Shown here: positions 1-64,000 of the stretch, piece by piece | Layout of the letters: every line of letters starts with the position of its first letter | Numbering within the stretch: the stretch's first letter is position 1 | Origin: Lantana camara | Taxonomy: Eukaryota > Streptophyta > Magnoliopsida > Lamiales > Verbenaceae | Assembly (NCBI GenBank): GCA_037501455.1 | Contig: CM074862.1 | Location: forward strand, 79,200,501-79,264,500 | Direction: 5' to 3' | Length of the DNA stretch: 64,000 nt | Translations under genes and position numbers: made by a program | Notes under the pieces: model-generated | Told to the model about the DNA's origin: nothing | Database searches by the model: none | Seen by the model: the letters and a program-made list of their open reading frames with translations, nothing else

Positions 1-966
1 GGAAGGAATCCTGAGGGTTTGAGTACTCGCAAGGCGCTCCCCTCGTTTGTCTGGATGGTTTGGGCGTATACACCCTTCCATCACCCGGAGTTGAGGATGA
101 TATGATATGATTTGATATGTATGTAAGTTTTATGTTTTGATTCTGATATGATATGTTATGAGGAGATTGGGGAAGTCGGAGCTCGTACCCGCCGAGTTCT
201 ATATGATATGATATGTATGTTCTGTTAAGGTTTATGAAACAGGGATAGATTCTAATTTAAATAAAAGGGAGTTTTATAAGATAAGTTAAGTTTTGAATAT
301 GGTAAGAGCTAATAGGTTTTGCTAAGTTTGTTCGGTAAGTTAAATTGGTTTGTTTGATTTGCTAAGTAAGCCCTTTGTATATATGTATATCACGGGAAAT
401 GATTTAGTGTGCAAAAACTATCCCCGCGTTCATGAACATTATGAGTTTGATATGTGCTTTGCTCTTATATATATAGTGTGAGTGCGTTAACCCCTCACTC
501 AGTCGAGTTAAGACTGACCCCTCCCCTTTTACCTTTAGTTTGCAGGTTTTGCTTGGAGTTCGTGCTAGGCGGGGTGTGTCTGTCTTTTGGAGTCTGTTCC
601 GTGTCTTTGTCTAGTAGGTGGTCTTGCATTTGCATTTCTTTAATTTGGCTTATGTATAAGATATGTTTGAATATGATATGTAGAATTTAATTATGTATTG
701 ATATGTATATATTCGGGATTAGGTATTTATACTAGTTGAACCCGTCAACTGTTTATGTATGTTTTGATTGTGGCATGGTTTATTTCGCTTCCGCATTTTT
801 GTTGTCTGTTTAGTTCTGTTGTTTAGGGTCTAAGTTCCGCCTAGCTTAGGTGTGAGTCTGTCAGTCTCCCGTTCGCCACTGTTTGGTTCACGTACGGACT
901 TCCCATTTCGTATGTGGATCGGGCTTTGGTGCGGGGGATGTGGTGACCCACCGTGCGGGTGCTACA
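1..966 (+). repeat. 5' LTR of element A (3' portion only)
   Basis: This is the right-hand third of the LTR whose full copy is at 3825-6609. It ends GGGTGCTACA directly before the primer binding site. A predicted 3' splice site (TTTGCAG|GT) ends at 545, followed by the GCTAGGCGGGG stretch found after the same site in the other Tekay-type LTRs here. Short ORFs inside it are repeated identically in the 3' LTR and look like chance reading frames. Confidence 0.95.
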
Positions 967-974
967 TCCTTAAG

Positions 975-987
975 TGGTATCAGAGCC
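975..987 (+). promoter_or_regulatory. Primer binding site of element A (initiator tRNA-Met)
   Basis: TGGTATCAGAGCC lies eight bases after the LTR end. It is complementary to the 3' end of plant initiator methionine tRNA, the usual primer for Tekay-type gypsy and many copia elements. It fixes the LTR/internal border at 966/967. Confidence 0.92.
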
Positions 988-1315
988 CCAGGTTGAAAAA
1001 CCGGGGTTCAGTGTCAGGTCGTGTCTGTCTAAGTCGAACGGCATAGGACAACTTGATTATGTGTGCATTTGCATCTTGATTTGATAAGCTATGTATGTGG
1101 AAATTTCAATACTTTGTTGAATTTTTATTACGTGAGACATTGCATTTCTTTGATGCTCTACTTGATTTACTACGTGACATGAGCACTTACTAATTGACAC
1201 GCATATATATTGTAGTTGCTGAGTTTTTCAGGGTACCACCGAGTCAACAACCCTACGGTTAACCTTCTCTACCAACTCTGTGATCTCAAGGACAATCTTT
1301 TACCGAGTACTAGTA

Positions 1316-2194
1316 ATGGATCCGATGGCAATGATGTACCAAGAATTCCTAGCATTCAAGCCTCCCCAATTTCGAGAAGGGAATGATGTAAAGGCTGAAG
1401 ATTGGCTTTCAGAGATAGAGGGAATTTTTGAAATATGGCCACGAAACTCTCGAGATATGGCTCTCCTTGCTACATTTCTTTTGCAAGGACAAGCAAGACA
1501 GTGGTGGAAAAGGGTTGCTCAACAACTAGAGACTACGAACGAAGAGCTGACTTGGGAAGTATTTATTCGAGAATTCAGAAAGAGGTTTGCACCGGCTATT
1601 CTACATGAGCGAAGACTTGAAGAATTCCTCAATTTGAAACAAGGAGATAGACCCGTTGTGGAATACATAGAAGAATTTGAAAGGTTGGGCTTATATGTGC
1701 CTCACATTATGGGTAACGATCAGATGATGGCCAAATATTTCATGGAAGGTCTTCGGGATGAATTCAAGGAAGCCCTAGCTGCAAAGGATACGACTACGTG
1801 GGATAAAGCCACGAAGAAAGTTTTAAGGGTTGAGACTTGGCTCCTAACAAAGGACAAGGAAGAAGAGGTATCGGGGTCTAAGGTCGAGTCGGGTTTATGC
1901 TCAAGCTTACAAGTAGAAGAAGAATCTCCTCAACATGGAACTCGGGTTAAGAGAATTCGAGGAAAGAAACACAAGACCTGGAATACTGCAAGGTTGGGGA
2001 AAAGGCCCCAATTATGTGCTTATTATGGAGGTACCACTCATACCTACGAAGCTTGTTTTGACAGATTGAAGAGGTGCTACATTTGCGGGTCAACAGAGCA
2101 CAAGATTTCCGAGTGTGATCAACCGAGAGCTAACAAGCAAAAGGCACGGGATCAACGGCTTCAAATTGGAAACCAACAGGAATCCGGAAGTTGA
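1316..2194 (+). CDS. gag: Gag polyprotein of element A
   Basis: Capsid-nucleocapsid protein that would form the virus-like particle and package element RNA in the cytoplasm. I start it at the ATG giving MDPMAMMYQ; the frame is open upstream only to a GTG. The 292-residue product has a retrotransposon gag domain at about residues 45-160 (QARQWW at 59-64, then TWEVFIREFRKRF) and a basic linker at about 210-230. A standard CCHC zinc knuckle lies at 254-267 (CYICGSTEHKISEC). Just before it, 234-247 fits the same CX2CX4HX4C spacing, but the second Cys is Tyr (CAYYGGTTHTYEAC), so this first knuckle is degenerate. The frame is complete and closes with TGA with no pol behind it. An intact gag in a young element suggests this protein is still used; the pol functions must come from elsewhere. 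Confidence 0.9.
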   Translation: MDPMAMMYQEFLAFKPPQFREGNDVKAEDWLSEIEGIFEIWPRNSRDMALLATFLLQGQARQWWKRVAQQLETTNEELTWEVFIREFRKRFAPAILHERRLEEFLNLKQGDRPVVEYIEEFERLGLYVPHIMGNDQMMAKYFMEGLRDEFKEALAAKDTTTWDKATKKVLRVETWLLTKDKEEEVSGSKVESGLCSSLQVEEESPQHGTRVKRIRGKKHKTWNTARLGKRPQLCAYYGGTTHTYEACFDRLKRCYICGSTEHKISECDQPRANKQKARDQRLQIGNQQESGS

Positions 2195-3810
2195 GGTAAT
2201 TGCATTCATGGCACGAGCATTCATCCTCCATTTTTAAATATTGTAATTATTTGTTCTTGTGCCGTAATTGTTAGTTGTCATTAATTTTTATTCATTATTA
2301 ATTGTTGTTAAGCGTTGATGCCATTATGTGTCTAAGTGACGATTAAGTGATGCATCTCATTCGCACTTTGACTCAACATGCATATTTAGTGTTTTATTTT
2401 AGGATATTTCTTCATTCAAGTACCAAGTGGTGTTCAAGAGGAATTGGAAGAGATGGTTGGGATAGGGAATGAAATGGAGAATTTCTTTTGGAGTTCGGGT
2501 TGAGTTTATGGAGACATGGAAAATATGATAAAGAAGAACGAATTGAGAGGTCCCAGTACCAAGTTGAAGAATTTAGGAATTGGGGTATATTTTGAAGAGA
2601 AATTAAAGATTCGAGGTAGCTTATTTCACCAAGCACAAGGCAGGATTTGTTTTGGAGTTCGGAGTTCGGATTTAAGAACAATGAAGAAAGTTAACTCTTG
2701 GATATGATTAGGAGAAAGACATGAAGGGGTCTCTACCGGTGGAATTTAAACAAGAATAACAAGAGTAGAACAAGAGATCAACTTGGGGTTTGGGAACAAA
2801 TACAATCAATTACAACATTGGGGAAATGGTAACCGCTTCTCATTTAACCCTAAGGGAATCGATGCTACACTTAAAAGATTTTATGGGAAGGAACTAAGAT
2901 TTCAAGACAAGGCAATTATTGGAAAATTCCACAATACACCAATGGGAGAAGATTTCGGGCCGTGGGATTTGGGAAAGACTTTGAGAAGGAACTACGGTTT
3001 CAAGACACAACCTTTTTCTTAAAGTACTTCTACAAGAATTTCGGGAGAAACGAAAACAAGACCAAGAGATCACTCAAGAGTGGAGAATTGGAATGGAAGA
3101 GTTATTCGAGCTAAACAACAACTGTGGGATAAAGATCAGGGTGATATTCGAAGCTCGAGACACGTTGGGAATTTCAGAGCATAACCTGGAACTAAGAAAT
3201 TCTGGCGTCGATCAATTCATCATAAAGATAAGATTCCAATGCTTCGGTGAACGGTACATTAAACATACATACCACGTGCATCATCCATCTTTTGTTTTGC
3301 TTTGCTTTGGGTGTGTGTGTTGTAGTTGTGAGTTGTTGGTTACCCTCTGGGGTGACTTGAGTGTGCGAGTGTTGTTGTTTTACGGTAAGTTGAGGGTCGT
3401 GCTTTGCAACGGTCTACTCCACAAGTTCCCGGAGTTCAAGGTTTGAGGTGATCAACGTTCGAATGTCAACTTCGAACCACAGGTTGAAGGCCCTGTTTGG
3501 GTTGGAGAGCGAGTGGTGTGAGTTCTTTAACGACTCCACTCGTGGTCCCGAACTGTGGGTTGGTTTGGATTGATTCAAGCGGTGGGAGTTGAATCACTTG
3601 TGAGCCTTCTATCGTGCGAAAAGTCTGAACGACTCCTAGTCAGGATCAAGTTCGTGTGAAGCTTGAAGTGATGATCGAACCCCTTCGTACTTGCAAGACC
3701 TTTCTCGGGCTAACCCATGTCGGAGTGTCGCGAGCCCCGAACTTGGGTGAATGCGGGAGAGTTGCTCGTCGTTTTGTTACGAGCGGTAGAACCTGGGGGC
3801 CAGGTTCTCT
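2195..3810 (+). other. Non-coding internal region of element A where pol would lie
   Basis: About 1.6 kb between gag and the polypurine tract. I see no protease, RT or integrase motif in any frame, only short unrelated frames. Part of it is internally repetitive: a phrase like GGAAGGAACTA-GRTTTCAAGACA occurs near 2886 and again near 2985. The last 350 bp resemble the pre-PPT region of element B in composition and in the motif ACCTGGGG-CCAGGT. It looks like replacement or scrambled sequence rather than a decayed pol. Confidence 0.7.
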
Positions 3811-3824
3811 TAAGGGGGGGAGAT
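3811..3824 (+). promoter_or_regulatory. Polypurine tract of element A
   Basis: TAAGGGGGGGAGAT immediately precedes the 3' LTR start TGTGACGCCCC. It would prime plus-strand DNA synthesis. Element B has a matching tract on the other strand (CTTAAGGGGGAGAGG). Confidence 0.85.
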
Positions 3825-3857
3825 TGTGACGCCCCGTCTCTTCGGCATTCCAGGTAC

Positions 3858-3864
3858 GACGTCA
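3858..3864 (+). promoter_or_regulatory. bZIP-type box GACGTCA near LTR start (element A)
   Basis: ACGACGTCACGAGAG sits 30-45 bp from the LTR start. Solo LTR S1 has TGACGTCA at the same place (8200-8207), and element B has it at 11069-11076 on the minus strand. TGACGTCA is the palindromic CRE/TGA-factor core. Its role here is inferred from recurrence and position only. Confidence 0.5.
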
Positions 3865-4370
3865 CGAGAGAGTTTATTTCAGTATTTTGTGAATTATGTG
3901 ATTTAGCATGCTTACGTGTCAACGTGATATTAATTTTATTTATGTGTGCTTTAGAATTTAATTAATTGTACTTGGACTCAATTGTCCAATATTTGCAATT
4001 TAGGGACCTAATTATAATTAGGACGTTTGAGCCTTCGTGGCTATTTGAGCTCGGGAATTCGAATCTGAATTCCGACCCTATCGTTGAGTTCGTTTCAATG
4101 ATTCGGATTCAATGAATTACCCTTTTAATTTCTAAAGCCATTTGATAGCCCTACCGTTTTAAATCCGATCCGCGTGGACCGGGTACCATTTGACCCTACC
4201 CGTTTTAACCGACCCATTTGCCCGGCCCTAAAAAGGGCCAAGCCTTTCCTTCTCTCCCACTTTGATCGTTGCAGCAGCAAGGAAAGGAAAAGAGAAGCTT
4301 TTTCCCCATTTTGGCCAAGAAGCCTTGAGCTCGGGTTTGGGAGATCCAACCGTCCGATCAACGACCTAAG

Positions 4371-6188
4371 GTAAGATTTGTGACCCTTTCGTTACATGCG
4401 TTACTTTAATATCTCTTTCGTGCCCCGGATTTGTGTTATATGGCTAATTGGGGAAGATGATGAATAGTAACCGGGGTGTGAGTTTTGTATGATTTGGGCC
4501 GTTTTACGGGTTCTAATGTGGAAATATGTGACCTACGTATTGAACATGCTTTATTGTGTTATTTTCGTGTGTTTTGGTTGTGGTTTGGCTGCTGTTGCTT
4601 TGTTGTTTGCTTCCCCGTCGCCATTGTTGGAGCTTCTGCTGTTTTTCAGCTGTTCCAGGTGGGAACGGCCGTTCCTGTTTTGGCCTTGGGGCCGGAACGG
4701 CCATTCCCATCCGCGTATGGGAACGGCCGTTCCCATTTTGTTCTTTGGACCGGAACGGCCGTTCCGGGCAGCGCTGGTGGGAACGGCCGTTCCCGTTTTG
4801 CCTTGTTTCTGGGAACGGCCCTTCCCGTGGTCCAGTAGGTTGGTTTTGGGTTTTATGCTTTTAATTGATTTCTTTTGCCGCTTATTGATTTATATCTTAA
4901 TTGCAGTGTATGTTTCGTTATGAATTCGTATTATGTGCTATGTTTGGTGCATGAATTGTAATTTAATATTAAAGAATGAGTATTTTATGAGTGTATACGT
5001 GATCCATGACTTCATGCCAATCATAAGCATACGCCGTGCGTTTATTTGGTTCATTCACGTGTCTAAGTCCTGTTTTGTATTCAGTTTGTTCAGGTACACC
5101 CGGGGTGGTGTTTTGTTGGCCGTGTTGATTCCGGGGTGGATCGTTTGTTGTGTCTTTGGGCCTCTTCGGTGTCAGGTGAGGTTAGGATATAGTTACACCT
5201 TATTGCAATGTGCTCGGTTTTGATTGCATGTGATTAAATAAGCCTTATATGTATATAAATAAGTGTGAAATATGTATTTGTTGAATATGCCTTGAATTTG
5301 CAAGTATGTTGAGCAATGTACGAGCCTATGTATGCTTGGTTTGGAATGATTTGTTATGATTTGCCACGTGAAGCTATGCTTCTGACCGTATACTTCTCAT
5401 GAGCCATGTTTGGCAAGGACCGAGTTTGATTGAAACGGAAAGTGGTATGTATACGTATATATGTATAAGTTATGTCTGTCTGTTTCTGTTGTAGCGGGTT
5501 ATGATATGATATGTGTTTGTTGGGCCCCGGAGCTATGGGTAAGGAACCCTCGGGACGGCATAGGGTCGTCGAGGTTAAGCCTGTGCATAGTCTCCATCTG
5601 TCTGCAGAGGATCACCCCTGAACTCACCAGGAGGTTTGGTGAGGGAAGGAATCCTGAGGGTTTGAGTACTCGCAAGGCGCTCCCCTCGTTTGTCTGGATG
5701 GTTTGGGCGTATACACCCTTCCATCACCCGGAGTTGAGGATGATATGATATGATTTGATATGTATGTAAGTTTTATGTTTTGATTCTGATATGATATGTT
5801 ATGAGGAGATTGGGGAAGTCGGAGCTCGTACCCGCCGAGTTCTATATGATATGATATGTATGTTCTGTTAAGGTTTATGAAACAGGGATAGATTCTAATT
5901 TAAATAAAAGGGAGTTTTATAAGATAAGTTAAGTTTTGAATATGGTAAGAGCTAATAGGTTTTGCTAAGTTTGTTCGGTAAGTTAAATTGGTTTGTTTGA
6001 TTTGCTAAGTAAGCCCTTTGTATATATGTATATCACGGGAAATGATTTAGTGTGCAAAAACTATCCCCGCGTTCATGAACATTATGAGTTTGATATGTGC
6101 TTTGCTCTTATATATATAGTGTGAGTGCGTTAACCCCTCACTCAGTCGAGTTAAGACTGACCCCTCCCCTTTTACCTTTAGTTTGCAG
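4371..6188 (+). other. Predicted LTR intron of element A (1818 nt)
   Basis: CTAAG|GTAAGA is a near-consensus plant 5' splice site, and TTTGCAG|GT after a pyrimidine-rich stretch is a good 3' site. Equivalent donor and acceptor pairs occur in all seven Tekay-type LTRs in this window, with the acceptor always followed closely by a GCTAGGCGGG-like stretch. No transcript evidence is available. Confidence 0.55.
4661..4826 (+). repeat. Six-dyad array in element A LTR (GGGAACGGCCGTTCCC type)
   Basis: Six copies of a 16-bp self-complementary site, with centres at 4668.5, 4700.5, 4726.5, 4758.5, 4786.5 and 4818.5. Spacings are 32, 26, 32, 28 and 32. Two sites are perfect palindromes; the first differs in its last base, and others vary by a base or change outer bases in a paired way (CCGGAA with TTCCGG). 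The spacers inside pairs share TTTTG-CCTTG. Confidence 0.9.
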
Positions 6189-7529
6189 GTTTTGCTTGGA
6201 GTTCGTGCTAGGCGGGGTGTGTCTGTCTTTTGGAGTCTGTTCCGTGTCTTTGTCTAGTAGGTGGTCTTGCATTTGCATTTCTTTAATTTGGCTTATGTAT
6301 AAGATATGTTTGAATATGATATGTAGAATTTAATTATGTATTGATATGTATATATTCGGGATTAGGTATTTATACTAGTTGAACCCGTCAACTGTTTATG
6401 TATGTTTTGATTGTGGCATGGTTTATTTCGCTTCCGCATTTTTGTTGTCTGTTTAGTTCTGTTGTTTAGGGTCTAAGTTCCGTCTAGCTTAGGTGTGAGT
6501 CTGTCAGTCTCCCGTTCGCCACTGTTTGGTTCACGTACGGACTTCCCATTTCGTATGTGGATCGGGCTTTGGTGCGGGGGATGTGGTGACCCACCGTGCG
6601 GGTGCTACAAAACCTCCTGGCGGATATTTGGGTTGCTCTAACACGACGAAACTTATGCAAGATTTCATCGTCGGCCCGATACCTCCCCAGTTCGCTCAAT
6701 ACGTAAGCCCCTAGGCCCCACGATCAAGTACAGGAATCCACACCGGCTAGCCCAACGCTAGGAGAGCCGGGGGCAATCAGGATCTCGTAAAACAGGCTCA
6801 GGGTTAACACTGCACGATTTCTAAAGTATTTTCGGTACATAGCTGGTATAAAAGATATGGTTTGTTAATATGAAAACTGTTTTGCTTATTTAGAGCATGC
6901 AAGGTTATAGGTCGTTTATAAAAGAAAACCCTCACCTTCATGTGCAAGAAAGACTAAGGGAGAAACCACGAGTTACGAATATCTCCACTGAGGAGATCAC
7001 TATACAAGAAAGAAGACACGGTGTACTTGTGAGGCACTACTCAAGAATGAAACCAAGTAGGACGCACAACAATGTTCATGAAGAGGTGTATTATGTCATG
7101 GAATAATTCAATATGCAATAAACTATAAAAATGTCATGAATTGGTGTTATCGTGTTCATGTGCACAATTAATATCCCTATAAGTAGACAATGATACATAT
7201 TCAATTCATATAAAGCACTGAGTCAAACAATCAAATTAAAAAAATTAAGGGCCAAGGAGTGTCAAATAATATCATAATCATCAATTATTCAAGCATACAA
7301 TTCATATAAATCACATACGGGAGACAAGGAAGTGAAAGGAATGTCTCGAGTTTAGCAAAAGCTGACAGTTTTTGGAAACGCGTAAGCTATAGAAAAATGG
7401 GAATATCTCAAGTTCTAGAAGTTAGAATTAGGTTTTGTTTGTTGAGTATGAAACTAGACAAATAGACCTTTCCAATGATATATGGCTGGAATTGTGGTTC
7501 AAAGCGATGTGAAAATGACGTTTGAGAGG

Positions 7530-7650
7530 TAAACGCCCGTTTAAAACTTGGCCTGGAAACCTAAACGGGCATTTGGAAGCTCTCGGGTAAAAAAAGGGGG
7601 ATCTCACACGGGCGTTTGAAAAATGAAATGAGAAGCTAAACGGGCGTTTG
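7530..7650 (-). repeat. Four-dyad array in left LTR of element B (AAACGGGCGTTT type)
   Basis: Centres at 7536.5, 7568.5, 7611.5 and 7643.5, spacings 32, 43 and 32, the same as in the right LTR. The core CGGGCG or CGCCCG is flanked by AAA/TTT arms, some extended by CC/GG. Confidence 0.85.
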
Positions 7651-8723
7651 GGATGCCACTAGAAGAAAAATAAATAGGGGAAAAACAGGGGGTTCACGGG
7701 AATAGCTTGAAAACCACTCTCCACTCAATCCAACAACACCACGAGCTCCTAAACCAACGTAAAGCATGCAAGAACAGTTAATATAACTTCAAAGCAAGTT
7801 TAAACATACATTAGCATGCATTAAATCCACAAAATTCCACCCAACAAGCCCTTAGAATGAAAATGATCAACCATGCTCTAACCCTCATGAATCTCAAGTT
7901 ATATATGTATCATCAAGCTCATAATCAACACATAAACTTCATCTTAAGTCATGGAAATCATTCAAGCCAAAAACCCTAACACAAACTCAAGAATTCTTCA
8001 AATACACATATATACAACCTTACCTTGGATGGAAGAAAAGAAAGAGATGAAGAAGAAGAGGTCTTGGCTTGAATTCTTGAAGAAAAAGAACTTGAATCCT
8101 TATCTTGAGCTTTCTTGTTTGGATCGAAATAGAAGGAGAAAGGGATGGGAGGTTTGTGTCTTGTTTCTTGTGACACCCTGGTTTTCGGCAAGTTAGGTAT
8201 GACGTCACGAGAGAGTTTAATTCTCTATTTTTGTGATTTATGTGACGTCGCATGCTCTACGTGTCAACGTGTAATTTTATTTTAATTATGTGCAACTTAG
8301 AATTTATTTAAACTGTACTTGGACTCAATTGTCCAATATTTGCAAGTTAAGGACCTAATTATAATTAGGGTGTTTTGGGCCATTCGTGGCTACCTTGAGC
8401 TCGAGAATTCGGATACGAATTCCAACCTTACCATTGGATTCATTTCGGCGATTTAGATACGATGGGATTAACCATTTATTTTCTACAGCCACTTGATCGC
8501 CATACCGTTTTAAATCCGATCCGAGTCGACCGGATATCGTTTGACTCCGCCCGTTACAACCAACCCATTAACCGGCCCTAAAAAGTTCTATTCTCTTCCC
8601 TTTTCTCCCCATGTCACACGAGCCACCAAGGAAGAGAGAGAGAATGAGAAATTCCACCTCTTTTGGCCATCAAGCCCTTAAGCTCGGGTTTGCAAGATCC
8701 AACCGTCCGATCAACGAACCAAG

Positions 8724-10523
8724 GTAAGATTTATACTCTACTCGTTACGTGCTTTGATTTAATACCTCTCTCGTGCATTGAATACGTGTTATGTGGCTAC
8801 TTGGGAAAGATAATGAATAGAGCCAGGTTGGGAGATTTATGTGTTCGAGCTCGTTTCGCGAGCTCTTATGTACAAATATGTGATCTACATGTTATATATG
8901 CTACGTGGTTTGAATTTTATATGATCCGGAGAGTGTGGGTTCGTGTAGGTGTGTTGGTTGTTGCTTTTCCGCCATAGCTGCTGCTTCTTCTCTTTTTCGA
9001 GCAGGACAGGCCGAAAGGGCCGTTTCGAATTTAGCTTGTTTCTCCGAACGGCCGTTTACGTGTTCCGCACGCGCCAGCAGCGAGGGCCGAAACGATCGTG
9101 TGCAGTTTTGGCCTGTAGCCGAAACGACCGTTCTGGATGGCTAGTCTGGGGACAGAAGGTCCCCAAACGACCGTTTCCCTTTTTGGCCTTGGATCCAAAT
9201 AGCCGTTTGGAGGGTGGCTGACCTCGGGCCGATTTTCGGATCGCCCTTTTCACTCGAGAACATTCCGTTCTCGTCCGTGCTTGCTTGTATGTGTTATGCA
9301 TGATCTTTTTATGCCTTTAATTAATGTTTTATACTATTCCATGATTTATATTTCGCTATAATGCATAATTCGTTATGAATTCGTATAATTGCTTACACGT
9401 GGGATATTAATTGTGCACATGAACACTATGACGACATAACATATCATTTTATGTTCTCGCACACATGTTATATCATTCCATATCATGCCATAAACACCTC
9501 ATATCACTGCCTTACGTCCTATTTGGTCTCATATTGGGTCATTTCTCACGAGTACACAATGTTCCTTGTTCTTGTACAACTCATCTCCAAGACGGAGACT
9601 TCCGGATAGAATAGGCACCCGTATTGCTCGTGTATCTTGTCTCATGGTATTCCAGGTAAGGGTGTTTTCGTTCTAGTTACGTATCAAACCCTACAACCTT
9701 TATTTGATAAGTTTTGGCCAAAAAGCTAACGTATATATATATATATATTTATATATTGATTTCAAAGTAAAGTCATCGAGTAAATTCTTATTGAGTAAAC
9801 CTTTTCTCAAGGATTTGAAATGTATTGTTATTAATATTCTCACGACTTGAACGTTTTGGCGTGATCACGCATGATCATGTTCATGTACTATTGGGCCCGA
9901 GGAAATATGTGAGTGGAAACCGGTACGGTATGGGCCGTCGGTCAATCCATTCATATAAAGTACCCTTTGAGAATCTCTCAAGCGACCGAGAAGTACGGAA
10001 GGTGAGTTATTCTTGAGCCGATGGTGTTATCCCATCGAAGGAGTGGGTAGGAGTCATGATCCCCCGTCTCGATACGGACTACGGACTGGTTCGGGTCTAC
10101 AGGTCCGACCAGGGAAGGGAGAAGGTTGGAACTATTATTACGATTATGATTACGATTACGATTATGATTATGGTTATTTCATGAATGTGTAATTCGCTTG
10201 TATTAATATGTATTGCATGATCACATATTCAAAAGTATTAATCACGTTATCGGTACATGGTCGGAGTTTGGTTGGAGAATCATACATGCACACTCGCCGA
10301 GTTACAATGATTACTCATGATTACGAACGTAATGAATTCAATATGAATTAGTCGTAAAGTCCGAGCAATGCTTAACTAATCCCTTGCCCTTCGCGGGAAC
10401 TAACTTCAAATAAAATTTTGTTCGGGATTTATGACTTGCATGTACATGTTTTATATATGTATAGCTCCTGCTCACTCAGTCTTCTAGAGATTGATCCCTC
10501 TTTCCACTTTTCAATTCTTGCAG
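8724..10523 (+). other. Predicted LTR intron of S1 (1800 nt)
   Basis: CCAAG|GTAAGA at the left and TTCTTGCAG|GTGG at the right, followed by GCTAGGTGGG. Donor context (GATCAACGA-C-AAGGTAAGATTT) is shared with element A at 4359-4378. Confidence 0.5.
9011..9210 (+). repeat. Six-dyad array in S1 (CCGAAACGRCCGTTTCGG type)
   Basis: Centres at 9019.5, 9051.5, 9095.5, 9127.5, 9170.5 and 9202.5; spacings 32, 44, 32, 43 and 32. Individual copies are degenerate in the arms, but the three within-pair distances are identical. TTTTGGCCTKG occurs in two of the within-pair spacers. Confidence 0.85.
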
Positions 10524-11107
10524 GTGGTGCTAGGTGGGAGTCGAGTCATAGCTTTCTTGTTCGAGTCACTTATACACTCGAGTCATATTTCACCATGTTA
10601 TGATTTATTTGTATTACTTTACGTAATTAGGCCTGTGTCCCAATTATGATTAATGGATATTGATTCGGGACATGTTGCTACATTTCTTGTATGTAAGAAA
10701 TGAAGGAGGAAGAGACATATGTGTATATACATATATATCGTGAAAACAAGAAAGAAAAGGAGGGAAATTGCCATCAAGTCTTTTAGAATTTAAGTGATTC
10801 GATTAGGCCTACAAGTTTGGTAATTGAGCAATTGGATCCAATTTCAAAGTTCAATTGTATCCAAGGATTTCATATAAGTTCAAATAGGTACACAATCAAA
10901 ATAAAATATTCAATTAACAAATAAACATATTAAAATCGAGTTTAAGGAACATAATTAATTAAGTCGTATGTCACATAATAGCAATTAATTCGCGAAATTA
11001 TTAAATTAAACATTCAATTAGCAATTAAAACACAATTACATCATATAGCACTCGACCTAAACTCACTTGTGACGTCATACCTGACTTATCGGGAAACGGG
11101 TGTCACA

Positions 11108-11930
11108 ACCTCTCCCCCTTAAGAGGACCTGGTCCCCAGGTCCACTGCCTCGAGTTCTGGACTCTTAAGAAGACTCTCCCGTGTTTATCCCACGCGGGTT
11201 AGCAACTCCCCATCAAGAATTAGTTCGAAAAATGTCTTCAAGTAACAAGGGGTCTTCAAGTGTTGTTAAGTCACAACCCTTAACTCACCGAAACCTAAAC
11301 ACTATAAATTCTAAGCTACCGCCACTGGCAAGCTAAACAACTAGTTAGCAACAATGAGAGAGAACCCTATCTCTCTGACAACAACGAGAGAACCCCGTCT
11401 CTGAAACAAACAACGAGAGAACCCCGTCCCTTGAACAACAGCGAGAGAACATCGTCTCTCAAACACAAGGAAAGAGAATCTCGAAAACTCTCAAAATAAT
11501 AATTAAATCAACAATCACACAACAACTATACAAGGAGCAGGTAGGAAATATCAAATACATCAATTATCTTCCATATAAAAGCAGTAAATACAATAAGCAA
11601 TCAAAGTACATAGCATCATGAAATTGTTCAAATTTAAGTTGCATGTATACATATGCCATGAATGCTTGGTGTATTGTTCACCATAGCAATGAGATTGGAA
11701 GTTGATAACTTTCTGGCACGATTGCATGGTCTGATCCTTAGCTGGCTCGGTTCTCGACTCATCTTTCATTCTTGAGTGTGCACTGGACCTTAATCCAATC
11801 AGCCCATTCTTGACCACGAATTATATTCGACCTTCTCGGGTGCTCGGCCTAATCTTTAGTAGCTCGAATTTCTAGTCTCCAATCCTAATAGCGTCCCTGA
11901 ATTATCATGGAAAAACGACAGATGTGCCTG
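11108..11930 (-). other. Internal region of element B next to its 3' LTR, with polypurine tract
   Basis: On the minus strand CTCTTAAGGGGGAGAGG at 11108-11126 is the polypurine tract. It is preceded by ACCTGGGGACCAGG, as in element A. No coding sequence is recognised. The region contains the four-copy repeat at 11356-11460 and is then interrupted by solo LTR S2. Confidence 0.75.
11356..11460 (-). repeat. Four tandem copies of a ~29-bp unit, GAGAGAACCCCGTCTCT type
   Basis: GAGAGAACC-C-TCTCT recurs at about 11356, 11386, 11415 and 11443. Each copy has short complementary arms (AGAGA and TCTCT) around an ACCCCG centre, with CAACAACGA-like linkers. Confidence 0.8.
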
Positions 11931-12578
11931 TGTAACGCCCCGTGTCTTCGTTCGAGGTACGCTCGCCACACGTGTGCGTTTGAGTGTTAGATTTGTTGGC
12001 ATGCTTTAGGATTTTATGTCTAATTGAATTATGTGATTAATTGTCCAATTACCTATGTGTTTATTTAGTGGTAATTCCATTCCATTTCATTTCCATTTTC
12101 TCATATATGCATGTTTCATACATTTCATTTCATAACATATTTTATATATATACACTTACATATATATTTATACTTAAACTAATTTCTTAACATTAATCTT
12201 TTCATTACTTCATACATTTATTCATGAAACATGCATTATACCCATATATATATATATATATACATGATTTGCCTGCACTTATACACTCACATGCATTTAT
12301 ATATATATGTATATTTAATTGAGCACTAACAAATTATATACATACAATATACTTAATATCTTGCTTTATACATATATGATATATATCTATACGTATTGCA
12401 TATAATACATATAATATCTCATATATGCAAGATCACACACACAAAACCCCTTTCTTTCATCTTCATCTCATTTCCATTATATCCATCTTTGATCAAGAAG
12501 AAGAAGAGGAGATTCAAGAAGGCATAATCACCACCATCATCATCTCATCATTTCATCCCATCTTTCTTTCATTTCAAG

Positions 12579-14401
12579 GTATGGATGGAGAATTTGATTA
12601 AATCTCTTGAGATATATGAAGTAGGGTTTGGTGTTTATGAAGTGATTCCTTGGTTATAAGTGATTAGAAATTTGTTTAGGAACATTAAACTTCATAGCTT
12701 GCATGCATTCTTACATTATTTGAGGTTAAATGTCATGGTATGTATATGGGTTTGTTGGATGATTTCTTGATGATCTTAGTATGTTACCTTGGATTAAATG
12801 TTGCTTAAATGTTGTAATTAAGTTATATGCATGTTATGTGTTTGTTTGGGGTGTTTTTGGTTGAGTTTTCTTGGGAGTTTGCTACCCTTTCTTTTCCCCA
12901 CGAACTAGCCCCTGTTTTCTGCCCTTTTTCTCGCCCAGAAGGACTACCCGGGCGGGTAGTTTTTGTGCCTAAAAACTACCCGGGCGGGTAGTGTGTTCCA
13001 GTAGGTTTCTGCACTCTTTTTCCCCGGCAGGGTAGATTTTGCCTTGTATTTTCCCCGGCCGGGTACTCCCTCATACGAACTCGGAATGACCTGATTTTTG
13101 AACCGTTGGAAACCTATTGAAGTCTAGAAAAATCTCCAACTGGAATCATCTCAATATCCTTTTTAATTTGTGAGATATAATCAATTCTTTTTGGTGTCGC
13201 TGCTTTTTCGGAAATCTGCATTCCTCCAATTTTAAACCTCCGCCATTTTCTCCTCGTTTTGAACCACGATTCGAGCCACCTACCATTTTAAAGGTCTGTT
13301 TGTCTAATTTCATACCCAATAAAAAATACTCCATTTCAATTCCTAGAACTCAAGATATTCCCAATTTCCCACAGCCTGCGCGTTTCTAGAAATTGTCAAC
13401 TTTTGCCAAATTTCACCCAAACACCTCTAATTGCATTCCTTTCAACCCCTTGGCTCCCGTATATGATTTAAATGAAGTTTTAAGTAGTGTATGAACATTC
13501 TCATGAATTATAATTATCATCATTCCATGTCATGAACATGCCGTTCGTCCATTATTTGGTTCATTTGTCTAGAGTCTTATGTACACTCGTGTTTCTTGCA
13601 CAGAGTTTGGTCCGGTTGGGGAGCAGGGTCCGTAGGCTTCTCATTTTCTTCACTCTTTTGGTTAAGGTGAGGTTTTCTTTATGTATTTAAAGCCCATAAT
13701 ATCTCTATGTGACTATTTCGGCCGAAACTTATATTATACCTATAGTTTTCCCTAAATGTCAAAGTGATTTATAAAAGAACCCCGTTTCTTCTAATAAAAA
13801 CCTACCTACCATATTGTTTTGGCGAGATATTGCACTGTATTGTTTGGGCCCTAGGGGAATCGTGGGATTGGCGACCAGAACGACATCGGGCCGTCGGAGA
13901 GAACCTCTACACGTAGTACCCATTGGGAATACCTTCGCGCGACCTAGGAGACGGGAAGGCGAGGTATTCCTGAGCCGGTGGTTCCCATACCATCGAAGGA
14001 GCGGGTAGGAGTCATGAGCCCCCGTCTCACATTATACTTAGGTGGCTTGGGCCTTGCAAACCTGACCACCGATTCATGGAAGAAGGAGGGATATTAAGTT
14101 ATCAATTGGCTGATTATTTGAATACTGTATTGCATGATCACTTTACACTTAAACTGAACACTGTACACTGTCGGAGTTTGGATGGAGTTTTACCCACTCG
14201 TCGGGTCACGAATGCCAAATGATAATTGTAATTAAATGATATTTGTAATCTCGGGCATTGGCTCTTTTATTCAACTATCCACTTGAACCTTTGCTAAAAC
14301 CATGCTCGGAATTATAGGTTGCATGTTTTGTGAGCTATACATATAAACCCCTCACTTAGTCTTCTTAGACTAACCCCTCCTCACTTTCAGTTTTTTTGCA
14401 G
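12579..14401 (+). other. Predicted LTR intron of S2 (1823 nt)
   Basis: TTCAAG|GTATGG to a long T-run plus GCAG|GTCTCGCTAGGCGGGG. Same layout as the other Tekay-type LTRs in the window. Confidence 0.5.
12943..13067 (+). repeat. Four-dyad array in S2 (ACTACCCGGGCGGGTAGT type)
   Basis: Centres at 12951.5, 12983.5, 13027.5 and 13058.5; spacings 32, 44 and 31. The first two copies are identical 18-bp sites with 8-bp complementary arms; the last two are CCCCGGCAGGGTAG and CCCCGGCCGGGTA variants. Confidence 0.88.
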
Positions 14402-14776
14402 GTCTCGCTAGGCGGGGAAATAGAGTCTGTCAAGTCTTTATTTTGTAGCCTAGCTTGAGCATTTTTGGTTGTTGCATAATTACATACTTACACTTTATTT
14501 ATGTATTATCGTTTTGGAGAACTATTATGTATATGTGATGGCCGGGATGGCCTTTGATTGTATAACTTAATCTTGTGCTAATTATGTATATATGCTTCCG
14601 CCTTATGTTATTGCGTCGTTGGTTTTATTTGGTTTAAGGGTTAGCCCCGCTTAGCTAGGTTGAGTTTTTATTATCACCCGTTCGCCACGTGTTTGGTTTG
14701 TGTATGGAAATTAATTTCATGCATGGATTGGACTAGTGGTGCGGGGGATGTGACACCTTGCGATACGGGTGTTACA

Positions 14777-15327
14777 GCCTGTAACTCCATCTTGTTCATG
14801 TTGCGTATTCTCTTCCAGATATTCCACTTCTAATGCCGGTTGAATTGACTCTCACTTCTAATGCTCGGTTGAATTGACTCTCACATCGTCCATCACAGAA
14901 TATAATAATTTGGTCGAGCTTCTCTTATCCAGTACCCTTCTCACCAATTCTTGCAAATTCTTCTCGGTCCCATCATCTTCAAGGTATGAGACACGTTATA
15001 CAAAACACCATCCTTTCAACCTTGGAAAACTGAGTTTGTACATGTCCCATAATAAAAGACCAACGGTGTTGATTATGTATCCAAGGTTGCCGTTGATCAT
15101 CCTTTACCTTATCTTGTCGTTTCAATTCCCAAGCATCTTTTAAATATGCATCTTCAACTCTTGAAGCACTTACCTCTTCGGATATTTTTCTCGAAGTTCT
15201 TCACACCTCAGTCCTGGAGTTCATCGAGCACTAAAATCTCCTAATTCGTCCCTTGCCACTTTGTAGAATTCTCGTTACTTGTTGACTCTTGCATTTCCAT
15301 TGTTCCTACTAGGAGTGATCCATTCAA
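14777..15327 (-). other. Internal region of element B between S2 and C
   Basis: About 550 bp of B interior. A short phrase (CTTCTAATGC-GGTTGAATTGACTCTCAC) is repeated near 14828 and 14856. I see no protein domain on either strand. Confidence 0.6.
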
Positions 15328-15420
15328 GCACATGTTGGAAAACACGAAAGAATTGAGAAGCGGAAGTTTAAAATTTTCCAAAAGTTTAATCGTTGTCTTG
15401 TAATTTTCGTATCGTATCAT

Positions 15421-15800
15421 AGGGTGTTTAGAAACTTACAATGATAGAAGCTTTCTAGTGATGCCGTTACAGCCTAACGGACACACTTCAAGCGAAGTCC
15501 CTCGAACAGTCTTCGAATTAGATTCCAAATTAGAAGCCCTCCAAAGCGTATCCACACCAGACCTAAAACACGATCAAGAGAGTAAGAATGCTAGTTCTAT
15601 GGCTTGTGTTAGGGTGTTTAGAAACTTACAATGATAGAAGCTTTCTAGTGATGCTGTTACAGCCTAATGGACACCCTTCAAGCGAAATCCCTCGAACGAT
15701 CTTCGAATTAGACTCCAAATTAGAAGCCCTCCAAAGCGTATCCACACCAGACATAGAACATGATCAAGCGAGTGAGAATGCTAGTTCTATGGCTTGTGTT
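15421..15800. repeat. 190-bp tandem duplication in left LTR of C
   Basis: AGGGTGTTTAGAAACTTAC begins at 15421 and again at 15611, and the copies stay aligned to the CTAGTTCTATGGCTTGTG stretch. The right LTR has one copy (from about 40206). So the duplication happened after insertion, or in the copied template. Confidence 0.9.
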
Positions 15801-18160
15801 AGGCTAGGATTTGCTTTGAAAACTTTTCTTTTGGATTTTCTCAAAAACTTAAACACTTCTCGAGTGTTGGTCTAAAAAAAAAAAGAAACACCACCCCTAG
15901 TATAAATACTATGTTGGTTCAAACCCTAGGAGACTTCTCCAAGTCGCTTGGAGTTTATTTTCTTGCTCACTAATTAACTAATTTAATTGTTAATTTAATT
16001 GGAAGAACAAGTTCCCAACTTGTTCTCCAAGTCTTGTAAGAATAATCTTCTCTCTCCTACAATAGAAAGTTTGACTTTTCAACTTTCCTAAAGTTAAAAG
16101 TCAAGATTCAATAAATAATTTAATTCCAATTATTTATTGGGTTAAGTTTATTTGAGAATAGTCTTAACAATTAATTCAATAATTAATTAAAAGACTAAAA
16201 TTAATTAATTACAATTTAATTAATTAATTCTAGAAAAGAATTCACGTGTGGAATAAACCACATGCACGAGGCCACGCGTGAAGCCACGTTGCAGTCACGT
16301 TTTTATACCTCGTTTCGATCAACTATTTTGATCCTTCGTTAATCATATTAACTTCCTACCATAACCCTCATATTCTGGCATTTGTGTGTGATCCTTTAGG
16401 TTCATTATTCGATTAGCAGTGACAGTGATTAATTAATTCCCTAATTCATGAATCACTTCACAGATCACACTATAGTAATCTAGTAATGGGTGTGTAACCC
16501 CTAGCCGAATAACGAAATGAATCGAAGAACTTTTCAGTCAATGACAATCAGTGAAATACGATCCTCCTACAACTCCATCTCTCAATAAAGAAATAAGGCA
16601 TAGGAATATTCTCAGAGCCTAAATATTCTTGATCTTTAAAGTTAAGTTCGTTTCATATCCATTTCGATCTCAATCCTAGAAAACCCCATTTTCTAGATGT
16701 CTTGATCTTTTATCCACCTTGGCCCAGGGTTTAATGTTTAATGGACTACGAACAACTCAATCAGTAAGAGATCATTCTTGTTCTTAACCAGTTTAAGTCC
16801 TTTATCGATTCTACTAATTCTACATATACCACTTGTGTAATCCCAATATAGACCGTGGTTCAGGTGTCTATATGGCGACACCCTTTTGAACCTATATCAA
16901 AGATTACAGAGCTAGCTCATATGAGACATTACAGAATCTCAAGTCTAAGGATTAATGAATCACATCATTGACCTGTGAGATATTTCCTAATCTGGAAGTT
17001 TCTGGAAACTTCCTTTCCCATTTAGGAATGTTCTCAAGCGGGACATCTCAGTGATGAAGTTCTTGTAACAATCACCCTTATGTATTATGAACGCATCAAC
17101 GTTGTAACTGCCCAACCTTTTCGTATTCTAGTATAACGTATGTGTTTATTAAATTGCGCGAATTAATTGTTTATAAGTGATTTATATATTTAATTTTATA
17201 TATTAAATGTTAAATTATTTCTATTTAAGTTTATTAACATTAAAATTTAATTTAATTTGTACCCTTTGATTAATTGTTAAATATGTGATTAATTGAGATA
17301 TATGAAATATTTGAATTGGAATTTATACGAATACTTGAACCACTCGCGCATTAATAACTTGTGTGCTCCTTAATTACGCGTTTAAATTATTTAATTACCT
17401 AATTAATCGTTTATTATAATTACAATTTTTATTTTTAATTAATCATATTAATTATATTTAGTTCGTTATATTTTAATCAAAAGTTAAAGTGGAGTACGTT
17501 TAATTTATAATTGAAAATAGTTGAATTTTAAAGGAATTCTTGAATGTTATGCACTTATATGTTTTAATCGCGTGCCGTTCTTACTTGAATTGATTTCGGA
17601 ATTTGGTGCGATTTTAGCATGTTGTAGATTTATATGTTGTGAACTTGTGTACGCGCTCGTTTCATGTTTTCGATTTTGTTTGGTGTGTTAACGTATTTTA
17701 TTTTGGGAACGAGACCAAGTCGGGGGCTAAAGAGCATTCGGCACACCTCTGGTTCCGGACGGCGTATCTTAAGTTAGGGAATTCGGATTCGAATTCCAGA
17801 AGTGGTGTCGGACTCGTAATGAAGAATGGAAGCTAGAGAATTTAGCCTCATATTTTTCTAATCTCGTTTGAACACCCGTATTTTGCCCAAAAATCGACCC
17901 TTGTGATAGATTCGCCACCTTTTACGGTTTTGGCCATAACTAATTCATCTCTTAAGCTTTTAACCTCAAACTTGGACCCACTTAACCCTAATTAATCCAT
18001 CTACCACCCCATTATCCCCTCATTTCGTTCAGCAAGAGAGAGAGAGAGAGATCATCTGGGAACCGAAGCAACAAGAAGAAAGAAAAAGGAAAAGGGCTGC
18101 CACTATTCATTTCTCATGTTTTGAACTCGATTCACCTCCAATTCGCACCAAATTTGAAAG

Positions 18161-20616
18161 GTATGTTTATGAATGTATTCTTCATCCTTTCCTCTTTAAT
18201 TTGACACCTTATTTTCTAGAATTCATGAAGAAATGAGCATGATATGAAGAACTTGATGAATAGTTAGGTTTAATTTTCATTTCTTGAATTCATGACTTTA
18301 CTTTTGAATTCCTTGAGGATTAATGCATGAAATATGACCACTCTAGCTTCATTTACTTGTTCATGGACTTGAATTTGAATTATATGTTATGTATATGGAT
18401 CCACCACGGCCGCAACTTGAATTTTTTGGAGCTTTGAGAATGAATTTGCTTCCATGCCTGCTGTTGTGTCGCTGCTGCTATTGCGTGTGTGTTGTTCTGT
18501 GTTTATGGCATGTTTTGCTGCTTTTTTTCCTTGCCTTTAGATGTTGGTTTGTTGCTGGTTTGATGCCTAAAGAGGTCCCCTGCCATTGCTGTGAAAATGA
18601 TGAGAAACAGGGGCTGACTGCTGTACTTCGCGATTGTTGTGCACAGTCGCGACCGCGACCGAGAGAAGGTACTTTTGGGTCGCGGATAAAATTCGACTTA
18701 TTTGTGCTGGAACTGATGCTGGAGCTGAAGGTAGCGGTTGCGACTCCATTTGAACTGAATTATTGTCGCGGCCGTGACCTATTTTTGGTGAAGCTTCGAA
18801 CTGTGCTGCTGCAACGTTGCTGCTTTGTTTCCTTTTTCCTTGTTTGCTTTCTTTCCTTGCTTTGTTGTGAGAGTACAACAGCATGTGTATATGTTATGCA
18901 TGAAATTAATTGGTGGGTGATTTGCATGTATGCAATTTGGTTGCATTGTTGTAACATGTACGTATGTATGTATATATTATTTATATGTAAATCTTGTAAG
19001 CTGCGTATATAGATATGTATTATTTATGACATGTATTTAGTTATAAATTAGTAATATGATTTTTTTTATATAATTTAATTTGAATATTTTACTTGATATG
19101 ATCTTAATAATTCGATTTTGCGTGTATGACTCTTGTACTCATTTAGTTGCTTCCTATGCCTCTTATTCGTATATTTTTATTTATGAGGTAGGTCGACATG
19201 TTATATTCTATGTTATGAATCTTGAATTAATTTTATGTATTTATTTGATATGAGTTTTACGTGATATATGACATGATATGCCTTAAATGCTCTCATACGT
19301 GCATGCATGAATTCAAACTTCGTTTCTTTATCTCGTGTGATATTTCCTTGCTCTTTTTTTTTTATGTTATGAAGGCTTTGTTAACAATTATATGGTGAGT
19401 TATGCTCGTTGTCTGAAATATATTAATTTGTTCAACATGAATTATACGAGCTAGAATTTATGATGATCTAATGTGATTTAGATGCTTCCTAATTTGCATA
19501 TGTGCTACGTTGCTTCGTTTATGGCCCTAAATGATAACTTTTCTTTTCTTTTACGACTCATATGAAATGTAAACATGTTGTGGCATATGTTGTGATTGTT
19601 ATATGGGATTTATAGCTTATTTTGATATAATTTATGAAAGATATGAAACGCATGAATATGAAACCACTATGTATTGAACGTTTTGAATGAATAACATGAT
19701 TTATAATTCTTATACATCTCATATCACATGAATAGCATTGCCGTGCGTCATATGTGGTTCATTTGGAGTCTTGAGTCTCACTAGCACGTTACATTGTCCT
19801 TTGTACAGTTTTCTCCAGGGCAGAGATGTCGGGTTCATATGACACCTCAAGTATTTTCTTCTTCTTGGTATTGTTCGGTAAGGTGTAGCAGGTGGGTTTC
19901 TCTACTATTTAGTTAAACAACCCTATATACTTCCAATGTGCAAAGATTTCGACCAAAAATTATTATTATATGTATATAGGGTCAGTTTCAAGAGTAAATG
20001 ATTACAACGTAAAGCCTTTATTTTATGAATCCTACCAAATGTTTTGGCAAGAATTAATGAAAGAATGCATAGAATAGGGCTCAGGGACTTGGTGTGATTG
20101 GCTATCCGGGGAGGCATGGGCCGACGGTGATCCCTCACACTAGTTCTAACCAATGAACGGCGTAACCGGACCTCGTTAGGAGTTAGCGAGGAATGGATGC
20201 TGAGTGCCATCTGGGGAGTCATGTAACCCCTTTTGGTCAATGAAGGAGGTGGCCAGGTCTTGCTAACCCGTCCACCAACCCGGAGGAAGAAGGTGTAAAT
20301 GATCATGAATTTACACGAACGAATGTAATGCATGAAAGAAAGAAAGAATGAATGTTTAATGACTTACACAAGGTGTTGGTTGGAGATAATGCACGCCCAC
20401 TTGCCGGGCCACAAACGACCTAATGAAAATTGGTTGTTATAATCCCTTTTGATGATTTCTTTATTTCACCTATTTGGGAAATGCTCTAAAAACCTCATTT
20501 GGGATTATAACTTGCATGTGAATGTTAAAATACTATCTTATATTATAATTATGCCCTATTTTATAACCACCAGTCTCTTAAAGACTGAACCCGGTTTGTT
20601 TTTAGTTTCCTTGCAG
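18161..20616 (+). other. Predicted LTR intron of S3 (2456 nt)
   Basis: GAAAG|GTATGT to TTCCTTGCAG|GTTTGG, followed by GTGCTAGGCGGGAAG. Same layout as S5 and the other Tekay-type LTRs. Confidence 0.5.
18645..18779 (+). repeat. Four-dyad array in S3 (GGTCGCGRCCGCGACC type)
   Basis: Centres near 18652.5, 18685.5, 18737.5 and 18771.5; spacings 33, 52 and 34. Arms GTCG/CGAC flank CGACCG or CGGCCG cores. Two copies are degenerate, so this array is weaker than the others. Confidence 0.65.
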
Positions 20617-21412
20617 GTTTGGAGTGCTAGGCGGGAAGTCGAGTCTGCCAAGTTTATTAGTTAAGTTTGGGTCACTTCATATGCATTATGTAATTAGATT
20701 GGATTTTACAAGAATGGACAAATGTTATGACTATGATTATGATTATGCACTTATATTATGTATGAATTTTCGAAAATAGGTCATTATGCTAGTTGAACCC
20801 GTTATTTTGCTTAGTTTGGTACTGAATTAAATGATATGCTTCCACATTTGTCTTTTATCTTTGTTCTTTATTATTTAATTTCGAAAGTTTAGTTCCCGTC
20901 TAGCCTAAGGAGAGAGTGAGTCCCTGTTCGCTATGAGCTGGGTTCATGTATGGACTTTCCATTTCATGTGTGGATCGGGCTCATAGTGCAGGGGATGTGG
21001 CACCTTCCGTTTGGGGTGCTACAAACTTATGCACTTATCACTCCATGAAGATGAGTGATCCTTCAAAAGGACATAATCACATAAGCAAGTCTCAACAAAG
21101 GTCGACACTCCCACTGTCTGTCGGACTCATTGACTTGGAGAAGTTTCTAATCCTCGCCTATGGAGTTAAGAACTTGTTTCATGTGCCGTTCCTGAAACGA
21201 CAAAGTTCTTAACGGCCTCATCGGATTAGAGGAGTTCAATACATTCAAAACACAGTCAAACCCAAACAGACATAAATAAGCATATAAAGAAGTGATTGCC
21301 TATGAACAAAATCAATTCATTTATTATTCAAAGACCGTTTGTGATTTTATAAGAAAATAGTAAAGCCAAAAGCTGCTTTAAGGGCACTATTCCTAACAAT
21401 CTCCCACTTGCC

Positions 21413-21584
21413 TGTCAAAGCCACTCAGGTGCTAATCTAAGTCCCTTCTTCTGAAGATGTCCTTCAAAAGCCTGTTGACTAAGGGCTTTAGTAAGTGGAT
21501 CTGTCATGTTCTCTGCCGATGTGACCCTTTCAATTTGCACATCTCCTCTCTTGACGATATCACGAATTAGGTGATACTTCCTCT
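21413..21584 (-). pseudogene. C-terminal end of copia polyprotein (RNase H tail) of C
   Basis: Minus-strand reading gives KYHLIRDIVKRGDVQIERV, then a TDPLTKAL stretch and a short tail, the standard end of copia RNase H and polyprotein. It is cut off from the rest of RNase H (34248-34512) by the insertion of element D; reading from 34248 across the gap keeps the frame. The polypurine tract AAGTGGGAGAT follows at 21399-21412, next to the 3' LTR. Confidence 0.85.
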
Positions 21585-22687
21585 TGTTGGTTATATTTTA
21601 CTCAAGTTAAAAACCAATCGTGGAAGTGTACACTAACATACGCACAGCACAATAGGATCGAACCCACAGGGAAGGGAAATCAATCACTACTCTAGATTCT
21701 TATCTAATCTAAAGACCTAACGAAAAGTAATTGTTGGTTCAATTAATATACTAAGATAGACATTAACAATTAACTAGGGTAAAACTGTGAATAAAAGGTT
21801 AAACACACGAATTAAAATCAGTAAACTAAACAGGCAAGGGAAAGTAATGAATCATACAGTTAAGAGCCAATACAATACTCGTCTGACAAGTGTAATTCTA
21901 CAACCTACTCACTTATGTTTGAGTTACCCTTTCTCAAGGTGTAACCAAGTACTTAATTAGTGTTCAATGTTGCTCTCGCAATCACCAATAGTTAATTAAA
22001 CCATAGGAACAAGACTAGTGTAATTCAGTATTCTAGCGGCTCGGCATGGAATAAGATTACTGTTGTATAAGCTAGGGCCAAATCTCTTTGTATCCTACAA
22101 CTCACAAGTATTGAAAACAATCCAAATCACCATCAATCTCTCAATCTATAGGCAATTCTGAGACATGCTAAGGTTGGTCGGACCGTTGCAATTCAATTTA
22201 AGTCCGCTTTCAAACTAAGAATCACACAAGTCATTCAAGCATTATATCAAACATCTATCATGCATTCATCATCACTCCCCTAGCCCTAGAGAATTAGCTA
22301 CTCATAATTAAGGCATGTAGCACCCCTACACGTGGAGATGCCACACCCCCGCACTATAGGTCAATCCACACACGAAATGAAGAATCCGTACATGAACTAA
22401 CCTATAGCGAACGGGTGATAATGCAATAAACGACAAGCTAGGTGGGACTAACTTATACATGCAACAAAATAAAGCGGAAGCATAATTTAATCACTATCAA
22501 ATATATCCATTAAATGACATTGCTCATTTACCAAGTAAAATATGTTCTAACTTTACATATCAATACATTATCATCTCCTAACATGTATATTAAATAACAA
22601 CAATTGCTATGCAACAATAAAAGAAATGCACCGTGCTTGACTCGACTACCAGAACTGGACATGACTCACTTCCCGCCTAGCGTGCAC

Positions 22688-24373
22688 CTGCGAGAACCTG
22701 AAAGGTGGAGGCGTCAGTCTGTGAAGACCGAGTGAGGGGTTTAAATAAATATTTACGCAGATAACATTCAAGTTATATTCTCGGGTAAAGTTTTAGAAAA
22801 GATAAAGTATAGGTTTAATAATGAGATGTCTTCGCCCGAGAATACAACTATCAATATTAATTACTTGTTCATTTTCATACATTCAATACATGGCCCCGGC
22901 GAGTGAGGGCAATCTCCAACCTTACTCCAAATGTACATGGAACATGCTTGCTTTGTTAATCAATTGGCGATCATGCAATTCAATTATCGTGCAATCATGC
23001 AATAGTGTAATCAAGTAACATAATCATGGATTGCAAATCATGCAATAACCCGAGGACAATTCGTGGTGCCGGACCCGTCCCCAGTCTCCTTCTCCCTCCA
23101 ATGATGGGAAGGTAGCTAGCTTTCACCATTCACGACGTGTTGAGCAGAGGGTACATGAATCCCTAAGCCCAGAACTCCTTCCTCCACTAATCTCCTAGCG
23201 GATTCAGGGGTCATCCCAATGTGGTGAGGATAGTGCGAGAGTTACCCGTCAGCCCTTGCTTTCCCGGTTGGCTCAAGCCACTACCCTCGGGCCCAACGTG
23301 AACGGCCATGCTAACTCGCCTAAAACATGAGCGATACATGGCTTGCTTGCTTTTCATGAACATGACTTGCTTGCATGAAATGACTTGCTTGTAATCATGA
23401 GTATTTTCATGGAAAACTATAAATATAAATACCTTTTGGCCAAAAGCTCACGTAAGGGTTGTATAGGTTCTATATAAACAGAATTAAACCTCACCTGACA
23501 GGCGACACACGACTCATGGATGCGTTTACGTGCTCAATCGATCAATAATCTCCGGCCTGGAGGCAAACTAGACAAGAAAACGGGACATTGTACACTTGTG
23601 AGACTATGTCTCGATAATGGCACAAAATAGGACGCACGGTGTGATCAAGTAACGAGATGACGTGCATTCACGAATGTAGCATGATATATTCATATTATTG
23701 CATGTAATTGATCATATAATCACAAATTGGGATCAATAAAGCCATTGGAATTGAAAGTGAAAAATGGAATTTTAGGCAGAATGTTCTACCTCTCCAGGGG
23801 CCTAGGAACGGTCGTTCCGGCCCTTAGTTCAAAATGAGAAAGGTCGTTCCCAGCTCCCCGAAGTTGCTCCCCGAAGATGGGAACGGCCGTTCCTGCTTGT
23901 GAGCAAAAACGGGAAGGGCCGTTCCCGTCCTCGCCGCCATGCACACAATTCAAATACATGGGAACGGTCGTTCCCCAAATACAAAGGGAATGGGAAGGGC
24001 CGTTCCCGTTATGCAGAAAGAACAGAAATAGGGGACGAAGTATGGGAGCTTCGAACCATGGCAAAAAATCCCTCAAACTTCATGCTTGCATTCATAATAT
24101 GCAAGAATTCTGGGAATTAAGATGCATACATGCCCAAGATGCAATAAGGCTTCATATAAACACTCAAATTATATCTTAATCGCCAAAATCATCATTATCA
24201 TCTCAAATATGAATTCTTCATATAACTCCATAATTTCCATGATTTATGCAAGGAATTCAAGTTCAAGGCTCATGATCATGCTTCTAACATCATATACACA
24301 AGTGATTGAAATCAAATCCTAATCCTAGCCTTCATGCTAGATTGAAGAATTCATATCATCAACTCATATGTAC
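22688..24373 (-). other. Predicted LTR intron of S4 (1686 nt)
   Basis: Minus strand: CTCAAG|GTACAT donor at 24373, and CAGGTTCTCGCAG|GTGCACGCTAGGCGGG acceptor ending at 22688. The donor is weaker than in A or S1. Confidence 0.4.
23804..24007 (-). repeat. Six-dyad array in S4 (GGGAACGGYCGTTCCC type)
   Basis: Centres at 23811.5, 23843.5, 23886.5, 23918.5, 23967.5 and 23999.5; spacings 32, 43, 32, 49 and 32. The arm sequence is the same as in element A, although the two LTRs differ at their ends and in most of their length. Confidence 0.9.
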
Positions 24374-25312
24374 CTTGAGATGAAAGATAGAGAAGAAAGA
24401 TGAAGTTATGGAGATGATGATGCTTCCAAGCTCCTAATTTCTCCATGGTCATAACTTGAAATGATGAAAATCTCTTTTCTTCTCCTTGGAGGTTTGGCTC
24501 GGTGAGATGGGAGCAAATATGGGAGATGATTTGATGAAATGAAATGAAGTTTGTGGAAGGGATGCATATACCGTAATATATCAAGGAAAAATATGATATT
24601 TGCAACTAAATCCTCCAAGTATATAAGCCATGCAATTAAGGATGCAAAGTTTGCAAATTGATCAATTAAACCCAAGAATTAATTATGCAATTTAGTCCTT
24701 ACATTTACAAGAATAATCATTTAGGGAAAATTAAGCAATTAATACAAGTTGGGCACTTAATTCATGTAACAATTAAATTCAATTTGTAAAATAATTCCCA
24801 AGTTTGCACGTATTTCATATATTTTCACGTAATCATGTTGAGATACAATTTATAAAATTAATGTAACACGTATAAATTGAATAAACGAAAATAATAAAAT
24901 AAAATCCTAACGCTCGAAACTCACACGTGTCGAGCGTACCTGACTGTCTAGAAATTGGGGCGTTACAAGGCAAAACTCATAAAACTAAAGGAAATTGCAT
25001 TAAAATAAATCATCGTCTAAAAAACTAAACAAAGTCTAGAAATCGAACTCAGAAACATTCTAGCAATTCAGGAAATTTTAAATCTACTAAAGCAGAAGAA
25101 AACAGAAATTAGGATGAATTAGTTTGAATAATAAAGCAATAATAAAACTAGAAAAACGGAATTGGTCTCAATTGATTCATCTGAATTCTCTAAAAGCTCT
25201 TGAAATCTCCCGCCGCAGTTGTCTCCCAGCTAGGTCTGAACTCTTCTGGCCAACTCTGCCAAAACAATCCTCTAAACACGTATAAATAGCAGCCCTAAAT
25301 TCTCTCGCCGAC

Positions 25313-25616
25313 ATAGGTAACAGGCGTTACCTATCCCCATGCATCTCTTGTTAACTCCCGTTACAAAGCTAAATAGTGCTTGCGCTTTTATAAGTAGCAA
25401 CGGGCGTTACTACTTCTCTTCAGTCAAAGTGTAACGGGCGTTACCCTACCTTCTCCAGAATTCATCTCCTCCTGTGTCTGATAACGGGCGTTACCAGATA
25501 TGTGCTGCCTTGGAGTAACGGGCGTTACTCCTCTAATTCGCCTCAAGTAGTGCTCCTGTGTTCGTTAACGAGAGTCACAAATTTTGTACTCTTGCATGCT
25601 AACAGGGGTTACCACT
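25313..25616 (-). repeat. Eight-dyad array in left LTR of D (GTAACGGGCGTTAC type)
   Basis: Centres at 25323.5, 25357.5, 25403.5, 25437.5, 25487.5, 25521.5, 25571.5 and 25605.5; spacings 34, 46, 34, 50, 34, 50 and 34. The outer arms differ from copy to copy but stay complementary (AGG/CCT, GGAG/CTCC, AAGTAG/CTACTT, TCTG/CAGA). Confidence 0.9.
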
Positions 25617-25775
25617 TTTTTCTCAAAAAATGCGTGAAATCACTTCGTTTCGCCGTTTCGTGACTCCAACTCTAGAATCACCTAATACAGGGCAAATTAA
25701 ACACGTAAACGCGTCAAACGACACCAAATTACAATCTAATTAAAGCTCAAAATCATGCAATTTCTACCCGCAACA

Positions 25776-27303
25776 AAATCCCCCACACTTGAATAGTGCT
25801 CGTCCCCAAGTAATACAGAAATTAAGAAAACACATCCTCATCAAACCATCTCCTCAGAGCAATCATCAAACCCTCGCCTACACAAGCTTAGCTAATTAAG
25901 TCAATTACTCATAGACATGAAATCCTCAAAATTTAGTATGAAAAGTATACCCTTGTGTAGTGTGTGAATCAAAAGAAACAATGTACAAAAATTAGAATGA
26001 CAAATTCACAATTTCCTCCCGAGTTCTAATCATCAACTTCGGAACACACTCTTCGCACCTATCTCCACTAATGGAATTAAATCAAGATTTAGGATCGGTA
26101 GGTCTTTCGAGCTTGTAATGTAGGCTTAGGGTAAGGTTATGGAAATTTGGATCAAGTGACTACTCACCAAGCTTACATCATTTAATCTATTCAAAACACG
26201 AAACGCTTCCATTCGCCATTAATCCGAAAATCACCCCAACCCTTCAATTGAATCCCACACTCTCAAATTCACACTTTGCATAATTCTCTTTTTCTCTTCT
26301 TTTGCTCTTTCTCTTTTTTTTTTTTTTTCTTCTTCATATCTTTTCTTTTTCACACTTTTCTCATCCTTTTTCTTTCTCTTAAAATAACCTCTCACTTTTA
26401 ATCACAAGAACAATAAAAAGGGGTCAAAAGATAGATCATTACTATACAAATCAAATGAGCAAGCCTTGGTGTAAAAATTATCAAGGTAGGTATTTATATG
26501 TTCTGCATTGGCTTATAATGTGGCTACAAAAATCTTTGCACAACAATTAGGCTCAGCGGCGTCAATAAGGTTACGTTATTTAGTGAAAAACGGCTAAATA
26601 GAAAAGCCTGAAATCCTCCGACAACGAATTCCTATTTCACTTCATTAATTTTTCATTAACTCAAAATTTCGCCTCAATAGGACTAAAATGCATCCTAATC
26701 GAATCTTAGACTCATTCGAAAATTATCAACTCATCTTTCTAAGCAAAGCACATTATCTCTTTCAAAAGTGCTCTAAAAATAAGGGCATACTAACACACTA
26801 AATTATCAAATCTCATGCAATTTTCCTTAATTCAAAAAGCCTAACTTACTCTTAGCAAAAACTCAACAATCAAACTTCAAAGAAAAAGTTCAAAATGAGG
26901 GAAAATTTTCAAAAAATTTCAAAATTACTCGAATTTTAGCAAATCACAAGTGAAACTACATCTAAACATGCAAATATTGAATACAAATTTTAGCAAACAT
27001 GCAAATTCCTCCCCCACACTTAAACTTTGCAATGCCCTCATGCAAATGAAATAATTAAAGTTCAAGAATCTCCCTGGGCAGAGAAGAACCGGTCATGTGC
27101 TTGCAAAGCTTCCAAAACCTTCAAAAGCACAGTCCTCTCATCATTCTTACTTCAGACTCTGAGCAACTCTCAAACCAACCTGCAAACGAAGGAGACAGAC
27201 AGAGAATCACGAGAAAACAAGACGAGAAAACAACAACAAAGAAAGAAAAGCAAAGAAAAGTTAGTTCTAAGTTAAAGTCGTTAGCTTGACTGGGTGATCC
27301 TGA
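25776..27303 (-). other. Untranslated 3' internal region of D, with polypurine tract
   Basis: Minus-strand AAGTGTGGGGGATTT at 25776-25790 is the polypurine tract. Many Athila elements carry an env-like ORF between pol and this tract; in these 1.5 kb I find none. There is a long pyrimidine run near 26280-26350. Short frames near 27027-27289 have no recognisable product. Confidence 0.8.
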
Positions 27304-29116
27304 TTAATTCGCAGGATGCAGTGACACACGCGAAGTGTGCTTCTCAATGGGCGCGCCAACTAGATATGGCTTCAATCTCTGTCCATTCACTTTAAATGTG
27401 CCCGACTTCTCATTTCCTATCTCCACGGCTCCACTGGACATCACCCTAATAACACGAAACGGGCCGAACCAATGGGACTTCAATTTCCCAGGAAACAGCT
27501 TCAACCTAGAGTTGAATAATAAAACCAACTGCCCTTCTTCAAACTCTTTCACTCGGATATGCTTATCATGCCACCTCTTTGTTCTCTCTTTATAAAGTTT
27601 GGCATTTTCATATGCCCTGAGTCGAAATTCCTCTAATTCATTCAATTGCCAAGCTCTTTTCTCGCTGTCCAGCTTCATATCAAAATTAATGGCCCTGATT
27701 GCCCAATACGCCTTATGCTCGAATTCCAAAGGCAAATGGCAAGGTTTTTCATAGACTAAATTAAATGGGGACGTGCCTATAGGTGTCTTATAAGCTGTCC
27801 TGTATGCCCACAGGACATCATCCAACTTCGAAGCCCAATCCTTCCTCGAGCTACTTACTGTTTTTTTCCAAAATCTATTTAATCTCCCTATTGGAAATTT
27901 CCACTTGCCCACTCGATTGGGGATGATACGGGGTCGCCACTCGATGGTGAAGGCCGTACTTCTTCAAAAGAATCTCTAGAGGCTTATTACAGAAGGGAGA
28001 GCCTCCGTCACTCGCAAGAGCTCGGGGAACTCTAACTCGACTGAAAATATTCTTCTTCAGAAATTTCAACACAACCTTAGAATCGTTCGTTGGTGATGCT
28101 ATGGCTTCAACCCACTTAGATACGTAATCAACTCCTACCAGAATGTACTTATTCCCGTTGGATGACGGAAACGGACCCATAAAATCAATTCCCCAGATGT
28201 CAAAAAGCTCAATATCTAGAAGATACCTCAATGGCATCTCATCTCTCTTTCCAATATTACCTGTCCTCTGGCATGAATCACACTTAGTCACAAAGTCATG
28301 TGCATCCTTAAACATTGAAGGCCACCAAAATCCAGATTGTAGCGCCTTCGCAGCCGTCTTACTTGCACTACCGTGGCCTCCATAAGGGCTGGAATGGCAA
28401 TGATAAAGCACCTCCTCTATCTCATCCTGTGGGACACATCTCCGTACCAGATGATCAGAATAGTGTCTATAAAGCAACGGTTCTTCCCAATAGTAATACT
28501 TTGCATCGGAAAGAAATTTCCTTTTTTGGTGGAAGCTCAAATCAGGAGGTACGACTTTACTGGCTAAGTAATTCACAAAATCTGCATACCATGGTACTCC
28601 AGAGTCTACCTTAAACAGTTGCTCATCCGGAAAGTTCTCCACTATAACATGTTCTTTCTCCTCGACTGTTTCCTCAGTTTCTAATCGCGATAAATGGTCT
28701 GCTACAACGTTCTCTATACCCTTCTTGTCTCTCATCCCCAAATAAAACTCCTGGAGTAACAGTATCCACCTAATGAGGCGCGGTTTACTAACTTTCTTGG
28801 ACAAAAGGTACTTAATGGCAGCATGATCAGTGTACACCATAGTTTTTGAACCTATTAAATAAGAACGAAACTTGTCAAAAACATGTACAATGGCTAACAG
28901 TTCTTTTTCAGTGGTGGCATAATTTAGTTGTGCATCATTAAGTGTTTTGCTAGAATATGCAATAAGGTGTAAAAGTTTCTCCCTTCGTTGGCCAAGGACA
29001 ACTCCTATGGCTAAGTCACTAGCAACACACATTAGCTCAAACGGTAGACTCCAGTCTGGCGTCACCATAATGGGTGCTAAAGTAAGTTCTTTCTTCAACC
29101 TATCAAAACCAATCAA
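27304..29116 (-). pseudogene. pol: RNase H and integrase of element D (Athila pol, frameshifted)
   Basis: Minus strand 29116 to 27875 encodes RNase H (starting around [15 protein letters not shown], with [20 protein letters not shown] and [10 protein letters not shown]), then integrase. The integrase has an HHCC zinc-binding part ([10 protein letters not shown], then CDSCQRTG) and a DDE core: D in [10 protein letters not shown] in ASDGGSPF, E in [13 protein letters not shown]. From 27912 to 27304 another frame carries the rest of integrase ([20 protein letters not shown], then [12 protein letters not shown] and GPFRVIRVM). The frame change at about 27890 means the protein cannot be read through. 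No chromodomain follows, as expected for Athila. Confidence 0.9.
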
Positions 29117-30003
29117 ATAGTCATTATCAAAGATAAATTCAGCATCCTTCTGTAAAAGCTTACAAAGGGGTAAGATGATTTTGGATAAATCCTTAATAAA
29201 CCGGCGATAAAATCCGGCATGGCCAAGGAAACTCCTAACTTCCTTAACATTAGTTGGTGGGCTTCAATTTTAGCCTTATCAACTTCAATTCCCTTCACCG
29301 AAATCCTATGGCCCAGCGCAATTCCTTCCTTCACCATGAAGTGACACTTTTCCCAATTCAGAACTAGATTAGTCTCTTCACATCTCTGCAGAACTTGAGT
29401 TAAATTCTGTAAACAGGATTCAAAAGAGGAACTAAACACAGAGAAATCATCCATAAATATTTCCATGGTACGCTCAATAAAATCAGAAAAAATTGCCATC
29501 ATGCGTCTTTGAAACGTAGCAGGGGCATTACACAACCCAAAAGGCATTCTCCTAAAGCCAAAAGTACCATAAGGACAAGTAAAAGTGCATTTTTCCTGGT
29601 CTTCCGGGGTTATAGCTATCTGAATATAACCTGAGTATCCATCCAGAAAACAGTAATATGCATGCCCGACTAATCTTTCTAACATTTGATCAATGAAGGG
29701 AAGGGGAAAGTGATCTTTCCTGGTCGCAGTATTTAGTTTTCTGTAATCAACGCAAACTCTCCATCCCGTGACAGTCCTAGTAGGAATCAATTCATTATTC
29801 TCATTTTTAACTACAGTCATCCCCCCTTTCTTAGGCACAACCTGAACAGGACTAACCCACTTACTGTCCGAGATAGGATAAATAATCCCGGCATCTAATA
29901 ATTTTATTACCTTAGCCCTAACAACTTCCTTCATATTTGGGTTTAGCCTGCGTTGGTGTTCTATAGAGGGTTTGTGCTCATCCTCCATCAAAATTTTATG
30001 CAT
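29113..30003 (-). pseudogene. pol: Reverse transcriptase of element D (Athila pol)
   Basis: Minus strand. RT motifs in order: KKGGMTVVKNENNELIPTRT, WRVCVDYRKLN, FPLPFIDQMLERL, YCFLDGYSGYIQI, MPFGLCNAPATFQRRMM, then the catalytic MDDFSVF (the YXDD box reads FMDD), and NWEKCHFMV. After [10 protein letters not shown] the expected sequence shifts frame at least twice before RNase H begins near 29116, so the domain boundary is damaged. The catalytic aspartates are intact. Confidence 0.9.
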
Positions 30004-30021
30004 GCAAATAGCTGGGCTAAT

Positions 30022-30866
30022 TCACTTAATGTCGGAAATAGTCCATCCTATTGCTCGTTTATGAGTTCTCAACACCCTCAACAAAGCATCTAATTGTAAT
30101 TCAGATAATTCCGCAGACACAACAACAGGCAATGTATCAGATTCGCCTAAGAATGCATACTTGAGATGATTGGGGAGGGGTTTCAATTCCAAAGTAGGTG
30201 CCTTAACAATAGATGGAGGAGGAGTGGGCTTACCTGTACCCAACTCCTCATAAACAAACCTTTGTCGGAAGGGCATGAATGGAGTTGCCTCAAGTTCTCT
30301 CGAATAAGTAGCAATCTCTTCTAGCAACTTCTCTCCATCTATTTTCTCTTCCAGTCCCTGCAGACATAATTCAAGGGGGTCATCTTGCAGCGCTGAAATT
30401 AAAATAATATCATCTACCATGAAACACTGTTCTTCCAGTACTGGTCCCTTCATTGTTTTAAACAAGTTAAACTCCACTTGCTCTTCCCCCATTCTTAGGG
30501 TCAGCAATCCATTCTTTACACCAATCAACGCTCTAGCTGTGGCAAGGAAAGGTCTTCCTAGAATCAATAGCATATCCCGGTCCTCTTCTATGTCAAGCAC
30601 AAGAAAGTCCACTGGGAGGTAGAACTTCCCGACCCTCACAAGGGTATTCTCCAAAATTCCGGTGGGATAGGTGATTGATCGGTCAACTAATTGAAGTAAC
30701 ACTGTAGTCGGCTGTAGATCTTCCAACCCTAATTTCCTGCAAATAGATAAGGCATTAAACTCACACTAGCGCCCAGATCACATAAAGCTTTATTGAAAGT
30801 TAAATTGCCAATAGTACAAGGGATGGAAAAACTCCCTTGATCCTTAAAATTCGGTGGAAGCTTATA
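30022..30866 (-). pseudogene. pol: Protease region of element D
   Basis: Aspartic protease that would process Gag-Pol. The active-site motif is read on the minus strand at about 30785-30760 (KALCDLGASVSLMP, the Athila form of D-T/S-G). After a short interruption the frame 30726-30022 continues with LVDRSITYPTGILENTLV, PVDFLVLDIEEDRDMLLILG and RPFLATARALIGVK, which are standard for this domain. Stops separate the active site from both neighbours. The linker to RT ends with RTHKRAIGWTISDIK, a usual pre-RT motif. Confidence 0.85.
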
Positions 30867-32585
30867 CTAAATAATAGCGCTGCACTCCTCAGTGAGTGTA
30901 ATTGTGGCATAGTCTTCCAATTTCCTCTTTTTAGAGAGGATTTCTTTCAAAAACTTAACATAAGTCGGCATCTGTGCTAATGCTTCTGCAAAAGGAATGT
31001 TGATATGTAACTCCTTAAAGATGCTTAAGAACTTCTCAAACTGTTTCTCCAATTTCTACTTCTGCAATCTTTGAGGAAAGGGAACCGGCGGCACATACTC
31101 CTTGGGTGCTACGTTCACCTTTGGCTTTGAAGGGAGCTCTTTCTTGTTCTCTTCTACATTTCCCTCCTTTGTCTCAACTACTCCTTCCGGTTTCTTTCCA
31201 TCGGTGTTACCTTCATCAGAATCTGTAGGCATCCTTGGTCCTTCGTATTCCTTGCCACTTCTCAAGGCCACAGCTTTGCACTATTCCTTATAATTGTTTC
31301 CAGTTTGATCTGGCAACATCCTTGGACCTATGGTATTCAGTGATTGGGCTATTTGACCGATCTAAGTCTCTAAGTTCTTATTCTGATTCACCACCTGCTC
31401 TACCTGAGTTTCCAATTTCTGATATTTATCCGAAGACACTGCTATGAACTTCTCAAGTGTAGCCTCCCAACCTTGTTTCTGTTCCGGAAAGGGCTGAGTA
31501 TGAGGAATGTAAGGTGGAGGTTCTGGTTACATCAGATAACGGCCTGGAGTATGGATTAGGCCTGGTTGGCAGAAATCTTGAGGCCTAGGTTGAAGTGGCG
31601 GTCTAAGCCGCGGTATTGTTTGTTGAGGGTAGTTCCCCCAACTAGGGTTGTAGGTGCTGACATTATTAGCATAATTCACTTGCTCTTGCACCTGCTCACC
31701 TACATTGAAGTAGGGACATATGTTAAAACAAATGTGGACCACTACAAATATCACAAGTTACCTGCATTGGTTGGAATTGCGTTCCAATAGCATTCACGGA
31801 GAGTTGGTCTAATCTGTTAGTGAGAGCTTCAATTTGAGCATTGATGGCGGTCAGGCCATCGACCCCTGCTGTAACCTTGATCGGTTGAGGAGAGTTCCCT
31901 TCGTGTACAAAAACATCATTCTGAGACATATTCTCTAAAAGTTCAGCAGCAACCGTTTCGAACTTTGCCAAGAAAGCTCCGCCAGCGGCTGCATCTATAA
32001 CTCCTCCAAAAGTAGGAAACATCCCATTATAGAATGTCTGTATCAGTAGCCAACCGGGAATCGCATGATGTGGACACCACTTCTGTAAATCCTTAAATCT
32101 CTCCCAAGCCTCATAGAAAGGCTCTCCATCCATCTGTCGGAACCCTTGGATCTCATTTTGGTATTTCGTAGTTTTGCTGAGAGGAAAAAATTTGGCCAGA
32201 AAGGCTTGAGAAAGTGCCTCCCAGCTTAGAAAGAATTCATTCGGTACAGTGCCCAACCATGCCTGGGCTCTTTCCCTCAGTGAGAATGGGAAGTGTCTAA
32301 CTCGGATGGCATCGATTGTGACATTATGGATGTATAACACACATCCAGGAAATACTCGAGATGTGAAGTTGGATCCTCCAATGGTAATCCTGCAAACGGA
32401 TTATTTTGCAGCAAGTTTATGATTGCTGGTTTGATCTCAAATTTATTTGCAGCAATTGGGGGACGAGTTGCAGTTTGAATCGCCCCCACATTTGGTAAAT
32501 TGTAATCTCTGATCGCAGGAGGGGGTGGCTCTTGAGGTGGATCGACCACCCCTCCATCTCTCGCGTTTGTCGGATCTTCGGTCAT
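30867..32585 (-). pseudogene. gag: Gag of element D (Athila type, frameshifted)
   Basis: Four minus-strand pieces in order. 32585-32277 is the N-terminus, ending in an EDPTSHLEYFLDVC motif. 32340-31723 is the gag domain (RHFPFSLRERAQAWLG, SWEALSQAFLAKFFP, EIQGFRQ), ending in half a zinc knuckle (CDICSGPH). A poorly conserved spacer follows to about 31300. Last come 31271-31056 (MALRSGKEYEGP, then YVPPVPFPQRLQK) and 31052-30867 (FEKFLSIFKELHINIPFAEA, then EILSKKRKLEDY and TEECSAI). One frameshift lies near 32300, and stops separate the later pieces. The start ATG at 32585 lies about 135 bp after the primer site. Confidence 0.88.
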
Positions 32586-32718
32586 CGAATCTACACAAGG
32601 TCAAGGAATGTCCTTAGCTCAATTCCACAATGGCAAAGACTACAAACACAAGATAGAGTAATGGTCTAAATCACTAGATCAAAATATTCAAGTAATATTG
32701 ATTTAAAACGCCTTCCCA

Positions 32719-32731
32719 GGCAACGGCGCCA
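32719..32731 (-). promoter_or_regulatory. Primer binding site of element D (tRNA-Asp)
   Basis: Minus-strand TGGCGCCGTTGCC six bases inside the 5' LTR border. This matches the 3' end of plant tRNA-Asp, the usual Athila primer. Confidence 0.85.
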
Positions 32732-32737
32732 AAAACT

Positions 32738-34242
32738 TGTTGGTTGTATTTTACACAAGTTAAAACTAATCGTGCAAGTGTACACTAATGTACGCGCAGC
32801 ACAATAGGATCGAACCCACAGGGAAGGGAAATCAATCACTACTCTAGATTCTTATCTAATCTAAAGACCTAACAAAAAGCAATTGTTGGTTCAATTAATC
32901 TACTAAGACAAAAATTAACAATTAACTAGGGTAAAACTACAAATAAAAGGTTAAACACACGAATTAAAATCAGTAAACTAAACAGGCAAGGGAAAGTAAT
33001 GAATCATACAGTCAAGAGCCAATACAATACTCGTCTGACAAGTGTAATTCTACAACCTAGTCACTTATGTTTGAATTACCCTCTCTCAAGGTGTAACCAA
33101 GTGCTTAATTAGTGTTCAATGTTGCTCTCGCAATCACCATAGTTAATTAAACCATAGGAATAAGACTAGTGTAATTCAGTATTATATCGGCTTGGCATAG
33201 AATAAGATTACTGTTGTATAAGCTAGGACCAAATCTCTTTGTATCCTACAACTCACAAGTATTGAAAACAATCCAAATCACCATCAATCTCTCAATCTAT
33301 AGGCAATTCTGAGACATGCTAAGGTTGGCCGGACCGTTGCAATTTAATTTAAGTCCGCTTTCAAACTAAGAATCACACAAGTCATTCAAGCACTATATCA
33401 AACATCTATCACGCATTCATCATCACTCCCCTAGCCCTAGAGAATTAGCTACTCATAATTAAGGCAAAACTCATAAAACTAAAGGAAATTGCATTAAAAT
33501 AAATCATCATCTCAAAAACTAAACAAAGTCTAGAAATCGAACTCAGAAACATTCTAGCAATTCAAGAAATTTTAAATCTACTAAAGCAGAAGAAAACTGA
33601 AATTAGGAGGAATTAGTTTGAACAATAAAGCAATAATAAAACTAGAAAAACAGAATTGGTCTCAATTGTTTCATCTGAATTCTCTAAAAGCTCTTGAAAT
33701 CTCCTGTCGCAGTTGTCTCCCAGCTAGGTCTGAACTCTTCTGCCCAACTCTGCCAAAACAATCCTCTAAACACCCATAAATATCAGCCCTAAATTCTCTC
33801 GCCGACTTAGGTAACGGGCGTTACCTATCTCCATGCATCTCTTGTTAACGCCCGTTACAAAGCTAAATCGTGTCTGCGCTTTTATAAGTAGCAACGGGTG
33901 TTACTACTTCTCTTCAGTAAAAAGGTAACGGGCGTTACCCTACCTTCTCCAGAATTCATCTCCTGCTGTGTCTGATAACGGGCATTACCAGATCTGTGCT
34001 GCCTTAGAGTAACGGGCGTTACTCCTCTAATTCGCCTCAAGTAGTGCTCCTGTGTTCGTTAACGGGAGTCACAAATTTTATACTCTTGCATGGTAACGGG
34101 GGTTACCACTTTTCCTCAAGAAGTTTGTGACTCCAACTCTAGAATCACCTAATACGGGGCAAATTAAACACGTAAACGCATCAAACGGCACCAAATTACA
34201 ATCTAATTAACACTCAAAATCATGCAATTTCTACCCACAACA
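32738..34242 (-). repeat. 5' LTR of element D (1505 bp)
   Basis: Uninterrupted copy. Minus strand starts TGTTGTGGGTAG and ends ATACAACCAACA. It supplies the empty-site reference for S4 and the second copy of the eight-dyad array. Confidence 0.93.
33808..34107 (-). repeat. Eight-dyad array in right LTR of D
   Basis: Centres at 33817.5, 33851.5, 33897.5, 33931.5, 33981.5, 34015.5, 34065.5 and 34099.5; spacings 34, 46, 34, 50, 34, 50 and 34, identical to the left LTR. The first copy here is AGGTAACGGGCGTTACCT, a better dyad than the left copy. Confidence 0.92.
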
Positions 34243-34512
34243 CCTCAAAATGTGCTTGATCCTTTGGTGAGATCTTGGTTCTCTTGTTTGAGCAACCGCC
34301 CCGGTGTTCTCACAAAACACTGTAACGGGGTATTTAATGCTAGGAACTACACCCAACTCTTGGATGAAGTTTCTTACCCAAACACTGTCCTTAGTTGTGT
34401 CGTTTGCAGCTATGTATTCGGCCTCAGTGGTCGCTTGCTTGGAACTTTTCCAACTCACTGCTCCGCCGTTCAGGCAGAATATGTATCCTGACATGGATTT
34501 AAAGTCATCCAT
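34243..34512 (-). pseudogene. pol: RNase H of element C, cut by element D
   Basis: Minus strand: copia RNase H with [35 protein letters not shown] (acidic E in AEYIA), [10 protein letters not shown] and the C-terminal HQRIKHILR. The domain then stops because element D begins; the missing tail is at 21413-21584. The NTGAVA stretch is where copia RNase H normally has a D-N-xx-A motif. Confidence 0.88.
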
Positions 34513-34531
34513 GTCTGATATAAAGCTTACA

Positions 34532-35611
34532 TCACAGTAACAAATCCTTAGCTCTTTTCAAGTACTTAAGGATGTTCTTTACAGTAGTCCAGTGACCTTC
34601 ACCAGGGTCAGATTGGAATCGGCTAGTCACGCTAAGTGCATAAGCCACATCCGGTCGAGAACACGGTATCACATACATTATGCTTCCTATAGCTGATGCA
34701 TAAGGAATTATGGACATCCTGGACTTTTCAAGTTCAGTCTTAGGACACAGCTTCTTCGAAAGAACTGTTCCCAGGCCCATTGGAATTTTTCCACGTTTGG
34801 ATTCTTCCATACTAAACCTCTTTAGTATTTTATCTATGTAAACCGATTGTGATAATCCTAACAATCTCCTAGATCTATCATGATAGATCTTTATCCAGAG
34901 AATGTAGGATGCGTCACCAAGACCCTTCATCTCAAATTGGTTCGATAACCAAGACTTTGTTACTTTCATGTCATCCTTCGCATTCCCAATGAGGAGGATA
35001 TCATCTACATAAAGTATCAGAAATTGAACCGAGGTTTCCAATTCTTTCTTGTGCATGTAGGACTCATTCGGATTTTAAATAAAGCCAAACGATTTGACCG
35101 CTACATCAAATCGAATGTTCTAATTCCTAGAAGCTTGTTTCAATACGTAGATTGATCTTTGGAGCTTACAAACCTTTTGTTCGCTCCCACTGAATGTGAA
35201 ACCCATGGGTCACTCCATGTAAATATCTTTGTCAATGTCTCCATTGAGAAAGACAGTTTTCACATCCATTTGCCATATCTCATAGTCATAATATGCAGTA
35301 ATGGCAAGCAATATCCTAATGGACTTTTGCATTGCAACCGGGGAGAAAGTTTCATCAAAGTCTACACCTGGTCTTTGAGTGAAACCTTTAGCAACTAATC
35401 TTGCTTTAAAGGCTACCGCGCTTCCATCTACTCCAAGCTTGCGCTTATATATCCATTGGCATCCTATGGACCTGATCCCATCAGGTGGATCAACCAAGGT
35501 ACAAACTTGGTTAGAGTACATGGAATCCATTTCAGATTTCATTGCTTCTTTCCACTGTTCAGAGTCCGAATCTAACAGTGCCTCCTTATAAGTTAATGGA
35601 TCATTATCCAT
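34532..35611 (-). pseudogene. pol: Reverse transcriptase of element C (Ty1/copia)
   Basis: Minus strand 35611-35210 has the copia RT N-terminus (QWKEAMKSEMDSMYSNQVCT, then KARLVAKGFTQRPGVDF and METFSPV-like DETFSPVAM, then MDVKTVFLNGD). The connecting piece at 35209-35057 contains stops. 35056-34532 holds the catalytic LYVDDILLIGN box and LGLSQSVYIDKILKRF. YVDD is intact, but the frame is closed in the middle, so no full RT can be made. Confidence 0.9.
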
Positions 35612-35620
35612 TTGAGATGT

Positions 35621-35842
35621 TTAGTGGAGAAAACCATACCATCTCTCTGGTTGTCTAGGAATACGTTCAGAACATCTTACTAGAGAAGGTTTTTCGTGTG
35701 TATCACTCTTTGCGATTGGCTGAGGGATGTTAGTCACCAAACTTGGTGTGGGACCTTGGTCTCGAACCTCTTCGAGTTCTGCGATCTTGCCTTTCTTTTC
35801 TTTAAGGAACGAGTCCTCAAGAAAAGTAGCATTTCTTGACAC
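35621..35842 (-). pseudogene. pol: Integrase-RT linker of element C
   Basis: Minus-strand frame beginning MSRNATFLEDSFLKEKKGKI and ending SERIPRQPERWYGF. The R-x-PERWYGF pattern is the usual entry to copia RT, so this is the integrase tail and linker. Stops separate it from both neighbours. Confidence 0.8.
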
Positions 35843-35929
35843 AAAGACCTTTTGTTCTAGAGGATCGCAGAAATAATATCCTATTGACTCTTTAGGATAT
35901 CCTAAGAAGTTACATAAGCTTGATCTAGC

Positions 35930-36913
35930 TTAAACCTTATCTCCCACTGTCCTCTTCACGTAAGCAGGACAACCCCAAATTCTTAAGTAAGAATAATTAG
36001 GGATTTTGCCAAACCACATCTCAAATGGCGTTTTGGGTACAGATTTGGAGGGAACAAGATTCAGAATCTTAACTGCTGATTCTAGGAAATAACCATAGAA
36101 TGAAGGTGGGATTTCAGTGAAGCTCATCATGGAACGAACCATATCAAGTAGGGTTTTATTCCTTCTCTCCGAAACTCCATTCAATTGAGGAGTTCCCGGA
36201 TGAGTCCACTGAGAGATAATTCCATTATCTCTGAGATGACTAAGTAATTCTTCACTTAGATACTCGCCGCCTCGATCAGATCGAAGTGTCTTAATCTTGT
36301 GACCAGTTTGGTTCTCAACCTCCTTTTGAAATTCCAACGATTTGTCAAAGGCTTCGGATTTATACTTCATTAAGTACACATAACCAAAACGACTAAAGTC
36401 GTCTATGAAGGTTATGAAATACTGATGATTGTTTCTCGTACTTACACTAAGGGGTCTACAAACATCAGTATAGATTAAATCCAATACTTTAGTGGAACGT
36501 TCCACTTTACCATTAAAGGGAGTTTTGACCATCTTTCCTTTAAGACATGATTCACAATGAGTTAACTCTTTAAGTTCATTATCGTAGAATGATCCTAAAT
36601 TAGTTAACTTAGCAATCCTGTCTTTAGAAACGTGGCCTAAACATGCGTTCTATAAAGAAGCCGAGATCTTGTCATCTCTTCTGCATTTGTTTAATTGTTG
36701 TATATTCGGAATATTAGTGTCTTTAGTTCTATAAAGTCCATTAGACACTGTACCAAGTAAAACGGAAGTTTTATTCTTCTTAAGATAAAAGTTTCCATTT
36801 CTAGAAAAAGTCTCAAAACCTTCACAATCAAGTATTGGAATGGAAATGATATTACGAATAATAGAAGGTACATAAAGGACTTTATTCAAAACTAAAGTAC
36901 ACCTAAATCTCAT
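35930..36913 (-). pseudogene. pol: Integrase of element C (Ty1/copia)
   Basis: Minus strand 36913-36533 is the pre-integrase part (with a HVSKDRIAKL-like zinc region read across a stop near 36650 and CESCLKGKM at about 36540). 36532-35930 is the catalytic core: first D in IYTDVCRPL, second D in LRSDRGGEYLS, E in NGVSERRNKTLLD, followed by GYFLESAVKILNLVPSKSV and IWGCPAYVK. All three acidic residues are present. The enzyme would insert the cDNA copy into host DNA, giving the 5-bp duplication seen for C. Confidence 0.9.
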
Positions 36914-37221
36914 CTACACGTCCCAATGGCTTGAGCTTGAACGCTCGATCCATTCCCAACCTTCAAGACGCATTCTCATTCTTGGAGTTGTGGAACCTCA
37001 TTTAGCATCTATACATCATTACAGATATGAGCTCCACAGCTGGTATCAAGTACCCAAGAATTAGAATCAATAGATAGATTTACTTCAACAATAAACACAC
37101 CTTTCTTTAGAGTATCCTTGTACTCTTGGCAGTTCCTCTTCCAATGCCCTTTCTTGCCACAATTGTGGCAAACGTCCTCTCTCTGATCCTTTTTCTTCTT
37201 GGCCTTTCGCTTTTTAACCCC
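36914..37221 (-). pseudogene. pol: Nucleocapsid zinc knuckle and protease of element C
   Basis: Minus strand, right after a TGA that ends the gag frame. CHNCGKKGHWKRNC at about 37177-37136 is a complete CCHC knuckle. Further on, SWVLDTSCGAHICND near 37055 is the copia protease active site, with the usual DTG reading DTS. A stop follows within 10 residues of the motif. Confidence 0.85.
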
Positions 37222-37917
37222 TCATTCGGGTTTAAGAGATCCCTTCTTCTTGGGAACTTTCTTTCCTTTGCCTTTCGAAGGCCTAGAAGAGGAAGTGACC
37301 ATCATTACCATATGATCCTTCTTTATCGTGTCTTCAGCAGTCACAAGTTGACTAATCAATTCAGCGACAGTAGCATGAGGATGATTCATGTTGAAGTTTA
37401 ACACAAAAGGATTGAATGATAGTGGAGGTGATGCGAGCAACAAATCCACAGCGAGTTCTTCACTCAGTGGCATTTCCATGGAGGTCAGTTTCTCGTTCAA
37501 AGCAAGAAACTTTAGACCGTGCTCATGGACACTTGTACCTTCTTTCATTTTGAGATGAAAGAGCTCCTTAGAGATGTTATACCTTAGAACACGCTCTTTG
37601 GGGCGGTAAAATTGCTTGAGATGGTCATAAATCTCCCAAGCGTTGTCTATAGACTCATGTTTCCTTTGCATATCCGGAGACATGTTGGCCAACATGAGGC
37701 AACGGGCTTGAAGATTATCTTCAGACCATTTCGCGATTGCCTCTCTTTCGGCCCAAGTCGGAGCCTCACCTTCAGCGACAGGCTCTCCCTCGAAGAGAAC
37801 ATATCTTCTCTTTTTAGAATCTAAAACTATCTTTAGATTCCGAAGCCAATCAGAGTAATTGGGCCCCGTCAACTTGTTTGACTCGAGGATGGATACTAAA
37901 GGGTTTTTGGTTGCCAT
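37222..37917 (-). pseudogene. gag: Gag of element C (copia, UBN2-like), ended by a TGA before the zinc knuckle
   Basis: Minus strand, 231 residues. Starts MATKNPLVSILESNKLTGPN with the copia gag YSDWLRNLKIVLDSKK motif. The central UBN2-type domain has DNAWEIYDHLKQFY and NISKELFHLKMKEG, followed by HEHGLKFLALNEKL and LLASPPLSFNPF. It ends in a lysine-rich tail (KGKGKKVPKKKGS). The reading frame continues past the TGA into the zinc knuckle and protease, so the stop cuts what should be one gag-pol frame. Confidence 0.9.
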
Positions 37918-38119
37918 TTCAATGTTTAGAGAATCACAGAACTATAACCTAAATGGAAAAACAGAGAAATCATGAGTATGTTGAATAATAACGATTATAT
38001 ATTATCAAGGTCTTTAGAAATATTTTCTCCCACTGTTTTTAAAAAGTCTATAAATCCCAAACGACTTTAGAAGAAACTTATTTTCTCAATGGGTACTGGG
38101 ATCCTAAGCATTCTTAGTT

Positions 38120-38450
38120 TTGGACCCACGAATCGTGAGACATCCAAAGGTCTAACAATCTTTAGGTAGGTACGAATTACCGATTCCATCCCCATTGAAT
38201 TCCTAGTAATATTTTTGCATCACTAATCTTTCAATCATGGACCCACGACTCGTGGGACATCCATATCTACTTTAGTGTTAAGCAGGACCCATTAATCATA
38301 AGATCTCAACCAAACTTAGTCCGGAACGACCCGCGACTCGTGAGACATCGCCCATTCTAAAATGGTCGAGAAATATTAATTATTTAAAATAATTAATCAG
38401 GAAACTAAGAGTTAATAAGCTACCCTAATTACCACAGGACTCGTGAGATA
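38120..38450 (-). repeat. Scattered repeat GGACCCACGANTCGTGRGACATC in C leader
   Basis: Copies with a CACGANTCGTG dyad at 38127-38137 and 38244-38254; variants at 38332-38342 and 38434-38444; and a mutated copy near 38285. Flanking GAGACATC-like words are shared. Spacing is 88-117 bp. Confidence 0.75.
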
Positions 38451-39584
38451 GCAATTAGTTTCACTTATTAAGTCCTAAATCCTATTGATGGAATGCTAGG
38501 GATTTTATTACCGTGATAAAATACCTATTTATTCGAATTGCTCAATATTTAAGTGGGATTTTTGAATTTCCGGAGGGTTGTCCGGAGTGACCTCACCAAC
38601 ATATAATGTTATCCAAATTTTAATTGTCTTGTTTAATGCAGTTTCACATAAAGTGCATCACACAAGCAATTAGCAGATAACATGTTCTAGCATGATACTA
38701 ATTATGAGATGGTCATGGGTATCCTATCTTATATGTGATTTTGGGAGCCACTCTAAAATCACTAGTTCTACCATTCACGCCACATAAGACAATTCATATC
38801 ACGGTACAAAAATTAATGGAAAAACACCCTATCTATTACATTTTATAGAAACCTTCCTAAACATTTTGAGGGGTCTTCTTATGGCCACCGTTATTCAAGT
38901 GCTTCTTGTGGATCCTTCTTATTCCATGGGTGCTTGTCTCCAAAATGAAAATAAAACCTCACTTCCTAAGTTCTACTCTCTTTACATAAAGTAATATGAC
39001 TCACTTTTCGTATTGGCCATAGACAAATACACGGGGCATACCCCGGCCCAAAAACAAAAATAAGGAAAGCCACATAATAAACACATAACAGTACGCACAT
39101 AAGTAGGGCTCCAACCCCAATTGAAAACGCGCAACTATGGGGCTCGGACCACAATTGAAATCATCCATGTGCAGAATTTAAAACATACATAAGACTAACA
39201 CATGATTACCTAAACTAACATGATTCCGCTCGAATTTAAATTTACCAATTAAATTTAAAATTCCCTTGACTTCAAGTTAACACTAACTTAAGTAATTTAA
39301 ATATTAGTTCATTATTCATGAATTTATTCAAAATCAAATCACCGAATCTTGACAAAACAACGATTAATTCAAAATTAGATTTTTGTCTAAAATATCATTC
39401 AAAGTGATATTTATTATTTTCTCGAAAAAATTAGAACTTGACTTTAAATTATAAAATCCCAAATTTTATAATTATTTCAAAAATAATCAATTTTAAAATA
39501 AAATCAAATTTTAATATAAAATCAAAATTTTAAAATGGGATTTTAACAAAAATCAAAAACGCGAGAACGAAAAAACCGGGGTTC

Positions 39585-39845
39585 TGGAATGCCCAAGAGA
39601 GGCTCGCGGGGACCGCCCGCAAGCGCATGCATCGAGCAGGCAGTCGCCCGCACACACCGCCTGCACAGCTGTGCGCAATGCCTGACGATGGCAGGACGAG
39701 GCCGGTGGCTGTGCTAGGTACATGTAGGCTTTGCGCACGTGGTAGCGCGCGGCCCTGGCGTGTCTGGCCGGTCCGCCCACGCTGCTTGCATACATGGTGG
39801 GGCGGCGATGCGCTGATTGCACTAGGCCGCGTGCGCTATGCTATC
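39585..39845. other. GC-rich island in C leader
   Basis: About 260 bp rich in GCGC, CGCCCGC and GCATGC, with both sides strongly AT-rich. Frames on both strands are open by composition only. I see no domain. Its origin is unknown. Confidence 0.7.
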
Positions 39846-40099
39846 CATTCCGATTTCGTTTCGTAATTTCATAAATTCCAAGATTTAATTTTCAAATTAA
39901 AACAGTTCTAAATAAATCAGATTAAAACAGTTTAAAACCAGATTTAAACGAAAACAATTTTTCACAAATTTTCAAGAAACAGTATTGATCCGACAGATTC
40001 GTTTTTAAACAAAAAACAAGAATACATAGCCAATATCCAAATTCAAGAATTTTCAGTCAAAATTCGAAAAGCAATAAAGATACAATACGAACATTACAA

Positions 40100-40115
40100 G
40101 GTGGCTCTGATACCA
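40100..40115 (-). promoter_or_regulatory. Primer binding site of element C (initiator tRNA-Met)
   Basis: Minus-strand TGGTATCAGAGCCACC, two bases inside the LTR border at 40118. Standard for Ty1/copia. Confidence 0.92.
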
Positions 40116-40117
40116 CT

Positions 40118-42143
40118 TGTTGGAAAACACGAAAGAGTTGAGCAGTGGAAGTTTAAAAGTTTCCAAAAGTTTAATCGTTGTCTTGCAATTTTCGTATCGT
40201 ATCGTAGGGTGTTTAGAAAGTTACAATGATAGAAGCTTTCTAGTGATGTCGTTACCCCCTAACAGACACCCTTCAAGCGAAATCCCTCGAACGATCTTCG
40301 AATTAGACTCCAAATTAGAAGCCCTCCAAAGCGTATCCACACAAGACCTAGAACACTATCAAGCTAGTGAGAATGCTAGTTCTATGGCTTGTGTTAGGCT
40401 AGTATTTACTTTGGAAACTTTTCTTTTGGATTTTCTCAAAAACTTAAACACTTCTCGAGTGTTGGTCTAAAAATAAGAAAAGCACCACCCCTAGTATAAA
40501 TACTAGGTTGGTTCGAACCCTAGGAGACTTCTCCAAGTCTCTTGGAGTTTGTTTTCTTGCTCACTAATTAACTAATTTAATTATTAATTTAATTGGAAGA
40601 ATAAGTTCCCAACTTGTTCTACAAGTCTTGCAAGAATAATCTTCTCTCTCCTACAATAGGAAGTTTGACTTTTCAACTTTCCTAAAGTTAAAAGTCAAGA
40701 TTCAATAAATAATTTAATTCCCAATTAATTATTTATTGGGTTAAGTTTGTTTGAGAATAGTCTTAACAATTAATTCAATAATTAATTAAAAGACTAAATT
40801 TAATTAATTACAATTTAATTAATTAATTCTATAAAAGAATTCACGTGTGGAATAAACCACACGCATGAGGCCACACGTGAAGCCACGTGTGCATGGCACG
40901 TGGCAGCTACGTTGGCTGCGTGACACGTGGCAGCCACGTATACATGACATGTGGCAGTAGTCATGTTTTTATGCCTCGTTTCGATCAACTATTTTGATCC
41001 TTCGTTAATCATATTAACTTCCTACCATAACCCTCATATTCTGGCATTTGTGTGTGACCCTTTAGGTTCACTATTCAATTAGCAGTGACAGTAATTAATT
41101 CATTCCCTAATTCATTAATCACTTCACATATCACAATACCGTAATCTAGCAATGGGTGTGTGACCCCTAGCCGAATAACGAAATGCATCGAAGAACCTTT
41201 CAGTCAATGACAATCAGTGAAATACGATCCTCCTACAACTCCATTTCTCAATCAAGAACTAAGGCATGAGAATATTCTCAGAGCTTAAATATTCTTGATC
41301 TTTAAAATTAAGTTCGTTTCATATCCATTTCGATCTCAATCCTAAAAAACCTCATTTTCTAGATGGCTTGATCTTTTATCCACCTTGGCCAAGGGTTTAA
41401 TGTTTAATGGACTACGAACAACTCAGTCAGTAAGAGATCATTCTTGTTCTTAACAAGTGTAGGTCCTTTATCAATTATACTAATTCTACATATGCCACTT
41501 GTGTAATCCCAACGTAGGCCGTGGTTCAGGTGTCTATATGGCGACACCCTTTTGATCCTATATCAAAGATTACAGAGTTAGCTCATATGAGACATTACAA
41601 AATCTTAAGTCTAAGGATTAATGAATCACGTTATTGACCTGTGAGATATTTCCTAATCTGAAAGTTTTTGGAAATTTCCTTTCCCATTTAGGAATGTTCT
41701 CACGTGGGACATCTCAGTGATGAAGTTCTTGTAACAATCACCCTTATGTATTATGAATACATCAACATATGCACTTACCACTCCATGAAACTGAGTGATC
41801 CTTCAAAAGGACATAATCGCATAAGCAAGTCTCAGCAGAGTCAAGGTCGACACTCCCACTGTCTGTCGGACTCATTGACTTGGAGAAGTTTCTAATCCTC
41901 GCCTATGGAGTTAAGAACTTGTTTCATGTGCCGTTCCCATAACGACAAAGTTCTTAACGGCCTCATCGGATTAGAGAAGTTCAATACATGCAAAACACAG
42001 TCAAACCCAAACAGACATTAATAAGCACATAAAAAAGTGATTGCCTATGAACAAAATCATTTCGTTTATTATTCAAAAACTATTTGTGATTTTATACGGA
42101 AATAGTAAAGCCAAAAGCTGCTTTAAGGGCACTATTCCTAACA
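40118..42143 (-). repeat. 5' LTR of element C (2026 bp)
   Basis: Plus-strand ends TGTTGGAAAACAC and ATTCCTAACA. GCACA follows. It gives the empty sites for S3 (near 41762) and for the 190-bp duplication. It contains an extra run of CACGTG/ACGTGGC boxes at 40849-40975. Confidence 0.94.
40849..40975. promoter_or_regulatory. G-box/ABRE-like cluster in right LTR of C
   Basis: CACGTG occurs at least five times in about 90 bp (within GCCACGTGTG, GGCACGTGGCAG, ACACGTGGCAG and neighbours), with ACGTGGC cores, the consensus for ABA-response bZIP sites. The left LTR has only a short GCCACGCGTG-GCCACGTTGCAG remnant at 16270-16295. Confidence 0.7.
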
Positions 42144-42148
42144 GCACA

Positions 42149-44300
<2,152 letters not shown>

Positions 44301-44313
44301 AGCTCTGATACCA
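44301..44313 (-). promoter_or_regulatory. Primer binding site of element B (initiator tRNA-Met)
   Basis: Minus-strand TGGTATCAGAGCT, eight bases from the LTR end, the same spacing as in element A. This identifies 44322-47558 as the 5' LTR of a minus-strand element. Confidence 0.88.
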
Positions 44314-44863
44314 CTTTAGAATGTGACACCCTAAACGGAGGGCACCACATCCCCCGCACTATGAACCCGATCCACATATGAAATGGAAAGTCTATACATA
44401 AACCAAGCTCACAGCGAACGGAGGCAGAAATAAAAACACTCTGCGTTAGGCAGGACTAGACCCTGTACCAACAAGTCAACAAGAACAAGAATGCGGAAGC
44501 AAGGCAATCATATATTCACAATCAACAATGAAATTTCAATTCAAACAAGAATGTAAACACGGGTTCAACTAAACCAAAAAACTTGTCCTAACCTATCCCG
44601 ATTAACAATACAAGGTAATAACATAAAACGGGTTCAACTAGGGCCCTAAAATCCTGTCCCGAGTTCAAGAAAATCGATAAAGATATAAGGTGGCCTACAA
44701 AGCCCTAATACAAAGGAGGAAATGAATATGGTACAATGCAGTGTGTACAGGACTAAGACCCGAACAAAGACCTCAACCGACTCCCGCCTAACGACCATGG
44801 ACCTGCAAGACAAAACTAAAAACAACGAGAGGGAAGGGTTAACCAACTGACTGAGTAAAGGGG

Positions 44864-44866
<3 letters not shown>

Positions 44867-44910
<44 letters not shown>

Positions 44911-44914
44911 AACA
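44867..44914. repeat. (CA)n(TA)n microsatellite
   Basis: A run of CA dinucleotides passing directly into a run of TA, inside the right LTR of B. Confidence 0.95.
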
Positions 44915-46500
44915 GGCAATCAAGCAGGCGTAACTCCACTATACGTTATTTGTTTTCAAGAACGAGTTACAGGATTCAAGAATCAATCGATACGTATGGT
45001 AGAATCATGTTTATTCATGCAATCAGGTAAGAAGGATAAACAATGTATGTTTCGATATCCGTACGCCCTTTGTTGATGCCCATTTTACCTTAACGATCCA
45101 TGAGTTCCGGTTGCTGAACAGGGACTGGGGTATGCCAGAGGTTACGGATATCTATAAATTACATTTTAGGGGACCCGACGAGCATGGGTATTTATTCCAT
45201 CCTGGTCTCCACTTTCCACTTATTAACATGGCAAGAACAGGACACGTATTCACTCAAGCAAGCACGAATCAGGAATTCATTATAATTATCAATATCAAGA
45301 ATACATGTACAAGATTAACCTCCTTCTCCGGTGATGGTTCGGGTAGCTAACCCTCGCCATCTAGGTCACTGTGGTCTGTGGGTTCACGACTTCCCAAACC
45401 GGAATCCCATCTTCCACCAAACCTCCTGGCGGATATCCGGGTTGCTGTAACACGATGAGACTTATGCAAGAGGTCACAGTTGCCCCGATACCTCCCCGGT
45501 TCGCTCAATACACAAGCCCCTGGGTCCCACGATCAAGTACAAGAATCCACACCGGCTAGCCCAGCACTAGGAGAGTCGGGGTCAATCAGGATCTCACAAA
45601 ACAGACTCAGGGTTAACACTACATCATTTATAAAACATTTTCGGTACATAGCCGGTATAAAAGATATGGTTTGTTAATATGAAAATCGTATGGCTTATTT
45701 AGAGCATGCAAGGTTATAGGTCGTTTATAAAAGAAAACCCTCACCTCCATGTGCAAGAAAGACCAAGGGAGAAACCACGAGTCACGAATATCTCCACCGA
45801 GGAGATCACTGTATAAGAAAGAAGACACGATGAACTTGTGAGACACTACTCAAGAATGAAAGCAAGTAGGACGCACGACAATGTTCGTGAAGTGGTGTAT
45901 TATGTCATGGAATAATTCAATATACAATAAACTATAAAAATGTCATGAATTGGTGTGATCGTGTTCATGTGCACAATTAATGTCCCCATAAATAGACAAT
46001 GATACAGATTCAATTCATATAAAGCACGGAGTCAAACAATCAAATTAAAGAAATTAAGGACCAAGGAGTGTCAAATAATAACATAATCATCAATTATTCA
46101 AGTATACAATTCATATAAATAACATACGGGAGTCAAGGAAATGAAAGGAATGTCTCGAGTTTAGCAAAAGCTGACAATTTTTTAAATGCGTAAGTTGTAG
46201 AAAAATGGGAATATCTCGAGTTCTAGAAGTTAGAATTAGGTTTTGTTTGTTGATTATGAAACTAGATAAATAGAAATTTCCAATGATACATGGCTCGAAT
46301 TGTGGTTCAAAGCGATGTGAAAATGGCGTAGGCTCAAAGTTGGACAAATGTAGATTTTTGGCGAAGAGGCGACACAAAATTTAAACGGTTATATCTCGGT
46401 CCTCATATATTAATTCAAGGTGATTCTAATTGGAGAATACTCTAAACTTAAATTAGTTTTTGTAGTTAAAAATTCAGGTCAATCAGAGCACGTTTGAGAG

Positions 46501-46622
46501 GTAAACGCCCGTTTGAAAGTTGGCCTGGAAACCCAAACGGGCATTTGGAAGCTCTCGGGTCAAAATAGGGGGATCTCACACGGGCGTTTGGAAAATGAAT
46601 TGGGGAGCCAAACGGGCATTTA
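46501..46622 (-). repeat. Four-dyad array in right LTR of B
   Basis: Centres at 46508.5, 46540.5, 46583.5 and 46615.5; spacings 32, 43 and 32. Copies such as CCAAACGGGCATTTGG show arms longer than the AAACGGGCGTTT core. Confidence 0.88.
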
Positions 46623-47558
46623 GAATGCCACTGGATGAAAAATAAATAGGGGAAAACAGGGGGTTCACAGGAATGGCTTGAAAGCCACTCTCCACTCAAT
46701 CCAACAATACCAAGAGCTCCCAAATCAATGTAAAGCATGCAAGAACAGTTAATATAACTTCAAAGCAAGTTTAATCATACATTAGCATGCATTAAATCCA
46801 CAAAATTACACCCAACAAGCCCTTAGAATGAAACTGATCAACCATGCTCTAACCCTCATGAATCTCAAGTTATATATGCATCATCAAGCTCATAATCAAC
46901 ACATAAACTTCATCTCAAGTCATGGAAATCATTCAAGCCAAAAACCTTAACGCAAACTCAAGAATTCTTCAAATACACATATATACAACCTTACCTTGGA
47001 TGGAAGAAAAGAAGGGGATGAAGAAGAAGAGGTCTTGACTTGAATTCTTGACGAAAAAGAACTTGAATCCTTGTCTTGAGCTTCCTTGTTTGGATCAAAA
47101 TGGAAGGAGTGAGGGATGAGAGGTATGTGTCTTGTTTCTTGTGTAGGAAATGAAGGAGGAAGAGATGTGTGTGTATATACATACATATCGTGAAAACAAT
47201 AATGAAAAGGAGCGAAATTGCCATCAAGTCCTTTGAGAATTTAAGTGATTCGATTAAGCCTCCAAGTTTTGGTAATTGAGTAATTGGATCCGATTTCAAA
47301 GTTCGATTGAATCCAAGGATTTCATATAAGTTCAAAAAGGTACATAATCAAAATAAAACATTCAATTAACAAATAAACATATTAAAATCTAGTTCAAGCA
47401 ACATAATCAATTAAGTCGTATATCACATAATAGCAATTAATTCATGAAATTATTAAATTAAACATTCAATTAGCAATTAAAACACAATTAGATCATATAA
47501 CACTCGGCCTAAACTCACTCGTGATGTCATACCTAACTTATCGGGAAATGGGGTGTCA

Positions 47559-48437
47559 GTTCTTAAAACCCAAATTCGAATTGGGTCTTGAAAGACTAGG
47601 CACTCAGCCGCATGGTTTTCAACTTCCCGCCACTAGCGAGATTCATCCTGAGGCGTGGGTTTCAGCGTGGTTTGTCCAGATCCGGCGAGTGCCCTTTTGC
47701 TGTAACTTTTTCCGGATTAAGTTGAAGATTTCCCTGTTCTGAAATCGCCGCCAACCGTTCGTCTTCTCCGGTGGGCTTGGTTCAGATCTGAAATCGCTGC
47801 ACTTCGGCCTGCGCTTCGCTACGTCGATGACTTTTCTGGCCAAGAATTTGTTCATTTGGGGATTTCATGTCTTTAGGTTTTAATCCCCGATGACGTGTTT
47901 TGATTCTGGTAAGGGGCTACTGAGTTTTCCTTCCTTATTTTCTTGTTGTAATGATTACCACTTTTACTGGTAAGCAAATGATTTGTTAGACTGAAATTTC
48001 TTTGAAATTTTTGTAGATTCTTGGACATGGGATATTAGTGGTGTCCCTCCGACGTCTAATTTGAATCCCCAGAGAGCCATGAAGTAGAAGAGGTTTGTTT
48101 AATTTTTGGAGATCATTCTCTCGACATTTTGGGGTTTTTGCTATGTGAGCTGAGGTTTGGAGTTCAGCTGAAAATAGATCGCTTGATTCCATTGAGCTAA
48201 GGGTGTTGTTGTTTGTCACGTGGGCTGCCAAGGACCTGCTTGAATTTGATTAGGGACCTGCTCGGATTTGTTTGAGGGAATAAAGGAGAGTTGTTCGGAT
48301 TTTCTTATCGCATTGAGGTAATTCCCGAGCTCCCTCCTTAAAGTTATTTTCCTCGAATTGTTTGGATTGGATTTTGTATGTCGAGATGTTTTCCATACCG
48401 CAATCCTATTATTTGGGTTAGAATAATGGAGTCGACA
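47559..48437 (+). other. Non-coding stretch upstream of the Tat antisense ORF
   Basis: 880 bp without a recognised domain. GC-richer, UTR-like sequence near 47600-47850 and possible donor sites (for example GGTAAGGGG near 47909) suggest a spliced leader for the antisense ORF, but this is not demonstrated. Confidence 0.5.
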
Positions 48438-49920
48438 TGAGTGACGAGTAGGGTGTTCGGATTGAGGGAGTTGTTGAGAGCTCAAGTGTTAGTGTCGAGG
48501 CCATCAGGGCCGAAGAGAATACCATAGTGGAGGTGACGAATGTGGTCTCCGGGGCTGATTGTATCGTGCCTAAGAAGAGCGGGGTTTGTTTCAACCCTTC
48601 TGAAATTCTATCAAAAATAAGTGACTTGAAGTTTGACGGGCTAAGGAGTCTATTTCACATTCTGGATTCCTTTGAGATTGTACGACCATTTCCTCATCAA
48701 AGGGTTACTTCACCACCTGATAGCCCTATAGCGGTATATACCGATGCATTTACTTACGACTTTCGACTTCCAATTAGGCCGGATGCACTCGGCTTATATA
48801 AGGCGACCGGAGTTAGCCTGAGCTAATTGACGCCTAAGGTGCATGTGATAATCCATTGTTTCATTGTGATCATGGTGTGCTTGGGAGAGGTGCCCTCGAC
48901 GACCAATTTTGCAAGATTTTGTAGGACTCAGTGGTCTAGTCGATCGGCTACCGGCGGGGCGGATGCGGGATACCTTTATATTATGACTCAGGGTGATGAT
49001 CCTTGTTTAGATGCCAATACTCTATATAGGAAAACCTGGAAGAATCGGTTTATATTTATTAGAAATACGAAGGGTGAGCCATAAGGTGTTCCCGAGAAGT
49101 GGATTATTCTTGGGAAATGGGATAAGAAAGTCTGAGCTCAGTTAGTCGATGATGATTCGAGTGTGATCTCAAATAACTCGAAAGAGACGTGGAAGGAATG
49201 GGGGGCTTGTCGGTTGCTAATTGTTGGTTGAGAGGAACCTTTTTTGGGTCGGCATATCTCCCGTAACAGTCGGATCTGAGTCGTTAGGTAGCTTTTGGCA
49301 TTTTGCGCGCTTCGACTATTATTATCTTTGCGTCATTATGTTCCATTTTCTGAATGTGAGAATTCTAAGTGTTTTGTTCTTGCTTTATGCTTTTCAGGCA
49401 TTGACGATTTGATGAATGCACGAGTGGAGCTTATGCTTGCCCAAGCAATCGGCGGGAACAAGGTCGTCCAGCACAAGCCGGGGAAGAAAAACTGGACCCC
49501 TTTGATCCAACAACGTCCCAGCTCCGACGCACTATGGAGCCGATCCAAGAGGAACCTGAGGGGCTTGCCCCCCTTGTGAGTGACGACGGCGGACAATCCG
49601 ACCCCCTTGTGCCTACTTTAGTTGCTCTCGTCGTTCCTACGGGTTCTCACCTTACGCCCGAAATACTGAATGACCCATCATCTTCTTCTCTTAAGACTGA
49701 AATTGCAGAGGGGTCCCACTCTATGCACCCAAGAGAGGATGATCTCATTGAAGATAGGCACTTGAGGCGCCGCATTATAGATGTCGAAGTGATCGTTGCC
49801 TTGGATACAAATCCGACCATTGTGTGCGAGCTGACGGCCCCGAGCACTTCCACCTCATCGAGGGACACAGTTGACCCAGATTCTGCTAATAGGGGAAAGC
49901 TCTTATGGATCAAGAGTTAG
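48438..49920 (+). pseudogene. Antisense ORF of Tat element, Transposase_28-like (putative gypsy-type transposon protein)
   Basis: From ATG 48438 the frame reads MSDE, a TAG, then on through NVVSGADCIVPKKSGVCF. The best segment is FTYDFRLPIRPDALGLYKAT, followed after a TAA (48824) by LTPKVHVIIHCFIVIMVCLG and FARFCRTQ. This matches the pattern of the plant Transposase_28 family (a name kept from early annotation; function unknown). More in-frame stops occur near 49082 and beyond. A likely intron ends TGCTTTTCAG at about 49398, followed by IDDLMNARVELMLAQAIGGN. The frame from 49534 to 49920 is a low-complexity acidic tail. At least four stops make it a pseudogene. Family match is from memory of its motif pattern. 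Confidence 0.6.
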
Positions 49921-50549
49921 TGGAGGTTCCTGACACGGACGGTCAGTTGTTCGACCCTGATCAATGTCGCGACCCACAAGGAACTCTCGACACGATATTT
50001 GATTAAACGCAATTCGACCATGATCTTTAGCGTTTTGAACAAGTCAACTTTCAGACGAACAATGTAACTCACAACATGCAATATGACCACTTCTGTGCAA
50101 TATGACCACTTTTGGACTTCATAAAGCGCCTCACCCCCGGGACCACTTCTATGCTGGACCGAGCAATGGACTTTAACATGTAACTCACATAACTTATATT
50201 TGGTAATGGAAAATTAACTAAGTGTTGTGTTTGAATTCCATGCATTTTGTATAGTGCTTGGACTTTAAGTGTTTGAACTTTGGAATCAAATTTTTTTACC
50301 ATCGGAGGGCTTGGCTCCCCCTCCTCAAGTAGGCTTCTTGAGCCGAATTCATATTGTAAAAAAATTTGTAAGTATTCAAACACGAGATAAAACGAGCAAA
50401 GCTACGAGGTCGTCGCTTTTCATTAAATCAAACTGAACGGAACACTTGTACAAATACATACGTCTTTCTTTCCTAACATAAGCTGATGAGAAACTAAACT
50501 AAATGCTAAAGAAAACAAACATCATACTTAGATAAAAACGCAAGAAATC
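49921..50549. other. Spacer between Tat antisense ORF and pol
   Basis: 630 bp, AT-rich, no domain found. A short phrase (GCAATATGACCACTT) is repeated at about 50079 and 50097. Confidence 0.6.
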
Positions 50550-52165
50550 TTACTTGTAGAACTTTTTCAAGTTGGTCGCGTTCCAAGGCCTGGGCAGGGG
50601 CTTATTTTCCGTATCCGCCAAGTGATAAACATTGTTGGCGAGAGCTTTGATCACCTTGTATGGACCCTCCCAGTTCTGCTGGAGCTTTCCGACGTGTTGG
50701 GAAACTTCAACTTTTCTAAGCACTAAGTCTCCAAGTTGGAAGTTTTGGGGATTAACGTCTTTGTTGTAGTGCTTGGCCATTGATGCCTGATAGCGCTTCA
50801 TACTTTGCCAAGCTCTGATCCATTTTTCCTCGAGACAGTCGAGTTCGAGCGCCTTTTTATCTTTATTGGTAAGTGGAACAAAGTATGCAACCCGAGTGGT
50901 CTCGTGGAGAATCTCAACTGGTAGAACCGTTTGGACACTGTAGACCAGCAAAAAAAGGGGGCTTTCGTTCCTGGTGGTTCGAGGTGATGTTCGGTATGCC
51001 CAAAGGACTCGAGGAAGCTCCTCGGCCTACTTGGTTCTTTCTCCATCGAGGATAGTCTTCAAGTTTGTCAGAATGATTCGATTAGTCACTTTGGCTTGTC
51101 TATTTGACTGTGGATTGCCAACCTAGAAGAACCGTTGTTCAATTCCACGCCCATAACATCAATCCACTGTTTGCCTGCTGATGAATTGGAGCCCGTTGTC
51201 CGAGACAAGGACTTGGGGTACTCCAAAACGATAAATGATATTTTCCCATATGAAATCCTAAACAATGGAGTCGATGATCTTTGCAACGGGTTCAGCCTCG
51301 GCCCATTTCGTGAAGTATTCCACTGCTAGAATTACATACAGCTTTTGAGCCTTTGCCAACGGGAATGGCCACATGATATTGATCCCCCACTAATTGAAAG
51401 GCCATGAAATCTTGTGGCTTACCATCTCCGAGGCGGGTTGGTGGAGAACATTCCCGAACTTTTGGCACTGAGGGCATTTGCTAGCATAGTCAATAGTGTC
51501 GACAAGCAGGGTTGGCCAGAAGAAACCTGCTCGGGCAATCTTCTTGGCGAGCGCTCTTCGTCTGCATGTTTTCCACAAGTGTTTTCCTCATGGCAAGAGT
51601 GAATATGTTTGAGAACTTACTTGGTTTGCGATGGGCAGAAGCATCTCTGATCTGGTCCAAAGAATGATTTACGAAACAATCTCCCCTCCTCATCTAAGGT
51701 GTACCGAGCAGAGCGACACCTTATCTGTCAGGCTTGAGTTCGGTCCGAGGGAAGTACTCCATCCCTAAGAAAGATCACCAAGGGGTCAAGCCAACACGGC
51801 TCGGCCAGATCGAAGGAGAGTACTTCTTTGCGACCTTCCGAGGCGATTGCAGGATCCTTCGCGGTCAGCGAAGTAATTGCATGATTTGAGGTGCCTTGCA
51901 TACTGTTCTAGAATTTGGATATGGCATCCGTCCTTTGATTTTCCTCCCTTGGTATTTGCAAAAGGCTGAAGGTTTTGGACCGAGCATGGAGTTCGTTCAC
52001 CTTCTATAAATATTGGATCATGGTTTCTTCCTTTGCTTTATATGAGCCTTCTACTTGACTTTCCACGAGTTGGGAATCAGTAAATACCGCCAAGTGTTAT
52101 ATTCCCCTTCGTAATGCCAAGTCGCGTCCGGCCTAGAGGGCCTCATTTTTTTCCTTATTATTGGA
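50550..52165 (-). pseudogene. pol: RNase H-integrase of Tat-type element, decayed
   Basis: Minus strand, right to left: an RNase H piece near 52140-52020 (AVFTDSQLVES, with stops), then about 51580-51390 the integrase zinc region (ALAKKIARAGFFWPTLL, CPQCQKFGN, then a PWPF-like motif), a heavily broken catalytic core at 51390-51000, and the C-terminal part 50951-50550. The last piece is open for 133 residues: LVYSVQTVLPVEILHETTRV, HYNKDVNPQNFQLGDLVLRK, NWEGPYKVIKALANNVYHLA and PWNATNLKKFYK, the usual end of Tat pol. RT should lie further right but is absent because the MULE region starts at about 52171. Confidence 0.85.
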
Positions 52166-52170
52166 ATATG

Positions 52171-52320
52171 TTTTTGGCAAAAAATACACCCAAATCGAGT
52201 TTTCAACTTCAAAATTCGAGAACTCTACCCTCCCATAATCGAGTACCCGATTCATATAATCGAGAACTCGATCCTCGCTTAGTCGAGTACTTGATTTATA
52301 TAATCGAGTACTCGATTCGT
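52171..52320. repeat. Phased dyads at left end of MULE region (TCGAGTACTCGA type)
   Basis: TTTTTGGCAAAAA (centre 52177) followed by six TCGAG-NN-CTCGA-like sites with centres at 52200.5, 52221.5, 52244.5, 52265.5, 52288.5 and 52309.5. Spacings are 23.5, 21, 23, 21, 23 and 21. It lies between Tat RNase H and the transposase gene, where the element's terminal region should be. Confidence 0.85.
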
Positions 52321-52374
52321 ATTTATGAAGTATTTTTTTTTTAATTTTCTACTGCATGCATGGTTAATTAAATC

Positions 52375-54753
52375 TTGTTTCCGATTGTGTGTAGGAATGG
52401 CGACTGGGTTTTGTCGAAATTTGTTGTTGGAGTTGAATATGGATTGTGGGAAGAAGAATCCACGTGTTGGAATTGGGTTGCGGACAACAAGCAAATGACT
52501 GCTCTTCTTATGAACAACCAGACTACATTTCAAATGTTGATAAGCGATATTATCGAATAATCAGGATTTACTTGCTCCCATGATGATGTACATGTGAAAT
52601 ATTTCTTACAAGTGCACCTCCAACCTATTATCCAACTGAAATAAAGTCTGATTGTGACCTTCAAGTTTACTTCTCCGACATCTCTCCTCTGGGTTGGAGG
52701 CCCATTTTAAAGGTTTCTATTGATAGGAGGGAGAGTCAAGCAGAATCCGACCATGTTGATACAACCGGGTTTACTGAGGATGAAGATCAATCTGAACAAG
52801 ATTATGAAGACTTCAATCTCCCTGATAACAACCTTGAAGACTTCAATCTCCTTGGTAACAACCTTGTTGTTAACTATACAAGCGACGATGTAAACAAAGA
52901 AATGGTAAATTGTTGTAATGAAGATCTTCAACATCCCTCTGAAAATGTAATCGACGAAGAAGTGCCCAATCAATCTATTAATGAGAAAGAAGAAGCCATC
53001 ATATGTTATGATAATCCAGAGGTCAGGATTGAAAGTCATACGTGGGATGATGGTTCAGATTTTAATGATGATGAAGAGTTTATAAACAAAGAAGATGCCA
53101 GTATGAAGCTCAACCGAGTTGCATGTAAGGGAAGCTTCCAATTTCAAACAATAAAATCAACACAGTCCCTTATTGTTCTTGGATGTTATTCCAAGGATTG
53201 CAAGTGGTGGGTTCGGTGTGTTAAATATCCTAATTCTGACAAATTTATCCTCCGAAAGTATAATCGGATTCTCAGTTTTGGGTTGGAATAGGTATCTACT
53301 CATCATCAACAGGCAACCGCAAAAATTATTGGGGAATCAGTGAAACATTTGTTTATAGACGGGAAAGGTCCCACACCACGCGAAATTCAAAAGCACATCC
53401 AAGCTCAATTGGGGTTCAAGGTTATTTACTAGAAGTGTTGGATGGGCAGAGTACATGCAAGGAATATTGTCAGAGGATCACCTGAGCATGGATATGTAAT
53501 TATAGATGCATATCGTTATATAATCACAAGTGGGAATGAAGGAAGCATCACTAAATTGGTTCTTGACAACGAAGACAGGTTTCTTCATACGGGGATTTAC
53601 ATTCATGCATAAGGTGTTAGCCATTGATGGTTGCTTCTTGACCGGTAAATATGTTGGTACTATCCTATTGGCTACTGCACAAGATAGCGAGAACCATACG
53701 TATCCTATTGCATGGGCAGTGGTCGATTTAGAAAATAATGCATCATGGGAATGGTTTTTTAACAATTTAAAAAGGATAGCAGTTGATAGTGAAGATCTCT
53801 GCATAATATCCGATAGACATGTTTCCATTAAAAATGTTGTTGCCAAGGTTTATCCTATAGTACATCATGGATTTTGTACGAAGCACTTATCGGAGAACTT
53901 GAAACAACGTTTCAGAAAAAGTGCGATCATTGAGCCATTTTTTAGGGCAGTCAAAGCATACACCGTGGAAGATTTCATGGAGCACTACAGGCAGATCGAA
54001 CGTATTCACAAACGTGCAGTGGAATACTTGAAGGATGATGTTGGTTTCGAGTTATGGAGAGGGTTCATTCTAAAGGAAACAGGTATGATGTTCTGACTAG
54101 CAACATTGCCGAGTCTGTTAATTCAAGGATTCGATTTGAAAGAGAGTATCCTATCCCTACTATGTTTGAGTATATCATACGAATTTTGGCTGATTAGTTC
54201 AACACTCGGCGAACGGACATGATCAACTGCAATACAATTCTGGTGCCATCAAAAGAGAAAGTTCTGTGGAGTAATTTGGAGAAATCTAAAGGTTGCATTG
54301 CACAACACTTCACTGCTCATGAATTTTCTGTTCGCGGACTTAGAGAAGAGGTTTTGGTTGACTTGAAATATGAAGTGCACATGTGGAGCCTTCCAAGTGG
54401 ATAAGATCCCCTACCCCCATGGATTATCTGCCTTAAGGGAGCAAAACATAGAAGGGTTTGGACAAAGAATATATTCCTTATGCTCCAAATTTTACACTGT
54501 TGAGTATTACATACATGCCTATTCCGAGATAATATTCCCTACACCTCCAGAGCTACAATGGGAGCTGCCTGAAGATATAGGTATTAAACTAGTAAAGCCA
54601 CCACCACTGAAGGTGCTTGTTGGAAGGAAAAGGATGACGCGATTTCGGGCACCTTCTGAGGGAAGAAAAAGATACAATACTTGTTCCAAGTGTGGACAAA
54701 AGGGGCACAAAAAGACTACATGTGAACAGGGTGTCGAAGAATCGAATAGCTAA
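52375..54753 (+). pseudogene. Mutator-like (MULE) transposase, frameshifted
   Basis: Pieces in order. 52375-52560 is an N-terminal piece. An acidic linker is open from about 52600 to 53291 and begins PPTYYPTEIKSDCDLQVYFS; its end is the MuDR-type DNA-binding part (LNRVACKGSFQFQTIKST, then CYSKDCKWWVRC). 53292-53530 has two stops (with GPTPREIQKHIQAQLG and RIVRGSPEHGY-like sequence). 53530-54096 is the MULE catalytic domain (LAIDGCFLTGKYVGTILLAT, IISDRHVSIKNVV, HHGFCTKHLSENLKQRF). 54097-54404 continues (LTSNIAESVNSRIRFEREYP, one stop). After a one-base shift, 54370-54753 holds the SWIM zinc finger (CTCGAFQVDKIPYPHG) and a CCHC knuckle (CSKCGQKGHKKTTC). The SWIM CxH reads YxH, so a zinc ligand is lost. 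It would have cut and pasted MULE ends in the nucleus; this copy cannot be translated whole. Confidence 0.9.
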
Positions 54754-56171
54754 TAGAGAATTCGATTGGTTTTTTGTTTTGTATTTTGCATAATTTTATT
54801 TAAAGAAATGGAGTCTGAGTCGAGTACTTGATCAACTTGTCGATCTTATACATATTTTAGACTGACTGATGTGCTAAATTCAGAAAAAAGAAGAAAAAAA
54901 AAACACAAATAACATAATAGACCATTTTTCATTATGTGGGGAACATGATTTTGGCTAAAATACACCCAAATCGAGTTTTTGACTTCACAATTCGAGAACT
55001 CGAATCTTTCATAGTCGAGTTCTCGATTGATTATTAACATTTTACAAAATCATATTATGACTCGACATTGTAGATCCTTTGTATTTTCCAGTTTCATTTT
55101 GCTTCAGGCTCCATTTAGAACCTTTGTGTCTTCTTCCTAATTTTAGGAATATATATAATTTCGAATAACTTCTCCGGAACATTTTACAAAATAAGATAAT
55201 CACTAAATTCGGAAAAAGAACAAATTCAACATATTGGAACATTCTTCAATATGTGTTGTAACGCCCTGGTTTCTCATTTATACTAATATGTCGTATTTGT
55301 TATAAATTACGCAATTAAATCATTTAACTATGTGATTAATTGTTTATAAGTGTTTTAAATATTTAATTTTAATATAAATTGTTATTATTTTATTTTATTT
55401 ATAATGTTGCATTTCGTTAATTTAGTGATTTATTTTGTTAATTAAGTTATTAATGTTAATTAACCTATATCCTTAATTATTTGAATTAATTTCAAATGTC
55501 CGTTGACTTTGTTTTAATTTAAAATAGAATTTAAATTTTAGTTTTAATTTATAATGTATGAATTTATTAAGATTATGCTCGTGAATATTTATTCGTGCTT
55601 CGTTCTTATATGAATTGATATCGAAATGTCATAGAAATTTAGTATGTTGTAGATTTATGTGTTATGAACCTGTCTATATACTCGGTTTATATTTTCGAAC
55701 TCGTTTGACGTGGTAACGAATTTAATTTGAATTGTGGAACCAAATCGGGGGCTAACGAGCAATTAGCGCACCCTTTGTTCCGTATGTGATATCTTGAGCT
55801 CAGGAACTTGGATTCGAGTTCCTTCAACTTCATTGAACTCGTATCGAAGATTCGGGTTTAATGAACTTAACCTTATAATTTTCCGAAATCGTTTGGACCT
55901 TCGAAATCCAACCGAAAAACGAAACGGCACCAAAACTACCATATTTTACTAAAATGGCCCTAACTTGTTCAAACCTTAACCAAATTAACTATGGTTGGAG
56001 TCCTTGTAACCCTATTTCAGCCCACTATCATCCCATACTCATCCCCAACCGAACAAATCCTCACAAGCAAGAAAATTCAGCCAAAGTTTCTGCTTTCCAG
56101 TTTCCCGTCACTTTGCAATCCTTTGAGATTTTGGAGCTCAAATCTCTTCCAACTTTCATCCAATCAACAAG

Positions 56172-58525
56172 GTGAGTTAGGGTTATGTTATACATGCATC
56201 TCTGGTCATTTTGATCCATTCATCCCTAATTCTAAGTCAGTTTTCATGGAGTTTTGATGATTTGAGGGAATAGTTAGGTTTAAGAGTGTTTTGATGAATT
56301 CTTGAAATCCTTTGGCTTATAACTTGTTTCGGTGCTATATATATGATTCTTTTCCATTTATGACTGAGTATGCTTGTATTAGTTGGTGGTTAAGAGTTGG
56401 GTGAGTTACCATTAATGAACTTGTTATGAAATGCATGAAACTGGAACTGATTCTTCCTCTCTCTCGATGTACTGCTGCTCCTTTTTGCATTGTTTGTTGC
56501 TCATATATAGCTGATCTTGTTGCATAAAGAGTGGATGGATTGTTGCCCTTTTTTGCTTCATTTTGGCCCTGTTTTGCTACGTTTTGTTACTGTCATGCTG
56601 CTGCTCTTTTCCATGCTTTGTTGGTGTACTTTTCCATTCGTTTTGTGGGAGTTTTGATGCCTTTTTGCTGCTACATTTGATGCCTTGATTGCTGCTATCT
56701 TCTGCTGAGTATTCATGAAGGTAAAACAGAGGCTTAAGCCTTGATCTGCTGCTGCCTCACGTCTGTAATGTAACTCCCCGGCCGGGGAGATTTTGTGCAT
56801 GGAAAAAGCCCGGTCGGGTAGCTGTGTTGCAGAAGCTGCTGCTTCCTTCTTCCATTTATGCAATTGTTTGAGCTATTTTATGCGTAATCCTTGTTTACTA
56901 ATGCATGTTTGCATGCTTGAAACTTGGTAGGTACGTGTGTTTACATATTTGCATGCATTATGTAATTTAATTGTTATTGTTTATGCATGCCTACTGTGTA
57001 AACGTATATATATAATATATTAGTGATGCATGCAGTGCTTGTGCATTACATGTTAGCATGCATGAAATGTTTTGAATTGTTTTGTTATGCATGCAACATG
57101 TACGTGCATAATTACATATAATAGTATGTGCATGCATGGTGGTGGTTGTAAATGGTTGCATGCATGGTATTAATTATGCGTGTGTAATATATATATAACT
57201 TATTTGCATGCATATTTAATTTATTACCTTATTGCATGCATGCGTTTGTGTTTAAATGTGAGTATTAATGTGTTATATTAGTAATATATGCATGCATGCG
57301 CATGTAAATATATATATATTAAGTATTTATGTATATTATATATATGTTTATGATATATTAAATATTGATTGATTTAATTAAATTATGGAAATTAAATTGT
57401 TATCTATTTCATGTTCCTTTTTAATTTCCAATTTTAAATTGAATGTAATTATTTGTCTACTCTATAATTGCAAACGTGTTATAGTATGTGATATGACCAT
57501 TATTTGAATTCATGGATTGAACTTAATGAATATGAACGCTTCCTTGAACGAATGAATGGCTCATTTATATGATTTAAATGCGTTAATCATGCACATGAAT
57601 GTGTTCATTACATAATATTATCTTTGATGCATTCATAGCATGATCATTTCATGTCATGCGTCATATATGATTCATTTGGAGTCTTGAGTCTCACGAGCAC
57701 GTTACGTTGTCTTTTGCACAGTTCTCTCCAGGGTGGAGATATCGGGTTCATAGGACACTTTCGAGTCTCCTTTTCTTCTTGGTATTATTCGGTAAGAGGC
57801 GTTCAGGTGGGTTTCTCTACTATTTTTGATAAATGACCCTATATACTCCCAACGTTTAAAGATTTCGGCTAAAACTATTATATGTATATAGAGTCGTTTT
57901 CAAGGGTCATTGATTTTAAAAGTAAAGCCCTTCTTTTATGAACCTACCAAATGTTTTGGCGAGAAAGAATGAATGAATGCACAGAATGGGGCACAGGGAC
58001 TTGGTGTGAGTGGTGACCCGAGGAGGCAAGGGCTGACGGTGATCCCTCACACGAGTTCCACCAATGAACGGTGTAACAAGACCTCATTAGGAGTTAACGA
58101 GGAATGGACGCTAAGTGCCATCTGGGGAGTCATGTTCCCCTTTTGGTCAATGAATGGATGGTTCGGGCCGATCACCCGGCCATCACCCGGAGGAAGAAGG
58201 TGTTAATGTTCATGAATGTGCACAAAAGAATGTTATGCATGAATGAAAGAAAGAAAGAAAGAATGTTTAATCAACTACACGAGGTGTTGGTTGGAGATAA
58301 TGCACGCCCACTTGCCGGGCCACAAACGACCTAATGAAAAATGAACGTTATAATCCCTTTTGATGACTTCTTTATTTTACACAATTAGGAAATGCTCTAA
58401 AACCTCATTTGGGATTATAACTTGCATGTAAGTGTTAAATATTGTTGTATATGCTATTTATACCTCATTTTATACCCACCAGTCTCGTATAGACTGAACC
58501 CGGATTATTTTCAGTGTTCTTGCAG
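56172..58525 (+). other. Predicted LTR intron of S5 (2354 nt)
   Basis: CAACAAG|GTGAGT, a strong plant donor, to TGTTCTTGCAG|GTTTGG, followed by GTGCTAGGCGGGAAG. Confidence 0.55.
56774..56820 (+). repeat. Dyad pair in S5 (CTCCCCGGCCGGGGAG type)
   Basis: A perfect 16-bp palindrome centred at 56781.5 and a CCCGGTCGGG copy centred at 56813.5, again 32 bp apart. TTTTGTGCATGG lies between them. This is the smallest version of the pattern, one pair only. Confidence 0.85.
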
Positions 58526-59829
58526 GTTTGGAGTGCTAGGCGGGAAGTCAAGTCTATTTAGTCTTTTGGTTAAGTCAGAGTCTGTTCATCTACATATTGA
58601 ACCATGATTTGTTTAAGTTGGAGGATGTAAGATTTGTATTGATTGTTACCACTGTCATGAATTATGAATGAGTTTATAAGAAACCGTAATTGAAGTGTTA
58701 TGATTTTATTGATTTTCGGGATTAGGTATATATGCTAGTTGAACCCGTTGTTATTTGCTTATCTTGTTATTTATGTAGGTACTTCGCTTCCTCATTGGTA
58801 TTCTTTCTATTTTATTGTATCTTTGGTTGCGAAAGTTAGCTCCCGCCTAGCTTAGTGAGCGTGTATGTCCCCGTTCGCAGTGATTTAGCTCGGCTATGGA
58901 TTATCCATTTCATATTCGGGTCGGGTCTCGGTGCGGGGGATGGGTACCTTGCGCTCGGGTGCTACATGTGGGGAACATGATTTTGGCAAAAATACAACCA
59001 AATTGAGTTTTTGACTTCATAATTTGAGAACTCGAACCTTTAATAGTCGAGTACTCGATTGATAAAATCGAGTTCTCGATTGATTATTAACATTTTACAA
59101 AATCATATTATGACTGGACATTGAGATCCTTTATATTTTCCAATTTCATTTTGCTTCAGGCTCCATTTAGAACCTTTGTGTCTTCTTCCTAATTTTAGGA
59201 ATATATATAATTTCGAATAACTTCTCCTGAACATTTTACAAAATAAGATAATCACTAAATTCGGAAAAAGAACACATTCAACATATTGGAACATTCTTCA
59301 ATATGTGGAGAGCATGATTTTGGAAAAGGACAACCAAATCGAGTTTTTGACTTCACAATTCGAGAATTCGAACCTTTAATAGTCGAGTACTCAATTGATA
59401 AAATCGAGTTCTCAATTGATTATTAACATTTTACAAAATCATATTATGACTCGACATTGTAGATCCTTTGTATTTTCCAGTTTCATTTTGCTTCAGGCTT
59501 CATTTAGAACCTTTGTGTCTTCTTCCTAATTTTAGGAATATATATAATTTCGAATAACTTCTCCTGGACATTTTACAAAATAAGATAATCACTAAATTCG
59601 GAAAAAGAACACATTCAACATATTGGAATATTCTTCAATATGTGGGGAACATGATTTTGGCAAAAATACAACCAAATCAAGTTTTCGACTTCACAATTCG
59701 AGAACTCGAACCTTTAATAGTCGAGTTCTCGATTGATAAAATCGAGTTCTCGATTATTTTTACATTTTAGATCCTTTATATTTTCCAGTTTCATTTTTTT
59801 TCAGGCTCTATTTAGAAATTTTGTGTATT

Positions 59830-60330
59830 CCTCCTTAATCACAAATCTACCGTATATGATTGAAATGCTTCTGAAAATCGTCATTTCCGTAGGACTTGTT
59901 GCCAAACAGTAACAATCAATAGATTTCTTTGTTTGGCCTTGCACTAGTTCGTTAGACATTGTAGAAGAACTAAGTAATGTGCAATACATAAGATAATCAT
60001 GAGATGCTTCGTGCAGCCTTTGTATAACAACGAAAGGAAACCCCTGGAAAATGCGATTGAAGATTTATTATTAAAAATAAATATATATTAAATCATCAAT
60101 CGCTTTTTCCAGGGATTCCTATCGTTGTTATACAAAGGTTGCATGCAACATATAATGACTATCTCATGTACTGCCCACAATATAGTTCATCTACAACTAG
60201 TAACGAGTACATGGACCAAACAAAGAAACATACATTGATTCCTACTATTTGGCAGAAATCATACAGCAAACTTGATAATTTTCAGAAGCAATTCAAACTA
60301 ATAGGGCAGACTCTTACAGATTTTCGGGCG
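59830..60330. repeat. Long inverted duplication (two ~180-bp diverged arms plus near-perfect central hairpin)
   Basis: Plus sequence from 60142 to about 60330 matches the reverse complement of about 59830-60012 with many changes; both encode related nonsense such as QTKK and FQK/FRS in matching places. The central part 60013-60142 is a foldback of about 60-bp arms around an AT-rich loop (60074-60085): CCTTTGTATAACAACGA on the left pairs with TCGTTGTTATACAAAGG on the right, and CCTGGAAAA with TTTTTCCAGG. No TIR-like ends or clear target duplication were seen. Confidence 0.85.
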
Positions 60331-60423
60331 ATTCGAACGCTTGAATCAGTGGCGGAAGAGGGTGACGGCGCTTAGGGTTTTAGTGTTTTGGTTTATAAAT
60401 GAATGAAAACCAAAATGTCCACT

Positions 60424-60424
<1 letters not shown>

Positions 60425-60480
<56 letters not shown>
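60425..60480. repeat. (AT)n microsatellite
   Basis: About 55 bp of uninterrupted AT dinucleotides. Confidence 0.97.
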
Positions 60481-60686
60481 CGTAATTGAGCGCTAGGGTT
60501 TTGCAAAACAGCCCCTCGAGTTAGTTAAAATTAAAGAAGAATATTTAAATATATATTAATCGCTATACATCGAACAACATGTGGTCCCTGTACATTAGTC
60601 GTTTATAGCCGTTATTTGCTTCTCTTAATATAAGTATTTGCATGTCTATTTTCATGATTATTCATTCTTTCAAGCATCCAAGAATA

Positions 60687-61037
60687 ATGTCAAGTTCACA
60701 CAGCTCTAGCTATACAAGCAACGCTACATTGAGATATAGAAAGGAGAAATACAGGGAAAGATCATGCGATCAGTGGACTAAAATCAAGGTGGTTGATAAG
60801 GATAATTGTAATAGAGGAAGGTTGTTTTATTGTTGCAATATGCATGGATTTTATCAGTGGTGTAACCCAATCGAAGAGGAACAACATGATCAATATCAAG
60901 GGGAAACAACAAGCAGACCAACAACAACATTCATTCGAGACAAGCCAGAACAAATAATGTTGTACAGGTTAATAGTTATGAATATGTGTCTTCTAGCATT
61001 GATATTGATTGTTTACCTTTTTAAATCTATATTGTAA
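60687..61037 (+). CDS. Small GRF-type zinc-finger protein with C-terminal membrane segment
   Basis: 116 residues from ATG 60687 (MSSSHSSSYTSNATLRYRKE); an in-frame ATG at 60642 would add 15 residues, but the short plant GRF proteins usually begin MSSS-like. The GRF finger is seen in WTKIKVVDKDN, NRGRLFYCC and GFYQWC, giving the N-x-GR-x-FYC core and the closing W. The C-terminus has a hydrophobic stretch (RLIVMNMCLLALILIVYLF) that fits one transmembrane helix. Such proteins bind nucleic acid in characterised members of the GRF family; the function of this small plant form is not known to me. It lies between repeat arrays of the MULE region, so it may be a captured or element-borne gene. No break is visible. 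Confidence 0.65.
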   Translation: MSSSHSSSYTSNATLRYRKEKYRERSCDQWTKIKVVDKDNCNRGRLFYCCNMHGFYQWCNPIEEEQHDQYQGETTSRPTTTFIRDKPEQIMLYRLIVMNMCLLALILIVYLFKSIL

Positions 61038-61095
61038 GTAATTATTATCCATATTTTGTGTAATAAACAATCATTCTGATCAATATTTACGCTTT

Positions 61096-62070
61096 GGAGA
61101 CTATTTTTGGCAAAAATCCAACTAAATCGAGTATTCGGCCTGAAGATTCGATAACTAGATTCTTCCTTGGTCGAGTACTCGACTCATATAATCGAGTACT
61201 CAATCCTTCTCACGTAACGATTTTTCTTTTTTTTTATTTTTTTCTTGTAACTCATTATTTGTTTGGTATTCATAAAGTCGAAACTGGAGATGATCCACAA
61301 ACAACTTTGTGTTAGAAGGTTTAAATTAATCCAACCTGAAACGTAAGATCCCACGCAAAGCTTTACAAATTCTCTAAAATGTCCAACATATTGAGGTTGT
61401 AAAGGAAGAAAGGTATGATTGTTTCTACGTATTGGGTCTCTCCCGATGACAAATTACTGCCCGAGGTTATTGTTTAGGGTTAACCAAGGTGATAGGCCAC
61501 TACATACGTTTTGAAAACTACCTTTGGTAAAAATCCAACTAAATCGAGTATTCAACCTGAAGATTCGAGAAATAGATTCTTCTTTAGTCGAGTACTCGAC
61601 TCATATAATCGAGTACTCGATCCTTCTCACATAGCGATTTTCCTTTTTTTTAATTTTTTCTTGTAACTCATTATCTGTTTGGTATTCATAAAGTCGAACC
61701 TGGGGATGATCCATAAACAACTTTGTGTTAGAAGGTTTAAATTAATCCAACCTGAGACGTAAGACCCCACGCAAAGCTTTACAAATTCTATAAAATGTCC
61801 AACATATTGAGGTTGTAAAGGAAGAAAGGTATGATTGTTTCTACATATTGGGTCTCTCCCGATGACAAATTACTGCCCAAGGTTATTGTTTAGGGTTAAC
61901 CAACGTGATAGGCCATTGCATACGTTTTGGAAACTGCCTTTGGCAAAAGTCCAACTAAATCGAGTATTCGACCTGAAGATTCGAGAACTAGATTCTTCCT
62001 TGGTCGAGTACTCGACTCATATAATCTAGTACTCGATCCTTCTCACATAACGATTTTTCTTTTCTTTTTA
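61096..62070. repeat. Tandem array, 417-bp unit, about 2.3 copies
   Basis: AAATCGAGTATTC occurs at 61124, 61541 and 61958, exact period 417. Each unit starts TTTGGYAAAARTCCAACTAA and carries four dyads with centres 21, 23 and 21 bp apart in the first unit (61132.5, 61153.5, 61176.5, 61197.5). The rest of the unit includes CCCACGCAAAGCTTTACAAA and TCTCCCGATGACAAATTACTG. No protein is recognised. Confidence 0.92.
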
Positions 62071-62451
62071 ACCCATTATTTGTTGTGTGTACATATATAC
62101 ATTAATTTTGAGTTAGATAATCTAATCTAATCTTTGTGTATTAACAATTAAACATTGATATGGCTTAGTACATCACGGTACGGAATTAAAACTATATACA
62201 CGAAAAGGCGGCAAACGTTATAAAATACCTTTTTTATTGACATACATGTATATTATAATATTATAATGTATATACAATCAAAATAAGTTAATCCATCTCC
62301 ATCATTTCCTTATTTGTGTTTCAGCGAAAAGAAAAAAGACTGTTCATCTTCTTCTACTTCACCAAAACGCAAGAACTAAGGTTTTTTTGCAACCGTCTTA
62401 CTAAATACGTATACTTATACCTTTTTCGATCATCTAGTAGTAAAACAATAT
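62071..62451. other. AT-rich stretch, nothing recognised
   Basis: No domain, repeat copy or RNA gene found in this 380-bp segment. Confidence 0.6.
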
Positions 62452-63535
62452 GTCGTCTGAGGAAGCTAATCAACTGTCCTTTGTGGAAGGAGAAGGAAAT
62501 ATTGTTGACCCTGTGCAAAAAACCCCAGCCGCTGAATACAACATAAGATTTGTTGTTGTTTTTTTTTCGGTTTTTTGTTTTGGTCATGAAACGGCATTAG
62601 TGTGTAGTATACTATGATTTCTTATTTTTTATTTAGAAAGATTTATTTAGTTGTTTACTTAGATAATCAGAGTCGAGTATTCGATCATATGGCACCATTT
62701 ATGTTTTTGAAATTTCAGGAGAGTAGAGATGATAATCATCAGGACGGAGGAAAATCACCCTCGGATGAAAATAACATAATAGTTTTTTATTTTTGGTTTT
62801 GGTCATGAAGCGACATTCTTGTATTTTGAATATATACTGGCATATTTTGGTTTTTATTTTGGCGCCTTATCTATTTTCAATGGATATTTCAATTAATTTA
62901 AGGAGCTAGGAGATGATGATTATCAAAGCGGGGAAGATGATAATGTTGAAGCTGAAGCAACATCCTTCTATATTCGTGAAAACAGGTCTAAGCATCTGAA
63001 TGATTCCGAGAACATGGGCATGACTGGTTTTGTTGAGGAGGCTAAGGATGAGGATGGGGAGTTGGAGGTGGAGTATGAAGTGGAGCATACCCGCGGCATT
63101 GATTTTTCTCGAATCAACATGCTCCCTTTCGGTGAAAGGTACTTCTTCTCTTCAGGGGTGAGGGTTACAGTCCGGGCTTCATGGGACCGCCTTACCCCAA
63201 TCAAGAAATTCCTTAAAGAGAATGGAAGAAGGTTCAAACGAATATTTAGAAAATATACTGAAAATCTGCCTAGCGGTTGGAACAGGGGATTTTCAGGCAC
63301 GCTCTTCCATTTTGTACCAACTTCCCTCCAACAAAAAGTATGAATTTTGGTTCTTGATTGGACGAAAGCCAGTTTGATTTGGCTTAAGGGAGTTTGCACT
63401 TGTTACTGGGTTTAATTGTGGTTCTACGCTGCCCAATAAGGCTGATGAAGTGAAAGTGATAAATAATTCCCAATATTTTCTTAGGAGGGTCCTCCGTAAT
63501 AAAAGGAAATCGAACGTAAAGGATACCGAGTTAGA
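62452..63535 (+). pseudogene. DUF1985-like multi-exon ORF remnant (MULE-associated type)
   Basis: A possible first exon starts at ATG 62452 (MSSEEANQLSFVEGEGNIVD). Acidic exon-like blocks follow at about 62719-62775 (ESRDDNHQDGGKSPSDENN) and from 62903 (ELGDDDYQSGEDDNVEAEAT). The frame 62903-63343 is open and includes GIDFSRINMLPFGERYF and WDRLTPIKKFLKENGRRFKR. In a shifted frame, YEFWFLIGRKPV, a TGA, then FGLREFALVTGFNCG (63340-63415) is the signature of the plant DUF1985 domain, often found with Ulp1-type peptidase in MULEs. The TGA stands where that motif usually has Arg. The gene is cut by the CACTA end at 63536. Family call is by motif memory. Confidence 0.65.
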
Positions 63536-64000
63536 CACTACAAAAAAGCAGTCATTTTCAGACGAACTTTTTTCGTCTGAACATTTCAGACGAAATTACG
63601 ATGAACTTCCGACAAAATTCTTCATATTTTAATTTTCTCTTAAAATGTAAAATTTTCGACGAATTTCCGACCAAATAGTTATGAACTAAATTTTTTTAAA
63701 CAAAATAAATTATTTTTTATAATTCAGACGAACTTTGCAACCAAAATTTCGCCTGAAAAATAAAATATTTTTTGTAAATTAAAACTCAGACAAAATATCA
63801 TCTGAAATTCGTTCACGAATTCCAATGAATTTTCGACGAAACGTTTTCGTCTGAAATATACATAAATGAAATGTTTTTCCTTTTTTTCTACGTCTAAATA
63901 CTGACGATTGTGTTCATCTGAAATTTTTTGTGTTTATTTTGTGCAAAATTCAGACGCATTTTTGCCCGAAAATCGTCGGAGGAGTCCGGCAAAATTGGCG
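63536..64000. mobile_element. Left end of a CACTA (En/Spm) transposon
   Basis: CACTACAAAAAA at 63536 is the characteristic CACTA terminus. It is followed by dense subterminal repeats TTCAGACGAA and TTCGTCTGAA in both orientations (at about 63558, 63577, 63587, 63724, 63855 and 63951, with variants). A 3-bp duplication would be AGA (63533-63535), but the other end is outside the window. No transposase is in view. Confidence 0.85.

Follow-up and report, generated by a model that had tools for sequence, protein, structure and literature searches.

Paired palindromic dyads hold their distance while their sequence changes between families of LTR retrotransposons

Introduction

Regulatory DNA as a rule conserves its sites and lets their spacing drift, whereas in the window analysed here (the whole 64-kb stretch of DNA) the LTRs of several retrotransposon families show the reverse, and in concert. 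A sequence-only reading had described dyads with a CGNNCG core that stand in pairs about 32 bp apart in seven LTRs, with arms that differ between elements. The question raised by this locus is whether these pairs are real and, if so, what would hold a distance constant when the letters that it separates are exchanged.

Results

Paired dyads in Tekay-like LTRs

The arrays of the Tekay-like group and their surroundings are as follows (pair centres separated by a slash; distances and gaps in bp).

4661-4826, + strand: A array, three pairs, centres 4668/4700, 4726/4758 and 4786/4818, each 32 bp; dyad type GGGAACG-NN-CGTTCCC
3824-6609, + strand: A 3' LTR; of the other A LTR, the tail only (1-966)
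1223-2194, + strand: A gag frame (Pfam Retrotrans_gag and Ty3_capsid; CCHC-like motif by eye)
7530-7650, - strand: B array, copy B2, centres 7536/7568 and 7611/7643; distances 32 and 32, gap 43; dyad type AAACG-NN-CGTTT
46501-46622, - strand: B array, copy B1, centres 46508/46540 and 46583/46615; distances 32 and 32, gap 43
about 45416-47562, - strand: B1 LTR
9011-9210, + strand: S1 array, centres 9019/9051, 9095/9127 and 9170/9202; distances 32, 32 and 32, gaps 44 and 43; dyad type CGAAACG-NN-CGTTTCG; LTR about 8170-10684
12943-13067, + strand: S2 array, centres 12951/12983 and 13027/13058; distances 32 and 31, gap 44; dyad type CTACCCG-NN-CGGGTAG; LTR start near 11930 (estimate)
18645-18779, + strand: S3 array (weak), two GTCGCG-NN-CGCGAC-like dyads (18652 and 18771), each with a poor partner (18685 and 18737, respectively)
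23804-24007, - strand: S4 array, centres 23811/23843, 23886/23918 and 23967/23999; all 32, gaps 43 and 49; dyad type as in A; LTR about 22313-24966, inserted within a C LTR
56774-56820, + strand: S5 array, a single pair, centres 56781/56813, 32 bp; dyad type CTCCCCG-NN-CGGGGAG, related to that of S2; LTR about 55256-58966

All arrays of the sequence-only reading were found where it had placed them, and remeasurement gave the same 16 pairs when B is counted once, with 13 at 32 bp, one at 31 bp and those of S3 at 33 and 34 bp. Both S3 pairs have a weak partner, the one at 18685 retaining 2 of 8 Watson-Crick arm pairs and the one at 18737 4 of 8, and they were left out of the argument. In A the only coding sequence found was gag, the other internal frame scanned (2985-3446) giving no Pfam match; S1, S3, S4 and S5 show LTR only and look like solo LTRs. 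The primer site of A, TGGTATCAGAGC, follows directly after position 966 and presumably fits tRNA-Met. Within its LTR, the A array occupies positions 838-1003, with a 5'-splice-like CTAAG/GTAAG upstream at LTR position 546.

Strict dyads, those with a complete CGNNCG core and 5 or more of 7 arm pairs, number 33 in the 64-kb window, of which 28 fall inside ten arrays that total 1.86 kb and 5 lie elsewhere; 30 shuffles of the whole window in 50-bp blocks gave a mean of 11.3 and a maximum of 22. A scan without the CG condition, at the loosest threshold, returned 57 pairs whose commonest distance was 32 bp (n = 12), namely 10 of the 13 pairs already noted at that distance and both B2 pairs, as well as 5 pairs at 34 bp from both copies of a further family, C. 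Sixty block shuffles yielded a mean of 2.2 pairs, with no distance occurring more than twice; both sets of shuffles keep the composition of 50-bp blocks rather than dinucleotides. The paired-dyad observation is confirmed as real.

Arrays as mere CpG islands were considered and rejected: CpG observed/expected is 0.78-1.49 in the arrays versus 0.57-1.16 elsewhere in the same LTRs, and is clearly raised only in the arrays of C, S3, S4 and B. A search of Rfam at the gathering threshold gave one match, outside the arrays.

An eighth family with a 34-bp distance

Family C, with two copies, is an eighth family whose paired layout was absent from the sequence-only reading.

33808-34108, - strand: C array, copy C2, clear pairs 33817/33851, 33897/33931 and 33981/34015, 34 bp each; a fourth pair, 34065/34099 (34 bp), placed by eye, with a poor dyad at 34065 (3 of 8 Watson-Crick arm pairs)
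about 32738-34242, - strand: C2 LTR, with TATA-like motifs inside the array at LTR positions 161 and 357
25314-25614, - strand: C array, copy C1, pairs 25323/25357, 25403/25437 and 25487/25521, 34 bp each; a fourth pair, 25571/25605, decayed and placed by eye
21583-22315 plus 24967-25775, - strand: C1 LTR, split by S4
27304-32400, - strand: C internal region, with gag 31723-32400, RT 29113-30021 and RNase H plus integrase 27875-29263

The C dyads are TAACGNNCGTTA (type GTAACG-NN-CGTTAC); the one at 34065 was picked up by no scan, and counts for C were repeated without it. Judged by its sequence, C belongs to another lineage than A, since its gag is distant (24% identity over 104 aa), its primer site TGGCGCCGTTGCC is unlike that of A and Pfam detected no chromodomain in the frame that follows its integrase (27304-27963); we take C to be Athila-like. 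Most of its array lies at or before the likely promoter.

Distance is held more tightly than sequence

As had been claimed, the distance within pairs is held much more tightly than either the spacer sequence or the gap between pairs. C, which that reading did not include, shows the same paired layout at 34 bp. Computed without S3 and the weak C pair, the within-family sum of squares is 0.5 for pair distance (n = 16) versus 28.5 for gaps (n = 10; Levene p = 0.007 on pooled values), and with the weak C pair kept the values are 0.5 (n = 17) and 31.2 (n = 11; p = 0.005). The gaps, which had been described as varying, are themselves constrained: in S1, S2, S4 and B five of the six are 43 or 44 bp and the sixth is 49 bp; those of A are 26 and 28 bp. 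The arms do come in several types, but a single dyad sequence serves both A and S4, and those of S2 and S5 are related, so that about five or six dyad types are represented. The interpretation of 32 bp as three helical turns does not generalise, because the 34 bp of C correspond to approximately 3.2 turns.

The distance is 32 bp in both B pairs though their spacers are unrelated, and 34 bp in all three clear pairs of each C copy, again with unrelated spacers. Compared across families, the 13 spacers within 32-bp pairs have a similarity of 0.396 versus 0.314 when shuffled (0 of 2000 shuffles as high), while the arms of A and S2, to take one example, are 0.07 identical. B and S2 differ in their dyads (arms 0.30 identical), yet their layouts are 32-43-32 and 32-44-31 and their flanks align, with 70% identity across 408 columns, from a point 10-12 bp away from the last dyad centre. 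What is odd about this locus is that the dyads of a family change as a set and leave the layout intact.

The seven arrays first described are not independent cases within the Tekay-like group: its arrays occupy corresponding LTR positions and most share TTTTG in the spacer (10 of 14 pairs: A 3/3, S1 2/3, S2 2/2, S4 2/3, S5 1/1, B 0/2), which together indicate that the layout was inherited within the group. TTTTG near the first dyad (sense) was rejected as a constant spacer signal, being missing from the B pairs and from all of C. The A units, with a period of 58-60, look like recent tandem copies, and the A pairs are thus probably not separate evidence; in B and C, the unrelated spacers within an array imply that those pairs did not arise by recent duplication.

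Comparison of copies within a family gives no gap columns inside the arrays (0/124 for B1/B2 and 0/299 for C2/C1) and 28 in 1,041 columns of flank, 27 of these in C. Substitutions number 6/64 in dyads, 6/60 in spacers and 30/530 in flanks for the B copies, and 8/128, 10/171 and 22/483, respectively, for the C copies. Between copies of one family, the dyads are no better conserved than their surroundings; decay after insertion may mask constraint on them.

Symmetry, covariation and strand signals

Of the 40 dyads, 23 have non-complementary bases at the centre. Asymmetric centres are found in either orientation, which a palindromic DNA site would permit. A hairpin model places position k1 in the loop, yet 33 of the 40 dyads have a Watson-Crick pair there. 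Within dyads, outer-arm covariation was found in no family other than C (k5-8, lowest family p 0.15). In C the outer arms covary (k5-10), with 33/48 Watson-Crick pairs versus 23.0 in shuffles (1 of 4000 as high); leaving out the weak dyad gives 31/42 versus 21.1 (0 of 4000).

G.U exceeds A.C in the dyads overall by 28 to 19 (p = 0.12), and in A, S1, S2, S3, S4 and S5 the counts are 17 to 16, with no sense-strand preference. In B and C combined, a grouping chosen after the data were seen, they are 11 to 3 (one-sided p = 0.029), falling to 9 to 3 (p = 0.073) once the weak dyad is dropped; C alone gives 6 to 1, or 4 to 1 without it. Fold energies (kcal/mol, sense versus antisense) favour the sense strand in C2 (-100.1 vs -90.3), C1 (-94.0 vs -87.2), S3 (-52.1 vs -40.4) and S5 (-23.8 vs -19.1), are nearly equal in A (-108.4/-107.2), S1 (-81.1/-79.8), S2 (-55.8/-55.9) and S4 (-98.9/-97.7), and slightly favour antisense in B1 (-41.0 vs -42.7). 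A long stem formed by both dyads of a pair was rejected by a narrow margin, since arms pair within a dyad at 264/320 positions (k1-8, G.U allowed) and across the pair at 251/320. Donor-like AAG/GTA motifs lie at LTR positions 546-592 in A, S1, S4 and B1, with the arrays downstream at 838-1163; none was seen at the corresponding place in S2 and S3, and S5 has one at 915.

Discussion

A distance kept under changing dyad letters points to a partner that measures distance. Our tentative reading, to which we give a probability of about 0.45, is that the arrays are platforms on the DNA where a dimeric protein would bind, one that acts in pairs and whose sequence specificity changes. Each dyad would comprise two inverted half-sites (arm plus CG) flanking two free bases, as the target of a homodimer; two dimers 32 bp apart (34 in C), roughly on one helix face, would act as a unit, of which an LTR has one to four, close to its promoter or within a possible first intron. 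Half-site specificity would differ by family, with the protein coded by the element or its autonomous partner or, alternatively, with each family enlisting its own member of a host protein family; the job of the protein may be to activate or protect LTR transcription. No protein that binds these dyads is known, and none was found here.

In weighing this platform we counted in its favour the fixed distance with unrelated spacers, the absence of gap columns in the arrays, the non-complementary centres and the dyad difference between B and S2, together with the lack of outer-arm covariation in families other than C and spacers that are more alike than shuffles while arms are unlike. Counted against it were the outer-arm covariation of C, which a homodimer does not need, dyads no better conserved between copies than their surroundings, a 34-bp distance that is not whole turns, A gaps of 26 and 28 bp that are near half turns, and an inherited layout that could partly account for the shared 32.

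The dyads could instead be hairpins of the sense transcript (arm stem, four-base GNNC loop), two at a fixed distance forming a packaging or dimerization signal, or the dyads folding together into a long stem; with the array downstream of a donor-like site in some Tekay-like LTRs, it would be kept only in unspliced RNA. We consider this unlikely; such probability as we give it comes chiefly from family C, whose outer arms covary, whose G.U pairs lean to the sense strand and whose two copies fold better in sense. The G.U excess of B and C together, the sense folds of S3 and S5 and the donor-like motifs upstream of the arrays in A, S1, S4 and B1 point the same way, and BARE is described as separating spliced from packaged RNA pools (PMC3735527, part of the text). 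Set against these are the even G.U and A.C counts in the six other families and the overall p of 0.12, the lack of covariation within dyads except in C, strands that fold about equally in A, S1, S2 and S4 and slightly better in antisense in B1, and the pairing at the supposed loop position k1. Moreover, the C array lies mostly at or before the likely promoter, the donor-like motif is missing at its place in S2 and S3, and base-exact spacing would be unusual for linked hairpins.

Somewhat more doubtful is the absence of any present function, in which an ancestral paired unit was duplicated in tandem and 32 bp persists as inherited, while the dyads would owe their symmetry, and their likeness within one array, to quasi-palindrome correction and local gene conversion. 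Correction of quasi-palindromes by template switching is a known process and could account for the extended symmetry in C; the corresponding LTR positions, the widespread TTTTG, the resemblance of the A units to recent copies and dyads no more conserved than flanks all accord with it. This account sits poorly with gaps that drift while the pair distance does not, with unrelated spacers within B and within C, with C coming from another lineage and with conversion itself, which would drag the spacers along, yet these differ within most arrays. Least probable, and in our view improbable, is a single ordinary host transcription factor, for instance one of MYB type. AACGG is a MYB-type half-site motif, the dyads of A, B, C, S1 and S4 follow AACGNNCGTT with AACGG in at least one half of most, and the C array surrounds TATA-like motifs; one factor could nevertheless hardly read the CTACCCG, CTCCCCG and GTCGCG half-sites of S2, S5 and S3, which have the same kind of layout.

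If a protein reads the pairs, as on the platform reading, the families constitute matched, ready-made targets for finding that reader and a test of how retrotransposons keep their promoters recognizable or evade silencing. A broader and rather unlikely proposition is that a paired-dyad code operates in LTR retrotransposons from two lineages of Ty3, with dimeric proteins, a fixed ruler and letters that switch by family; the trans-acting proteins might be element-coded or drawn from a host family, and the switch might reflect an arms race or the avoidance of cross-talk. If true, retrotransposons would possess a self-recognition system of the VANC kind.

Comparison with known systems

Searches of viral_contigs with A gag and C RT returned no relatives, and a protein search with A gag gave 469 candidates, none at E<=1e-10. 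The dyad-pair pattern occurs in at least 120 stretches of viral_contigs; among the matches listed, those with at least 3 dyads in 300 bp look like other kinds of array. Paired palindromes at a fixed distance in LTRs were found described nowhere in the searched part of the freely available literature, including PMC11963269 and PMC6911290, the latter on palindromes at insertion sites, and the six dyad strings, matched as letters, led to one paper, which in its accessible part deals with a human virus.

The VANDAL transposons of Arabidopsis, in which the targets of VANC6 and VANC21 hold different motifs, offer a likeness in dense, family-specific arrays of short motifs in non-coding mobile-element DNA, with concerted units and rapid turnover (PMC5735166; PMC10398659, both in part). 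Dense family-specific motifs are likewise found here, with 28 of 33 strict dyads in arrays and types shared by A/S4 and S2/S5; as regards motif spread by tandem repeats, the A units look duplicated and the B and C spacers are unrelated. The carriers differ, being Mutator-type DNA transposons there and, in place of a VANDAL element, LTRs here, with gag, RT, RNase H and integrase (C) or gag (A). Furthermore, the YAGTATTAY motif is arrayed in one orientation and, in the accessible text of PMC5735166, is neither described as palindromic nor given a fixed pair distance.

In the rice elements Retrosat2, RIRE3 and RIRE8, the long LTRs start TGTCACACCC, close to TGTGACGCCC in A and TGTGACACCC in S1, and an accessory protein of unknown role, ORF0, evolves faster than ORF1 (Ka 0.257 vs 0.078) and was not found outside grasses, according to the part of PMC3485330 consulted. 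By analogy, ORF0 is a possible kind of element-coded partner for the dyads, with the difference that DNA binding by ORF0 is not shown in that part of the paper and that here A shows gag alone and S1, S3, S4 and S5 look like solo LTRs. Retroviral and BARE packaging or dimerization signals resemble the present arrays in paired palindromes that may form stem-loops and in a donor-like site upstream, as in A, S1, S4 and B1 (PMC3735527, in the portion available). They differ in that there is here no clear sense-strand preference outside C, and the C array lies in the promoter region. Double-hairpin packaging and dimerization signals are found in gammaretroviruses. The LTRs of Tnt1, Tto1 and ONSEN contain tandem enhancer boxes that are conserved host-factor sites, and thus share with the present LTRs the repetition of short cis motifs; there, however, the sites are conserved, whereas the present arrays preserve their geometry under a changing motif.

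Paired dyads in nested LTRs

Nested plant mobile elements fill the window, and eight of its LTR families carry arrays of short palindromes (dyads, of the form arm-CGNNCG-arm') that stand in pairs at a near-fixed distance between centres: the Tekay-like A, B and S1-S5, and a further family, C, which the sequence-only reading had missed. The Tekay label is unproven for A, in which gag is the sole domain found. C, whose LTRs enclose gag, RT, RNase H and integrase frames, we take to be probably Athila-like from its primer site and from having no chromodomain match. Another repeated element lies at 15329-17100 with 21024-21398, and at 40114-42143; the latter copy contains a cluster of CACGTG (G-box) palindromes (40842-40935), just one of which is present in the first.

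Table. LTR limits, set by self-comparison of the window, with array positions within the LTR and successive centre distances (bp).
A: 3824-6609, plus strand; array at LTR 838-1003; 32, 26, 32, 28, 32
S1: about 8170-10684, plus strand, within a B copy; array at LTR 842-1041; 32, 44, 32, 43, 32
S2: start near 11930, estimated; array at LTR about 1014-1138 (from that estimate); 32, 44, 31
S3: about 17101-21024, a longer LTR; array at LTR 1545-1679; 33, 52, 34, weak
S4: about 22313-24966, minus strand, within a C LTR; array at LTR 960-1163; 32, 43, 32, 49, 32
S5: about 55256-58966, a longer LTR; array at LTR 1519-1565; 32
B, copy B1: about 45416-47562, minus strand; array at LTR 941-1062; 32, 43, 32
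B, copy B2: 6607-8172 and 10683-11105
C, first LTR: 21583-22315 plus 24967-25775, minus strand
C, second LTR: about 32738-34242, minus strand; C distances 34, 46, 34, 50, 34, 50, 34, the final 50 and 34 resting on the weak dyad 34065

An initial scan for a perfect CGNNCG core with exact arms recovered just part of the dyads, and nearly all of those described from the sequence alone reappeared once mismatches were allowed; the S1 dyad at 9202 was picked up by a CG-free scan only, and the position of S3 dyad 18685 was adopted from the earlier description. In the CG-free scan at its loosest threshold, 32 bp was more frequent than any other distance (12 of 57 pairs), C pairs stood at 34 (n = 5 over both copies), and further frequent distances were 21 and 23, from a Mutator-like element, together with those between pairs. 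The standard deviation is 0.8 for 17 pair distances versus 7.7 for 10 gaps between pairs, and within families the sum of squares comes to 0.5 (n = 16) for the former versus 28.5 (n = 10) for the latter, both without S3 and one C pair, which are weak; these counts all come from one window and are non-independent, the families being partly related. The gaps, previously regarded as free, are in fact 43 or 44 in 5 of 6 cases across S1, S2, S4 and B. Beyond the arrays, a GAGAGAACCCCGTCTCT-like inverted motif is repeated at 11355-11460 at intervals of about 28-30 bp.

A second dyad system, TCGAG-NN-CTCGA, is found at 52244-62030 with spacings of 21, 23 and 44 bp (about two turns). Its dyads flank Mutator-type transposase frames and stand in downstream repeats of about 340 and 416 bp, into which S5 has inserted.
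52587-53291: Mutator-type frame, weak MuDR DNA-binding match, under the Pfam cut-off
53524-54096: Mutator-type frame, MULE domain

Inherited layout and changing dyads

The best independent support for the paired geometry is provided by C, because it lies outside the original finding, its gag is very distant (24% identity over 104 aa), its primer site differs from that of A, its array occupies another LTR position (135-435 of 1505), and its three clear pairs are each exactly 34, with unrelated spacers. On the strand opposite the C gag frame lies a match to the plant snoRNA R71 (Rfam RF00097, 57.3 bits, 32060-32165), so this match, or the snoRNA family, may derive from a retrotransposon.

The Tekay-like arrays occupy corresponding LTR places, the motif TTTTG occurs close to the first dyad (sense strand) in 10 of the 14 pairs of A, S1, S2, S4, S5 and B (0 of 2 in B), and the 13 spacers of 32-bp pairs show a between-family identity of 0.396 versus 0.314 when shuffled (0 of 2000 as high); the layout is thus an inherited one, for A, S1, S2, S4 and S5 at the least. 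Dyad type does not track the LTR body in pairwise alignments. Dyads are unlike between A and S1 (LTRs 77% over 740 columns), S3 and S5 (78% over 1,328 columns) and B and S2 (70% over 408 columns, the alignment beginning right at the array edge); A and S4 have dyads in common (arm identity 0.82) and beyond the array align at the 3' end only (104 columns), and between S2 and S5 the matching sequence consists of the paired unit (78% over 63 columns) plus a single further short stretch. This pattern indicates that dyad types changed as whole sets, by replacement or exchange, within a layout that was kept.

DNA platform or RNA structure

Tests of a DNA against an RNA role gave a mixed outcome. Symmetry was assessed on 40 dyads from the eight families, excluding the second copies B2 and C1 and retaining the weak S3 partners and dyad 34065; arm positions k1-8, counted outward from the centre, are Watson-Crick in 236 of 320 cases, G.U in 28, A.C in 19 and other in 37. 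The reading ranked first of four, with a probability of about 0.45, is that dyad pairs would form a binding platform for a putative protein. It is favoured by the exact pair distances, by central two bases that are non-complementary in 23 of 40 dyads and occur in both orientations, by the lack of a sense bias in six of the eight families (G.U 17 versus A.C 16), and by no within-dyad covariation in families other than C. One dyad per array in B (centres 46508/7536) and C (33851/25357), the same in both copies of each family, has GG at its centre in sense, where most others have CC.

RNA structure in the LTR transcript ranks second and is rather unlikely. In C the outer arms covary within dyads (k5-10, 33 of 48 versus 23.0; 31 of 42 versus 21.1 without 34065), mismatches are 6 G.U versus 1 A.C (4 versus 1 without 34065), and the sense strand folds more stably than the antisense, as also in S3 and S5; A, S1, S2 and S4, however, show little difference between strands, and B1 the reverse. 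It is possible that groups of families differ in mode. Against any selection, dyads are no better conserved than flanks between copies of one family (substitutions 6/64 and 8/128 versus 30/530 and 22/483), and neutral arrays that are simply inherited are ranked third, a little less likely again than an RNA structure. A single host factor, set beside families with unlike dyads, is ranked last and seems improbable.

Relation to known systems

The open-access literature searched yielded no prior description of such arrays, and the sequence collections searched no plant relatives. Dense AACGNNCGTT arrays with a step of ~11 bp occur in many viral contigs among the matches listed (L001-L120; for example L001:9975-10030 and L037:6112-6155), and among these matches 70 of 146 viral dyad pairs 25-40 bp apart are exactly 33 bp, the query itself having chosen 30-36. 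Grass long-LTR elements carry a fast-evolving accessory frame, ORF0 (PMC3485330), which suggests a place to seek a partner protein, although nothing ties ORF0 to such dyads. The Arabidopsis VANC proteins and their VANDAL target motif arrays belong to another kind of element than the LTR carriers here, but are the nearest parallel in behaviour (PMC5735166, PMC10398659).
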